Shown here one piece after another: positions 1 to 64,000 of a DNA stretch of 64,000 nt. The position numbers and the translations under genes were made by a program. Source of the DNA: Strobilurus pachycystidiatus (Eukaryota > Basidiomycota > Agaricomycetes > Agaricales > Physalacriaceae); contig JAHLMK010000028.1 in NCBI GenBank assembly GCA_019915135.1, positions 310,001-374,000 on the forward strand. The letters are read 5' to 3'. The stretch's first letter is position 1. Every line of letters begins with the position of its first letter. The notes beneath the pieces are model-generated. The model worked only from the letters and a program-made list of their open reading frames with translations, made no database searches and was not told the DNA's origin.

Positions 1-2084
1 AGACCCTCCAGGAGACAATGCATGGTGTCCACTACCAGCATACGAGTAGGATCCCAGTAAGGTAGCTTCCAAAACTCGGACCAGCGAATTCCATGAGTGG
101 CAAAGATAGTCTCGCGCTCATGCAGAGTAGAGGCATCTCTCCAGGATTCTGCAATTTCGCGCAGCTCATGAACATTCCGTGTGGTCCAACTGGCGAAATC
201 GGTGTTGTAATTGCCATGGTAGGAGAGACAGACCGTACACCAGCCCGAGTTGTGACCGGCACTACCACCCACTTTGCGCGCGGCGGGCAAGTCGTTGATG
301 GAAAGGATGACAGCTAATTCTGCGATGCGCCCAGCAAGATGAGAGGCAGTACGTGAGATAAAAAGGCCAGTTCTCCAGGCCATGACACAGACATCGATAA
401 TCGGTGTCATATAATGCGGAAGTTGGCTATAATCAGGTTCGACCGGACCGGGAATAATGGATGCCAGAAACAGGTTTTCTGGATTGTAGCGTAGGTTATC
501 GGGGAGATTGAGAATGGCGATGGAGATAATACCCATGGAGTCGTGGTTTCCCCGCTTCCTTAGGCCATTAGGATTGAAGAAATCGACTTGCATTGCTAGA
601 GCAAGACGGACGTTATCCCCCGGTCAATGAATAGTGTGTTCGAAGAGGGACTGGGAAAGGTGCGCAGAAACTCTCCATCGAAGGGTCCCCAAGCCTGAAA
701 CTTGTCACATCCCCCCTCGACGTGAAGCATTGCATCGTCACAAGCTTTGTCACACAGCCGCTCGAGTTCAGGATCGGATAGAACACGGGCGACATGCTCC
801 TCTAAAGAGGCTACTGGGTATGGACGGATAGGGCGTCGACTACCCGCTCTCATTGTCGTGAGGGATGCGCCACATGTAACCCGCCTGGACAAGCCAGGAA
901 CTGACTGGGAGCAATAGGATGGGTATTCAGCCTTGTTGGAAATGAGCCCGTGAGTAGGTGCGTGCGCATAATGACAGGACGGGCAAGTGGCGTAGATAGT
1001 GATCTGGCTATCCAGTTTGAGAGCGTTCAACGCCATGTAGAGGGTTGAGGGAAGATCGCTCGTTATAGCGTCGCGCAGGGTCTCTGCTGAGCTAGCGGGT
1101 GGACAGCCCATATCTAAAGCCACGCCTGTGAAAAGGCTAACGACGCTTATGATAAAGTCGCACGCCTTGTGAGATAGACCCATCACAAGATTGCAAGCCA
1201 CTCCAAGGAATATGACCAGTTGAGCTATAATATCCTTCCCAGAGAGTGGATCCACAAAAAATGGTTCTGTGAAGGAGTGAGCAGCAATGCCGGTCGGTAA
1301 GATCGAAGCGTACCCGCATGGATAGTTGGGGGATCTACTTCCCTAGGATCGGCCGGAAGCTGGGCGCTCAGGAGGTTGACTCCATCTTCGACTCTCCGCA
1401 GAACTGCCTTAGTGGCAGATTTATCTTCAATCCAGAGAGGCGTCTTTCGTGGAGGTCGTATCTGAGAGAGGGCTATGTTCAGCTTCCGGACTGCTCGACT
1501 CACACCCTCTAAGAAGACGTAACGCTCTGTAAGTGCCTTTACATCGCCAAGTTTGATCTCCGTCAGAGACATAAGCTCAGAATGAAGAGCTCTGCCTTGA
1601 CGATCTATCAGACTCAGGTCGGCGCGAGCGCCAGTCGGTCGACGGCGGTGTTTAACGGTGTCCCGGACAACGTTGAACAGACTCTGCTGTAAGTCCCCTA
1701 CTGTAACAGTTCTCGGAGTCGTCGGAGTAGTCGATGTCCGTTCGGTTGTTACAGTCTGGCGTTCCTCTCGAGTAGACCACAATGGATTTGAGGGTAGAGG
1801 TACCGATGAGCCACTCTCGAAGGTCGCGGCGGCAACCGCATTAGATACCACCTCGTACGGGGCGCTGACCTTCTGAGACCTCGGATCCTCTGCGGCGCCA
1901 TGGTGATCTAGTAGGATGCTCTACCTAGATATGAGTGCGTTATCTCCCTCCTTTCAGTCGAACTCACGGGCTGCTCTGGTAGGAGCCTCGATCGTGCGGC
2001 GTGTTTTGCACGATCTCTGGCATTTAGAACGTAGTGGGGTTTGGTCTCTAGATTGCAACCACAAAGTTTGAGATGGGAAGCCAT
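1..2084 (-). pseudogene. Plavaka-like (CACTA superfamily) transposase, 5' two thirds, runs off the window
   Basis: The minus strand encodes the N-terminal and central part of an agaricomycete Plavaka-type transposase. A Cys-rich start (MASHLKLCGCNLE) begins at the ATG at 2084. The central part has a CPSCHYAH motif, then QVDFFNPNG, then a long continuation that reaches base 1. A 47-bp GT-AG intron at 1267-1313 joins two exons in phase (IHAE into PFFVDPLSGKD). A further short intron near 1890-1925 is possible but only 35 bp. Around 600-612 the frame is lost in a run of five G: one extra G would join FIDRG to DNVRLALAMQVDFF. This is a 1-base deletion or a homopolymer undercall. Family assignment is from recognised motif order, so it is fairly secure. 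The C-terminal part and the terminal inverted repeats lie outside or were not found. Confidence 0.75.
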
Positions 2085-2789
2085 GATATAGTACATTTGC
2101 ATGGACGGTGGATTGATATAGACCTGTAGAACAATAACGTCCAAACATAGACAGACCACCGGTCACCGGGTCGCAGACAGGCACCCAACAATGCTCTAGC
2201 CTGGAAACCCGGACAGCCCAGGGTTTCGTTGCCATCCAAAGTAGGCTCCTCATAGGGCGAACATCGGATATTCGAGGCATATTCGAAGCGTTACATCACC
2301 CGATCTTGTTCAATATCTCCTCCTGGACCGTCCCCAGAGCGTATCTTTTGACTTCGACGCGCCGAAGAAGTGACAACCTATCTGCGGAAGGGTTTTCTAC
2401 CTCTACATACCGTCCTGAAATTTGCAAGGCCGGCCGCATCCAAGCTCAGCAGAACGGCGTCGTCCGGTCGAACTGTCAGGATATATGTAGTCGCCAGGTT
2501 CAATTGGCGTCAGCGCGGCGGGGCAGTGGCGGGGCCAAGTTGTTGAAAAGATCGTTGATCCGGCGCATCCTTCACCTGCCAGTGAATATCCGGTACAGGC
2601 GTTGGTGGATAGGGTGAGTCTGGCGAAGACGCGCTCCTCCGAGTCCTTAAATAGCCGAAGATGTGGCGGGGCTGTGGGCTGTAATAACGCGACAGAAGCA
2701 TCAGTTTGTGGCGGAGGTGCTTCGTCGCATGGTCGCCCTGAGAATGTACAATAGAGACACGTCACACAGAGGGCAGTGCACAGAGGGCA

Positions 2790-2893
2790 AGTGGCGATTA
2801 TTGTTACGAACGAATCACGATGCAACCCACACCGAGGGCAGCCACCAGGGCAGACATCAGTGACACAGGGTAGTGGCGATTATTGTTACGAAC
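2790..2893. repeat. 22-bp direct repeat pair (2790-2811 and 2872-2893)
   Basis: The same 22 bases, beginning AGTGGCGATTATTG, occur twice 60 bp apart. They lie just upstream of the transposase gene and could be subterminal repeats of the CACTA-type element, but no terminal inverted repeat was recognised. Confidence 0.6.
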
Positions 2894-4180
2894 AATTTGA
2901 ATTAGAGGCTGATTAGAGGCACAGGGTTAATGGCAAGTCACCGCCAGCTTCTTTTCTCTCCACTCGGGAATCGATGTCAAGCTGGCGTCCGAAATATAAC
3001 GCTATGGTGGACCGCGTCAACAGGAGATCATGAATTTGCTTGCCATTTATCTGGACGGTCGATGGAGCACTCTCAAATAATTCAGACGCGACTTACCGTG
3101 TTTTACTCAATGCGAATTGTTCTCCAGAAGTTCGCGTTGTCACTGGGGTTGTTCGGGGCGTACACCGATAGATCTTCTCTGTCCTGTACCAAGTGGCCGT
3201 GGAAAACGAAGATCGTCCCCAAACAGGCAGAGATTAACGTCGCGACTAGTGAGATGGACGGATTGGCAAAGAAGGCAGAGAGTGCCGCTGCCGCATGCGA
3301 GGAGGCTGAGCAGAACTTCGACAATGCTGTCAAGGCCGTATGTCTGACTTCGACGTTTTGCTGGACTGAACTCAGCCTTGAGCCCTCTTAATCCTCAAGC
3401 TTGAGGATTAAGAGGGCACAGAATTATCAGCAACACAAGAAGAAGAAGGTCCCTGATGCCTCCGTGACCTTCATGAAGCTCGCTCGGGCCTTGATTTCGA
3501 GAAATTCGTTTAGTACACGAAGCAGGTTCTCGATCAATCAAGTCGGCAGATCGTCGCTGAGGCCAAGGCATCATTTCAAGCTGAGGGGCGAACCAGAACC
3601 TGGTTTTGCAGACGTTGACCAAATTTGCGAATGATGGCAAAGTCAAGGGAATCCATACGATACTCAATGAGCTGTAGGGACGTCTAGGCAGTCTCGGAGA
3701 GATTGCAGACGACAAATGCGACATGACCGTCACGACCGCCTGCGGCACCCTGAACAACCTCGTCGTCGACACCGTTGATCAAGGTCAGTCAGTCGTGCAT
3801 AAACCAGCTTCGGGTCACCAACGCCGGTCGTGCGTCCATCATGGTCCTCGAGAAGGTCAACTCCGGTATACAGGAGAACCAGATGGCGAAGAAGCCCACG
3901 CCAGAGAATCGTCGAGAAGGGCATCCTAGCGCACGGTACTGTTCGCCTCAGGCCAACGTACGTTCGCGGTTTCTCTGCCTTGTTGACACTCACATCTCTA
4001 CAGGAGGAGAATGAGACCCGAATCTAGAACATGGTTTTTCAACAATCTTGGTTCCCATCGTGACTCAGAAGAGTCTATCGAGTAGCGCCAAGGGAGGAGC
4101 TGCATGGCAGATGTCTGGTGTTCCCGACACTTTCAACACTGCCATCGTCCCGGGCAACCCAGATAGTGGTAAGTAGATAC
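2894..4180 (+). other. Degraded coding-like stretch, no recognised gene
   Basis: Short plus-strand open segments with coding-like composition occur in different frames: a coiled-coil-like piece rich in Ala/Glu/Lys at 3226-3345 (AKKAESAAAACEEAEQ), then pieces near 3690-3780 and 3815-3900. Stops and frame changes separate them and no start or splice pattern joins them. It may be the remnant of one protein with a helical coiled coil. I do not recognise the family. The rest of the interval holds nothing else I can support except the palindrome at 3382-3417. Confidence 0.3.
3382..3417. repeat. 36-bp perfect palindrome
   Basis: An 18-base arm starting GCCCTCTTAATCC is followed at once by its exact reverse complement, with no spacer and an AAGCTT centre. 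The symmetry stops sharply at both ends. It would extrude as a perfect cruciform. Confidence 0.9.
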
Positions 4181-4390
4181 GCGCATCAGGAAGTGGGCGG
4201 CGGAGGTAGCGAATGCGTAGCGGGTTGATTCGTGAAACTAAAGTTGCCTCTAATCCAATGTATCAGTTCTCATTTCTTGATTGATATCGTATCATACAAG
4301 ACGCCGCCGCCGCCTATATCTTCCAAATTCCTCCCATTGCAATTGGACAATTCTGAGCTCATCTCAAGCAGTGTTACAAAGCAAAGGATT
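4181..4390. repeat. 210-bp dispersed repeat, copy 1
   Basis: These 210 bases recur without gaps and in the same orientation at 55793-56002, with two mismatches seen. Homology begins at GCGCATCAGG and ends at AAAGGATT. Flanks are unrelated. The unit has no terminal inverted repeats, no A-tail and no recognised protein, so its class is unknown. Confidence 0.9.
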
Positions 4391-5579
4391 ACGGAAGATG
4401 TACTAGTTGTTCCGAAAGCACCTGCTACGATACGGCTTACCGCCGTGTTATCTTCGTTCACCGTTGGGCAGTCCGGGCAGACCTGGGTTCGACGAGCCTG
4501 ATGCAAAATTGAAGCGAGACGCTTCAAAATTCTGACTAATCAGTTCCGTTGAACTGGGCATGAATGGAGACTGGGCCGCGTTGATGTCTCTGTTCAATGG
4601 AATAACAGAGTTGGTCAGTCACTGCAAGACTAGCGACGGAGAACAACATACGTCGAGATTTACGTCTTCAGAGGCTCGCGCTGAAAATCAAGCTTTGTTC
4701 GCTGCATCCTCCTTCTTTTCCCGCTACTCCGCCGCTTAGCGTATTGGCACCAGATACAGTATCAAGTTTGCCGCCGTTGGTGTTCAATGGAAGTCAATCT
4801 CTCCCCACCAAGTAACGACCTAAGTGTCGGGATCGTCCTTATCATGGCCTATACGAGGTGAGGTGTCTTGCGACGTCGTGTTCAACGGGTGATAGCTGCT
4901 TTTTGAATAGTGTCTGACCTAATGAGTAAGCTTGGGCGAATGACGTTGCAGCAGCACTGGCAGAGGTGATGCTTACGGCGGTTATCAACGCCGAGGCGAA
5001 CCCGTCTGCGAGCCTATAGTTGGAGGTGGCAAGGATGTCGACAACGAACAATTGGGGTGATGGGATGGCTGATGGCAAAGCAGACGATATCATGCTATAC
5101 TGCGAGAAAGTGTATGAGAAACAAGGACCATCAGGACGAGCAGTATCCTCCTCGGGAAGGGAGGGCGAGTCGACGTCCCCGGTGACCAGCTTCGTGAGTT
5201 GCCCTTCCAACCAACCGCCTATGTATCGAGACTGGGCTTTACAAGCTTTCTAGCGATCCACGTGTTCTTGTCCGACGGGGCCACACCAGCTAGACGATCA
5301 GGAAGGCCTTTTGAAAGTTCAAGAACAATGCTGTTGAAGTGAGGCGACGGCCGGGCTAAAGCAGCGTTTTTCTAGCGGGTGTCAGACGAGTGACAGGTCA
5401 TCTTTGCAGAAGCAACTAACCTGCTCGTTCTGAGATATAACACAACCTAATCAAGGTTGCTGCTCGTATGAAGCGATGCGATCGAAGACGGGCTCGCCCA
5501 GCCAACGGTTCTTGACCTTGCGGCGGTATCGGCAGTGAGAGGGGGAACTCAATGATCGCGGTGAATATCAACGCCTCGC
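4391..5579. other. Stretch without a recognised gene
   Basis: A minus-strand open frame at 4842-5210 has an Ala/Ser-rich hydrophobic segment, but I see no domain, no clear start and no support from splicing. Nothing else here can be supported. Confidence 0.4.
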
Positions 5580-5774
5580 AGAAAATCGGGAAGGACTAAG
5601 GTTTTCGTGAAACATCAAAACCATTCGGGCAGTTGGGTTGGCGATACCACCAATGGGAGGAGGAGCCGTACCACCGGACGGCCGAGTCTGCGAAGAAAGC
5701 AATCAGCAACAAAGGATTAGCAGCAAGCACGATCCAAAATCTATGACTCTGAGCCTTACCAGACATGCGCAGCT

Positions 5775-7039
5775 TCAACCCAATGATTGACAGTGAGGTT
5801 GACCAACGGCCGAAGTCGGTGGCGGCAAAGGAGGTTGATACTGGCCAGTGCTGTAGTTGGATGCGCTGGAGGGAGAACGTCCAGGATACGACTGGGTGAA
5901 GTTCGAAGTACTGGAAGGAGGTCTCTGGGGATGTCCATGTTGATAGTGAGCCATAGAACCTGAAGTGGAAGAAGGCGGACGAGAAGGAGGATGAGCAGCG
6001 CTGTCTGGAGGCTGACGAGGCGGCGGAGGTGAGACACTAGAGGTGCTCGAGGGTGGAAGCAGAGGCAGTGGTGAGCTGACCGCAGATGTGCTTGAAGGAG
6101 GGCGCGCGGGAGGTGGATGCGCAAAGCCGGACGTGCTCGAGGGCGGACGTGGAGGCACAGGTTGACCGTATGTGGGGCCAAGCGTTGACACACTGGATTG
6201 ATAGGCATTTTGTTTTGCATCTGGGCCCTGTGAGGGAAGCGGCGGTAGCGGAGGCGGAGGCAACCTCGGTGCGTACGGATTATACACCTGGTGCGGACGG
6301 CCCTGTGAAACAGCACGCCGGGGCGGCGCATCCGAGAACGGCGGATCGTACGCGTCTGAGACCTTTGGCCGACTTAGTGGAGCGCTCATTTTCGGTACGA
6401 CAGGCACACTTGGCTGTACCGACAAGGCAGCAGCAGGAGTGTACAGAGAGCTGCGCTAGGAGCCGGTGTGGCTGGCGCGTAATTGTACGCTGATTGAGGG
6501 GCGGCAGGCGCAGGCGTATAGTTGTACTGGGAGGGCGTATACGATGCGGTTGCGTGGCTGGGACATAACTGGGCGTCGAGGACGTGGCATAACGATCGTA
6601 TGAGTCTTTCGGGTCATGTCGCTCGACGTTCTGTGCACTGTTCAAGGCTGAGGCAGAATTGAATCATGAGCTCATTCCTCGTCTCAGAGCAGCAGAGAGA
6701 ACACCCACCTGCCGGCACCTGCTGTTCAGTCTCGTTGGTACGCGGTTGATAATTCTGGTAACCTGGATTGTGCGCCGTGGGGGTGCAAGAGTAAAATGTC
6801 GCCCGCTCCGTGTATGGGCGCCCGACGCTTTAGGGCCCCGCCGCCGTCGAAGGCGGTTCGGCATTGAATGTTCGTCGAGAAAGGATGCCGAGTTGTCCAC
6901 GCTTCCCTTCGCGACGCCGATGCAGCCAGTCTCTGTGGCGTGTTCGTGGTTCTGAGGAGCGGGCTCTGCACTCAGTGGCAAATGGGTCCTCAGCGTCGTC
7001 CGAGGTGAAGAGCGAAGCTGCAGCCTGCACGCTCGCCAT
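5775..7039 (-). pseudogene. Sec16-like proline-rich protein fragment, frame broken
   Basis: The minus strand opens with a segment (MASVQAAASLFTSDDAEDPF) like the start of fungal Sec16, the COPII coat scaffold at ER exit sites. Further on comes KVSDAYDPPFSD, also Sec16-like, followed by a low-complexity tail with seven or so RPPSSTS-type repeats. The coding sense changes frame at least three times (near 6880-6940, 6555-6570 and 6425-6450) without convincing introns. It is therefore a decayed copy or a stretch with several indel errors. The catalytic or structured central domain of Sec16 is not present. The family call rests on short motifs only. Confidence 0.4.
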
Positions 7040-7509
7040 AGTGCCACAGCAAACGGGCGCCAGTCGAGGTAGCCGCGTTCAACGGGGCAACGGGGGGAGG
7101 AGACGTTGAACGTTTTCGCCGACAAGGTAAGTTATTTGGCCGGCTTTGGAACGAACACGTCAACGTCATGACTTGCTCCTACTTGTTCAAGTTCGATGAC
7201 ATGTCACTGCGCAGAACTCAAAAATGACAATTGATAGCGCGCTACGTGTATGCGAGAGATCAGGATGGACACAGATAACTAGATGGCCCCGTAGAAATAC
7301 CGAAAAAAGATAACAAGAAGATAGCAACTATGTACAGCAACGAGACCATGAAAGTACTAGTATCCGATATTTCAACGATGTAGGATGCGAGATGGAGACT
7401 AACAATGCAGAGGAGATAGATGAGTGCAGAAATCATAAGTTCGTATGGATAGTAGATGTCCGTGAGAGCAGTCGAGAATAGATGAATCAGCAGAAGGATA
7501 GTGATTCAG

Positions 7510-10467
7510 TCACTGAGAGTGGGAAGAAAGAACCACTTCAGGAACGGGAGGGTACTTAGGCGGTTGTTCGTGGGGGTGATAGTCCAGCAGTTTCTCGACT
7601 AGGACACAGAGTTCAATCACTACAAGCAGAGATTGCCTTGAAGGACTCACTGGCAGCAAGGTGTTTGCTATAGGCGCTCGAATGCTTCCGCATGTTCATG
7701 AGATGAGGCCAAATCAGAGCAACCAACTGCTCCTTCTGGAGCCCTTCGACGACGGCAAGGGCCCTCTGGAGCACATAGTCTGTCAAATGTCAACATGCGC
7801 CAGAAACCATCATACGATCATCCACTTACTAGCGTACTGGTCCTTCATCATCATGACAATCGGATTGACGTCTTCTTGATCTGTGTTCATGAGCTCGTCT
7901 ATCAGAACACGCCGGCTTTCTGGGTCCGCACAGAGGAGAGCCTTCTCGCAGACCCTTGACGCGAACTTGTGACGCGACATGCCCAGCAGATGGCCCTGCA
8001 GCGAGACTAGCACCTTAGTGCGATCTTGTGGCGTACCCTTCTCCAAAACGAACTGGACAACATAGTTCTGGGGTGGCCGTCAACTCCAATTCAATCAGTC
8101 AATCGTCACACTTACCCCGAAGCTGTCTTGCATCAAGGACAAGCTGTGGTGATGCAATTCGTCCATCAGGCCGCGCGTTAGGTCCTTGGGAAGATGATCA
8201 AGGCATCGTTGAAGGACCAGACATCCGTAGGTATGCGTCGCCAACTCAGCGACGTGCCCATGGAGTTTCTCGATGAACCCAAGTAGCTCGGGCGGTACAA
8301 ACTCGACCATTTTTTGGATTACCTGTGGGTAGCACTAGATGTTCAGCCGGCCGATGGATAGACGAAGAGACAGAACACACATGGTTGCCGTTCGCGTCCT
8401 TGACACACTGTAGAACATGGGCCTTGATTTCTCGCGCAAAGTCGACTTTTTGCTGTGTCGGTATGGATTCGATAGCCTGAATGGAAGGTATTAGAACCAC
8501 AAGGCGTGGTACCGCCGATGCAAGCAACACACCTTCTGTACGACCCTACAACCATGTGCTTGCAAGGAAAGCTTGAGAATGTGGCCCTGCATACTGATAG
8601 CCAGGATAGCTTTATGTATGGGCAACCCGAACTCAAATAGTTTCTGAATGACCTAAACGCCTCAGTTAGAAAGCAAGCCAGAAAAGGTTTGACTTCCAGC
8701 TCACGAAATTACCGAATATGTCTTGCATTAGGTGTAGTGTATTTGCCGGAACAATTTCGTCGAATATCGCCTGTTTTTCCTCATTCGTCGCGACCTCTAG
8801 TTTCTGCTGAATGAAGTACGACCCGTCCTTGTCACCACTGAACTCGGCGATGTATCCGAAGATGTCCTATGGGGATATGAATACCCACTGACGCGCATAA
8901 AAGGGTGGATTCGTCACCTGGAGTTCCCATTCACGAGCCTTGTTGCTTCGGAACTCTTCAAGGATTGGGCTTCGCATCGATAGAGACGGATGCCCGCCAT
9001 CGCGTCGGCCCGGGCGCATTCCACGGGGATAGATATACATCCCACCATTGTATATAGTAGGCCCTCTGATACCCGGCGTTGGCTGAGGAGACGGGAATTC
9101 CATCACGCTCCCAAATGACTGAGTATGCCCTCTGGGACTAGTCCTAGCGCCTCCGTACATCATGTTTTGCGACAATTGCTGTTGAATCGCGAACTGATCA
9201 GTATGTGTCCAGGAAAGAATTGCACGCGAAACATACGGAAAGATCGCGCTTCTTCTCGCTAAGCGTCGCGGGATTGGGAACCTGTGAAGGCATCATTGGG
9301 GAGAGCGGTGTTGGAAACATCATCGGCTGGGGACCTGGATAGAAGAATGGCGACGCGGGTGAACGTGGCGCAGAGTAGTCGAAGAACATCCCCGGAGGAC
9401 GGATGTCAGTGACAGCGCCGAAATTAGGCGGGCCGACTGGTGGATAGACTGTGTCCGGGGCTGCGTTCGCTAGCGCAGGAGAAGAAAACAAAGATGGATC
9501 GGATGGGGCATGGTACGCCTCAAATCCGTAAGGATATTCCAAGTAATTGTCTCTCCCTGTATGATTACCATAATATTCGCCGTAGTCGGCTGGAGGATAC
9601 AAGGAATAAGGTCCACGTTGAGGTTGAGGCATAGATGGAGCCTCCCGCATAGCTTGACTATCAGTATTAGTAGTCTGTCCTGACGGAACTTGCTGCCGAG
9701 TTGCGTTAACGGCGAAATCCTCCTCGACGGACATTCCCGTAAGTGCCAGAGAGAGGTCTTCTACAGCCGTTGGCTTCTGTGTTGGTTCGTAGCCACCTGA
9801 TGCGGGCGGCACAGGATGTTGGCTTTTATATGGATTTGCAACGAAGGGCCTTGTTGGTGATGTCCCAGAAGTGTATCTCGGCGTAGAGGAATCCTTTCCA
9901 ATATCATTCTTGTACCTTTGAGGCGAAAATTGACCTTTCTTCGAGCCGGGAGATCGGTCGTCCTGGCAGCAAGTTAAAGACAGCAAGTCAGAAAGCTGAA
10001 AGGAAGGAAGAAAGACAATATGCGACGACATACAATTCTGGGTACCGAAAAAGGGACTGGCTGCCTCTGCCTGTGATAGAGATTTAAGGTGGACTCCTGT
10101 TGCTAGTTAAATCTTGTTAAGGAGAAAACGTGTGGGTTGGGATGACTGACAAGTTGTGTCAAATCCTTCTTCTGGGGGCTTCCGTGTGCGTCGTCCCAGG
10201 TTCCACTCGTTGGACGTGACTTGGGCCAGGCTTCGTTGAAGGTTGCACGATAGTTTGGATGGCCCTGAGGCCTTGAGACCTCATTCCCGCTGGTGGCCGA
10301 GGATATTGATGGATTCCGACGCGACGAGGGAGATCCCGAATCCCAAACCTGATTCGTAACACAATATTGAGTCGCATGTTCTAAGAGAGAATCCGAATAT
10401 TCACCAGCCAGCCAGAGTTGTTAGGCTCTTTGCGCCCGTTGGAGCCTGGCATTTGTACAGTCAACAT
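7510..10467 (-). CDS. Pumilio-family (PUF) RNA-binding protein
   Basis: This is a multi-exon gene for a PUF protein, which binds UGUA-type elements in mRNA 3'UTRs and represses or localises the message. The ATG at 10467 opens a short exon ([17 protein letters not shown]). A 56-bp intron leads in phase to [13 protein letters not shown], and a long disordered Gln/Pro/Ser/Tyr-rich N-terminus follows (9198-9970). The C-terminal half, 8866-7512, carries eight PUF repeats spread over several exons, for example [60 protein letters not shown] and [10 protein letters not shown]. It ends in [14 protein letters not shown] tail sequence and a stop at 7510. All exon joins I tested keep frame. One acceptor near 10080 is a tandem choice. 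It looks intact and functional. Confidence 0.9.
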
Positions 10468-11718
10468 GTTCCCCGTGGCGACGGGGGTGAACTGTAAGAA
10501 TGAAGACCGAGTCAGAGTCACGTCAATATGTCACAATGCCCGGACGAACACTGTTGGGCGATGCGGTGGAAAAATGGGAGTCAGAGTGTGTCGAGGAGCC
10601 TGATGGTTTGCGCGAAGAATCTCCATACATTGTAGATTCTTGTATTGTCGGGCGGTTCAAAGTCGAAGTGATGATTTGTCGGAGTTGAATTCTCGTCAAG
10701 CTATCCAGCCGCCCTAAGCGCTCTGCAGATCTTGAACTCAGTCACGAGAACGGCATTTGTGCCGAAGAACCAGCAACGAGTTACGTAGTAGGTCGGGAGT
10801 CAGCGAAAAGAGGGGGATTCGACTCACCTGCGGTCGTACGGTGAGCAAGCAAGAAAGTCGCCAACCACAAGCTTCATCCGCTTTCCATCATTCCTCTTCT
10901 CAACCAGTAATCCCTTCCCAAGCCCCATACTTATGCCTCTTGTTTTCAACGCATCATACTCAGTGAAAATTCGGAGTCTCTTACTTCTCAAGATCTCATG
11001 CCCAGTCCTTAAGGAAATCTTTCTTCATCTTCAAACGTTCAAGAGACCTCGCCGTGTGTCCGGAACTCGGAGCTGGTGCCGCTCTTCCGCAACTCTTTCC
11101 GCACACCTCTGGGGTCTCCTGAAACCGTTTGAACCCTGCTGGCGTCGATGGGCCAACATCGTCTGGCATGTCTTGTTCCCGGCGACTATTGCCTGGCTAT
11201 CGTTTCTTCCGGTGACTCCAACACGTGCCCTTGGACTCACAGCAGCGTAGGGACTCGACATCGTCAACTGATAGACGTTGTTTCGGCGCACATCCATTCC
11301 ATCCACATCAACTGTCCCCGTAAGGCGCTGCGCTAGTTCCTGCCAAGAATACTCCCTGCTCACCAACAAGGTCAAGTATCAAATTCGCGCTGGGTCATCT
11401 TTGTTGAGGCTGCAAAAAGTGTGTGTTGGATTTAACACTCAACGTCTATACTAGTGCCTGCTCCTTTGACTAGAGACAGCTAGTCCGCGAGTCCAATGAG
11501 AAAGCGCCCTACTGGTGAGTCTGACACAACATAACACTCTAACCTTCCAAGCCGCAACTGGTAGGGAGACATATAGCGAGAATACCGCTGTGTCTGCCCG
11601 CAAGTCAGTGAGCTGAAATCACAATGGCCGCCGCTGACCTTGGTGAAGCTCCCACAAGAATTACCAATACCGGGACTGCCAATAGCCTGGCTGCTGCAGG
11701 CGCTGCAGTCGGCGACAG
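10468..11718. other. Intergenic region, no recognised gene
   Basis: The stretch contains the PUF promoter side and several short open frames. One, at 10933-11250 (+), has a Leu-rich start, but none shows a domain or consistent splicing. I cannot support a gene here. Confidence 0.4.
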
Positions 11719-12877
11719 TCACTGAGTTGAAATGTGCAGCTGAAGACACTCCAGCTGCTGTGAGTTCGTCTGAATTTTTCTGCCTGACAACAGCGCGCGC
11801 GATGGGTTGAACAAAAACATATTGAACCGTGGCAGTACTGTCCACGACTGAGATGGATCGGACATGAAGCGTTTCAGCGCCTCGATGGCTGCGTCGGTCA
11901 CCAGAGGTTCGATATGAATGACGCCACGAAGGAGCATGTCGACGCAATTGGTCATAGGGATGGAGGAATGGACGAAACGAGGCCATGTGTGGAAGCATGC
12001 GGCAAGCGTCGTGATCTGGGCGCGGGGCGCGAGTGTGCTTGGATATGCGACACGAACCCCTTCGGGATGCCGCCTCACGACAAGATTATGCGACTCCTCG
12101 TACGATGGATTCAAGCTGTTATACGTCCATTGATCGTCAAGGACAGACAACAACCCGACTGTGCTGCTGCAGAACTTGGTGACAATGGCAAGAGTGGAAC
12201 CAAGACGGTCAAAAACTGCTTGTAAAGACGATTTCGAGAGGACAGATGCAGGAAGCCAATCTGCGGAGGATGTATAGTCACTTGTCGGCACGGGAGAAAA
12301 GAAGTCGCTGGAGGAGGGCCACGTGGGCGCAATCGCCTCAGTCTCGATGAGTCTGAACGACAGCATGATGGCCTGAATGGCGATCATCATTCTCTCCGAT
12401 GCTAGTGCGTTGGCGACGCTGCCTCCTGACACACTTGTGGCGTTGATTGCGGATTCTTGCATGAGCTCGAAGCAGAGATCGCTCCCATAGTCAAAATGTC
12501 GTGAGAGGACAAAATGCACAACGTAAACGAGGGCCTCGAGATTGTCGTCCTGCGGAACGACGAATGTCCGGTTGGCAGGGAAGAAATGCTTCAACAATCC
12601 ATCCAACTTGCTCGTTGTAGTCGAGGCGGATTCCTGGCAGCGATACAAATATGTCCAGAGCAACCGGACTACACCATTCATGATGGGAGTACGCATATTC
12701 TTTTCCTTAGGTCGAGTTCAGTAACATGAATCACGAGAACGAGAAAGATGTTCTGTGTACCTTCAGCTTGGACACTATGCTTTCGAAGCACGCTACCCAA
12801 TGCTTGCGGAAGTAATTCTCCGGAGCGAGGCAGAGACTGGTGATGACCAATGGGAACGCGACATTCCGGTATCGCGG
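11719..12877 (-). pseudogene. PAG1: Cell morphogenesis protein (Furry/Tao3/Mor2/PAG1 family), downstream half
   Basis: Read on the minus strand from the element junction, this continues the protein begun at 33378-33690: YRNVAFPLV, ENYFRKHWVACFES, a short intron near 12730, then RLLWTYLYRCQES and a long helical-repeat region ending around LPRFNMFLFNPSR. Furry-type proteins are very large scaffolds of the NDR kinase (RAM/MOR) pathway that controls polarity. Only a small part of the usual 2000-3000 residues is here. It is interrupted at 12877 by the LTR element and loses similarity before about 11780, so this copy is dead. The adjacent open frame at 11480-11998 shows no recognisable continuation. 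Confidence 0.7.
12874..12877. other. Target site duplication, left copy
   Basis: GCGG (GCGGT if the LTR is taken to start one base later) flanks the element here and again at 33378. Removing the element and one copy restores the PAG1 reading frame across the junction (MSKPR into YRNVAF). Confidence 0.85.
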
Positions 12878-13892
12878 TGACACGCTTTATGCGCGCCTGA
12901 GCCTAGAAACCGAGAATTTTGCGATTTCTAGATAAGACTCGAAGCCGAAATGCACGATACATCTAACGAAAGACCATAAGATTGCCAGTGATAATACGGA
13001 GACCTCATTAGGGCAAGAATGAGCCTCCAGGAGAAATTCATCTTCGAATATCACCATCCAAAGTGCCCACTTGATTTATCAAGTCAACATCACGTACACA
13101 TTCTTAAAGAGGACTCGTCTAAGAAACGAACTCGAGTTCCAAGTAATTCGGACTCGACTTTGTCAGTGTTGTTCATAGACGATTAGAGTTCGATTAGCTC
13201 ACTTCCTGCTGATGAGTAGAATGGGGTTAAGCTACAGAATGGTCTAGGTCAGCATAAATGGGGATGAAAGTCCAGTAATGTTATCACAAGATACAACTAT
13301 CCCCTTGGAATTCTAAGTCTAGAACCCACGATAGCACAAAATCGAGTAACAGCCGAGCTATTCGAAGAAGCCAATAAAGATAAAGATGATCAAGTGTTCT
13401 TCATGAATAATCCGCAGTATGCCAAGAGTGTTAAGAATCAAGAAGCCAAGCTTCTTCAGATCTCAGGTGATTAAATCTGACCTGAAATCAGTAGAGATTG
13501 GAACAAGCAGACAGATTGCGAACAACAAGTCAACGATCTACCATGGATCTTAGAGTGGATTCTTAAGCGAAATGAAGCTCTAGACTCAATCAGATAATCG
13601 AGACTGAATTGGTGACGCAATCTGAAGAATCCGAGTCGCAAAGAAGCATTCAGAACAATTAAGAGCCAAGAGAAGATGAACCCCATGTGATAGATTCGAC
13701 CGATAGCACGCAAGGATGTTGCAATCCGAGCTTGAAATTAGTCAACGTGGATCAACTCTAGAGGGTTCGTCATGAATAAACTGGCATAATAAGGAAATGG
13801 AAGCGCCTAGACTGGTGTCTACAGCGCGGAAATTAACTCCAAGTGGCTATTAGTTAGTAAGTTAAGATTAGTGTACAGTAGGGACCAGTTTG

Positions 13893-13899
13893 TATAAAA
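13893..13899 (+). promoter_or_regulatory. LTR TATA box
   Basis: TATAAAA in the context TTTGTATAAAAGAAG. The same sequence is at 32563-32569 in the 3' LTR. It would place the start of genomic RNA about 25-35 bp downstream. Confidence 0.6.
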
Positions 13900-13989
13900 G
13901 AAGCGTCGATACAGTATAGTAGTTTAGTTTAGTGACCCGCAGCCACCACGAGCCCACAAAGCTCTACTGTAGTAATCTAACTCTGTACA

Positions 13990-14035
13990 AAATCGAATTC
14001 GATTTGCACGCACCCAAAGAAACTCGAATTCGAGT
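13990..14035. repeat. Two perfect TCGA palindromes in the 5' LTR
   Basis: AAATCGAATTCGATTT (13990-14005) and ACTCGAATTCGAGT (14022-14035) are perfect palindromes. Both are kept at the corresponding place in the 3' LTR (first one 32657-32672). They belong to the element-wide motif family and would be at the start of the transcript. Confidence 0.85.
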
Positions 14036-14701
14036 CCAACCTAAGAACCAAAGAACAAACCTAACGCACTAAGAGCAAGGGTTTAGAACAAAAGTGAACT
14101 TAATCGAAGAGCAAAGTTCCTTGAATTCAACGTACTAGAGGCGGTGTTTCTGAGCATAGTATCTCCCTAGAGACACTACAGAGACTTTGCAGTCTGAGCC
14201 AGCCTTTCCCTAGAGAGGACCGTTCAGTCGCGAAAAGCGTTAACCAGCATAACCTCTTGAGAGTTCAAGTGCAATTCGAGCACGATTTGGTCTAAAACCC
14301 ACGCAAACACTAAGACTCGAAGAATAAGCTCCTACCGAGGTTATAAGAAACATACCAAGTGTGGCAATAGACTATTGTGTTCTTGATACAACCCCTCCAG
14401 CGCGAGGATTGTGAAAGTCGCATAGTTTAAGTTCAGTCAGAGGCTTGTGTATTGTTCCCTGAAAACCAGACGATTTGTCAATCGGTCAAAATCCCTATCA
14501 CCCCCTTCAAACTCGCACTTTGTGCACACCTACGTTTCTGTTACGCAAGAACCTTGTTTTTCAAGTGTAGTGTTGTAGTAAATCAAGCTCGATTTTCTAT
14601 TGCAAAAACCCAATATTCCAAAACCGCAGAAACCTTACTCTCATTCGGAGTATTAAGAGTTGTGTTGTTTGTTAGGTGTGATTATACGCCTCTAAAATAA
14701 C

Positions 14702-16531
14702 GTGCACATCAACTTTTTGGAGCCCACCGCGAGGGGGGTCCTATATTTTGATCAACCAAATCGGTGGTCTTTATATCCAAAAACGTCTAAGAAAGGCAGA
14801 CAGTCTGCTAAATACACCCGAAGTCAACTAGACGCAAACCCGGAAACACCACCGGTTGCTAGTGGATCTCGAATTGCTCCTGAAGAATCTGAACTACAAA
14901 GTGTCCAAGTAGGAACTAGAAGTTTAAGAAAGAGACCACGGGTAGGAGCCCTATTCAACGATCAACCAGAAAAAGTACGGGAAAAAGTTCGCAGGTTAGC
15001 TGAACATCCCCCGCCAATTCGAAGAAGATTAGCTCCTAGAAAGAGTTATTCTGATCTTGAACAATCCGAACTCGAATTTCTACTTTTAAGCCGAGCCTTA
15101 GAAAACTACCAAGATCTTTTAAACATTCCTACGTTTATACCTCCAAGAATGACTACTGTTCGAGCGCTAGTCATCGATGAATTTCCTTCTCTGAAGTGGA
15201 GAGAAGACATAAAAGACAAAAAGATACCCAAGTATGGCACCAGCAATGCGCCAAACTTCAATGGAAAATCGGAGAACATAGCCGATTTTCTAAGGGTGAT
15301 TGAACAAATCATTGGCGAGTCTGGTATTACGGATGAAGGCACGATGATTGAAATCGCGTGTAACTTTGTGCCAGAAACCATTCGAGACCAATGGTTAAAT
15401 ATGCCTACTTTCATTAGAGGAGAGTGGAAAGAATTCAAGTCGGCTTTGTTGTCTAGCTATAACAGAGGCAAAGATGACACCAAGTATTCTCTAGACGATC
15501 TAGAGGATGCTATTGTCAAATTCGAAAAACGGCCTGTTGACCACAAAGACAGGTGGAATGTTTTTCAAAGAGAAGTACTGCACATATTGCGGTACTTAGT
15601 TAAGAAGGGTGAAATCACGGACAAGAAAGCCGTGGAAAGAATCCAAGACTGTGTAACAAATGCAGTTTGGGCCAGTACTACTGGTCATTTAAGAACCAAC
15701 AAACCGGCAGCAACAACGGTGTTGGATTGGTACAACAACATCACCAATGTTGTAGGCGCTATTACCAGCGTGTTGGAAGAAACGGCAGTCTATAGGACCA
15801 AAGGGTCCCACAAGACAGAAACCGGTACTTCAAGAGTCAAGACTGAAGATTTGACGGATACCAATAGTGCACTCAATGCACTAAGGGATATCCTGATACA
15901 ATCAGAAAAAGCTAGAGAAAAGGATCGAGTAGAGATGGCGCGCGAGAAGGAAGAAAATCAAAAGAATCATCAACGATTCCTTGATACAATCAACGCTTCC
16001 TTGTTGAATGCGAGAACAATGAATTACCAAGATACCAATTCGATCTCGAATTTTGTTCAATCGGCACCTATCACTGTTCAACCGCCTATGGGTACGAACA
16101 GATCCAACCAGATACCCTATACGGGAGGGAACACTGCAAATCCGACTCGAATTTTGCAGAACCCTAACCGTCTGGTACCAGCTGGTCAAACTACGTCGTA
16201 TTCACAACCCGGGCGCTGCTTTTTCTGTGAAGAACCTGGTCATATGCGTGATCAGTGTAAGAAAAGATTTGACTTGCAAACGGAAGGTTGGCTAGTGATT
16301 ACGGAAGCCAACTGGGACTTTTTCAACAATGGCCTTCCGATTTTAAGAAAGGAAAGGGCTGGTGGAAAGTCACCTTTGCAACAGGTTCTTAAGTACAAAG
16401 AAGATAGTCTTCGAGAAGTTAAAGCGCAAACCACTATTGGGCAAACGGATGACTTCGCACCAGAAGACATGCGTCTGGATACCTCGTATGCAAATACTAT
16501 GGTACCTCACAATCAAGGGGGTTTCAACTGA
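14702..16531 (+). CDS. Gag, retrotransposon capsid/nucleocapsid protein
   Basis: The frame is open from 14696 to the TGA at 16529. The first ~150 residues are basic and lack any Met; the first in-frame ATG is at about 15150 (MTTVRALVIDEF). The central part (NIADFLRVIEQII, NMPTFIRGEWKEFK) has the helical pattern of a Ty3-type capsid. Near the C-terminus is one CCHC zinc knuckle, CFFCEEPGHMRDQC, for RNA binding. Start is uncertain: non-AUG initiation, a spliced leader supplying the ATG, or the ATG at 15150. It ends in a slippery heptamer that would feed the protease frame. Gag packages the genomic RNA in cytoplasmic particles. Confidence 0.88.
   Translation: MHINFLEPTARGVLYFDQPNRWSLYPKTSKKGRQSAKYTRSQLDANPETPPVASGSRIAPEESELQSVQVGTRSLRKRPRVGALFNDQPEKVREKVRRLAEHPPPIRRRLAPRKSYSDLEQSELEFLLLSRALENYQDLLNIPTFIPPRMTTVRALVIDEFPSLKWREDIKDKKIPKYGTSNAPNFNGKSENIADFLRVIEQIIGESGITDEGTMIEIACNFVPETIRDQWLNMPTFIRGEWKEFKSALLSSYNRGKDDTKYSLDDLEDAIVKFEKRPVDHKDRWNVFQREVLHILRYLVKKGEITDKKAVERIQDCVTNAVWASTTGHLRTNKPAATTVLDWYNNITNVVGAITSVLEETAVYRTKGSHKTETGTSRVKTEDLTDTNSALNALRDILIQSEKAREKDRVEMAREKEENQKNHQRFLDTINASLLNARTMNYQDTNSISNFVQSAPITVQPPMGTNRSNQIPYTGGNTANPTRILQNPNRLVPAGQTTSYSQPGRCFFCEEPGHMRDQCKKRFDLQTEGWLVITEANWDFFNNGLPILRKERAGGKSPLQQVLKYKEDSLREVKAQTTIGQTDDFAPEDMRLDTSYANTMVPHNQGGFN
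14718..14732 (+). promoter_or_regulatory. Candidate primer binding site
   Basis: TGGAGCCCACCGCG begins six bases after the 5' LTR, the usual place for a site complementary to a tRNA 3' end (TGG pairs with CCA). I could not match it to a known tRNA, and it does not match the three tRNA-like genes carried by the element. Self-priming is an alternative. Confidence 0.4.
16519..16525 (+). promoter_or_regulatory. Candidate -1 ribosomal slippery site, Gag to protease
   Basis: GGGTTTC is phased in the Gag frame as G GGT TTC, the X XXY YYZ pattern, one codon before the Gag stop. A -1 shift enters the protease frame, which is open upstream of this point. A G run is also where a base could have been undercalled. 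Confidence 0.5.
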
Positions 16532-16533
16532 GC

Positions 16534-17676
16534 TTGATGAAGGAAGAAGATACAGTATCTTTACCGGAAAGCTCATACGCTGTTAATACTCGAAGTCAGA
16601 ATAAGAATCAGAACGGTTTACAATTCGAAACCGAAATGCCTAAGACTACAGTACCGACTAAGACGGTATGGCCAAGACAGAGGGTCACGGTAGAAATACC
16701 AAAGCGACCTACTACAACAGTTCAACCTAAGCAAGTTAGCTTTGAAGATAAAGGTGAAGAAGACAGTTCATCTGACGAAGAGTCAGAAGGTGGGGAAGTT
16801 GAAAAGCAAGTAAAAGACGCTGCTAATCAACCAGAACCGAAAATCGAACTCGATTTACCTAAATCTTCCACGGTAGATTCAACTCTACCTAAAATAGAAA
16901 AGTTCAAGTCGTACAAAAGAAAATCGGAAATCGATTTGCTTCTTGAAGAAAATCCTCAATGGAAAGAAGCTTGGAAGGAACTTTTACCAGAGAAGTTACT
17001 TGCAACTAACATTGAGTGGCGAAAGAACCTAGAGAAATTGTTAAAGACAAGGAATGTTAAGACTACCTCTAAGCATGTCTATTCGATTTCACAAATCGAG
17101 TCTGAAGAGGTCCCTAAAGGGTCAATAGTCGTACAAGATCCTATAGAACAATTTTTCAACACGACGCAATTTCAAGGACCATACCATGTCTCTAAGTTGT
17201 ACATGGCACCAGAAAGTGTAGACCTCAGAACCCTATGGTTAAGAATCAACCATGGAAATCGAAAAGAGTGTCTCCTAGACGGGGGATCACAGATTGCCTC
17301 GATGTCTCTCAAGACAGCATTTGAGCTCGGTTTAGCGTACGACCCAAGTTTTAAGATCACTATGGAAAGTGCAGATAAAGGAAGAACGGTAACATTAGGC
17401 TTAGCGCGAAATGTACCGGTAAACTGTGAAGGAATCGTGTATTACCTTCAGTTTCACATTCTACAAGATCCTGCCTATGACATTCTACTGGGTAGACCGT
17501 TTGAGACTGTGTCTCAAGCAAGCCTACAAACGTCGGCGGCCGGTCTAACCACAGTAACTGTTGTAGACCCAGGGAATGGCCAAAGAATGACTTTACCCAC
17601 TTATGCAAGGGGTCAGATACCAAGTCATCAAACTAAGGCTGAACCCGTGGGTTTTCACCCAAACTCGAGGACTTGA
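16534..17676 (+). CDS. Aspartic protease region of Pol
   Basis: The frame lies -1 to Gag and is open upstream of the listed start, so it is probably expressed as a Gag fusion by frameshift. After a Lys/Glu/Ser-rich linker (about residues 1-200) comes a retropepsin-like domain: ECLLDGGSQIASM with the catalytic Asp in a DGGS variant typical of this agaricomycete lineage, then a downstream ILLGRPF flap/C-terminal motif. It cleaves the polyprotein in the particle. The frame ends at TGA 17674, overlapping the next frame by 34 bases. Confidence 0.8.
   Translation: MMKEEDTVSLPESSYAVNTRSQNKNQNGLQFETEMPKTTVPTKTVWPRQRVTVEIPKRPTTTVQPKQVSFEDKGEEDSSSDEESEGGEVEKQVKDAANQPEPKIELDLPKSSTVDSTLPKIEKFKSYKRKSEIDLLLEENPQWKEAWKELLPEKLLATNIEWRKNLEKLLKTRNVKTTSKHVYSISQIESEEVPKGSIVVQDPIEQFFNTTQFQGPYHVSKLYMAPESVDLRTLWLRINHGNRKECLLDGGSQIASMSLKTAFELGLAYDPSFKITMESADKGRTVTLGLARNVPVNCEGIVYYLQFHILQDPAYDILLGRPFETVSQASLQTSAAGLTTVTVVDPGNGQRMTLPTYARGQIPSHQTKAEPVGFHPNSRT
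17649..17655 (+). promoter_or_regulatory. Candidate -1 ribosomal slippery site, protease to pol
   Basis: GGGTTTT is phased G GGT TTT in the protease frame and lies inside the 34-base overlap with the next frame, which is again -1. It is nearly the same heptamer as at the Gag end. Confidence 0.5.
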
Positions 17677-18194
17677 ACGAATATCAAGGAGAGTTGGCAT
17701 TGGTGATTGAGAAGGGTCTGAATGGTGAAATCAAGATTAAGCAAACGTATGTTCCAAATGGTGGGCAGGACACGTTTGACCCAGAAGCAATAACTAGTCT
17801 GTACCTTCGAAAATCCTCGGATAGAGTGAATCAACTAGTAAAACCAATTCGAAATCAGTATCGATTTATGAAACAAGGAGTGGAACCGTTCATGGTAACA
17901 CCACCTAGTAAATCGAATTCGATTTTCCCTACTAAAGAAGTATTTGGTTTTAAGAAGTTGTTCGATATTCGAAAAGAGAAATTCGACTTGGATTTGCCAG
18001 AAATCAAAGCCATGTCTACCATGGACATGTTTTATGGCGTACCTAATGGACTAGAAGAAGTGTTCAGTAATTTCAAGGTATCAATGCCTATAGATTATGT
18101 TGGACAAGCAAGAAAGGAATTCCTTTCGAATATCAAGGAAGAAAGAAGTAGTCGGGAGTATTTGCTACGAAGAAATATAAACCCGTACACTTGA
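17673..18194 (+). CDS. Pol linker segment between protease and reverse transcriptase
   Basis: This open frame lies -1 to the protease frame and reads back to 17643. It has no catalytic motif. Its length and character (EYQGELALVIEKG, IFPTKEVFGFKKL) fit the spacer that precedes RT in related agaricomycete Ty3 elements. Its end overlaps the RT frame, again -1. Coding similarity passes from this frame to the RT frame near 18156-18160 (into VFATKKYKP). No canonical slippery heptamer is present at this third junction, so it may be a mutation, a base-call error or splicing. An AG at 18150 after a GT at 18078 also restores frame. Confidence 0.65.
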   Translation: MNEYQGELALVIEKGLNGEIKIKQTYVPNGGQDTFDPEAITSLYLRKSSDRVNQLVKPIRNQYRFMKQGVEPFMVTPPSKSNSIFPTKEVFGFKKLFDIRKEKFDLDLPEIKAMSTMDMFYGVPNGLEEVFSNFKVSMPIDYVGQARKEFLSNIKEERSSREYLLRRNINPYT

Positions 18195-20023
18195 AGACCA
18201 AGGCTCACTTAGGAACCTTACCAGAAGAATTTCGGATTCAACGACATATTGTAGGAGATCCCTTAAAAGATATGCCTCAGTTATCGGAAAATCCGCCCGA
18301 ATTTGTACCAACTGGACGCTATACAGCGGAACGTAGGGAACAGATTCAAGATGACCATACTGGAGATTTCCTATGGCCGGAAGAACGGAAACTGTTGGAC
18401 CATTTTATGTGTCTACAGAATGAAGGATTTGCTTGGGAGGAAACAGAAAAGGGGAAATTCAGAGAGGATTTCTTCCCGCCTGTTGATATGCCAGTAATAC
18501 CTCATACTCCTTGGGTGTTAAAGAACATACCTATACCGCCAGGAATCTATGAAGAAGTATGCAAGATCATAAAACACAAAATCGATTCGGGAGTATACGA
18601 GCCTTCGAACTCGTTGTATAGAAGTCGATGGTTTTGTGTTGTCAAGAAAGATGGAAAGAAACTGAGATTAGTCCATAGTCTGGAACCGTTGAACGCGGTT
18701 ACCATTGCTCACTCAGGTCTACCTCCAGCCACTGAAGAATTAGCAGAGGCTTTTGCGGGTTTGTCTTGCGGAGGGACATTAGATTTGTATGTAGGATACG
18801 ATGAAAGAATGTTGGCCACTAGCAGTCGCGATATGACTACATTTTCTACACCGTATGGAGCATTAAGACTAAGAACCTTGCCTATGGGATGGACCAATTC
18901 GGTTCCGATTTTCCATGACGATGTAACTTACATCTTAAGAGACGAGATACCAGCTTTTACACGACCTTATATTGACGATGTGCCAGTAAAAGGACCAAGT
19001 AGCAGGTATCAACAAGCAGATGGTACTTACGAAACCCTCAAATCGAACCCGAAAATCTGCCGGTTCATTTGGGAACACTTTTGTAACATGAATCGTATTG
19101 TCCAGCGTATGAAATATGCTGGAGGTACTTTTTCAGGTTTGAAAGCGGTTATCTGTGCTGAAGAAATCACTGTAGTTGGACATGTATGTACATACTATGG
19201 AAGAAAACCAGCGGAAGAAAGAGTAAAGGTCATTTCAGACTGGCCCGCTTGTCAATCGCTTACTGAAGTACGATCGTTCTTAGGAACGGCTGGAATCTTT
19301 AGGGCGTTTGTTAAGGATTACTCTAAGAAAGCTCGACCGTTGACTTATTTGACTAAGAAGATCATACCCTTTAAGTGGGGAGATGAAGAACAAGCAAGTA
19401 TGGACGAGTTAAAAAGAGCAATAGAGACTTGCCCCATGTTAAAACCTTTAAGATATGACTGGGATACTCCAATCATTCTATCTGTGGATACTTCATATCA
19501 AGCAGTAGGGTTTTATCTGTCGCAATTCGATCCCGAAGAACCTAAGAAGCAGTACTTTGCGAAATTCATGTCGATTACCTTGAATGAGCGAGAAGCTAGA
19601 TATTCGCAAGCGAAAAGAGAATTGTTTGGCTTGTATCGGGCTTTGATGCACTGCAAATATTACTTGCTAGGATGTCGAAAGCTGAAAATCGAAGTGGATG
19701 CCAAATACATTAAAGGAATGTTGTCGAACGTTGACTCATTGGCGAATGCTAATTTACAACGTTGGGCAGAAGAAATTTTGATGTATCACTTTACCTTAGT
19801 ACATGTGCCAGGTAAAGTACATGGTCCAGACGGTTTAAGCAGAAGACCCAGTTCAGAACTAGATATACAAGTTCCTAGACCAGATATTGATGAAGAAGAA
19901 GATGTTCTTCATATGTTTGAGTACGAAGAACCTGAAGACATAGAACTGAAAGATAAACCGGAACCGTTCGATTCATTCAAAGATTTGATTGATAATCGAA
20001 AGGTTTTGCTCAGACAATTGTAA
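18191..20023 (+). CDS. Reverse transcriptase and RNase H
   Basis: The RT domain shows RWFCVVKKDGKKLRLV, a palm motif DLYVGYDERM, LPMGWTNSVPIFHDD and the catalytic YIDD box at about residue 260. The connection and RNase H follow, with Asp/Glu/Asp residues in ILSVDTSYQAVGF, AKRELFGLYRAL and KIEVDAKYIKGM. It ends in HVPGKVHGPDGLSRR plus an acidic tail. RT copies genomic RNA to DNA and RNase H frees the polypurine primers. The frame opens at 18152, upstream of the listed TTG. The TAA stop is fused to a TCGA palindrome and could instead be the start of an intron leading to integrase. Confidence 0.92.
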   Translation: MKTKAHLGTLPEEFRIQRHIVGDPLKDMPQLSENPPEFVPTGRYTAERREQIQDDHTGDFLWPEERKLLDHFMCLQNEGFAWEETEKGKFREDFFPPVDMPVIPHTPWVLKNIPIPPGIYEEVCKIIKHKIDSGVYEPSNSLYRSRWFCVVKKDGKKLRLVHSLEPLNAVTIAHSGLPPATEELAEAFAGLSCGGTLDLYVGYDERMLATSSRDMTTFSTPYGALRLRTLPMGWTNSVPIFHDDVTYILRDEIPAFTRPYIDDVPVKGPSSRYQQADGTYETLKSNPKICRFIWEHFCNMNRIVQRMKYAGGTFSGLKAVICAEEITVVGHVCTYYGRKPAEERVKVISDWPACQSLTEVRSFLGTAGIFRAFVKDYSKKARPLTYLTKKIIPFKWGDEEQASMDELKRAIETCPMLKPLRYDWDTPIILSVDTSYQAVGFYLSQFDPEEPKKQYFAKFMSITLNEREARYSQAKRELFGLYRALMHCKYYLLGCRKLKIEVDAKYIKGMLSNVDSLANANLQRWAEEILMYHFTLVHVPGKVHGPDGLSRRPSSELDIQVPRPDIDEEEDVLHMFEYEEPEDIELKDKPEPFDSFKDLIDNRKVLLRQL

Positions 20024-20137
20024 ATTCGAGCTCGGTTTTCTGGCCTGGCAAGTATAAAGAACAAAGAGACTTAGCTCTTAGCGGAGCAGTTTCGATTGAA
20101 GAACTAGAAGGATGGCTAGCAATGGATGAATTCCCAG
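20020..20137 (+). other. Candidate intron joining RT to integrase
   Basis: GTAAATTCGAGCTCG begins on the RT stop codon and a CCCAG acceptor ends at 20137. Removing these 118 bases joins the RT frame directly to the open integrase frame (LLRQF into VTSPKRETNWELLLP). A shorter acceptor at 20082 would give another open frame that also ends early. The body contains the same AT-rich TCGA palindrome seen in the cargo introns. Confidence 0.45.
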
Positions 20138-20177
20138 CGTTACCTCGCCTAAACGAGAAACTAACTGGGAGCTTCTT

Positions 20178-21554
20178 TTGCCTTATATGCAAGATTATAT
20201 ACTTGATCCTGAGAAGGAATTTGTGTCGCTAACGGAATCAGAAGTAGCCCAATTACAAGAGTGGAGCAAAGATTTCTTTATCCGACATGAAAAGCTATAT
20301 AAGAAAGATAAGGATGGAGCACATAAGAGAGTAATACAAAAATCGAGTCGATTTGCTATTGTAAAACGACTGCATGACTCGAATGGACATAAGGGCCAAT
20401 ACTCAGTGCTTCAGCTAGTCAAGAAGAGATTTTGGTGGCCTGGATTGGACACTGATATCAAATGGTATACGAAGACTTGCATACTATGCCAGAAGAGACA
20501 AAAGACCCTTATAAGGACCGAACCTGTGATTACTTCAACACCTGGTATATTCGAGCGAGCCTATATTGACACGTTTCGAATGCCAAAATCGGGTTCGAGT
20601 TCCTCAAAGGTTGATAAATACAAAGACTATAACGCAGTAACCGTAGCAAGGTGTGGACTCACTGGATGGCCAGAAGCTCGAGCGTTGAAGGTAGAAAACT
20701 CAGAAACGCTAGGTGAATGGATATTCGAAGACATACTATGCAGATGGGGTTGTCTTAAGGAAATCGTAACCGATAATGGTCCAGCGATCCTAAAAGCTAT
20801 ACGTTATATTGAAGACAAGTATGGTATAAAGGGTATTGCAATCACGCCGTACAACAAGACGGCTAACGGAAAAGTAGAAAGAGGACATTGGGATATCAGA
20901 CAGTCACTATTCAAAGTTTGCAAAGGCAATCCTGAACAATGGCCGCAATTCCTCCATGAAATTCTTTGGGCTGAAAGAATCACAGTCAAAAGATCCATAG
21001 GAACGTCCCCCTTTTACGCTGTAACAGGTTGCGATCCCATTCTACCATTAGATTTGGAAGAAGTAACTTGGTTAGTGGATACACCAGATAAAATCGTATC
21101 GACATCCGATTTACTAGCTTATCGAGCAAAACAGCTCATCAAGCACAAGGAAGATGTAAAAGAAATGAAGAAGCGAGTTACCCTCAACAAGAAGAAAGCA
21201 GCTTCGAAATTCATGGATGATTTTGTCAATAGCATTCCTCGTTATCAATTCGATACTGGAGATTTGGTATTGGTAAGAAACACTAGAATTGAGAAGGAAA
21301 TGAACGCAAAGTTCAAAGAAAGGTTCATGGGACCATATGCTGTAGTGGCAAGAACTACTGCAAATAATTACATCTTGTGCGAACTAGATGGCACTGTATT
21401 GAAAGACAAAATCGCTCAATTTAGGGTCATACCGTTCTACTCAAGAAAAGAACCTATTTTCTTGGGGCATAAATTCTTTGAAGCACTTAAGAGAATCAAG
21501 GAAGGCGCTAAGAAAATAGTAGATGACTTGTCAAAGATGGGTAGAAAAGATTAA
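20178..21554 (+). CDS. Integrase
   Basis: The frame is open from 20130 and the listed start is a TTG. The N-terminal zinc-binding module is HDSNGH followed by CILC (HHCC). The catalytic core has Asp in AYIDTFR, Asp in VTDNGP and Glu in GKVERGHWD, the DDE triad. The C-terminal part has a GPY-type motif (MGPYAVVARTT) and a basic tail. No chromodomain was seen, so it is not an obvious chromovirus. Integrase inserts the cDNA, consistent with the 4-5 bp target duplication. It is followed by a palindrome GAATTC-centred sequence 12 bases after the stop. Confidence 0.92.
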   Translation: MPYMQDYILDPEKEFVSLTESEVAQLQEWSKDFFIRHEKLYKKDKDGAHKRVIQKSSRFAIVKRLHDSNGHKGQYSVLQLVKKRFWWPGLDTDIKWYTKTCILCQKRQKTLIRTEPVITSTPGIFERAYIDTFRMPKSGSSSSKVDKYKDYNAVTVARCGLTGWPEARALKVENSETLGEWIFEDILCRWGCLKEIVTDNGPAILKAIRYIEDKYGIKGIAITPYNKTANGKVERGHWDIRQSLFKVCKGNPEQWPQFLHEILWAERITVKRSIGTSPFYAVTGCDPILPLDLEEVTWLVDTPDKIVSTSDLLAYRAKQLIKHKEDVKEMKKRVTLNKKKAASKFMDDFVNSIPRYQFDTGDLVLVRNTRIEKEMNAKFKERFMGPYAVVARTTANNYILCELDGTVLKDKIAQFRVIPFYSRKEPIFLGHKFFEALKRIKEGAKKIVDDLSKMGRKD

Positions 21555-21722
21555 GAAAGCAATTCGAATTCAATATTGCTAAGAAGTCAAGAGTAGTGTA
21601 ATCGGTCAGTGCTTGAGAAATTCGAGCTCGAATATGAAAATCAATTCGAGATCGAATAACTCTACAAACAGTGGTACCGTATGCTACTAAGATAAAAAGA
21701 CGACTTTAAGTCGGGGGCCCAA

Positions 21723-21802
21723 TGGTCATATTGGGAATCGAACCCAAGTCCCCCCTAGAATTCTAAGAGAATAGGGGGATGCGACCATTACACCATATGA
21801 CC
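21723..21802 (-). tRNA. tRNA-like gene 1 (80 nt, expanded anticodon arm)
   Basis: The minus strand folds as a tRNA. It has a perfect 7-bp acceptor (GGTCATA with TATGACC), a D arm TGGTGTAATGGTC matching box A, a perfect 5-bp T stem and loop GGTTCGATTCC matching box B, and an A discriminator. CCA is not encoded, as in nuclear genes. The anticodon stem CCCCT/AGGGG encloses 16 nt instead of 7, so a ~9-nt intron is likely. The anticodon depends on stem register: CTC (Glu) or TCT (Arg). A T5 run 25 nt downstream fits a Pol III terminator. Confidence 0.72.
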
Positions 21803-21889
21803 TTAAAGTACAAGAAGGATTGGTGAATCCCCTGAGCCAAAATTCCATCGAAAAAGAAAAAGATCAGATGCCGAAGCCGCAAACTAAAG

Positions 21890-21979
21890 TGGCGTCACTT
21901 GGATTTGAACCAAGATCCCTCCTGGCAACACTGAAGCCCGGAATAATCGAGGAGGATGTTACCATTACACCATGATGCC
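21890..21979 (-). tRNA. tRNA-like gene 2 (90 nt, ~19-nt insertion in the anticodon loop)
   Basis: Acceptor GGCATCA pairs with TGACGCC (one A-C mismatch). The D arm TGGTGTAATGGTA is almost the same as in gene 1. The anticodon stem CTCCT/AGGAG and T stem CTTGG/CCAAG are perfect, and box B is GGTTCAAATCC. The anticodon loop region is 26 nt, implying an intron of ~19 nt, but U33 and the anticodon cannot be fixed. Two T5 runs follow downstream. It may be functional, relaxed or a tRNA-derived transcript with another role. Confidence 0.62.
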
Positions 21980-22112
21980 TTAAGAATTTATGAAATGTCC
22001 GAGACCACAATGCTCCAGATATTACATGAAATCATAAGGTCCTGAGGATATTCGAACTCGAATAGGTGGTGCTGAATTTCGATTAAAAAGGCGAAGACAC
22101 AGTCAACTTATA

Positions 22113-22185
22113 GGGACATAAGTGGATTCGAACCAACTGAAATCTATCACAATAGATAGATGTGTTACCACTACACAATATGGCC
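22113..22185 (-). tRNA. tRNA-like gene 3 (73 nt, 8-nt anticodon loop)
   Basis: Full canonical length with D arm TTGTGTAGTGGTA (perfect GTGT/ACAC stem), anticodon stem TCTAT/ATAGA and box B GGTTCGAATCC. The acceptor and T stems each have one mismatch. The anticodon loop CTATTGTG has eight bases instead of seven. With U33 in place the triplet would be ATT. A T5 run at 22085-22089 follows. The three genes share their 5' halves, suggesting amplification from one ancestor followed by divergence. Confidence 0.58.
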
Positions 22186-22680
22186 GGTGGAAGATCATAA
22201 AACCACAGAGTCCCATGGAATTGTGAAGAAAAACAAAAAGTGGTATATGGACGTTTGTGGGTCCCAGATAAGAAAGAAAATCAACATAGATTAAATTCAT
22301 GTTGAATTCGAGAGGTAATCAGACGACCAAATCGAAGTTGATTTGGTGAAAGTTGATTAAAGAGTAAGACTAGATGGTGCGGACACCATCAAAAGAAAAT
22401 AGAGGGGATATATATGGTGTATTAAACAGGAAAATTACAATAAATTTTTCGGATCTACTAGATCTGATGCGCCAAAAACCCCAAAATGAATAAATCTGGA
22501 CCTCAGATCGGCTTAGGAACCGATACTGGTACCAGAGTAAGTAAGAAGCGCGAAGACAAACGTGCGTGGCGGACCTGATTACCAAATTGGGAAAGATTCA
22601 GGAACGTTGGCGCAGGGCGCACAGCAAAGATCAGCGTTTTCCAGAGTAAAAGAAAAATCGGAGTCGAAAATCGACTCATA
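22186..22680. other. Spacer upstream of gene A
   Basis: AT-rich spacer with scattered TCGA half-palindromes and a small inverted repeat around GGTGCGGACACC at 22376-22387. No gene is seen. A palindrome GAGTCGA/TCGACTC lies at about 22662-22678, just before the shared promoter box. Confidence 0.5.
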
Positions 22681-22730
22681 AGAAGTTGTGCTCGTCGGGT
22701 GCTCGGATTTATCGTTCAGAGGGGTATATA
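22681..22730 (+). promoter_or_regulatory. Promoter of gene A: conserved 27-bp box plus TATA
   Basis: AGAAGTTGT, three variable bases, then CGTCGGGTGCTCGGA (22681-22707) is repeated upstream of gene B with four mismatches. A TATATA at 22725 lies ~95 bp before the ATG. Confidence 0.6.
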
Positions 22731-22823
22731 GGAAAGGACACCGAACTCGATTTGCTTCCTTTCCGTCCCCATATTTACGATTACCCGGGCTAGCTTGCAC
22801 CACTTCGAACTCGAGTTTCATCA

Positions 22824-25024
22824 ATGCCTCAACCTATTGCATCCACGTCGACCTATGATTCGCAGCGAACTATCCCTACACAGTCAAGTGGGCAAGGTAG
22901 AGCTGAAAGAATAAAGGATCTGGGCAAACGAATGGGAAGATTGAGCGTTGAAGAAGTAAGTCAAATCGAGAAGATACGAATAAGACTTGACTCGATTTTA
23001 GTCGCAACCAGCTGGTCAGCACAAAGAGTCGAGAAAAGGAAAAGAAAAGGCTCGAGTAAGAAATTCGAGCATGACTTTTCATTAGGCTAATCACTGTGAC
23101 AATAGACAGTTGACGCAGCGATGGAACCAGAGACAAGGGACAGTTCGCATGAAAACGAGGTAGGTAGAAAATCGAAGTTCGATTTTCTACTTAGTTAACA
23201 TTTCGAACTAAGACCCCGCTTATGGCTCTAATGCCAATCGAAAAGTTCTGGACCAACCCAAAGAACAATGGAGAGCTTCATGCCTATGCGTTCTCGAGCC
23301 AAGTCGACTATCGGTGGAAACTCAACCTAAGTCTACTAGAACGACAGGAATTCATACGAGGCAACATGGACAAGATCAAGGAAATCCTTATTCGAAAAGG
23401 TATCGATAACCGCGATCTACATGTGGCTAAGTCTTGGTGTTACCTGGTAACGGCAGTGATAGTCGACCCAGTGTTCCAGAAAGCAGACCCGAATAGCCGT
23501 TGGTGGCGCCTAGCCGGTCTAGATTCGTTGATGGCCAAAGCTGTCAATGGTGCCTTGGAGAAAGGGAAGGGTTCCAATCGACCTATCCCCGCCGTCGAAA
23601 CACCGCCAACAAAGTTCCTGTACTTCGGCAATACAAATCTTCCCAGCAAGTACCGCATTCGACCTTCACATGAAGTGTGTGGGGACATTGTGCTTGGAAA
23701 GCGGCGGATTTACGAAGTAGCCATGGAGCACTTCAACCAGCAGATCCCCCCGCATAACCACTTCGACGTATTCTTTTGGACATCGCTACAGCAGGCGGTA
23801 ACATTCGAGAAAATCGAAATCGAAAATTCGTTTTACTACGTGCTGGACAAGGCGATATCCGAAGGTCTGAAGAAGATGTTCAACAGAGAACCGACAACCT
23901 CGGGACTTAGAGAGTTCTTCGACTTCGACGCAAGACAGGATCTTAACATAGAACCTTTCACACGTCGACCCGAAGACCAGGATTGGCACCTGGTAATTGA
24001 ATCAATCTCGTACCGGAGAGAAATGTATAAAGTCCCGAAGATGCGAAAAAGAGAAGAACCTGCGCCCGTGCCCAAAACCTTGCAAAAGGACCAGGCGAAG
24101 GCAATGGTAGAAGCTCCAACAAGGGAGATGAAAGAGGTAAGAAAATCGAATTCGAAGTTCTATTCGAGCTAGATTTAATTGGTCGATTTAGAAGACCACA
24201 AAGAAAGCCAACGCTAGAAAGAGCGAGTTGGAAAAGACCAAGAAGAGAGTAAGTAGAAATTCGATTTCGAATTTCTATAAACTAACTTACACTCGAAGAA
24301 ATATAACGAACTGTCGTTCATTACTGAACCCAGAACGTTAGAAGAAGAGGAAGAAGACCGTGGGCCGCCACCACCAAAGAAGGTCAAGCAACAGTACAAG
24401 AGCAAATCGAGCTCGAAAACTGTTCCGCCCGCGCGTCCTCCAACCCCTCCACCAGTAGCCTCATCATCCAGAGTCCAACTCCCTGCGAAGCTCGACTTGG
24501 GACCAGTATTGGGTATGGAGACTGACGACGACTCTCATCGAACTCAGGATCCACCTAAGCAGAAGAGTCCAAAGAAGTCGAAGGTGAACGAACCCAAGGC
24601 CACGAAAATCGACAGTACTGGGGCAGTGTACACTAACAAGGAGGTTCAAGAACGAATTGACACCCTCAATTCGTGCTCGAATTGCTTGAAGGGTCACAGG
24701 GAATGTACTTGGGTTGCGGTTAACGAGCAACTTTGGGAACCCCAGGCGGCCAAAGTCAAGATTCGAATTTCTTGCGACACTTGCCATGACCGTCGAGTAA
24801 TGTGCCAACCACCCGATGTCGATGGTGGTTTCTTCTATCACCAAGCCAAGAAGATACCCGCCTTCGAAAAGATGAAGGATACGTTGGAAAGCAAGGGTAC
24901 CGAGCTGAGGGATGCTGAAAGACGCATCAAGGATTTGGAAGAAGAGCTGCAGAAGGAGAAAGAGGCCAAGAAGAAGTTAGAAAAGAAGTTGGCTAAGGAT
25001 AAGAAGAAGAGAGCAAGAGAGTAA
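22824..25024 (+). CDS. Cargo gene A: two-half zinc-cluster and coiled-coil protein, 661 aa
   Basis: Five exons join in phase: 22824-23055, 23110-23159, 23213-24136, 24195-24248, 24299-25024. The N-terminus is short and Ser/Arg-rich. The large third exon (IEKFWTNPKNNGELHAYAF onward, ~300 residues) has no domain I recognise. A basic, Pro-rich linker follows. Near the C-terminus are two Cys triplets, CSNCLKGHREC and CDTCHDRRVMC, each C-x2-C-x6-C and about 22 residues apart. This is the Zn2Cys6 pattern with an unusually long spacer. A ~60-residue charged coiled coil ends the protein. It is likely a dimeric nucleic-acid-binding protein. Introns 2-4 contain TCGA hairpins. The stop codon overlaps a perfect palindrome. 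It is paralogous to gene B in promoter, C-terminus and 3' end. Confidence 0.8.
23164..23190. repeat. Perfect hairpin in gene A intron 2
   Basis: GTAGAAAATCGAA, one G, then the exact reverse complement: 13-bp arms. It starts four bases after the 5' splice site of the 53-bp intron 23160-23212 and takes up half of it. Confidence 0.9.
24254..24277. repeat. Perfect hairpin in gene A intron 4
   Basis: TAGAAATTCGA, two T, then TCGAATTTCTA: 11-bp arms beginning directly after the donor GTAAG. A CTAAC branch-point-like sequence follows at 24281. Confidence 0.9.
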
Positions 25025-25038
25025 ATCGAATTCGATTT
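25023..25038. repeat. Perfect palindrome overlapping the gene A stop codon
   Basis: AAATCGAATTCGATTT, identical to the LTR palindrome, shares two bases with the TAA stop. Gene B has ATTCGAGCTCGATTT in the same position (27894-27908). Confidence 0.9.
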
Positions 25039-25452
25039 GACATTACCAGTCGGATTACTTTGACTTACTATTGGGACTTGAACTTTTTCTTACCTCTAGT
25101 TGAAATTCATATACGATTTTCTTGAACTAGACAGACTTAGGGTGCAGTAAGCCTCGAATAAGCCAAAAACAAAACGTTCTCGGTTTGCTTAGCACTATAA
25201 GAAAGAAGGGTTCGAATAGCTATGAAAAGATAGAAAATCGAAGAAATTTTGAAAAACGAGTACAAACGAAGTCAAAAATCAAGAAATACTGTAACGCTTT
25301 ATTGTGTGGTCGGTTTGACTTGAGCTTAGTTGGAAAGTTGTTCGAAATCAAAAATAAGCCCCTCAGTTTTTTCGCACGAAGCCTGGGGAGCGCCGTACGC
25401 AGAGATATTAAAGAAGTGACCTTAAAAGGCCCATAGAAGGTTTCCTGCCAAG

Positions 25453-25666
25453 ATACGGACTGTTTCGAAGCTCACAGGAGTGAGCTTCTGTCGGAGTGTT
25501 GGGAGCTTCAAATGACGATACGGACTGTTTCGAAGCTCACAACACTCGGAGCTTCGGAGTGTTGGGAGCTTCAAATGAAACAGTCCGTAAGCTTCAAATG
25601 TTCGGAGTGTTGGGAGCTTCAAATGAAACAGTCCGTAGTTGGGAGCTTCAAATGAAACAGTCCGTA
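25453..25666. repeat. Mixed direct and inverted repeat cluster between genes A and B
   Basis: The sequence TACGGACTGTTTC occurs twice on the left, and its reverse complement GAAACAGTCCGTA occurs three times on the right. Each right copy is preceded by GGGAGCTTCAAAT. Any left copy can pair with any right copy, giving alternative long stems. No protein or known element end was recognised. It lies 3' of gene A. Confidence 0.85.
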
Positions 25667-26268
25667 TCCTCCTATAATGATCTAGGAAGTGAGATGGAGC
25701 CAATCGGTCAATTTGGGGCCAAACGGAGTATTTTGCCTTTTCTGGCGCGGAAAATGATCCAATCGACGATCGGACTTCAGATTTGGAATCCTGGCATCGA
25801 TATCTACCAGAATCACTTTTCAAAGTGAAAAACGGTCTATTCCTTACTGTCGGCCTAATGGGGTAAGGAAAGTTTAAAATCGATGGGGGCCAATTCGAGT
25901 TTGATTTGACCTGGGTACATTTGCACAAGTAAGAAACATAATTGTCATAGTAAAGAAAAGCTTCAGAGCCTAGTAAAGCACTATGAAACTGGCAAAATAC
26001 GCTGTAAGATTAGAGAGCTGAAGAAAATCATACTCGATTTTCTCAGCTATCACCAGAGAAATATACCAAGAAAAAGAAGAGATATTCAAGCTCGAATATC
26101 AAGATAATCAGCCTAGAAATAAAGGGGCAAAATCAAGTGCTTAAGAAGGGTCAGGAAGCGCTGGAGATGAGATCTATGACCTAAATAGGAAAGAATCTAG
26201 ATCGTTCGAAGGCGCTGATCCATAAACGTGTGCAACTGCGCATGTCGGACTTAGAAATTCGAGTCAGA
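25667..26268. other. Spacer between the repeat cluster and gene B
   Basis: Contains TTCCTTAC/GTAAGGAA facing each other at about 25839-25870 and a few TCGA palindromes (around 26020-26045 and 26087-26100). No gene seen. Confidence 0.4.
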
Positions 26269-26320
26269 AGAAGTTGTCACCGTCGGGTACTCGGAAAGCG
26301 ATAATCGGTGTCGTATAAAA
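26269..26320 (+). promoter_or_regulatory. Promoter of gene B: conserved 27-bp box plus TATA
   Basis: The box at 26269-26295 matches the one before gene A at 23 of 27 bases and keeps CGTCGGGT and CTCGGA. TATAAAA at 26314-26320 is ~116 bp before the ATG. Confidence 0.6.
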
Positions 26321-26435
26321 GCTGGGTCTTCGAGTCTGAAAAACTCTTTTCCCCCCCCCCACGACGCTTACCACTCGCACTACGACCCTCGATTTCGATT
26401 TCCACCTTTTCGACCTCGAATTTCTTCCCACCACC

Positions 26436-27894
26436 ATGCCCATGAAAGACATCGTAGCCGCTATGGACCAGACTCAAAACAAGGGACAGCTTAGGGTTGG
26501 CGGAGTCAACATCACGAAGGGCCATAACTTCTTGTTCTTGGGCCGGAAACATGTGGACCCCCTCATTTATGTCCCCGTCTTCTCCACACAAGCCACTGCA
26601 GCTCAGTTGTGGTACTTCCCGGATTCGTTGCGCAAGCTAGCGCCCAAACACCATTTCTACGAATTCGCGGCTCGATATGCTAGCACCATCAATCCGCTCG
26701 ACTTCCAACTGGAATTCGAGATCGAAAAGGTCGATGCCCTGCTTTTCGAAGCCTACGTGCTATGGTTCGTTTGGACGCTTGCACAAGGAGAACCGGAGCG
26801 GGAAGATGAAATCGACATTGAGTGGATGGTTCAAGAATACGAGGTTTTGCTGAGCTCGGTAAAGATTCAAGTATAGACAAGATTCGGACTGAAGCTAATA
26901 AAACCTTCTAGCCGCAACTTGTCTTGAAACAGATGCGAGAAATCGCAGAAGAAAAAGAGTGGCCTCTGGAACGGCCTACAGTGTTCAATGAAGAGGTAAG
27001 TAAAGAAATTCGAACGCGAATTCCTTACTTAACAAAGATAAGATTTTCTTTGACGATGAAGAAGACGAGTCCGCCTCAGAAACGGACAGTGAAGATCAAG
27101 AATCGGAGTTGACAACCAGAAACTCGACCCCGAAATCCTCCACACCCCTTTCCACGCCCAAGCCTAGACCTCGACCCACTCCGTTGAAGTCTGCCGAAGC
27201 GAAGGCAAGGATGGAGAAAGAAAAAGGGAAGCCAGCTAGAGCTGAGACACCGGTAAGAAAATCGACTTTGAATATCTTCAATTTGAATGAGATTTTCTTA
27301 TGCCCTGTCCAGCGCACCCCCATAGCTTCTACTTCCAAGCAAGCGTTGGAACCCGAACCAGGAAATTCGCCTTCGAATTCCCTGCCAACGCCCAAGGCCC
27401 TTTCTCATTCCCCTCAGCCAGCGCCTAAACGAATTCGAAAGCGAAAACGTGCCGCGACCCCAGTGGAGGAGGAAGAGGAAGCGCCAGAGCCCAAGAAACC
27501 GAAGACCAATTCGAAGCCGAAATCCTCCACTAGCCGCCCGTCCAAAGCGGACAAGCACGGCAAAGTGTTGGACAACAAGGCGATGCAGAAGAAGATCAAC
27601 GTGGATCGCAAGTGTCTCACCTGCGAGCAGCGAGGGCAAGAGTGCACTTGGGAGTATATGCTGAATCAGCGGGACCACCCAGACACTGTCAAGACGAAGA
27701 CTTGTGTATCTTGCGACCGTTGCCGGGTCAAAAGGTACACTTGTTCACCGCCCAAGCGCCGCTACGATTACTTCAAGCACAAATCCAAGAAGGATGTCGA
27801 ATTGGACAAGGCGGCTGAAGAGTTGACGAAGGCAAAGGAAGAGATCGACAAGCTGAAGAAGAAGTTGAAGAAGGCGAAGAAAGCGAAGGAGTGA
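26436..27894 (+). CDS. Cargo gene B: two-half zinc-cluster and coiled-coil protein, 432 aa
   Basis: Four exons join in phase: 26436-26858, 26912-26995, 27043-27252, 27313-27894. The first ~140 residues (PLIYVPVFSTQATAAQLWY) form a domain I do not recognise. An acidic stretch, a Pro/Lys/Ser-rich linker and a basic nuclear-signal-like run (KRIRKRKR) follow. The C-terminus has CLTCEQRGQEC and CDRCRVKRYTC, two C-x2-C-x6-C half clusters, then a Lys/Glu coiled coil. The layout matches gene A's C-terminus, so the two are diverged paralogues. Intron 2 folds with its own 5' splice site in the stem. Intron 3 pairs TAAGAAAATC with GATTTTCTTA. Probable nuclear DNA- or RNA-binding protein. Its role in the element is inferred only. 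Confidence 0.8.
26996..27033. repeat. Hairpin including the 5' splice site of gene B intron 2
   Basis: GTAAGTAAAGAAATTCG pairs with CGAATTCCTTACTTAAC around a 4-nt loop with one mismatch and one bulge. The donor GTAAGT is fully paired. Confidence 0.8.
27254..27300. repeat. Hairpin including the 5' splice site of gene B intron 3
   Basis: TAAGAAAATC (27254-27263, from the second base of the donor) and GATTTTCTTA (27291-27300) are perfect 10-bp arms with a 27-nt loop. Confidence 0.8.
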
Positions 27895-28126
27895 TTCGAG
27901 CTCGATTTTCTAAAATAGACAATCGGACTAGTTTTACTTACTGGACTTTAACTTTTTCTTTTACAAACACGCATTTCTTGTAGACTTTAAAAATTTTACT
28001 TGACGCTTCTAACGCTTTGAAGAACGAAAAAGATTAAGATGCAAATAAGAAATTCAAGATCGAATTGTAGAAACTTGATGTGGATAAAAGACATGTTGAA
28101 TTTCAACGATTCGGTACGAACAATTC

Positions 28127-28141
28127 AAAGTTAAAGGGAGA
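28127..28141 (+). promoter_or_regulatory. Internal second polypurine tract (central-PPT-like)
   Basis: AAAGTTAAAGGGAGA is identical over 15 bases to the tract bordering the 3' LTR (31533-31547). It lies between the convergent gene pairs A/B and C/D. It could prime plus-strand DNA synthesis at a second site. Confidence 0.55.
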
Positions 28142-28157
28142 CATATAAGAAATGTAA

Positions 28158-29327
28158 CTACTCCCTCCAATGTGGCTCTATACAAAAGTGTCGAAACAAA
28201 GGACTGTTACCTCTATTATACAGCCTAGTATAAAAAGTATAAAGTTGTTCAGGCAACAAGGAAGCTACAACGTGTTGTAAGAGGCGAATGTCCGCAGCAG
28301 AGGCAGTTGACCAAGTAATTTCCCAAAAACGTTTAGGTATATTGGGAAAATCCTGGTCGATAAGCCTGTTAAGAAAGAAGTCAGAAATTCGAATTCGAGT
28401 TTCTAACAAATGCTTACGTGGGATATATAGGGCCTGCAGCATTAAGACCTTGGCGAAGAGTAGAGAAACTGAACTCGCGATCCCGAAATAGTCCTTGACT
28501 ACCAGGCATAGGGTCAAGAACCCGGTCTTCATAGAACCGTGGAATCCAAGTAATCAGCTCGCGAATGTACACTGGAATGCCTCGCGTGGAGGGAGGGATG
28601 CTGCGCATCCATTCGACGTCCTCGGGTGACATTATGGTGTTCAAGTACCGAGGCAATGATTGTTCGGTAGAAAAGAACGCGGTTTCCTATGAAGTGATAA
28701 GAAAATCGATCTCGAATTTCTAAGCCAAGAAAAATAACATACCAAAGATCGCATGGTAACCGCTAGGAACTTCTCTCGAAATTCACCAAATGACAAGTGA
28801 ATAATCGACTCGGGTAAGATATGGGGAAGAGTAACCCCGTCCAATCCTCGAAGCGGTTCCTCGTGAAAGAAGGACATCACAAGATGCCAACAGAGAATGT
28901 ACATAGACAAAAAGCTATTTTCCACACCACGAGCAGTAACGGGGGCAACATGTCGCCATAAGTTACTGTAGCGTCGCTAGGAGGATAGTCAGAGAAATTC
29001 GAACAAGGAATGCTAGCTCGATTTTCTCACCAGCACATACACCATATACCGCAAGGTAGGAACGTCCAAGTTACCGTGGTGTCCACCAAAGAAAAGATGA
29101 CGATCCGTATGGAAAGCCGTCTCTCGATGATCCACGTCGCCCAAGCTACCGTCGGGCTCTCGTTCCACCATCACAAAGTCGCGGTGTACGCTATAAAGAT
29201 CCAGAGCGGACGCAACCGCTAATTCAGCCTCGAGAAACACGGCAACATCGTCGGGAATAATGGCGAAGCTGGAGTGAAGATTGCGGAACCTAAGTTCGCA
29301 GAGAAAAGGGAAATTCATCTGAGTCAT
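28158..29327 (-). CDS. Cargo gene C: unknown protein, 335 aa
   Basis: Four exons on the minus strand join in phase: 29327-29031, 28976-28743, 28686-28418, 28365-28158. The protein starts MTQMNFPFLCELRF and ends FCIEPHWRE. It is rich in aromatic and hydrophobic residues with moderately spaced helices (ENSFLSMYILCWHLVMSFF), without clear transmembrane or catalytic motifs that I recognise. All three introns contain TCGA palindromes, with arms such as GAGAAATTCGA against TCGATTTTCTC. It is antisense to gag-pol, so its introns cannot be spliced from the genomic RNA. Intact frames in four exons argue that it is under selection or was recently acquired. Confidence 0.75.
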
Positions 29328-29687
29328 GGTGATGAATGTCCACCACTCGAAAAGATCAAATTTATAAGAATCGAGAAGAAAGGTACCAAACCGATTAAGA
29401 AAAGAACCAAGACCTAAGTAAAGAAACCAATAGGAGATAATCGAACCCGAATTTCTCGGGTCCGATTATCGAATCCAAGATCAAGAGTAAGAATGTCTAT
29501 ATGCAGACCGACAGATAATAATACATGCGCGAGTAGACTAAAAAGATAAAGGTCCGTCGCGTAAGCCCCAAGCCTCCGGTACACTAGTCACAGTTCAAGC
29601 CAAGATTTCCGACTAGTTACTTTGTAAAGAACAAGTCATCAATTACTTATGCTAAGAAGTATCAATGATGACTTGGCTCCCGATGAT
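29328..29687. other. Spacer between genes C and D
   Basis: This is the promoter side of gene C and the 3' side of gene D. It has a palindrome AATCGAACCCGAATT / GGGTCCGATT at about 29438-29470 that folds as a hairpin. No gene seen. Confidence 0.5.
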
Positions 29688-31288
29688 CTAAGGGACCAAA
29701 GAATCAGTCGCGGCCAGGTACAGGTCCCTCGTGCGCAGGAAGGTTTGAACCTCCCCGTGAGCCCTGTTCATGGTCAAGGACAACTCGTGGCGATAGCCGT
29801 GTTCCGCGGCTACCATCGACGCGGAAAGAGCCAAGTCCGCGGGAAGCGCAGCCAAGATCTGCATTCTGCGAACAATGGCAGAACTGGCACCTTGGTAAGC
29901 GTTGACCAACTGAGCGGCTGTCAAGAAAACAAATTCGAGTTAGATACACCCAAAATCGAAATCGAATTTGTTACTCACTAGAAGACAACTGATCAATGAG
30001 GACGGGTTCGATGTTAAACCCAGCGGGTTTAAGAGCCTTGGCCATCCTCTTGGATTCAGGAAGAGCAACAGTGGCCTTGCGCTTGGGAGCCGTCTCCAAC
30101 TGAGCAGTAGGAATGGATCCCGACGTCGCCACAGCCTTGTGATACAAGGAAGAATTAGTATCCAGGCCGGGTACTTCACAATAGTAAAGATATTTTACCG
30201 AGCGAGCAGACTATATAGAAGTCAAAAATCGAGCTCGAAAAGCTAAAGAGCCAATAACTCACGGCTTCAGAGGCTGTAGAAGCGGGAGGTGTAGCAACCT
30301 CGACCACTTCTTCATCGCTATCCTCTTCGTCGGAAGACTCCACGGAGAGCTGTTTAAGAAAAGCAGCCAGATCAGCCTCGTAATCTAGACCGAAAAGGCA
30401 TCAGAAGCTTACTTCGGAGTCGGAAGAGTTTACTTCACCCATTTCTGAATGATCATCAGCCCATTGGAAGCCATTAGTAAAAGAAGATTTACTAATGTCG
30501 CCAGAGGCAAATCGAATAGGATCGTCCAGAACGGTGGAAGAAGAAGAAGCCTTCTATAACATAAGACATAAGAAATTCGAACTCGAAACACAGAAAATCG
30601 AAATACGAACCAGAACCTTGAGCTTGTTCTTACCCTTGGGTTCGGGAGATTTAGCCTTCTCCTTACCCTTGGAAGAGGAAGCCTCGATGAGTTTCTTCCA
30701 TTTGGGATGGAGGGGATGGATCGAAGGAAGGCTGGCAGCTTCCGCCGCGATAGTACCCTTCTTGGTGCAAGTCATGACGAACGCGTTAAGCACGTTGGCC
30801 AGGTTAACGGTATGCAAGTGAGGGCTGACACCCAACTCGGAAACCGCCAAACCTAAGAACGAGCGAAGATTGCAGGAAAACGTGGCGAGCTTCTCGGGAT
30901 AGATGCAACCGGAGACGTTGTCCTTGGGAAGGTTCGCTCCCTTATAAAGATTTTAGAAAATCGAGCACGAATTCATAAGAAGAGAAAATCGACTCACAAG
31001 AACCTTGATGATGACCATGTCCAAAGACGCGGCCTTATCCTTGGCGGAAGCCTTGGAGCGGTCCATGTACTCGACCGATTTAAGGACCAAGGGACAGAGG
31101 CTGTTGTAAAGCGTCAAGACGGCGGGAACCAAACCCGTAGCAGGCGGATCCCAATATTTAATATGGATGAAGAGCGCTTTGCCATCAGCGAGGCGACGTT
31201 CAACTAGCTCGGGAACGGTGTCGGGAGCCTCATCAGGGATAAGGTTGACGATTCCGGTCCACGATTTCTTGGAAACAAGAGAAGGCAT
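29688..31288 (-). CDS. Cargo gene D: unknown protein with acidic centre, 411 aa
   Basis: Six exons join in phase: 31288-30998, 30940-30611, 30553-30413, 30349-30263, 30135-29979, 29917-29688. The N-terminal ~200 residues (SLVSKKSWTGIVNLIPDEA, TVNLANVLNAFVMT) look like a compact helical domain. The middle has Lys-rich and Ser/Asp/Glu-rich segments (ESSDEEDSDEEVVEV). The C-terminal ~75 residues are helical and Ala-rich (ALPADLALSASMVAAEHG). I recognise no family. Four of five introns carry TCGA palindromes; intron 5 has perfect 11-bp arms. A TTAAATAG TATA-like box lies ~80 bp upstream on the minus strand. Possibly a nuclear or chromatin-associated protein. Confidence 0.75.
29928..29972. repeat. 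Perfect hairpin in gene D intron 5
   Basis: AACAAATTCGA (29928-29938) and TCGAATTTGTT (29962-29972) are perfect 11-bp arms with a 23-nt loop. On the minus strand the stem begins five bases from the donor GTGAG. Confidence 0.9.
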
Positions 31289-31532
31289 TGTGAGAAGTGT
31301 AGAAGAATTTCGAGGGTGAAATGGTTAGCAGGTGCTGGGGCAAATCGACCAGAAACCGCCGACTATTTAACCAAGTTGCAAAGATAACACGAAGACCCAG
31401 CGAGCGCTTTGTTCGCGCCAACTGGAGTTGGGATTGCATCCGTGCAGACAAAACCCGAAGAGAGAACCAGAAAAATAAGCGAAATGAATTATGGTTCAGG
31501 GTGAAGATCTTGATGTTGCGGACAACATATCG

Positions 31533-31547
31533 AAAGTTAAAGGGAGA
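31533..31547 (+). promoter_or_regulatory. Polypurine tract
   Basis: AAAGTTAAAGGGAGA directly abuts the TG of the 3' LTR, the expected primer for plus-strand DNA synthesis. Confidence 0.85.
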
Positions 31548-33377
31548 TGACACGCTTTATGCGCGCCTGAGCCTAGAAACCGAGAATTTTGCGATTTCTA
31601 GATAAGACTCGAAGCCGAAATGCACGATACATCTAACGAGAGACCATAAGATTGCCAGTGATAATACGGAGACCTCATTAGGGCAAGAATGAGCCTCCAG
31701 GAGAAATTCATCTTCGAATATCACCATCCAAAGTGCCCACTTGATTTATCAAGTCAACATCACGTACACATTCTTAAAGAGGACTCGTCTAAGAAACGAA
31801 CTCGAGTTCCAAGTAATTCGGACTCGACTTTGTCAGTGTTGTTCATAGACGATTAGAGTTCGATTAGCTCACTTCCTGCTGATGAGTAGAATGGGGTTAA
31901 GCTACAGAATGGTCTAGGTCAGCATAAATGGGGATGAAAGCCCAGTAATGTTATCACAAGATACAACTATCCCCTTGGAATTCTAAGTCTAGAACCCACG
32001 ATAGCACAAAATCGAGTAACAGCCGAGCTATTCGAAGAAGCCAATAAAGATAAAGATGATCAAGTGTTCTTCATGAATAATCCGCAGTATGCCAAGAGTG
32101 TTAAGAATCAAGAAGCCAAGCTTCTTCAGATCTCAGGTGATTAAATCTGACCTGAAATCAGTAGAGATTGGAACAAGCAGACAGATTGCGAACAACAAGT
32201 CAACGATCTACCATGGATCTTAGAGTGGATTCTTAAGCGAAATGAAGCTCTAGACTCAATCAGATAATCGAGACTGAATTGGTGACGCAATCTGAAGAAT
32301 CCGAGTCGCAAAGAAGCATTCAGAACAATTAAGAGCCAAGAGAAGATGAACCCCATGTGATAGATTCGACCGATAGCACGCAAGGATGTTGCAATCCGAG
32401 CTTGAAATTAGTCAACGTGGATCAACTCTAGAGGGTTCGTCATGAATAAACTGGCATAATAAGGAAATGGAAGCGCCTAGACTGGTGTCTACAGCGCGGA
32501 AATTAACTCCAAGTGGCTATTAGTTAGTAAGTTAAGATTAGTGTACAGTAGGGACCAGTTTGTATAAAAGAAGCGTCGATACAGTATAGTAGTTTAGTTT
32601 AGTGACCCGCAGCCACGAGCCCACAAAGCTCTACTGTAGTAATCTATCTCTGTACAAAATCGAATTCGATTTGCACGCACCCAAAGAAACTCGAATTCGA
32701 GTCAAACCTAAGAACCAAAGAACAAACCTAACGCACTAAGAGCAAGGGTTTAGAACAAAAGTGAACTTAATCGAAGAGCAAAGTTCCTTGAATTCAACGT
32801 ACTAGAGGCGGTGTTTCTGAGCATAGTATCTCCCTAGAGACACTACAGAGACTTTGCAGTCTGAGCCAGCCTTTCCCTAGAGAGGACCGTTCAGTCGCGA
32901 AAAGCGTTAACCAGCATAACCTCTTGCGAGTTCAAGTGCAATTCGAGCACGATTTGGTCTAAAACCCACGCAAACACTAAACTCAAAGAATAAGCTCCTA
33001 CCGAGGTTATAAGAAACATACCAAGTGTGGCAGTAGACTATCGTGTTCTTGATACAACCCCTCCAGCGCGAGGATTGTGAAAGTCGCATAGTTTAAGTTC
33101 AGTCAGAGGCTTGTGTATTGTTCCCTGAAAACCAGACGATTTGTCAATCGGTCAAAATCCCTATCACCCCCTTCAAACTCGCACTTTGTGCACACCTACG
33201 TTTCTGTTACGCAAGAACCTTGTTTTTCAAGTGTAGTGTTGTAGTAAATCAAGCTCGATTTTCTATTGCAAAAACCCAATATTCCAAAACCGCAGAAACC
33301 TTACTCTCATTCGGAGTATTAAGAGTTGTGTTGTTTGTTAGGTGTGATTATACGCCTCTAAAATAACGTGCACATCA
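31548..33377 (+). repeat. 3' long terminal repeat
   Basis: 1830 bp, matching the 5' LTR. It keeps the TATA box at 32563 and the palindromes. Compared with the 5' copy it lacks three bases near 32616 and one near 32979. Confidence 0.97.
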
Positions 33378-33381
33378 GCGG
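33378..33381. other. Target site duplication, right copy
   Basis: GCGG (GCGGT) follows the CA end of the 3' LTR and repeats the sequence before the 5' LTR. Confidence 0.85.
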
Positions 33382-33690
33382 TTTCGACATCATCTCCCTG
33401 GACTTGGGATAGATGAGCTCAATCGCCTTTGCCCACACAGGGTTGTTCGTTTCCGCTATCTCAAAAGAGTTGGCTCAAATCTGTCTCACCTTCCCGATTG
33501 GGTGCAGCAGTTGAACGAGTGTCTCCGCAAAAGCCGACTTCAGTTTAAAGCCACATGCATGTGCTTGCGCGAATGACCTCGAAAGCTGCTCCAAAAAGTC
33601 CGCGCCATCCTCGAAAGGTCCAAACCTGACGCAAAGTGAGACCGAGTCATGATCCAATTGGAGCGTCCTACCTTGAGCTGTACGTGCCTG
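33378..33690 (-). pseudogene. PAG1: Cell morphogenesis protein (Furry/PAG1 family), upstream part
   Basis: The minus strand reads FGPFEDGADFLEQLSRSFAQ, LVQLLHPIGK, a 30-base gap that looks like a shrunken intron (33460-33489), then ETNNPVWAKAIELIYPKSRE up to MSKPR at the element junction. The protein resumes at 12877 (YRNVAF). The N-terminal part of the gene is missing: at 33690/33691 the sequence switches to the copied zinc-finger gene. This copy is thus broken twice, by the retroelement and by the duplication. Confidence 0.7.
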
Positions 33691-35706
33691 TCTCAGTAGT
33701 TGATTTCTGCACCGGCTCCTGAGGCGGAGGCAGACCCCTATCCTGATGCTGGTCAACCGTCGACTCGTCCACCTCTCCGCCGGTCAACACCTGCACCTCC
33801 CTCCAGCTCACATACCGCTTATCTGACAGCGCTCCTGCCGACCCAATGTATAACCTCTTCTCCCCTCCCCTAGCGTCGCCTTCCTTTCCTTTCCCTTTCC
33901 CTTCCCTCCCCCATCAGCGCACTTCTTTTCCCCACCTCCGCTTCTACTCTCTTCGAAGTCAGCGATGACAACATCCTTGCCCAGACCCCACTCCGGCTGC
34001 ATCTTCCCGACAAACACACGCCTTCGCTGAACGTGGATCATGGGTAGAGGTTCTACATCACCCACGGCAGCATTGGTGACATGCGTAGTCTTTGAGACGA
34101 ATCCAGTTCCCAGACGCTTCGCCACCTGCGGATGATATATCGCGCCCCAATAATGGAGGCCAGGCTTGAGAGGAGGAGCGTCGTTCGCTGTCAACGCTCC
34201 GGGTTCGAGGGAAGAAGAGGATGCTGTCGTTAGGGCCGTCGCGGTCGAGATATCCCTCTCAGCAATTGACTTCGGCCACAATGCATTCGCCCCACCCAAC
34301 ATCGTCGGATGGTCCCTCTCCGGCTCAGCGAACGGATTCCGCGCCCCCTTACGCCTCTGTGTTGAATAGGTTGGAGCAACATCCTCTTCATCGAAATCCC
34401 CAAATCAAGTTCCACATACGATTTAGTCGCCACCCGCCTCGGTCTCAGCGTCCCCCCGTCTACTTGGGCTTCGGTGTTCTTCGACAGCGTCTTTCGACTG
34501 GGCTTGGATGCGGATGTGGTGGCGGAAGGATCCTTTGGGCGCCGCACGATATTGGGGCGTGCACTCCTATATACTTCCCCGCGCTTCTTAGTGCACTTGT
34601 CGCAATTACACTGTCCTTCGCACCCTGGACATGCACCTGTGCCGTTGCTGAATGGACGGTACTGAGCGGAGTATCTGTGTCGGAGTTAATGCCGTAGAAG
34701 ACGAAGGATACATCGCGAAGTACTCACTTAGTTTCTACACAGCGCACGCAATAAATCCTGTTACAACTCACGCACGCAGTAGACTGTCTGAAGGAGCGCG
34801 TGCGGCAGTGATGGCAGAACGCCTCATAAGAACTAAGAGGCCACTTAGTGGCAGTTGCTTTGGGACCATTCTTCGCCTTCTTTTTCGCGTTGGTCTTCTT
34901 GGGAGGGACGGCTTGGGTAACGTACACGACATCGGACTCGACAGGTTGTCGCTCCGATGGCTGGGATTGGGGAAGGGGTGCAACGTGTGGGGGTTCCTCT
35001 ACCTCGTCCTCCGAGTCAGAATAGGCCACCAAAGGCAGGCGAAACGAAGGCATCAGCAACGAAAGATTGATTGTCCCTTCGCCGTTTGCCGACGGTGGCG
35101 GATGATGCACTTGAGCAAGGGCCCGCTGTATGGGTGGGGGATGAGAAGGATTGTCCTGCTGAGGGGTGTCGTCGGTTGCTGAAGGGAACGGACCAGGATG
35201 GGCGATGGGTGGAGGAGACTCCCGACTTTTCGCAGCAGTCGGAAGGTAGTCGTCGCCGTCGATCCCGGTCAAATCTATCACCTCAACTCTGGGCGGCGGC
35301 GCTCGACTTGCGCGTGGTCCAGTTGGTGTTGGGCGAGATGAATCCCCTCGGGGACGTTGTCGATAAGCTCTGGGTTCAGTCGGTGGTTGCTTCGGTTTTA
35401 TTGGCGGGGGAGAAGTGTACGGTGGAAGAGGCTGGGAGCGGTGTTAGCAAATTGCGGTCACCAAGTGGGGAGAAAAGTGAGACAACACGAAGAAGAGACG
35501 TCCTCATCGTGGCACGTAAGCTCACCTCACAACACTGGGAGGTTCGAATCAGTTTCCCTTTCTGTATCTTCATCTTCTCCTTGAGTGATAACAAAGACTC
35601 CCGTTCTCCTTCGCTATCCTTCGGGAATGTCCTAGACGATAGGACGATGGTAATTGCAGAGTAGAAATTTGCGGATGTGTCTGACTTTGTAGCCTGTCGG
35701 TCGCGA
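33691..35706 (-). pseudogene. Copy 1 of the zf-4CXXC_R1 gene, truncated and frameshifted
   Basis: Nearly identical to 50231-52248, with sharp breaks at both ends. It includes exon 1, exon 2 and most of exon 3 but lacks the last ~150 codons. Relative to the intact gene it has 1-base losses in a C run near 34400 and a few bases missing in the TTTCCC repeat near 33890-33905, which break the third exon. The differences seen are short indels rather than substitutions, pointing to a very recent copy or to base-call errors. Confidence 0.85.
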
Positions 35707-37512
35707 AAAAATTTCAAAGCATCCTCATGTTGAAGGTGAGGACGGACTCAGGGAGCGTACTAGTCCGCATGTAAGGAGTGGGTGCTGGGTGCCCGCCATA
35801 ACATCTCCAGTCAACGCGTTTTCAGGATCCGGATAAGCATAAGTTTGCCGCGTGTTGTAACAGATTCCCAAGATCATAGCTGCCTGGGCCGCGTTCTGCA
35901 TCTGATTCCAACGAAGTGTTCAAGAAGAAAGGTGGAAATGTGGTCAGCTGGGTGAGGAATCCCGAAACCTCCCCGACAAGAGTAACGATGTGGAGGCAGC
36001 GGCGACATCTGTTAGCATCCCGAGGACGAAATAGTCGATTGCCGAATGGCAGCCATGCTGTCGGCGATACTAGTACTGAGAAGGACATCAGTGTCACGAC
36101 GCCAGGTTTCATCTTATGACGGCGTAAGCCTTCCGGCTGCCAGACGATGGTGGAGTTCTAGTCCACCGCCTACAGGGATCTACAGTCAAAACAGGATGAA
36201 CCGTCCCTCAGACGAACCGCCAAGTAGTATTTGGAGGTGATCGAGAGTCAAGTCATCCTTCAGGCGGACGTCTAAAACGATAAAGACCAGGATGATGTGG
36301 GGGACTCGGGCGTGGACAAGACTGCGATCCAAAAGCAGAGCTCGAGCGCGCTACAGTCGGCCGCGGGTGTGACGGCGGGAACAAGAGACGACGTCCGTTT
36401 TTGGACCTTGCGCATGTAACCTCGGCCCGCTGAGGACCCTGCTGACTTCATGTTACATAACCGAGAACTGCCTCAAGGCGATCAGCCTTGTCCTCCCACC
36501 ACCTCCGCCGCCTGGTATCTCAACCATGCCCGCATCCCCACGCGAACGCCCACCGAAACATCCGAGGAATGCGCCGCCGCACTAACAGCAACGTACACCA
36601 AGCGGCAGCAGCGTCCAAAATAAGCGCACTGCAATGGATACGACCCCACGACAGATCTGGCGCATATGGTACCCACGCGAACAGGACGGAAGGGCCCTCG
36701 GCAGAGGCGATTCGTCGGCAGCTGCGTGCTAATGGCGAAGTCGACGGAACGGTATCAGCGCGGACAATACGCGCCAGTCGACGCAAATGACCCAGCGACC
36801 GACTTCAAGCATACGGCACCAGCGTGGACGCGACGGACGGGCGCATGGTAGAGACGCCGTTAGAATTTAGCAGAGGGAGGGCGCGTCAGAGGAAGGCGCG
36901 CCGACGGCGTAACGCCCCGGACAAGGTGCGCTACACGGCGCTGCCTTTTTTCTTGACTCTACTTACCCGATTGTCCAGCTTTGCTTACGCTCTTACTGGC
37001 CCCTTTCCCCCCTCGCACTCCGCAAAATTCACATCTACAAGTACGACTATCGTTACCCTACGAATTCCACTTCCGATTCGCAATCAAGCTGGAATGTCAA
37101 GGTAAGCAAATATTCTTCGGCGCGCCAGTTCTGGACAAACTCATCGTAAGTGATGATTTGGTCAAAGTCAACGATTTAAAGCTCACCTTTATCACAGATT
37201 TCAAGTCGCCGCCGATGCGCGCAACAAGACCGCCGCATTCTGCAAGACTTGTCAGTACTCGCCTGTACTCGCCTGTTTATCATCACCAAGTCCCACACTA
37301 CCTTTCGTCAATTAGGGTTGAACGAGCGAGTCGTCGATGGAACGGGAATCGATTTTTGCACCGCGGACCACTTCATCGAGAGCAACATTGTGTTCGATAC
37401 CGCGAGGAACGGATGGTCGCGCCACACGAATATTAGGCGGCAACGCGGCTATAGAAGAACTCGCCGTACGTTGGTTGAGATGGTACCGAATGGTGAGTAA
37501 GTTATTCTGGTG
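34962..37512. repeat. Tandem duplication, unit 1 (2.55 kb)
   Basis: Matches 37513-40067 end to end in the same orientation. The junction shares only TG. The unit joins the 5' part of the zinc-finger gene copy to ~1.8 kb of other sequence. Confidence 0.9.
36820..37500 (+). other. Coding-like sequence of unknown family (unit 1 copy)
   Basis: Plus-strand segments look like exons: around 37028-37103 (KIHIYKYDYRYPTNS) and 37290-37440 (DFCTADHFIESNIVFDTARN), with a GTAAGC donor at 37104 and a CACAG acceptor at 37198. The same layout is repeated at 39380-40060 and continues there to about 40155. I do not recognise the protein, and 1-base differences between the two copies change the frame. It may be one gene whose 3' end survives only after unit 2. 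Confidence 0.35.
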
Positions 37513-38253
37513 TGGGATTGGGGAAGGGGTGCAACGTGTGGGGGTTCCTCTACCTCGTCCTCCGAGTCAGAATAGGCCACCAAAGGCAGCGAAACGAAGG
37601 CATCAGCAACGAAAGATTGATTGTCCCTTCGCCGTTTGCCGACGGTGCGGATGATGCACTTGAGCAAGGGCCCGCTGTATGGGTGGGGATGAGAAGGATT
37701 GTCCTGCTGAGGGGTTCGTCGGTTGCTGAAGGGAACGGACCAGGATGGGCGATGGGTGGAGGAGACTCCCGACTTTTCGCAGCAGTCGGAAGGTAGTCGT
37801 CGCCGTCGATCCCGGTCAAATCTATCACCTCAACTCTGGGCGGCGGCGCTCGACTTGCGCGTGGTCCAGTTGGTGTTGGGCGAGATGAATCCCCTCGGGG
37901 ACGTTGTCGATAAGCTCTGGGTTCAGTCGGTGGTTGCTTCGGTTTTATTGGCGGGGAGAAGTGTACGGTGGAAGAGGCTGGGAGCGGTGTTAGCAAATTG
38001 CGGTCACCAAGTGGGGAGAAAAGTGAGACAACACGAAGAAGAGACGTCCTCATCGTGGCACGTAAGCTCACCTCACAACACTGGGAGGTTCGAATCAGTT
38101 TCCCTTTCTGTATCTTCATCTTCTCCTTGAGTGATAACAAAGACTCCCGTTCTCCTTCGCTATCCTTCGGGAATGTCCTAGACGATAGGACGATGGTAAT
38201 TGCAGAGTAGAAATTTGCGGATGTGTCTGACTTTGTAGCCTGTCGGTCGCGAA
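37513..38253 (-). pseudogene. Copy 2 of the zf-4CXXC_R1 gene, 5' part only
   Basis: Corresponds to 34962-35706 and so to the start and first ~200 codons of the intact gene at 52116. It has several single-base losses in G runs relative to both other copies (for example GGCAGGCG to GGCAGCG), which scramble the frame. Confidence 0.85.
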
Positions 38254-40067
38254 AAAATTTCAAAGCATCCTCATGTTGAAGGTGAGGACGGACTCAGGGA
38301 GGCGTACTAGTCCGCATGTAAGGAGTGGGTGCTGGGTGCCCGCCATAACATCTCCAGTCAACGCGTTTTCAGGATCCGGATAAGCATAAGTTTGCCGCGT
38401 GTTGTAACAGATTCCCAAGATCATAGCTGCCTGGGCCGCGTTCTGCATCTGATTCCAACGAAGTGTTCAAGAAGAAAGGTGGAAATGTGGTCAGCTGGGT
38501 GAGGAATCCCGAAACCTCCCCGACAAGAGTAACGATGTGGAGGCAGCGGCGACATCTGTTAGCATCCCGAGGACGAAATAGTCGATTGCCGAATGGCAGC
38601 CATGCTGTCGGCGATACTAGTACTGAGAAGGACATCAGTGTCACGACGCCAGGTTTCATCTTATGACGGCGTAAGCCTTCCGGCTGCCAGACGATGGTGG
38701 AGTTCTAGTCCACCGCCTACAGGGATCTACAGTCAAAACAGGATGAACCGTCCCTCAGACGAACCGCCAAGTAGTATTTGGAGGTGATCGAGAGTCAAGT
38801 CATCCTTCAGGCGGACGTCTAAAACGATAAAGACCAGGATGATGTGGGGGACTCGGGCGTGGACAAGACTGCGATCCAAAAGCAGAGCTCGAGCGCGCTA
38901 CAGTCGGCCGCGGGTGTGACGGCGGGAACAAGAGACGACGTCCGTTTTTGGACCTTGCGCATGTAACCTCGGCCCGCTGAGGACCCTGCTGACTTCATGT
39001 TACATAACCGAGAACTGCCTCAAGGCGATCAGCCTTGTCCTCCCACCACCACCTCCGCCGCCTGGTATCTCAACCATGCCCGCATCCCCACGCGAACGCC
39101 CACCGAAACATCCGAGGAATGCGCCGCCGCACTAACAGCAACGTACACCAAGCGGCAGCAGCGTCCAAAATAAGCGCACTGCAATGGATACGACCCCACG
39201 ACAGATCTGGCGCATATGGTACCCACGCGAACAGGACGGAAGGGCCCTCGGCAGAGGCGATTCGTCGGCAGCTGCGTGCTAATGGCGAAGTCGACGGAAC
39301 GGTATCAGCGCGGACAATACGCGCCAGTCGACGCAAATGACCCCAGCGACCGACTTCAAGCATACGGCACCAGCGTGGACGCGACGGACGGGCGCATGGT
39401 AGAGACGCCGTTAGAATTTAGCAGAGGGAGGGCGCGTCAGAGGAAGGCGCGCCGACGGCGTAACGCCCCGGACAAGGTGCGCTACACGGCGCTGCCTTTT
39501 TTCTTGACTCTACTTACCCGATTGTCCAGCTTTGCTTACGCTCTTACTGGCCCCTTTCCCCCCTCGCACTCCGCAAAATTCACATCTACAAGTACGACTA
39601 TCGTTACCCTACGAATTCCCACTTCCGATTCGCAATCAAAGCTGGAATGTCAAGGTAAGCAAATATTCTTCGGCGCGCCAGTTCTGGACAAACTCATCGG
39701 TAAGTGATGATTTGGTCAAAGTCAACGATTTAAAGCTCACCTTTATCACAGATTTCAAGTCGCCGCCGATGCGCGCAACAAGACCGCCAATTCTGCAAGA
39801 CTTGTCAGTACTCGCCTGTACTCGCCTGTTTATCATCACCAAGTCCCACACTTACCTTTCGTCAATTAGGGTTGAACGAGCGAGTCGTCGATGGAACGGG
39901 AATCGATTTTTGCACCGCGGACCACTTCATCGAGAGCAACATTGTGTTCGATACCGCGAGGAACGGATGGTCGCGCCACACGAATATTAGGCGGCAACGC
40001 GGCTATAGAAGAACTCGCCGTACGTTGGTTGAGATGGTACCGAATGGGTGAGTAAGTTATTCTGGTG
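37513..40067. repeat. Tandem duplication, unit 2 (2.55 kb)
   Basis: Second copy of 34962-37512. At least a dozen differences, nearly all gain or loss of one base in a homopolymer of two to five bases, with hardly any substitutions. Confidence 0.9.
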
Positions 40068-40829
40068 TACCAACATATTCCATACTTAACATCCGTAGGG
40101 CCACAAGGCGAATGACCGCTTGCCTTCCAATTCAACGAAATGTCTGGAAGGAATTGTGAGTATCCAATCCGTCCCAATCCACCGATCCACAGTCCACGTA
40201 TGTACACTACTGACAAATACGCTACGCGCCGAGTCTCCCAATGCCTACTCAGTAGCTCACCCATCGTTCACTGGCAATGGCGCTGAACCGGTTGCGATAG
40301 TCTGAAACCCTAACTGAGCGAACATCCCAAGCCCTCTTTTGACGTCTCTCCGTCCGCGGCACAGGTTGGACACGGGCACTCGATGCTTGATAGGTAAGCG
40401 ATTGAGTGGTCGCAGCTTGACAAGGAACTGACACCATCAATCAACGTTATCGAGACTCCGGAACTCAGACCCCACGCTATGTTGGCCAAGTGTACATCAC
40501 CAACCGGAACATTCTTCACCGAAACAAGCCAACGAACAGGATGAACGAGGCGTTTGAAAAGGCACATGGCTCAAACGCATTGCACACGCCATTGGGCAAA
40601 TTCAACGTCGGAGCTATAATATCTGCTCGGATGCTCGAATGCCAGTCTACCTGGCACTTCTGCCAATTCCTCAACCCGTCTGAAGCTAATTTGGCCCAGC
40701 GCTTGCCAGTCAGCCCCGGTTTACCGCGCGTCAGCCATGGCCGTCCTGGTCCTGTAGTCTCCGTTCATTATACACAGAATCTACACGTCAGAAAGATTGA
40801 TTTTATAACTATGTATTGTCTACGTATCA
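40068..40829. other. Stretch without a recognised gene
   Basis: The first ~90 bases look like the end of the coding-like sequence above (acceptor CGTAG at 40098, then GHKANDRLPSNSTK). The remainder has an open frame at 40490-40852 (+) with no domain. Nothing more can be supported. Confidence 0.35.
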
Positions 40830-42161
40830 CTATGGGAGTATACACCTTTTGAGAATGTTCAACCAATTGTCCTTGTATTCATACATGTCTCGAACATTGA
40901 GCGCACGAGTTTCCAGATGAATGCAGTAGAGGTTCTCTGGGAAGGGTACGTCGCGTATCTTGATCATCGTGCGTATGGTTTTAGATTGACGGAAAAGCAT
41001 CGAGTTCAACTGCTGCTTTCCAAGGGGGTATACATCGACGTGAAAGAGCTCTTGGACCTCCGGTAGTGAGCGTACCGTTGCGTCGAGGACGGAATGAGAA
41101 AAGTCTGACGAGTCTCCGCACTCCTCTGATTCAATCTCGAGGACCAAGCAGTGTGAGACTTAGCGTGCAAGTATGGTGAGTGCATAGAATGGCAGGCAAC
41201 AGTGTACTCACTTAGCTTTGCAGGATGCCTTGAGAGCTCCATCGCACGCCAGGCTGCTATCCCCATGAACTCGCCATATTTATCAGCCCAGAGCTTCATT
41301 GCCTCGAGTTTTGCACGCGTCTTTTCGACACTAGACCCCACAGGGTGAAGAAATCTATAGAATCTCTTGGCGCAGTTCCGTCCCGTTGCCAGCATCGCGA
41401 ACCAGTCACAATCCATAGTCGGCCATAACAGTTTGCGCATTTCGGCCCCACTCCAATGGACTGAATGCATGAATGTCAGCACTACAGGACATCCATCGTC
41501 AATGACGCAAATTCGCGCAAATCCATCTTGTGGCGCTGGAAATTCCACACCACCTAGAGCTGGTTTGAGAACGGCGTCCTGGATACAGTCCGCTGAACGT
41601 AAATGGTGACGGTATATCTTCCTACCGTCATCGTCTACCTGTTCTTCAGCATTGAGATATATGCGGAGTATAACGCTGCCTGTTTGACTGTTCTGAGTGA
41701 TGCAAAAGTGAGAGTTAGTTACTAGACTGACCAGATAAGTCGTGGTCAGTTCCGACTCCCATTACCCAACAGGCCGGTACATGGCATGTCTTGACAGCGT
41801 ATCTCCTGCACCATTGGACAAAACACATAAAACGTTCTCCGAAGCCACGTTGTATACAATATTCCTTTTGTTCTTGATATACACCGCACATGGGCTTGTG
41901 ATTTGGCCAATCACTTTTTTGGCAGGCTCCTCCCTAAATCAGTGTGTCAGTGGGTGGGTCACATACTCGCAGATTTGAGGGCGCATTTACACAATATGTT
42001 GCCAACTGGCACGATGAGCATTGCATAAGTTTCTCGATACTTTTGTCGAGACACTCAGGGCAGCCTGAGCTGGAAGGACCGGACACATGAGTGACAGTAA
42101 GATGACGGTCGCAGTAGTCGCAAATGGTGTTCCTGGGAAGCCGGATATCTCTTGAGGACAT
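40830..42161 (-). CDS. MYND-type zinc finger protein
   Basis: Four exons on the minus strand. ATG at 42161 opens MSSRDIRLPRNTICDYC. After CSSCQLATYC an intron with donor GTAAAT and acceptor TTTAG leads in phase to GGACQKSDWPNHKPMC, completing a MYND C4-C2HC signature. Two further introns (around 41707-41750 and 41163-41215) keep frame. The ~330-residue C-terminal part (AGAEMRKLLWPTMDCD-like region, RALNVRDMYEYKDNW) has no catalytic SET motif that I can see. Such proteins are common in agaricomycetes; the MYND domain usually binds Pro-rich partners. It ends at TGA/TAA 40830. It looks intact. Confidence 0.82.
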
Positions 42162-42288
42162 GATGGAAGGAGACGAAAAGCTCGGCTCGACGAACCTTCG
42201 GCCCGAGACGCCACACCTAACCGTGACACGTACCGTCACGCCTGGCCGTACCATCATCTACCCATCACTGGCACCCAAGGGAACCTCG

Positions 42289-42439
42289 GCAATAGCTTGA
42301 AGGAGCTGGCGTTGGGTGGGATGAGCGAGGGGGAGTTGCAGCGGCGGACGGATATGGTGGCGAGGCTGCAGGACGACTGCGAGAAGCTCGGGAATCTCCT
42401 CGCTCATCCCACCCAACGCCAGCTCCTTCAAGCTATTGC
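42289..42439. repeat. 42-bp perfect inverted repeat with 67-bp spacer
   Basis: Arms 42289-42330 and 42398-42439 are exact reverse complements (start GCAATAGCTTGAAGG). The plus strand across the left arm and spacer reads ELALGGMSEGELQRR, DMVARLQDDCEKLGNLL, which looks like a helical fragment of a SNARE-type protein. The right arm would then be an inverted copy of its start. Confidence 0.9.
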
Positions 42440-42593
42440 AAGCCGCCGCTTCCGCTTTTACCATGTCTCCTCACAACAGCCACAACTTTCTCATCTTCCC
42501 CCACCACCAACAACAACCACCCGACTGCTTGCGATGGTGACCGCAGACGGCGACCTCCCTGCATCGAATGGTGACTTGGCTCTCTTGGTTTCC

Positions 42594-43000
42594 GGCTGGC
42601 GCGGCGTGCGGTCCCTTGATCGCACTGGGATCTGCGTTGACGAATTGTGTCTCGGTTGGCGCGGCGTGCGGTCCCAGGCCTGTGCTGGGATCCGCGTTGA
42701 CGAATTGTGTTTCGGCGGGCGCGGCGTGCGATCCCTTGCTTGCACTGGGATCCACGTTGACGAATTGTGTCTCGGTTGGCGCGGCGTGCGGTCCCAGGCC
42801 TGTGCTGGGATCCACGTTGACGAATTGTGTCTCGGATGGCGCGGTGTGCGGTCTCAGGCCTATGCTGGGATTCACATTGACGAATTGTGTTTTTGGTTGG
42901 CGCGGCGTGCGGTCCCTGGCTTGCGCTGGGATCCACGTTGACGACTTGGGGGTCTCGGACAACTCCCTTGCTTGCACTGGGGCCCATACTGACGACTTGG
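42594..43000. repeat. 60-bp minisatellite, about six and a half units
   Basis: Units start GCGGCGTGCGGTCCC and end near GACGAATTGTGTCTC. Five units are exactly 60 bp and the sixth has one extra base. Two subtypes alternate (CCCTTG..TGCACTGGG and CCCAGGCCTGTGCTGGG). The 20-codon period leaves several frames open on both strands; the minus frame gives repeats like TETQFVNVDPSTGLGPHAAP. Confidence 0.92.
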
Positions 43001-43740
43001 GTCTTAATTTGCCGATGCACCCATGTATGTTCCTTCTTGTCTTTGGCTCCGGCTTCGTCTATGCCCTGTTGACTGTCGCAGCCGTCTGTCTTTGAATGTT
43101 CTACCCACTGTCTATTCGACGGGACACTCACATTGCCAGGGATACCTTATCCGAGACACATCAGGTTCATTTATGGACTCCTTTGTCATGAAGCTGCTTT
43201 CACCTGAGACACAGAAGATTGTAGTCATCCATGTGGGACGGCGGCCTGCTCACAATTCCCTTTCGAGCGGACGTGTCGCCTTCGGTATTGACATAGATCG
43301 CGAATCTTTCTTGTCTTCATTCGAGACAACGCCTGGCTGTCGTGTCTCCTTCCTGTGCCTGTGGTGGTTCCCTACTGGCACACCGTTGCTGCCCGCACGG
43401 ACGTTTTACTGCTTGATGTCGTGCGCAAACTAGGTGCACTTGAATGCGGTCACTGACTCATTGTCAGATGCTCATACAGCTGGCATCTTTGATCGTCAAC
43501 TTGGAGTGGAGGTCCTTCGGAGGGGAAGTATTCACGCGTTTTCTGATTTCTAGACCGGTGTTTGCAAATCATCTGTTCGATATTCTTACACGAAGTTTCA
43601 ACAGCTGCACATTGTATACATACTACATAGACCATTTCGGTATCTGTACATGTAGGCTCTATATGTCGAATTGTCATGTTATGTTTTTGCTGCTGCCCTG
43701 GCGCCATCGGAGGATATGGCGCCTGTTTTTTCCTTTGCTT

Positions 43741-44345
43741 GGCGGACCTGTCTGCTGGTGATTGGTCCGAAGTGGACGATTCAAAAGGTGACGGTCCCCG
43801 AGCCTGCTTGAGGCCGAGGCCCTCTCTTCAACGACAAGGCCTGCCTATACAACCTGCGCAAAGTTCTGGCTCTCCTCCCAGTGCCTGCTGTGGATACGGA
43901 TTGGCGCACTGCTATTATCAGCACTGACGTTTGGCTGCGTCGCTTCAGACGACTTCGTGCGGTTGAAGGCGCAGGATGAGGTGAAGTGCCAAATGCTATC
44001 TATACGCGTATGCTTGCCGACTGTGTAGGTTGGATGCGGGGCTGTGGAGGTTGAAGCTCATGATCATGCGCTGCTCCTGTGCAAGAGCATGTATTTGATG
44101 TAGAAAACCGTTTCGAAAGTTTTCCGTTGTATAGACCACATCGAGACTTATACGCGTAGTCTTCTGGATCCTCGAGTTCATGTTCCTACATACACCCCCT
44201 ACACAACTACTGGAGTCGGCAACGTTTTGCCGCTGCCCTGGGTGTCATCTGAGGATAGATGGCGCCTGTATTTATGTTTGGCGGACCTGTCTGCTGGTGA
44301 TCGGTCCGAAGTGGACGATGCAAAAGGCGACGGTCCCCGAGCCTG
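43741..44345. repeat. 66-bp direct repeat pair (43741-43806 and 44280-44345) with related upstream flanks
   Basis: Both copies begin GGCGGACCTGTCTGCTGG and end GTCCCCGAGCCTG with three differences. About 50 bp upstream (GCTGCCCTGG ... GGATA ... GGCGCCTGT) are also related but have indels. The ~1 kb around them shows no gene that I recognise. Confidence 0.8.
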
Positions 44346-44432
44346 TGAGCGCGTGAATGGGCCACGTGGCGACACACCCCGAATTGGGTTATCCATCACC
44401 CATTCGTTTATCGGAATTCAACTTTATCCTCT

Positions 44433-44449
44433 CCCCCCCCCCCCCCCCC
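44433..44449. repeat. Poly-C tract (17 C)
   Basis: Uninterrupted C17 after CTCT. Length is likely unreliable in the assembly. Confidence 0.8.
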
Positions 44450-44842
44450 GTGCCGACGCGCGCTGGCCCATTCAAGACGTTACGGATTTTTGTGCAGCAA
44501 CGGCGCTTGGACATGCCCTGGACAGGCCGCCCATGCATAACTTTTCCCTCACTGTCTGTCTCAGTATCTATGACTTGAATTCTTGACTTATACAAAGCTG
44601 TGCTTAACCTGACAGACTCTGTGTAATATCTCACCTTGACGCGCGTATACAGTATGTCATCTGTTTTGAAGCTATTAGGCTCATCTCATCGCTCTACCAT
44701 GACACAAAGACCCGGGGCGGTTTGTTATCACTCAATCCAGCCAACTACGCAGGACGATATGCACTCGAGTGAGTGTAACGACAAACGGTCTCTCATCTGA
44801 CGATGAGTGCTTTGTTAGCAATATGCTCACAGTGTCTTCCAG

Positions 44843-45061
44843 TGGCATGCGGACAGACGCAGTCGAAAATCTACTTGTTGAGCGTCTTGGCGTGGAATTC
44901 ATGGATCTCAAGGCCGGTATGTACCAATTCGATCTATGAATATTTGACTTAATGGTATCGTTCAGGACCATGCCAGTCGAAAGCCGTTGACTTCATCGAG
45001 ATTCTCCAATATCTCCCCGCAAGGGCAAGGATGCGCGCACGAGGACTAAACTGCACGACGA
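44843..45061 (+). other. Probable exons of an unrecognised plus-strand gene
   Basis: After a CAG acceptor an exon (MRTDAVENLLVERLGVE) ends at a GTATGT donor at 44917. The CAG at 44965 leads in phase to CQSKAVDFIEILQYLP. It then reaches a stop near 45060 unless spliced again. It may belong to the tail-anchored protein downstream. Family not recognised. Confidence 0.35.
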
Positions 45062-45280
45062 CTTGATTATTGTTTACGGACAGATGATCTTGGATGTCAA
45101 GCATCAAATGAGCAAGACAAGGACGATGTTCCGGATTGTCTTGTCAAGACCTTACTGTAGAACCGAGAGGCCGAGAATCTCGACGATGAAGATTACGAAT
45201 GGATTAAACTACGATTCAATCTGGATTTAATATTCGTTTCTTGTCGTACCGTCGTACCGGCCTGCAAATCCATTAATTAG

Positions 45281-45761
45281 GAAGGTGCCATCAAGATATA
45301 CTTCATAGCATTCCATATACAAACAAAGCCCCCTAACAGCTTCCCTTCTGCTCTTCCACTCACCATTGTTAGCAACGCGCTCGATGGCCCATCATCAGCA
45401 ACGCGCTGTCGACTCCAGGACGACCTGACTTGGATGCCGCTGCCGTTCCCGCGCCTTGCAAATGGCGCGGATGACATTGGATCATACCAGCTGGTGACAT
45501 CCCCGGCAGACCTTGCGTCTTCAGTGAGTTTGGACCATCTCGTATCAACCGACAAGTATCTTCTCAACTTATACCCAGAGTCAACAAGCCGCCCTTGAGA
45601 AGAGAAGAATGTGGCTCTCCAACACCCTAGTCCAACTTTATGCGCAATCCAACCAACAAGTCCAAAGACAAATACGATTTCGCCGACAAGTCTCACATTT
45701 ACTGCCCACCGTCGTGTTGTTCGGTGGAGTGACGTTCTTCGTGGTGTGGCTGGCAGTGTAG
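45281..45761 (+). CDS. C-terminal exons of a small tail-anchored protein
   Basis: Exon 45281-45523 (after a TTAG acceptor) and exon 45579-45761 join in phase. The last exon has a basic helix (QQAALEKRRMWLSNTLVQL, QVQRQIRFRRQ) followed by one transmembrane segment, LLPTVVLFGGVTFFVVWLAV, and the stop. This is the layout of a tail-anchored membrane protein. The N-terminal exons may be those at 44843-45061. I cannot name the family. Confidence 0.45.
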
Positions 45762-46295
45762 GCCACAAGATCTCATCCTCTACCGCACAATGTGCGGTTT
45801 AGGAAGGCGAATCGAGAAGGAAGGCGGTCTCAAGTGCCAGGTCAAGTACTGAGGCCGCTTGGGAATTTCACAGCGTAGTCTGAATAATAACCAAAGAGAC
45901 CGGCTTCGTGAAATCCTTAGATTGAAGGAAGAACCTGTAGTAAGGAGCATGCAGAAATAAGCAGTATTTCGGCGACTCAATAATGACGGCTTCATTGCAA
46001 GAAGAAAAGATGAGATGAATCATGTACATCACTATCTAGGCTAAGTCAATCGAGTCGAAAGCTGTCGCCACCGCTGGCGGCGGAGGCCGGCTGTATGCTG
46101 GGGGAGGTAGTAACAGTCGAAGATGGAGCAGGATTGCTCGAGTATGCCTGTGCAGGGCTTGGTATCACGTTCGGCGGCATACATGTCTCCAGGCAAGCTT
46201 CCACGGGCTACCGAACGCACGTTGGACATCACGGCATCCTGTCGACTACTAGCACTGGCAGCGTCCTCGTCCATGGGTGGTAGGAGTGAGCTAGT
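45762..46295. other. Stretch without a clear gene
   Basis: A minus-strand open frame at 46041-46274 (SVARGSLPGDMYAAERD) lies downstream of the kinase remnant and could be its C-terminal tail, but no splice pattern connects them. Confidence 0.3.
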
Positions 46296-46499
46296 TTACT
46301 TGACGGCGGGAGGTCTCGCTGTGTGATGGCCCAGTTCGTTACCGGCATGCCCAAAGCAGCTGTGAGCTCGGCCTATTGAATAAGGCGCTCCAGTGGCGGT
46401 CCGTACCCTTTTACAATCAGTTTGCGATAGAAGCCTTGCCATCAGCCGCCATTCCATTCTCGCATTGCATCGTCCCGGTTGAGCACATTCTGGTTCAAA

Positions 46500-46745
46500 T
46501 GCTGCTGGCATGTCGATAGATGCGGTATAGGACATGCCTAAAAGGACCTCCGGAGAGCAATAAGACTGTGATTGGATGTATGTATAGACGGTCCGGCGTT
46601 CATGGCAAGCTGAACCTAAGTCGATGACCTTGATGGTCGGTGAGAGCAATCTGCGTACATGTTGAGCGGATAGACAACAGCCGGGCGAGGACACGCACGA
46701 TTTCAATAGTATGTTCTCCGGTTTCAGATGACAATGAATTGACAA
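46500..46745 (-). pseudogene. DYRK/Yak1-like protein kinase remnant
   Basis: The minus strand reads [35 protein letters not shown] and [16 protein letters not shown], which is the catalytic loop to activation segment of a DYRK-family kinase. The catalytic Asp of the HxD motif is His, the DFG motif is DLG, and the activation Tyr-x-Tyr region reads QSYCSPE instead of the usual RFYRSPE type. After SIDM similarity ends. Upstream lobes were not found. This is a dead fragment. Confidence 0.65.
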
Positions 46746-46879
46746 TGAATGAGTCGTGCATCCTTGAGTATCATCATGGCGTCAAGTTACTGTGCCGTGA
46801 AGACGCTGATAAGCGGTCTGCTCAAACCTTCAAATCAGCTCTGCTCGATGGACTCACTATAGGGAAGGGATGAAAGGAG

Positions 46880-48117
46880 CTCGAAGACAAGACATAGACG
46901 ATATTTGAGGAATGAACAAGTCCGCCAATCGAAGGATATGGTGCTCGTCTTCTGGATCACAATCACATGTTTTTCTGAGTGAGTCACAATCACATTGAGG
47001 CGTGATGAAGCGATATGAATATGAACTTCAAGTTACTAAACAACTCATTCATGAGTGTCTGACTGACAGCAGACTTATGATATTGATGCTGTGAATGAAG
47101 CAATAACACGATCAGACCATGATACTTGACGTGTCATGTAAGCGTTCCTAAGTTCAGTAAGAGTCATGCTGACCTGGTCGCATGAATAAGTACTCGAATA
47201 TATATCGGATCTCATGTTTTTGTTGAGCTACGCGTAGTCAAACACATTTGAGGCGGATGAAGCGATTGAATTACTTACTAACCCTCAGATGGTGCCAGCT
47301 TATTAATTGTGGCAACCTTGACCGTCAGACCACGATCTCCTGGGTCCTGTCACAACGTTCCTGGTCGAGGATAAGATACCTGCGGTCGATTGTTAAATAA
47401 GGACTTCGAGGTGACAGCGGAAAACCCACTGGCGACCCTCATTGGTACCCAGAGCCAGTGCAGAATCTAGTCATATTCGTCATTGTCCTCGTTGTGTGAG
47501 CGGGTCGATTCGTATCGGAAGTGAGAATTAGAGATGCGGTAGGTGTCGAAAACGTTTGTGGTGAGCTGCCGCAGTGAGGAGAGAGATAAGCACCGTCGGC
47601 GCTCATGCGACGACCTGGCAGCAACGGGGCTGGGGTCGAGATTGGAGCGTACGGGGCGACTCGGTTCCGGCGGGCAGCGTTTCGCCACGTCCAGGGAGTG
47701 ATTATCGGAGTATATCAGCGTAGTTTATTTGTTGTAAACTCTGAGTGTTGAATCGATGACGAAGCCGGATGGCTTGTCGAGTTGCGGCTGTGAGGGCCAG
47801 AAACCCTGCTTCCGCAGTACAGAGCGCGACTTTTGATTGTTTCTTTGAGTGCCACGCAATGGGCCTCCTCTGAACCTGTGAGTGTTTCTTCCAAAGAGCA
47901 AGTGAATGATGAATTCACCCAGGGCCTGGCGCCTAACCGTCCACTTTCTGTCCAGCTTCTGTCTCTCCGCCTACCCCTGGCCTACCCTAACACATGTCGC
48001 CGCTCACACGGACTCTACCTCTCCTGAAGCGCGAGCTAACGCTCACGCTGACTACCCGGCTTCCTCAGCCCACGCCTTGCCGATACAGCCCCCGCCGGCC
48101 CCGCTGCCTACTTTCCT
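46880..48117. other. AT-rich gene-poor stretch
   Basis: Contains a loose direct repeat (CACATTGAGGCGTGATGAAG near 46994 and a diverged copy near 47248). Short open frames at 47439-47918 show no domain. No gene supported. Confidence 0.4.
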
Positions 48118-48900
48118 TATGGACGAATACATGCTCTACTCGCTAAGTGATAAGTACATAGAAACTTATTTGTCAACGCACACTCGACCACATACTCTTC
48201 TCCAAACTTGTATCCCCGCTCTACGCGCCAGTGTTGCGAGTGCAACAGTTTCCTGTTCCCTCAAGACGCCAGCCCCTGGAGGATACTACTACACGTCGAA
48301 AGCTCCGACTCTTGTTTTCCTCGTCGCTCTCTTACCCATCATTCAACCCCAACATCATGATTTGCATATCGGTCATGAGCGTCCTTCAGCTTCTTGGCTG
48401 GGGTGCCCGTCTCTAATGTCAAACCATACGGATGCAGCGCGTCTTTCCATTTCTGCCCGCTCGGTAACTGATGTCCGTTCAGGACTCACCTGCGCCATCC
48501 TTGCACCCACGCCGCTGCTCGCCGCCAGCTTCCTTATCATGGAGCGTCTGATCCATAGGTTAGGGACAGGCTTCAGCCGCCTTAACCCGAAGTGGTACAC
48601 ATATCGTTATGCTCGTGCGACATATTCTCCTTGATCGTCCAAGCGATTGGTGGTGGAACAGCTGCGACGGCTGTTGCTCGGGGACAAATCCTGCGACAGG
48701 TGGACATATTCTGCTTGGCGCTATTGTATTCCAGATGGGTGTGTTCAGTTCTCTGGACGTCTATCCTACGCTGACGATGAGATCAAGATACGATCAGCTT
48801 GTATGCTGCCTCGTGCGCTGTGTACTTCTATCGTTACTTTGCCAGTAAGCCCATCGCGGGAAAGGTCTACGCACGCGTTGAGTAGGTGGTAGTATGAATG
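48118..48900 (+). pseudogene. RTA1-like membrane protein, frame broken
   Basis: Plus-strand pieces match the fungal RTA1/RSB1 family of seven-helix membrane proteins linked to lipid and sterol-drug resistance: YYYTSKAPTLVFLVAL, then VLQLLGWGARLW in another frame, LAASFLIMERLIHRLG and LNPKWYTY in the first, CDIFSLIVQAIGGGTAATA in another, and NPATGGHILLGAIVFQMG in a third. At least four frame changes occur with no introns to explain them, so it is a pseudogene or badly base-called. Confidence 0.6.
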
Positions 48901-49767
48901 CCGACATCCCGCCTCGTACCCCGGCGCCACAAAGAGATTCCGGTAGAGGAACGACGAAGGCGGTCAGGTTTCAAACGCAGCGCATGTATGCTTATGTCGT
49001 CCCAGATGACAACGAAGCGGTCGTTCCGATGAAATCAGAGTCCTAATGTACTAGCAAAGGAGTGTTACCAACAAGAAAGAGTTTACCACTCGATGGTGAG
49101 GGCAGCGCGCATACAAAACATTGGTGTGTGAATGCGAAAGCACTTGTGTAGTGTCTGAAAATAGGGATATGTGCAGCTAGAGATCGAAATGCTGCCATCC
49201 CGCCCATAGAGTAGTCCCGCCCCAATACATGTCTATGGATGGCGCCGAGAGAGTCCATGTTGGTAGTAGCGGACACATCTCTTGGTGTGATGTATACAGC
49301 CAGCCGCGTGGATGAGGCTCAGAGTATTAGCTGGGCGCTGTAAAGGCCAGATTTCAATGAGAGTGAGTTACAAAAATGGGGACAAAATCATTGCTTACCA
49401 CGAGCGCTACGGCCGGCCGTCGCGTGCGCAACGTCGTGAGTATAGTCCTCCCATTCATAGGCCTCCAAAGTAGCGGTCAGTCTCTGTTGCTTGTAAGATA
49501 GCCAGCCGAAATCCCAGAAATGACCAAGAACTGAACGACGTACCTGGGACGCTACAAGCAACCGTTCTACTCATCATCGTGAGCCTGCCATACGATATTC
49601 GTCAATAGGATCCAGTAAGTAAGGACATAGAGGAGCCTTCAAGCTGTTGTAAGTATTGTACAGTAGTTGTAGGTAGAAAAGTACACAAGAATAAATATAT
49701 ACACGACTTCGATACATGTAGACAACCCCATCACAACCAATAAATGCTACTCAAAAATAACCATCCC
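48901..49767. other. Intergenic region
   Basis: 3' side of the zinc-finger gene. Short open frames only and no domain recognised. Confidence 0.4.
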
Positions 49768-52116
49768 CTACACCATGTCAACTTCAAAGGTCACGCCCGC
49801 CTCACTCAGCCCAACCGACACCGTGCGCGCTACGTCGTTAGCATCCATGCTCACGAGCTTCGTTTCCACACCCGCATCAGCGCGCCATTCAAAACCTGCA
49901 TGCTCATCTGAAGACGACTTATCGAACTCGGAGAGTTGTATGCTGTCGGAGTCGGAGAGTGGCTTGCCCAACTCAGACGTTTCGTCTGAGACTTTGCTTT
50001 TGGGGTGCGTGTGACGTGAGCCTTCGGTGCTGATCTCCATAACAGTTGAGTCGGAGTGGTTGTCGGCTGTATCCATTGGTGCGAGTTCCTGCATAACCAC
50101 ATCTGTCTCGACATGCTGGAGTTCTGGTGGAGAGGCACGGCTCGAGGAGGGTAAAGAGTCGTCGGCAAGAAGTGGGAATGTAGAGTCGATGGCGTCGACA
50201 CCTGGAGGTTGAATATCTGACGACCCTGGGGTCTCAGTAGTTGATTTCTGCACCGGCTCCTGAGGCGGAGGCAGACCCCTATCCTGATGCTGGTCAACCG
50301 TCGACTCGTCCACCTCTCCGCCGGTCAACACCTGCACCTCCCTCCAGCTCACATACCGCTTATCTGACAGCGCTCCTGCCGACCCAATGTATAACCTCTT
50401 CTCCCCTCCCCTAGCGTCGCCTTCCTTTCCTTTCCCTTTCCCTTTCCCTCCCCCATCAGCGCACTTCTTTTCCCCACCTCCGCTTCTACTCTCTTCGAAG
50501 TCAGCGATGACAACATCCTTGCCCAGACCCCACTCCGGCTGCATCTTCCCGACAAACACACGCCTTCGCTGAACGTGGATCATGGGTAGAGGTTCTACAT
50601 CACCCACGGCAGCATTGGTGACATGCGTAGTCTTTGAGACGAATCCAGTTCCCAGACGCTTCGCCACCTGCGGATGATATATCGCGCCCCAATAATGGAG
50701 GCCAGGCTTGAGAGGAGGAGCGTCGTTCGCTGTCAACGCTCCGGGTTCGAGGGAAGAAGAGGATGCTGTCGTTAGGGCCGTCGCGGTCGAGATATCCCTC
50801 TCAGCAATTGACTTCGGCCACAATGCATTCGCCCCACCCAACATCGTCGGATGGTCCCTCTCCGGCTCAGCGAACGGATTCCGCGCCCCCTTACGCCTCT
50901 GTGTTGAATAGGTTGGAGCAACATCCTCTTCATCGAAATCCCCCAAATCAAGTTCCACATACGATTTAGTCGCCACCCGCCTCGGTCTCAGCGTCCCCCC
51001 GTCTACTTGGGCTTCGGTGTTCTTCGACAGCGTCTTTCGACTGGGCTTGGATGCGGATGTGGTGGCGGAAGGATCCTTTGGGCGCCGCACGATATTGGGG
51101 CGTGCACTCCTATATACTTCCCCGCGCTTCTTAGTGCACTTGTCGCAATTACACTGTCCTTCGCACCCTGGACATGCACCTGTGCCGTTGCTGAATGGAC
51201 GGTACTGAGCGGAGTATCTGTGTCGGAGTTAATGCCGTAGAAGACGAAGGATACATCGCGAAGTACTCACTTAGTTTCTACACAGCGCACGCAATAAATC
51301 CTGTTACAACTCACGCACGCAGTAGACTGTCTGAAGGAGCGCGTGCGGCAGTGATGGCAGAACGCCTCATAAGAACTAAGAGGCCACTTAGTGGCAGTTG
51401 CTTTGGGACCATTCTTCGCCTTCTTTTTCGCGTTGGTCTTCTTGGGAGGGACGGCTTGGGTAACGTACACGACATCGGACTCGACAGGTTGTCGCTCCGA
51501 TGGCTGGGATTGGGGAAGGGGTGCAACGTGTGGGGGTTCCTCTACCTCGTCCTCCGAGTCAGAATAGGCCACCAAAGGCAGGCGAAACGAAGGCATCAGC
51601 AACGAAAGATTGATTGTCCCTTCGCCGTTTGCCGACGGTGGCGGATGATGCACTTGAGCAAGGGCCCGCTGTATGGGTGGGGGATGAGAAGGATTGTCCT
51701 GCTGAGGGGTGTCGTCGGTTGCTGAAGGGAACGGACCAGGATGGGCGATGGGTGGAGGAGACTCCCGACTTTTCGCAGCAGTCGGAAGGTAGTCGTCGCC
51801 GTCGATCCCGGTCAAATCTATCACCTCAACTCTGGGCGGCGGCGCTCGACTTGCGCGTGGTCCAGTTGGTGTTGGGCGAGATGAATCCCCTCGGGGACGT
51901 TGTCGATAAGCTCTGGGTTCAGTCGGTGGTTGCTTCGGTTTTATTGGCGGGGGAGAAGTGTACGGTGGAAGAGGCTGGGAGCGGTGTTAGCAAATTGCGG
52001 TCACCAAGTGGGGAGAAAAGTGAGACAACACGAAGAAGAGACGTCCTCATCGTGGCACGTAAGCTCACCTCACAACACTGGGAGGTTCGAATCAGTTTCC
52101 CTTTCTGTATCTTCAT
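49768..52116 (-). CDS. zf-4CXXC_R1 (CDCA7-like) zinc finger protein, 733 aa
   Basis: Three exons join in phase: 52116-52069, 51974-51271 and 51217-49768. The N-terminal ~190 residues are Pro/Ser/Asp-rich, with VIDLTGIDGDDYLP. The Cys-rich domain is split by intron 2: CHHCRTRS, CVSCNRIYCVRC, then CPGCEGQCNCDKCTKKRGE, the signature of the zf-4CXXC_R1 domain of CDCA7/R1-type nuclear proteins, which are associated with chromatin and DNA methylation in animals and plants. The C-terminal half is long, acidic and Ser/Thr-rich. The start was chosen as the first ATG that splices into the domain. Parts of the gene are copied at 33691-35706 and 37513-38253. This is the only intact copy here. Confidence 0.85.
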
Positions 52117-52248
52117 CTTCTCCTTGAGTGATAACAAAGACTCCCGTTCTCCTTCGCTATCCTTCGGGAATGTCCTAGACGATAGGACGATGGTAATTGC
52201 AGAGTAGAAATTTGCGGATGTGTCTGACTTTGTAGCCTGTCGGTCGCG

Positions 52249-53745
52249 CTCCTGAACGCAAACTCCAAGCCTGGGATGTCGTCCTTGGCACAAATAAGCA
52301 AGCGAGTGATTGGTGCGTGTATTGCGTAAAGTGACTAGTCGCCAACGGTATTTTGCGCGCGTGTCAGGGATTGCAGTCGTACAGGGAGGCAGCGAGTCAT
52401 GCGCCGGGCCGATCGTGGTGATGGTGGTCAGAAACAATCTAGTTTCCGAGTCCCGACGGACGCACACTGTCACAGGTCCTCTGTTCTCACACGTGTTCAA
52501 CAGTATACCTATTACCCGACGGCGACAGACGGAAACACCGACTTCGGCGGTGTGCACGTGCACTTGGCTCAATTTGTCAGCTGCGCGCGCAATCGTCGCC
52601 ATCTTCGTTGAAGCAGCCATCACTCGCCTACGGATTCCCGCCATCCACGCATCCTTCAAACCCGGCGGCCTGGCATCAAAAACCACCACGGTCATCAAAC
52701 TCCATACAGCCTCGAGATGCCTCCGAGCGAGTCGACGTTCTTCTGACGGACCACGCGCCGCCGGACTGGGAAGAGAGGAAGACTGTCATGGCAGGGCGCC
52801 ACGCAACGTCCCAGCCAAGACCGGAGGGTGATTATCTGTGGGAGGTGTTGAATGTGTGTTGCGCTTGCGATGATGGGGCGGACGCCGGCGCGTCGTTGAG
52901 ATTGTCGTGGGTGTGGGTGTTGGCATGGGCTCGTCGACGGTCGTTGCCGTGCTCGCTGACCGTGTCGCATCCCTTGCGCCCCGTTGACTTGAATTCTGCA
53001 GAAAGCAGTGTTGGGCGGGTCAAGTCAAACCTTTGACCTGACCCCGTAGTTCAAGGGTCGGGTCAGGGCAGGGGTCAAGGGGCCTTGACCTTTGAGCACA
53101 TTTCGAAGGGGTCAAGGCTTGTGTGGCGTAGGATGGTGATCTAACGGGGCTACTATCTGGTCCGCTCATCGTCAGTGCCCCCTCCATTCGGCAACCAAAC
53201 CGCGCTCTTTCAGAAGAAGAATCTGGCACAGCACCGCGCCGGGAAGGCCTTCGGACGTGGTATTATGTGTTGTTCGCAGTAGTCGTCAGTTTGAGCAGTC
53301 AGACGACTTAGGCCGTACTGCTTCGCTCGAGAGTGGAAATTGGCTTCGTGAGTGTCTAAGCGGCGCTGGTACCAATGTTTTGACGTGCTATGTCTGTAGA
53401 CCTGTTGCACGAAGAAGTCCTCCTCGTCACGCTGTTCTGCTTGGCGCATCGGGTCTTTCCTCTAGGAGAACTGAGAGTACTAGTGTGCTTTGGTGGCACC
53501 CCTCCCGCAATGGAGTTCGTCAAGCTGAGCCGGGACCGAGTGCATCCCAACATCCTTCCGCTCGCGTTTTATAACTAACCAATGACTTAGTTATGGCCTC
53601 TTACTACTCCCTTCATCAAGACGTATCGACTTCCGACACCTCTGTTTAGGAAAGATCGGGACGGCGAAGCGCTAGCAGAAACCGACGAGGATCACGGGTT
53701 GTTGTATTCTTGCTCCGAGTGAGCTATCGCGGCGTATGAAGGTAC
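52249..53745. other. Upstream region and GGTCAA-rich tract
   Basis: Promoter side of the zinc-finger gene with several accidental open frames. At 53018-53120 the motif GGGTCAAG / CCTTGACC recurs in both orientations (six or so copies), forming alternative hairpins. No gene recognised. The frame at 53390-53578 (+) is open but featureless. Confidence 0.4.
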
Positions 53746-54048
53746 GTGGGACCTTTGTTTATCATAATAAACCTCACAATCTGTAGGTGTTTCATATTGC
53801 GCTGGCGGAGAGAAATTGACGACCCTTTCTTTCCCGAACTCTGGCGCTCTAACCTCGAGCGCATGGGCGCATGGGAGAAGCTCGCGCCATACTCATATAT
53901 CCTCATTAATCTGACTTCATTCATCGTCGGCGCGCGTATGGTGATCGACCCGAGATCGGAGAGACTCATGACGTCTAGTGGACCCAATGGTCAGTTTCCC
54001 GAACCTTTCGCCGGGAATTATGCTCACATCGGTCTTTGGCAGGCGTGA
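53746..54048 (+). other. Coding-like exon, family unknown
   Basis: Open frame with coding-like content (RCFILRWRREIDDPFFPELW, GAWEKLAPYSYILINLTSF). No domain recognised, and upstream and downstream exons are uncertain. Confidence 0.3.
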
Positions 54049-55792
54049 TCAAAGGTTCCGGGAAGTCGCTGGCTCAGCCTGCGCAATTCATGGTCAGGGA
54101 TCTGCATACAAAGCTCAGTCAGTGCCATCACTGACACCGTCTTGATGTACTGGTTTCTGAGAATGATAGGCGCTGCAGAAATCAATGCCCATAGCACTCA
54201 ATGAACTAGCACGGTGGACTCTCGTGACGCTTGAGCAGCCGACCAGCCTATATTTTGCTCGACGGAAGCTCCTTCTATGAAACTTGCGTCGACCATCCCT
54301 CGACCCTTCTTCTGAGATGTGCCGTTCCGGTGAACAACGAACCAAGTCTTCCTTCGCGCTACCTTCCACCCAAATTCGCATCCGCCACAACCGCGGCACT
54401 CTCTTCAAGCCAGGATGCAATCCGGCTGGTCCACTGTCTCGACTTTCGTGTCGCCGACTCCAAGGAACGTCTGTGCCATGGCGGCAAACGTCGGTCCCGC
54501 TTCCGGATGACAACAGAGGAGGATATCCTCAACTACAGTCAGATACCCAGAAAGACAATCGTAGCGTACAAGCGTTCCTGCGTGAGTTGAATATTGTCTA
54601 GATCTTTCGTTGTGTTCTTCTAGTCAAGGGTTCAAGTATTCAATCAAGTTTTTACAAGTACACGGCAGTAAGATTCGTACATCCAGGATAGGTCAAGCAT
54701 TGAGACACACAATGGCTGTAGATACTGCGAAGTAACCAGGACAGGCGGAGGAACCAGAAGGGCCCTTAGTAAATTTGGCGCCCTGCTGTCGCGTAGCGGA
54801 GATGTGAGCGAAAAACAACCTTCAAACTCCGCTATCTCACTGAATACTCCTCAGTCATATCTTACGAGCTCGTACATTCAAACGCACGTTCATCAGAACA
54901 CGTAGGTCACTAAGTCCTCATCCTCGAGAAATCTACTGCCTGTATTCGCAACAGACGCAAGTGCGGGTACAATGCATATCAAACACATAGCTCACGGCGA
55001 CTACAGGCTCTGGGCTCAAGTTTTATTTGCACTACGTGACGACCGTCATGGCAAACCAGTCGGCCACGCGCTGGAATAAGACTGTAGAGAGCTTCAGCAC
55101 AGAACTAGCGAATCGTGTACGTGCGCGAGTCAATCAAGAACTCTCACCCTACATCTCGGCCAGCGCAGCGTTGGACGCCGGTCAGCCACGCCTTTCCATT
55201 TCGTTCAAATTATGATGCTGAACTGGCCCAGACGGAAAGGACAAGTACAGCGGAGACCGCCACACAGGCACACCGCCTCCGACTCTCCTTCTTGAGAGCT
55301 CGTTACCAAGACCCATCGACACACTACCGCCATCTGATGGTCAACAAGCCTTACACGTCTCCAACTTTGTAACCAAATTCCATGTTGATGACAAGCTCGC
55401 AAAGAGAGAGCTCATGGTTTGCAAGAACACTACAACCAATCGAGTGTCCCAGGAGAAGATCCACTCTACAACTCCTCTTAGTGTATTTCCTCAGTCTCGA
55501 GAGTGGTCAGACAGTCTGAGAAATAGAGTCAAGGAGGTAGTAGTCAAGGCGGTAAGTGTTGTCTCCCGGTTCATGCCAGTTCTAAGGCTCCCTAGACTTG
55601 CAACACAAATTCTGAGGAGCTTCCAAGTAACAGTACGTGATCTAGACACTCTCTATGTCACGCTTTCCACTGAATGAATATACGCATCTCAGACGAAACA
55701 GCCGAGACTGTAACATATCCAACGTCCAGTCCCGCATCTGGTACAGAAGTTACATTGGCCGAATCTGTCAGTCCTGACATCAAGTTACATTT
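54049..55792. other. Stretch without a recognised gene
   Basis: Short open frames at 54231-54590, 55027-55215 and 55414-55677 have no domain or shared splice pattern. Confidence 0.35.
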
Positions 55793-56002
55793 GCGCATCA
55801 GGAAGTGGGCGGCGGAGGTAGCGAACGCGTAGCGGGTTGATTCGTGAAACTATAGTTGCCTCTAATCCAATGTATCAGTTCTCATTTCTTGATTGATATC
55901 GTATCATACAAGACGCCGCCGCCGCCTATATCTTCCAAATTCCTCCCATTGCAATTGGACAATTCTGAGCTCATCTCAAGCAGTGTTACAAAGCAAAGGA
56001 TT
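55793..56002. repeat. 210-bp dispersed repeat, copy 2
   Basis: Ungapped match to 4181-4390 with two mismatches. It lies ~310 bp beyond the point where PAN2 is truncated. Confidence 0.9.
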
Positions 56003-56313
56003 GCAGGATCTGCGAGACGAGAGGCGTTGAACCGAGGGAGGTGGTAGCACGGGAGACGGTCGGTGATGCCATCTGGACGGATGCTTGGGAAGTGCTAGCG
56101 GTGGGTGTTTCATTGAATGATGGATAGACCGTGTCAAGAGCATCGCCGAGGGTATAGAAGCATCAACTGCCTCTTCCTGTTCTCTCTGCCGTCTTTCAGA
56201 CTCCATCCGCTATTGTTGTTTGGCCTCTTGCCGAGCACGTTCCTCCGCATCTCGAGCAGCTTTGAGAGCCGTCTACAGCTCCTCGTATTGCTTGAGCAGA
56301 TGAGCCATTCACG

Positions 56314-59300
56314 TCACGTTCCATTCGAGCGATACTCCGTCTCTTCTTGCTGCATCGACACGAACTCAGCATCTATAGCGACTAAAGTTCCAGGAGTCGA
56401 AAGCTCTTCAAAGCGAAGAAGTTCGTCTTTGATGAGACTCGGGTCACGATTCCTGGCAGGATTTTCAATTGAGCGTTCAACGGAAGACACCAAGACACAT
56501 GCATCGAGATTGACGTATCACGACTAAGAATGCTCGCATCTGGAGTGGTTGGGAGCTCGCTGAAATTGAGGGCATTTTGCAGGTCGACCCTCTCAGAGTG
56601 CAAGACGGATGGCACCTTCTCTCGGTTCAGATCGAAGTCAAGAGTCAAAATTAGATGCTCGTACCTTCCACTTGTTCGGGAAGCTCAGTGCCTCCTCCTC
56701 CGAGATATTGCGGACCACAAAGTCGTTGAAAAGATACCATGGGATCCTGCCGCCATGATCCGCGCCAGGCACTATGGAAACGTTGAAAATGTAGAAAAGA
56801 ATGCACAATGTGATCAGAGGAACCTTTGACAATGGCAACCAGAGGCGTATGTTTGTCTGCCGCTACGATCTCAACGACAAGGGACTGAAAACAACAAGAG
56901 TTCAACAACGTAATCATGGTCTGTCTTACCCGCAGCTCGTACAACACCTTCTCCGGGTCATCCTCACCCTCTACCTGGCCTTGCAATTCGACTCTGGGCT
57001 GCAGGAAGATCTGATTCCTCTTGTCCATCCAGAGCTTTAAATTGTCTTCACTATTCAGACAGGCGTTCAACGCAAGGATCGGGGGTAGACGCGATGGATC
57101 TCCGAGACGAAAAGGTGGCGAACTGTTTACAAGACTGACATGTCGCCTTGTGTGTCATTTGTCGCAAAAGGGAGTCCCTCAGGATACTAGAGAAGTCAGA
57201 GGGTGGTTGTATCTCATTTGAGATGGCCTAGTCGCTGGTCAGTTTCATCGACAACTCAGAATGAGATTCATAACTACCTTGCGAGGATAAATGAGGTCAA
57301 TGACGTGGGTAACGTTTTCCTTCATTCGCACGGCTTTGCAGTTGACACAGGTTATGATGTTCTTGGCATCGATGCCCATGAGCTGCGTGACTGGAGCAGC
57401 AGCGGGGTTATACGAGTCGGAGACGTAGCCTGGAGGTTTCAGGAAAACGGGATTATGAGGGAACGCATTACCATAATCTCCGAGACGATCCCGAAAAATG
57501 GCTCTCGGAGAGGGCGATTCACAACAAATGGGTAGCAAGGATTAATGCGATTCTAACATCTGAGTACGTTACCGCGAAGCGGTTCAGAAATAAACGGTTA
57601 ACCCCGCAAGTAGTACTTGCGACCTGGAGTGGTACTCTTAAACAAGAGCGCTCCCTCCACGAAGAGTGGATAGACTTCTCCCGCATTAATCAACCCGAGA
57701 TTTTAGTGAGTATTGAGAAAATTTCGTCCCGTGGGACGACGAGGTAGTAAAGTTCCCTTGATCTCTGAGCCTCACACTACCTGGCAACAGGTGTACAGTT
57801 TGTGTATTTTTCTCGGCGGCGGTATTTAGGATTGGGGGCAAGCGCCTCCGGACAAGCGGATAAGGGGCTTAGCTTAGTCTACAGCGCCCGATGTCACTCT
57901 ATACGCTAAACAAAAAAAAAAAAAAAAAAAAAGGGAACGCATTGCCTTCGAGGCTCAGATGGTCCACGAGGAAGCGGTGGAACGCCTGGATCATATGACT
58001 GTGGTCAACCTCTGTCGATTCTCGTCCGTAGTCAATTAGATCAATAGAGTTGGAGGCTATGAGGCAGGTTAACCTGGATAGCGTCAAGATGGAATACAAA
58101 GACTCACATTGTGCGAGAACGCCTACGGTCTTGCAGAAGTTACTTGATTGACAATTAGTGCCACGAGCATCTTTGAGCATACAAATAAGGAAGCCAAGCT
58201 CGCATAGCAAGCAATGCTCTCTGTTGCAATCAGTCGCGATGTGCGACTTTGCCAGTCGACGTATCGGTAGACTGTAATGCATGGAGTTGGTATACAAGTT
58301 CAGGATGTGCGTTTCTAAGCCACTGTATTCGGTCTTGTTGTAGAACCTATACGAAGATGTGAGAAAAAGGTCATGATGCCGCGACATAGCTACACACCCA
58401 AAGTCAGATCCTCGACCCCAAACTTGGAGTACTCAATCTCAACTTGACGATACATCTTCGGTGCATCTTCACCGTAATCCATGACGGGCGTCTCAGGTTC
58501 CTAGACCTGAATAAATGACTGCTCGACAGAGTAAAAGAAAAAATAGCACGGACATCATTCGTTTTGGCCTTTCCACTTCGACATCTTGCATTAGGTTTGC
58601 GCTGGGTCGTCGCTACCACATTGCGCTTCCCTCTGAGCTCCTTTGGTATACTGTTCAGAATTTGGAGGGGAATCTTCTGCGGAGGAGGGTAGTACGGGGT
58701 GCCGGAAACAAAATTGGAACTCCAAGAGGACAAAAGGGGTGTAGTGTAATAGGGCATGCCCGCAGAGTTCAGCGGCGTAGAGTCCGTCCAGTCGCCCTCG
58801 GGTAGAGGTGGAGACGTGTCGGGCCACTCGAATGGCTGGCCGTCGAAACCGTTGAACGGAACTTGGTCATCGTCGTCAACTTGAGTCATGAGGTTGATCA
58901 AGCCATCGGCGTCACCCAAAGCAATGTACGCGCCGGTGGGTGATATTGCCACGGACGTCAAGTACGATGCTGTGTCAATCTAATCGCGTTGAATGTTATG
59001 CCAATGAATGCGAGCTCGTAACGCTGACCTGATAGAATTCTGGTATGGCATTCAGATGGACAGCGTCAACGATAGTGACTGAACCCTGCGTGGAGGTCAC
59101 TGCGACACTGGATGACCGTCGAGGAACCAGGTTCAAGAAGGCCGGGCCAGCAGAGAAAGGGACAGGGGGCAAAGCGCGCATGGTACGTGAATCGAAGACC
59201 TTGACTAGATGGTCTGGCAATGGGCGACCTTGTCTGTACTGCGGATATCAGAGGCTGCACGAGACACGCGGTACAGATCATACCTGCTCTGGAGGCCGAT

Positions 59301-59949
59301 GGTGAATATGTAGTTGCCGGACATCTGTAGGCCCTGGATGCCACTGGGATGGGCGCGAATGCTCGTGTCAGTGCCCGAGCGCGTAACGCCCGTTCGCGGA
59401 TTGTGGTTGCGCAGATAACCGTCAGCACCAGCGGACGCCAGGCTAGAGTGCGAAAACTCCATGTGTGTGATCAACAACGGCACCTGGCATTGCCGCACGA
59501 CAGTGCCCGTCATCGGGCTAACCAGCAGCAGTTCGGGGCCGACAACGGAGACACCGATTACATTCGAGGACGTCGTAGTCGACGTGAATGTCATGACGCT
59601 CCAATTGTCCGACCTGTTGCTCGTCGTTCATTGAACGTTTCGTCGCGGCAGGACATTTCTGCTCACCGATAATGCCACTTGTTCATGCCTCCCTTGCGCC
59701 ACGATCCAAAGCCCATTCCGCGACTGCATCCAGCGCGCACATAGTGCTCTCCTGCGACGAGCTTGGACACGGGCAAATCGCCGACACGGAAGGCGACACT
59801 GCGTAATCCCTGGCAACCGACGAATGCCACAACATTGCTGTTGTTGGACCCCGCCCAGATGATGTCGGAGACTGGGTCAAAGGATAGAGCAGATACTGGA
59901 ACCGGCAGCGACGTCGCAATGGCCGGGATGTGGCGGTAGGTGGCCATGG
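56314..59949 (-). pseudogene. PAN2: PAN2 deadenylase subunit, interrupted by a LINE and truncated
   Basis: ATG at 59949 starts MATYRHIPAIATSL. The WD40 part (LASAGADGYLR, SVAISPTGAYIALGDADG) and the PAN2 linker (WTDSTPLNSAGMPYY, IPKELRGKRNVV) read through several short in-phase introns. The UCH-like pseudo-ubiquitin-hydrolase domain follows (YNKTEYSGLETHI, CLLCELGFLICMLKDA, LIDYGRES). At 57932 it is cut by a LINE. Beyond it the protein resumes (NAFPHNPVFLKPPGY), changes frame near a G5 run at 57081, continues (NDFVVRNISEEEAL) and ends in the exonuclease domain at VAIDAEFVSMQQEETEY. The rest of the DEDD nuclease is missing. PAN2 with PAN3 shortens poly(A) tails. This copy cannot make the nuclease. 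Confidence 0.88.
57470..57932 (+). mobile_element. 5'-truncated non-LTR retrotransposon (LINE) in PAN2
   Basis: 463 bp ending in A21 (57912-57932), bounded by an 11-bp target duplication GGGAACGCATT at 57459-57469 and 57933-57943. It carries the end of a LINE ORF2-like frame (WVARINAILTSEY, LVLATW-like VVLATWSGTLKQE) and a short 3'UTR. Removing it restores the PAN2 exon. Confidence 0.88.
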
Positions 59950-60223
59950 ATGATGGCGGTCGCTTTACAACCTTGACGCGTGATAAATCCGTCAAGTCCG
60001 TTCTTCATAACTTCTAGGCTCGTGACCATCCGCGTTCGCCACGTGGCTGCGCTTATCACTTTGGCGAAGCGGCTGGGAGGGTTCGGCCGTGACATTGGGG
60101 ATAACACTTTTGTGACATTGGACTTAGAATTATTTCACGATCGCCGTACCGACGAATGCATGTATCACTTCAACGCCGCATTGTCTCACCCCAAAAATTC
60201 ACAGAATGACTGTTGATACTTTA

Positions 60224-63200
60224 TCAATCACTTTGAGACCCATCAGACTCCCCGGAGGCATCATCATCACCGTATATATCCCATTCTGCCCTTTCAACAC
60301 CTCCTTCATCCACAGTATCCATGTCAAACTCGAGGTCTTCACGGCCAAGGCGCTCCAAAGTTGGCTCGTCATCGGCATCCATGATCCCTGCAAACTCGGT
60401 CTCTTCCTCGTCATCCTCGTCTTCAAAATCATCCTCGCTGTCATCACCATCGGAGTCGGGTGATTCCATTAAGTGATCTGTCTCCGAATTCGATGGAGCG
60501 GGCGCTGAGTGTGTGACGGATGGCAATCCAGTATCAGCGCATCCAGTAACAGTCTTGGCAGCAGTGTGAGGAGCGGTCAATGTTGTATCCGGAGGTGATG
60601 TGGCGTCAGCAAGTGGAATGACGGGAACTAGAGGCTTCAACCGCATCCGCGCCTGAAGGCGCTTGAACGCGGTGTTGTACTCGATGAGTGGGCTCTTGAC
60701 CCTTCGACCAGAGTGCAAAGTCCGGATGTGATGACATCTACAACTGGGGTTTCGCCATCATCGAGAACGCGACCAGGGCAGATAGTGTACACTTCGCGTG
60801 ACATAAGACTGTCAATGAGAGTATCGATGTCTGCCGCAAGATCAGGAGGAGCGTGCTTGGTACCCATGTCTGCTCCAAGAAGCCCGTTGAGACTTGTCGT
60901 GAGGTGGCGGAGAACAGTTACGCAAGGTGCGATGATCTCGAGCCAGTCCCACGAGGCGTTGCTACCATGAGCGCGATAAGCATTCTAGTCCATTCTAGTG
61001 CATGCTCTGAGTTTGAGTACAATTCTATGTAAATCATGCACACCTTAATCCAGAAGTTCATGTGCTCTTGCATCAGGTCCACTTCGACGAAAGAGTTCGG
61101 ATTACCAGTCGGATTTAATAACCAGTTGTTCAATATAATAGAGCTGGAAATTGAGTGAGCAAATTGCGAAGGAAAGCAAGTAGAATGCATACCAGAGAGG
61201 CTTAGGCCATACATGTGTGAGATGGTGAATGATGCTCAACATCTCATACGCATATTTGGTTCGCCCATTCCCGCGAAAACTCAGTGCCCAGATCTTCAAG
61301 ACAAGGAGTACTCTTCCTGAATCACCGGCCTTGATGGCATCCGAATACTCACGCGAGATCAATGCGTCGCGTAAGAAAAGGACAGCATTCTCGTATACCA
61401 TGTCTCCCTTCTTCTCCATCACAGGATCCTTCCCAGCCTCCTCGGCCTGCCGGCGTTCCTGTCGAAGGACTGAGACCTGGTCAGTATCTGTGAAGCGGTC
61501 GTATATCTGCTCCGCATGCTTGTAGAGATCCTGGAAGGAAGTTGTCGGTGTGGCATAAGTGTCTAACGCGCTGCGGCCGGATACCAAAAGGAGACCATTG
61601 AGTATACGGGCGTATAGAGATGTGAAGATCAAATCGCGGCAGGTGCGAAAGGTTGGGAGCGATGTGAGCGTAATCGGAAGTCGGTGAAGAATAGTGTTGT
61701 GGAACCAGAGGCTGCCAGGATTGCGACCACCAGTTCCCGGTTTGCCCCAATGTGTGGTGAAGAAACCGTGGGTATCTGCGATCTTTCCGTGAAAGAGGCC
61801 CGGCATCCATGCACCCCAACTGAAGCTGTCAAAGCCGCCCCTCTTGCCCCGCGCGGATATTGACCAGTGAACGGAGCCGAGCAATCGAAAGTTGGTCTCC
61901 CGCCAGAATACGAACGTACTTGTCGAACTCTGGTTTACCGTAAAGGCCAAGGTACTTGAATACCTCCTCGACCAGTTCCGCATTTCCAAGAATAGTTGAT
62001 TCGTCAATTTTCCATGCTGGCGTAGGATAGAGCGGGGTTTTGTGAACCTCAATCTTGAAGTTGGATATAGGTTGGCTTTGCTCTAGTTCATCTCGAAACT
62101 GCGCAAATCCCTCTCCGCCCTGATTAATGATGATACGGAGGATGCAATAGATCAGACATTTGCGAAAAAACAGAGCTTCGTTGGCCGTGTGAAGTATATC
62201 CGTCAGTCCAAGACCTGGTGCCTCGTCGAACGCTTTCCGAAGATCCGCCACTTTCATGTCGTCGAGTTCGGCTGCCCAGAGAACAAAAATTGTCGCACAA
62301 GTTCCATTCTCTTGTGCATCTGAGATGCCATTAGTCCCAATACTTATGATGCATGTGAAGGACCATACCTGTTCGCCCGAGAATCTGTTCGGCAGCCTTC
62401 GAGACCAAGTTTATGTTATCATATGAAAGTCCAAACAGGCCCGTCGATGCAATCCCATGAGCGACACCATGCATATGACTAGCAAGTGAACGAAGCGATC
62501 CTGGGCGTGACTCGACAATTGAAGGCTCCATAGTAATGTCCTCCACATCGTCAATTGTGATGTTCTCTGCCAGAGCAGCTTCATCTCGCGGCGCTGTCTT
62601 CTTCTTCTTTGGCCTTCGTTTACGTGTCCGCTTCTTGTCGATAAGGCTAGTGTAGCTTTCCGAGAGACCAAGGTGCGCCATGATCTCTATTGGTTGGCGT
62701 TGTGAGCCCGTGGCATACAAGTATGCACTGATAATCTTCTTGAAGACGTTATTCTTCTGGCTGAACTCGGAGAGGTTTTGAAGTATCGTTGTAAAGATAA
62801 CCTATGACTGTTATTGGTATAACAGTACTTCGCTGAAGGTGGAACTCACATTTGATTTCTTGGCCAGGCGCCGAGGTGTGTAAGATTTGACGTGTTTTGG
62901 ACTTGTCGCGAGTGCAGTAAGAACTCGCACTGTGACCGGTACCACAGATTGTAAGCGTTCCTTCAAACGTCCAAAATCAAACCCAAGATAGAAGTCCTGG
63001 TCAAGCGCGATGTTCTGGGTCTGCAAGACCTTTGACTCGGTAACATTTCGCGCCTCTCGACGGACTGCGTTTTCTGTCCGCTGATAAGCCCACTCCGACA
63101 CAATAGCCCGAGCCTTCTTTGCACGCCCAAATATGTCTAGCAGCCGAAGGGTTCCACTGGCGGACTGGAAGAACGGTCGGCTCGTGTAACCCTGTTTATA

Positions 63201-63827
63201 GATGGGGTCAAACACATAGAAGACGAGTTCACCGAACGGGATACGGTGCCGTGCTAGTGGTCCAAGATGCTCTTGAAGACGGATGCATGCATGAGGATGT
63301 GCAGACGCAGGTAATGGTGGAGCCTCTGGAGGATCAAGCTTCTGTTTCTGGAACCGTTTACGCTGCCCCTTCTTGCGACGGATGCGCTTCCGCTCTTCTG
63401 GATCACCGACAATGGGAGATGTGGGCAAGAGACCTGGCTCACTACTCAGTGGCGGGAGGTCAATCTCGACTGGTTTTATAGGTTGCGGCTGTCGACGTCC
63501 AACGAGATGCTGGAGAAACTGGGATATAGGCGCTAGGCCAATGGTTTGTGCGTGTGGTGTCTGGTGATTGCTGTTAGAGGCGACCCGTATCCCGTCATCT
63601 GAGGAAGGAAGATCTGTCAAATCACTTCCGAGACCGTCGTCAGATTGACCAAATCCAGCAGGAGTGGGCGAGGAGCGCGGAGCCTTTGACTCGTAAAAAT
63701 CATCTGAAGCATCCGGGTCGGAACTGTCTGTGTCCGTCCAGTCTTCGCCATCCTCGCTCGCTTGGGGACTGTTTGAGTCAGGAAGGTCAGAGAGCTCGCT
63801 ACTGAGGGCAGCATAACGGTTCGACAT
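60224..63827 (-). pseudogene. DUF6589 domain protein, two frame breaks
   Basis: ATG at 63827 begins MSNRYAALSSELSDLP, an acidic, Ser-rich N-terminus with a basic run (RKKGQRKRFQKQK). The DUF6589 region follows: GELVFYVFDPIYKQGY-like part, AWMPGLFHGKIADTHGFF, VLKIWALSFRGNGRTKYAYE, then LLNPTGNPNSFVEVDLMQEH. It ends in an Asp/Glu-rich tail. Introns near 62810, 62330-62400, 61130-61190 and 61000-61040 keep frame. Frame is lost near 61838 (one G too many in a run of four) and near 60700 (one G too few), so it is either decayed or affected by base-call errors. DUF6589 proteins are multicopy in agaricomycetes and often transposon-associated. Function unknown. Confidence 0.7.
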
Positions 63828-63898
63828 GAGAGAAGGCAAGAGCGTGCTAGCATTCCAAAAAAGGAAATATCAATTTTTGTGTCTTACAATCACTGCCC

Positions 63899-64000
63899 AT
63901 GCCACCACCGTCTCGCTCCGCTAGGCCTACACCAAAAGGAACAGCTCAGAAAAAGAAGAAACCACGTCCTCGATTCAGCGCCGCCAATATCGCACCGCTC
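63899..64000 (+). CDS. Start of a plus-strand gene, cut by the window end
   Basis: ATG at 63899 opens a basic, Pro/Lys-rich N-terminus (MPPPSRSARPTPKGTAQKKK) that stays open to the end of the window. It is divergent from the DUF6589 gene with a 71-bp gap. Family cannot be judged. Confidence 0.45.
   Translation, partial: MPPPSRSARPTPKGTAQKKKKPRPRFSAANIAPL

Follow-up and report, generated by a model that had tools for sequence, protein, structure and literature searches.

The locus examined here raises the question of why some 10 kb of intron-bearing genes should lie between the pol gene and the 3' LTR of a retrotransposon, and whether they are cargo or belong to the element. Examination of the window, i.e. 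the whole 64,000-nucleotide stretch of DNA that was analysed, reveals that positions 12878-33377 constitute one Ty3-type LTR element of 20.5 kb, with genes A and B in sense and C and D in antisense orientation, 3' of pol. It is bounded by a 5' LTR (12878-14711, plus strand) and a 3' LTR (31548-33377, plus strand), which are 99.35% identical over 1834 aligned positions and have TG...CA termini, and is flanked by a 4-bp target duplication, GCGG (12874-12877 and 33378-33381), in line with the LTRs and duplication claimed in the original prediction. The 5' LTR contains a TATAAAA near 13893 (by eye) and palindromes at 13993 and 14024. Genome matches to the LTR at 98-100% identity number 40 scored, out of 57 candidates. 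The primer binding site (14718-14735, plus strand) is complementary over 18 nt to the 3' end of the host tRNA-Lys(TTT), including its CCA, and a terminal polypurine tract, AAAGTTAAAGGGAGA, occupies 31533-31547 (plus strand). Together with the LTR termini and the short target duplication, these are the features expected of Ty3/gypsy (Metaviridae) elements. The same tract sequence, AAAGTTAAAGGGAGA, also occurs internally, at 28127-28141 (plus strand), where genes B and C converge. The target site rejoined without the element has a 115-codon open frame running across the junction.

The Gag open frame (14696-16531, plus strand; first ATG at 15149) includes a weak match to a CCHC knuckle (residues 505-521 when 14702-16531 is translated). 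It overlaps a Pro frame for a retroviral-type aspartyl protease (16453-17676, plus strand; DGGS motif by eye) at a -1 slippery heptamer, GGGTTTC (16519-16525, plus strand), and Pro in turn overlaps Pol (17643-21554, plus strand), with RT, RNase H and integrase, at a second one, GGGTTTT (17649-17655, plus strand). Two such in-frame -1 heptamers are seen in all three families described below. Whereas 10 of 20 copies carry pol as one uninterrupted frame of 1304 codons, the window copy falls into three pieces (17643-18194, 18152-20023 and 20130-21554); with these two frame breaks, the window element is not intact overall. All the predicted components, Gag, protease, RT, RNase H and integrase, were found: RNase H and the integrase zinc domain by Pfam matches above cut-off, the protease and the Gag zinc knuckle by matches below it, and the RT, which gave no Pfam match in the window copy, by a YIDD motif (by eye) and 959 homologues of its piece, several of which carry PF00078, out of 7989 candidates scored. 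With the RT placed through these PF00078-bearing homologues, the domain order is the protease, RT, RNase H, integrase of Ty3/gypsy (Metaviridae). A chromodomain, the mark of chromoviruses, gave no Pfam match in window:20178-21551, a scan that a diverged chromodomain could escape. The nearest named Pol relatives come from Agaricomycetes, and a search of viral contigs found no integrase relative.

Behind pol, genes A-D are open over 19 exons and 15 GT-AG introns, counts that agree with those first proposed. Gene A (22824-25024, plus strand; 5 exons, 662 aa) encodes a CX2CX6C...CX2CX6C motif and a coiled-coil-like tail (by eye), and gene B (26436-27894, plus strand; 4 exons, 432 aa) is paralogous to the C-terminal region of A (28.6% identity, E 1.7e-15). 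Gene C (28158-29327, minus strand) has 4 exons and encodes 335 aa; gene D (29688-31288, minus strand) has 6 exons and encodes 436 aa. The lengths originally given for B and C hold, and those for A and D, put at 661 and 411 residues, come to 662 and 436 in the present models. A 415-aa model of D with an alternative splice was dropped in favour of the 436-aa one because the residues of the stretch it removes are conserved in two sister families. Pfam searches returned no family at cut-off for any of A-D, including Zn2Cys6 in A and B, for which both the exons and the spliced proteins were scanned; only the cysteine spacing of A and B resembles that of Zn2Cys6 fungal transcription factors. A PDB sequence search with D was empty and one with C gave one match at E 0.69. 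A structure prediction for the A-type domain had low confidence (mean pLDDT 49.3), too low for library comparison. No relatives of C were found among 1588 candidates, and a three-family D profile found none among 7999; both searches depend on shared 5-residue words and similar length, so that intron-split or distant relatives would escape them. The functions of A-D are inferred only; the cysteine motif and the coiled-coil-like tail are compatible with A and B being regulatory proteins.

Three tRNA-like genes (21723-22185, minus strand), absent from the original prediction, lie between pol and gene A: gene 1 (21723-21802; Rfam tRNA 44.7 bits, cut-off 29; also found by ARAGORN), gene 2, interrupted by a long intron-like insert (21889-21979; 43.2 bits; ARAGORN), and gene 3 (22113-22185; 41.0 bits). 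They are restricted to family 1. A decoding role is unlikely because the gene 3 anticodon loop differs between copies, and their use as the element's own reverse-transcription primers was likewise rejected, as their 3' ends mismatch the binding site (by eye), which the host tRNA-Lys matches. The folding energy of gene 1 with its trailer beats all 200 shuffles (z -3.38), and genes 2 and 3 show no advantage over shuffled sequences (z -0.59 each). A palindrome, TCGANNTCGA, is nearly private to family 1 copies and is a candidate self-recognition motif. In three diverged copies the palindromes show no clean insertions (by eye), against their being mobile insertions, and no general excess of conservation that would mark them as conserved sites: core identities are 0.949, 0.846 and 0.931 versus 0.954, 0.909 and 0.913 in the flanks, and many cores decay at CpG. 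Conservation thus lends no support to a binding role for them.

The arrangement recurs dozens of times across this genome, in three related families, for which the counts cover scored RT loci only (20 in family 1, 44 in family 2 and 8 in family 3). B, C and D follow in the same order downstream at 19 of the 20 same-RT loci of family 1; at 15 of the 20 the tRNA region and both LTRs are also present, giving all six features in order, and D likewise lies 12202-12430 bp from RT at 15 of the 20. In the two sister families, with RT about 80% identical, a Zn-motif protein gene, C and D occupy the corresponding slots on the corresponding strands, so that the order and strands of a sense Zn-motif gene and antisense C and D are kept in all three. 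D' of family 2 is antisense and downstream of RT at 38 of 44 loci (41 counting three partial matches), at a spacing of 8876-8947 bp in 23 of them, and D of family 3 is within 25 kb of RT at 7 of 8 loci, six of these at 9072-9104 bp. Family 2 also has the same primer-binding block (L010:826-843). The distance between internal and terminal polypurine tracts is 3406, 3432 and 3431 bp in the three families, and the internal tract is family-specific in sequence, co-varying with the terminal tract between families. Family 1 A is linked weakly to the sister Zn-motif protein A20, with no BLASTP match and an hhalign E of 0.0098 across the cysteine motif. Genes A-D are thus neither a single occurrence nor mostly found elsewhere, although many sister D exons have no scored RT adjoining, the number of RTs scored being capped: D exons without a scored RT nearby number 3 of 22, 14 of 52 and 11 of 19, and element membership is therefore shown for only part of them. 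A few odd D-like or related matches occur at three places on C3, at C4:2555151 and at C18:738020; at one C3 locus that was examined, no element protein lies 5.6-10.7 kb to one side.

Given this co-occurrence between the same LTRs at many loci, we consider it probable from the sequence comparisons that these families represent a giant Ty3-type LTR retrotransposon lineage in which the approximately 10 kb behind pol are an old accessory block. The best-surviving alternative, that A-D are captured host genes kept as mere cargo by recent amplification, has in its favour their introns, as expected of captured genomic DNA, and the near-identity of main-family copies, among which short-term hitch-hiking would give much the same picture. 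Among young copies, A has 2, 4 and 2 amino-acid versus 0, 1 and 0 silent changes, by themselves no sign of constraint. Against capture, the Zn-motif gene, C and D follow one order throughout the three families, the divergence of C and D between families (24% and 29% identity) is much like that of Gag (30%, as measured to family 2 Gag), dN/dS of the block genes versus diverged copies is 0.09-0.36, and own-genome B, C and D matches sort by identity into the three element families, few odd ones aside. Because of this Gag-like divergence, dN/dS under 1 and the lack of a Pfam match, C and D look like old element genes; the giant gene-bearing lineage originally proposed is supported within this genome, its description as cargo is not, and captured cargo seems to us improbable. 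"Accessory block" fits better.

That the block is instead an old passenger of no further use to the element would suit a family 2 deletion form, which has lost A' and C', the greater part of D' and the internal tract, at nine of the 44 scored loci, but sits poorly with the dN/dS values and with the full spacing retained at 23 of 44 loci, making it very unlikely. Since the deletion form spread to nine loci, the block parts lost there are not needed in cis, and they might be dispensable altogether. Equally hard to credit is an env-like or infection module in an endogenous retrovirus-like agent: the location behind pol and the retrovirus-like priming, frames and internal tract would be in keeping with it, but family 1 A-D lack a convincing membrane span (highest 19-residue hydropathy 1.23-1.53; 1.74 in family 2 D) or a Pfam match at cut-off. 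An assembly artefact, or a nested or chimeric locus in which a second element entered 3' of pol and inside the 3' LTR, to which the opposite orientation of C and D and the second polypurine tract at the start of their block might point, is refuted for the present-day locus, with next to no probability left, by the arrangement repeating at 19 of 20 loci, by the same spacing on many contigs (15 of 20 family 1 and 23 of 44 family 2 loci) and by no internal LTR pair being found within the window element; an origin of the C-D block in an ancient fusion is conceivable.

For the accessory-block lineage we propose that the LTR promoter would give one long unspliced RNA, from which Gag, Gag-Pro and Gag-Pro-Pol would be translated via the two -1 slippery sites. 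Host tRNA-Lys(UUU) would prime the first strand at the 18-nt site, and the unspliced RNA would be reverse-transcribed, plus strands being started at each of the two polypurine tracts. A-D would each come from a spliced mRNA of its own, read off the opposite strand in the case of C and D; intron loss was not seen in six copies examined, and the spliced A exon 4-5 junction is absent genome-wide. A and B could be nuclear proteins that regulate the element by binding nucleic acid, and the block may work in trans, as proposed because the deletion form was able to spread. A fuller picture, possible but rather doubtful, is a complex-retrovirus-like lineage in which the A and B regulators recognise the near-private palindrome, genomic RNA stays unspliced despite seven sense introns, two polypurine tracts finish an 18-kb DNA, and the tRNA-like Pol III genes set gag-pol apart from the block as a boundary in chromatin or regulation.

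Extra genes in LTR elements are already known, in the literature consulted mostly as one or two unexplained ORFs. Here, a block of several intron-bearing genes on both strands has persisted while three families separated and, alongside it, a second polypurine tract that tracks the terminal tract's sequence. No earlier description of such an element was found in the literature searched, a weak absence with subscription literature mostly outside that search. What accessory genes contribute to a retrotransposon that has no recognisable envelope, and by what means introns survive an RNA stage, are now testable questions, with the spreading deletion form as a natural comparison of block present versus absent.

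Lentiviruses and beta/deltaretroviruses show a tRNA-Lys(UUU) primer, an internal polypurine tract, and two -1 shifts linking gag, pro and pol, each in its own frame; the present element, Ty3-type by domain order and Pol homologues, resembles them in strategy, not in membership. Cer1/CERV of C. elegans requires a spliced accessory product to export unspliced element RNA (PMC10309623); the present element must similarly retain introns in its copied RNA, a likeness of problem for which no sequence relation is claimed. The plant Ty3/gypsy elements maize Grande, rice RIRE2 and Silene Retand, and Botrytis Boty, carry additional ORFs of unknown function in antisense orientation, placed behind pol and ahead of the 3' LTR, the Grande one encoding a nuclear protein with its own promoter (PMC7264820). 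The present families share such antisense genes, but differ from those elements in having two of them plus one or two sense genes, all intron-bearing, in a fungus whose nearest named Pol relatives come from Agaricomycetes, and in their tRNA-like genes (family 1) and second polypurine tract. Like Juno and Vesta of bdelloid rotifers, with their acquired ORF3, they have extra ORFs 3' of pol common to families, those of Juno and Vesta including recognisable enzymes (GDSL, DEDDy; PMC5408684), unlike A-D, which lack a Pfam family at cut-off. Finally, the giant gypsy-like elements Ogre and Burro have a similar size and extra coding capacity; according to a review, Ogre (16-25 kb) owes its size mostly to its LTRs and Burro (over 30 kb) to one giant polyprotein and accessory ORFs (PMC6431247), whereas the families described here carry separate multi-exon genes on both strands.

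Window 12878-33377 holds a single Ty3-type LTR retrotransposon, as had been predicted. Its LTRs align over 1834 positions with 99.35% identity, its ends read TG...CA, and GCGG is duplicated at the target as a tetramer. Behind pol lies an accessory block in which genes A and B are sense and C and D antisense. The possibility that the LTR pair reflects a mis-assembly of two nested elements, raised with the original prediction, is contradicted by the recurrence of the block order at most of the closely related RT loci of this genome (61 contigs, 51.8 Mb). An LTR probe gave at least 40 scored matches among 57 candidates, every one at 98-100%, and an RT probe at least 72 among 332. By identity and frame length we divided the RT matches into: 1) family 1, including the window copy (at least 20 at 98-100%); 2) family 2 (at least 44 at 80-81%); 3) family 3 (at least 8 at 80%, mostly with a 1303-codon frame). 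The anticipated co-occurrence between the same LTRs at many loci holds within this genome: 15 of the 20 family 1 loci carry the complete set of 5' LTR, RT, tRNA region, B, C, D and 3' LTR in the expected order and strands, and the RT-to-D distance is 12202-12430 bp in 15 of 20. B, C and D lie downstream of RT at all but one locus (19/20; exception C9:761982). They occur without a scored family 1 RT nearby at 3 of 22 places for D, 3 of 22 for C and 6 of 25 for B, one of the 26 B match rows having been dropped as belonging to the same place. Two near-identical duplications adjoin the element (33690-35705 with 50231-52248, 99.9%; 34962-37513 with 37513-40068, 99.3%), one of them tandem, and are either real or an assembly effect.

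The block extends to the sister families. A family 2 Pol probe gave at least 36 long matches among 442 candidates, at 99-100%. The family 2 copy on contig C20 is a 16.4-kb element with LTRs of about 1.67 kb, and encodes downstream of pol a sense cysteine-motif gene and antisense counterparts of C and D (C' and D'); these three genes are likewise present in a family 3 copy on C31. Probing the genome with the C20 D' exon gave 78 matches: 52 full-length at 85% or more, 19 from family 3 at 49-50%, and 7 that are either partial or odd. An antisense D' exon lies 3-25 kb from RT at 38 of the 44 family 2 loci (41 counting three partial matches), at 8876-8947 bp in 23 of them. In family 3 it lies within 25 kb at 7 of 8 loci (six at 9072-9104 bp) and at 33.7 kb in the eighth. 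D' exons lacking a scored RT partner number 14 of 52 in family 2 and 11 of 19 in family 3. Between families 1 and 2 protein identity is about 81% for RT, 66% for the integrase part, 44% for Pro and 30% for Gag; C (24%) and D (29%) thus show a Gag-like divergence. The link between the A-type proteins is weaker than that of C and D. A and B are paralogous (E 1.7e-15), and B matches the family 3 cysteine-motif protein (E 6.4e-6) and a two-sister profile (E 1e-7, within a low-complexity stretch). BLASTP of A against the family 2 cysteine-motif protein gave no match, and the sole link of A to the sisters is an hhalign match over the cysteine motif (E 0.0098, probability 4%). A D-like gene on contig C3 (C3:2782201-2784700, also C3:2544119 and C3:2808786), 40-45% identical to D in two stretches at one place, may represent a fourth family or else a relative that stands on its own; inspection of C3:2790001-2794000 revealed no element protein.

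Consistent with the original prediction, the 19 exons of A-D join in frame and are open throughout all four genes. Comparison with three diverged copies per gene, some of them partly aligned, gives dN/dS values of 0.13-0.36 (A), 0.11-0.19 (B) and 0.19-0.29 (C), and comparison with two such copies gives 0.09-0.22 for D; these values mix constraint with decay, because several of the compared copies have stop codons. Young copies are nearly alike; their changes tend to be silent in B, C and D, while in A amino-acid changes number 2, 4 and 2 and silent changes 0, 1 and 0. GT-AG is kept at 15/15 introns in four fully aligned copies, and at each intron with both ends readable in two partly aligned ones. 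As the introns of A and B lie in the sense strand, element copies must derive from RNA that retains them; the spliced A exon 4-5 junction, the sole junction probed, is absent genome-wide even when two mismatches are allowed. No Pfam family reaches its cut-off on A-D, the weak matches being DUF7179 (E 0.0037, on the tail of A) and DUF7124 (E 0.031, on C). The A-B spacer aligns to other copies with gaps; by eye, a short-repeat array occupies 25460-25665 between these genes.

The primer binding site, six bases past the 5' LTR, is complementary over 18 nt to the 3' end of host tRNA-Lys(TTT) including its CCA, the sole match of at least 8 nt among 20 host tRNA genes compared from 63 listed; this 18-nt block is also present in family 2. 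Gag, Pro and Pol occupy three frames, and the in-frame heptamers GGGTTTC and GGGTTTT lie within the overlaps in 4/4 family 1 copies, in the family 2 C20 copy and in one family 3 copy; the examined piece of the family 2 C19 copy covers the second heptamer only, and GGGTTTT is present. Two further frame breaks in the window pol, absent from the C2, C5 and C26 copies, are either mutation or assembly error. By eye, the protease motif (17278-17289) reads DGGS in the window and in family 2, the usual form being DTG or DSG. The terminal polypurine tract AAAGTTAAAGGGAGA has an exact second copy in the B-C interval, at 28127. In family 2 a version of its own, TAAGTCAAGGGGAGA, is exactly repeated internally (the internal tract is also present in the C19 copy), and family 3 has another whose internal copy has one mismatch. 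The internal-to-terminal spacing is 3406, 3432 and 3431 bp in families 1, 2 and 3, and a chance copy arose in 0/300 simulated sequences of matched dinucleotide frequencies. Among six other family 1 pieces spanning this position the internal tract is exact in four, has one change in C18 and is absent from the old C26 copy. Target tetramers were read across families 1-3 at both flanks of 7 insertions (one a solo LTR) and at one flank of 4, excluding three 8-base LTR-start matches (one each in contig pieces L017, L021 and L029) that are not LTR starts. The flanks match in 6 of 7 pairs, the mismatch being the C30 pair. CG is central in 12/12 readings of these 4-bp duplications, and the integrase therefore seems to prefer NCGN.

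Three tRNA-like genes follow pol on the minus strand (Rfam 41.0-44.7 bits against a cut-off of 29), each with a T-run, noted by eye, about 24-28 bases 3' of it. Their 501-base region has 18 complete places at 95-100% identity. Four further family 1 copies give 36.7-41.7 bits for genes 1 and 3 wherever these are present, while gene 2 was detected by Rfam in 0/4 and by ARAGORN in 3/4 (in one case with an odd loop). Younger copies read attg in the loop of gene 3 and older ones cttg, a variation that argues against a decoding role. Pieces of families 2 and 3 yielded no such gene in the fast Rfam filter or in further scans including ARAGORN; as the filter overlooked a gene 2 in the contig piece L022 that ARAGORN detects, this negative rests mainly on the other scans. 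Two host tRNA gene pairs are spaced exactly 373 bp (C19:546031/546404, C23:306468/306841), perhaps a duplicated stretch or other repeat.

The palindrome TCGANNTCGA occurs 24 times in the 5' LTR and internal region against 0.5 expected, is absent from the flanks (43.5 kb, where 1.25 would be expected), and is found 0, 0 and 1 times in three sister pieces. AAWTCGANNTCGAWTT has 179 genome places, whereas its reversed control has 1; among the first 50 of these places listed, 49 lie within family 1 copies. Two or more TCGA are present in 10 of 15 introns. As a guess, the palindrome is a candidate binding site for A or B, to which conservation gives no backing.

At 9 of the 44 family 2 loci, L032, L033 and L034 among them, D' lies 3827-3836 bp from RT rather than at about 8.9 kb. 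The deletion breakpoints agree in the three copies examined (L010:8034 to L011:3120 in piece coordinates), and these are ~97% identical to one another, so it is the deletion form that has spread. Missing from this form are A', the cysteine-motif gene of family 2, together with C', roughly two thirds of D' and the internal polypurine tract. Thus the block is not required in cis; it may work in trans, or the element may be able to do without it. A second spacing class (6133-6154 bp, partial D' exon) is seen at three further family 2 loci.

Beyond this genome, the named RT relatives among the best 120 of 959 matches belong to the Agaricomycete genera Meripilus, Moniliophthora, Mycena and Armillaria (55-61% identity); the best-scoring match of all reaches 63% across the full query. 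We propose that the element most likely belongs to a Ty3-type lineage with an old accessory block, and that it most likely functions, in outline, like a complex retrovirus minus the envelope. The relevant passages of two fungal surveys contain no counterpart, and describe complex transposons arising via multiple insertions (PMC3248453) and a large retrotransposon derivative (PMC3411680). Going by the passages concerned, the closest described elements are the giant Ogre and Burro in size (PMC6431247), and the plant and Botrytis elements in carrying antisense ORFs (PMC7264820).
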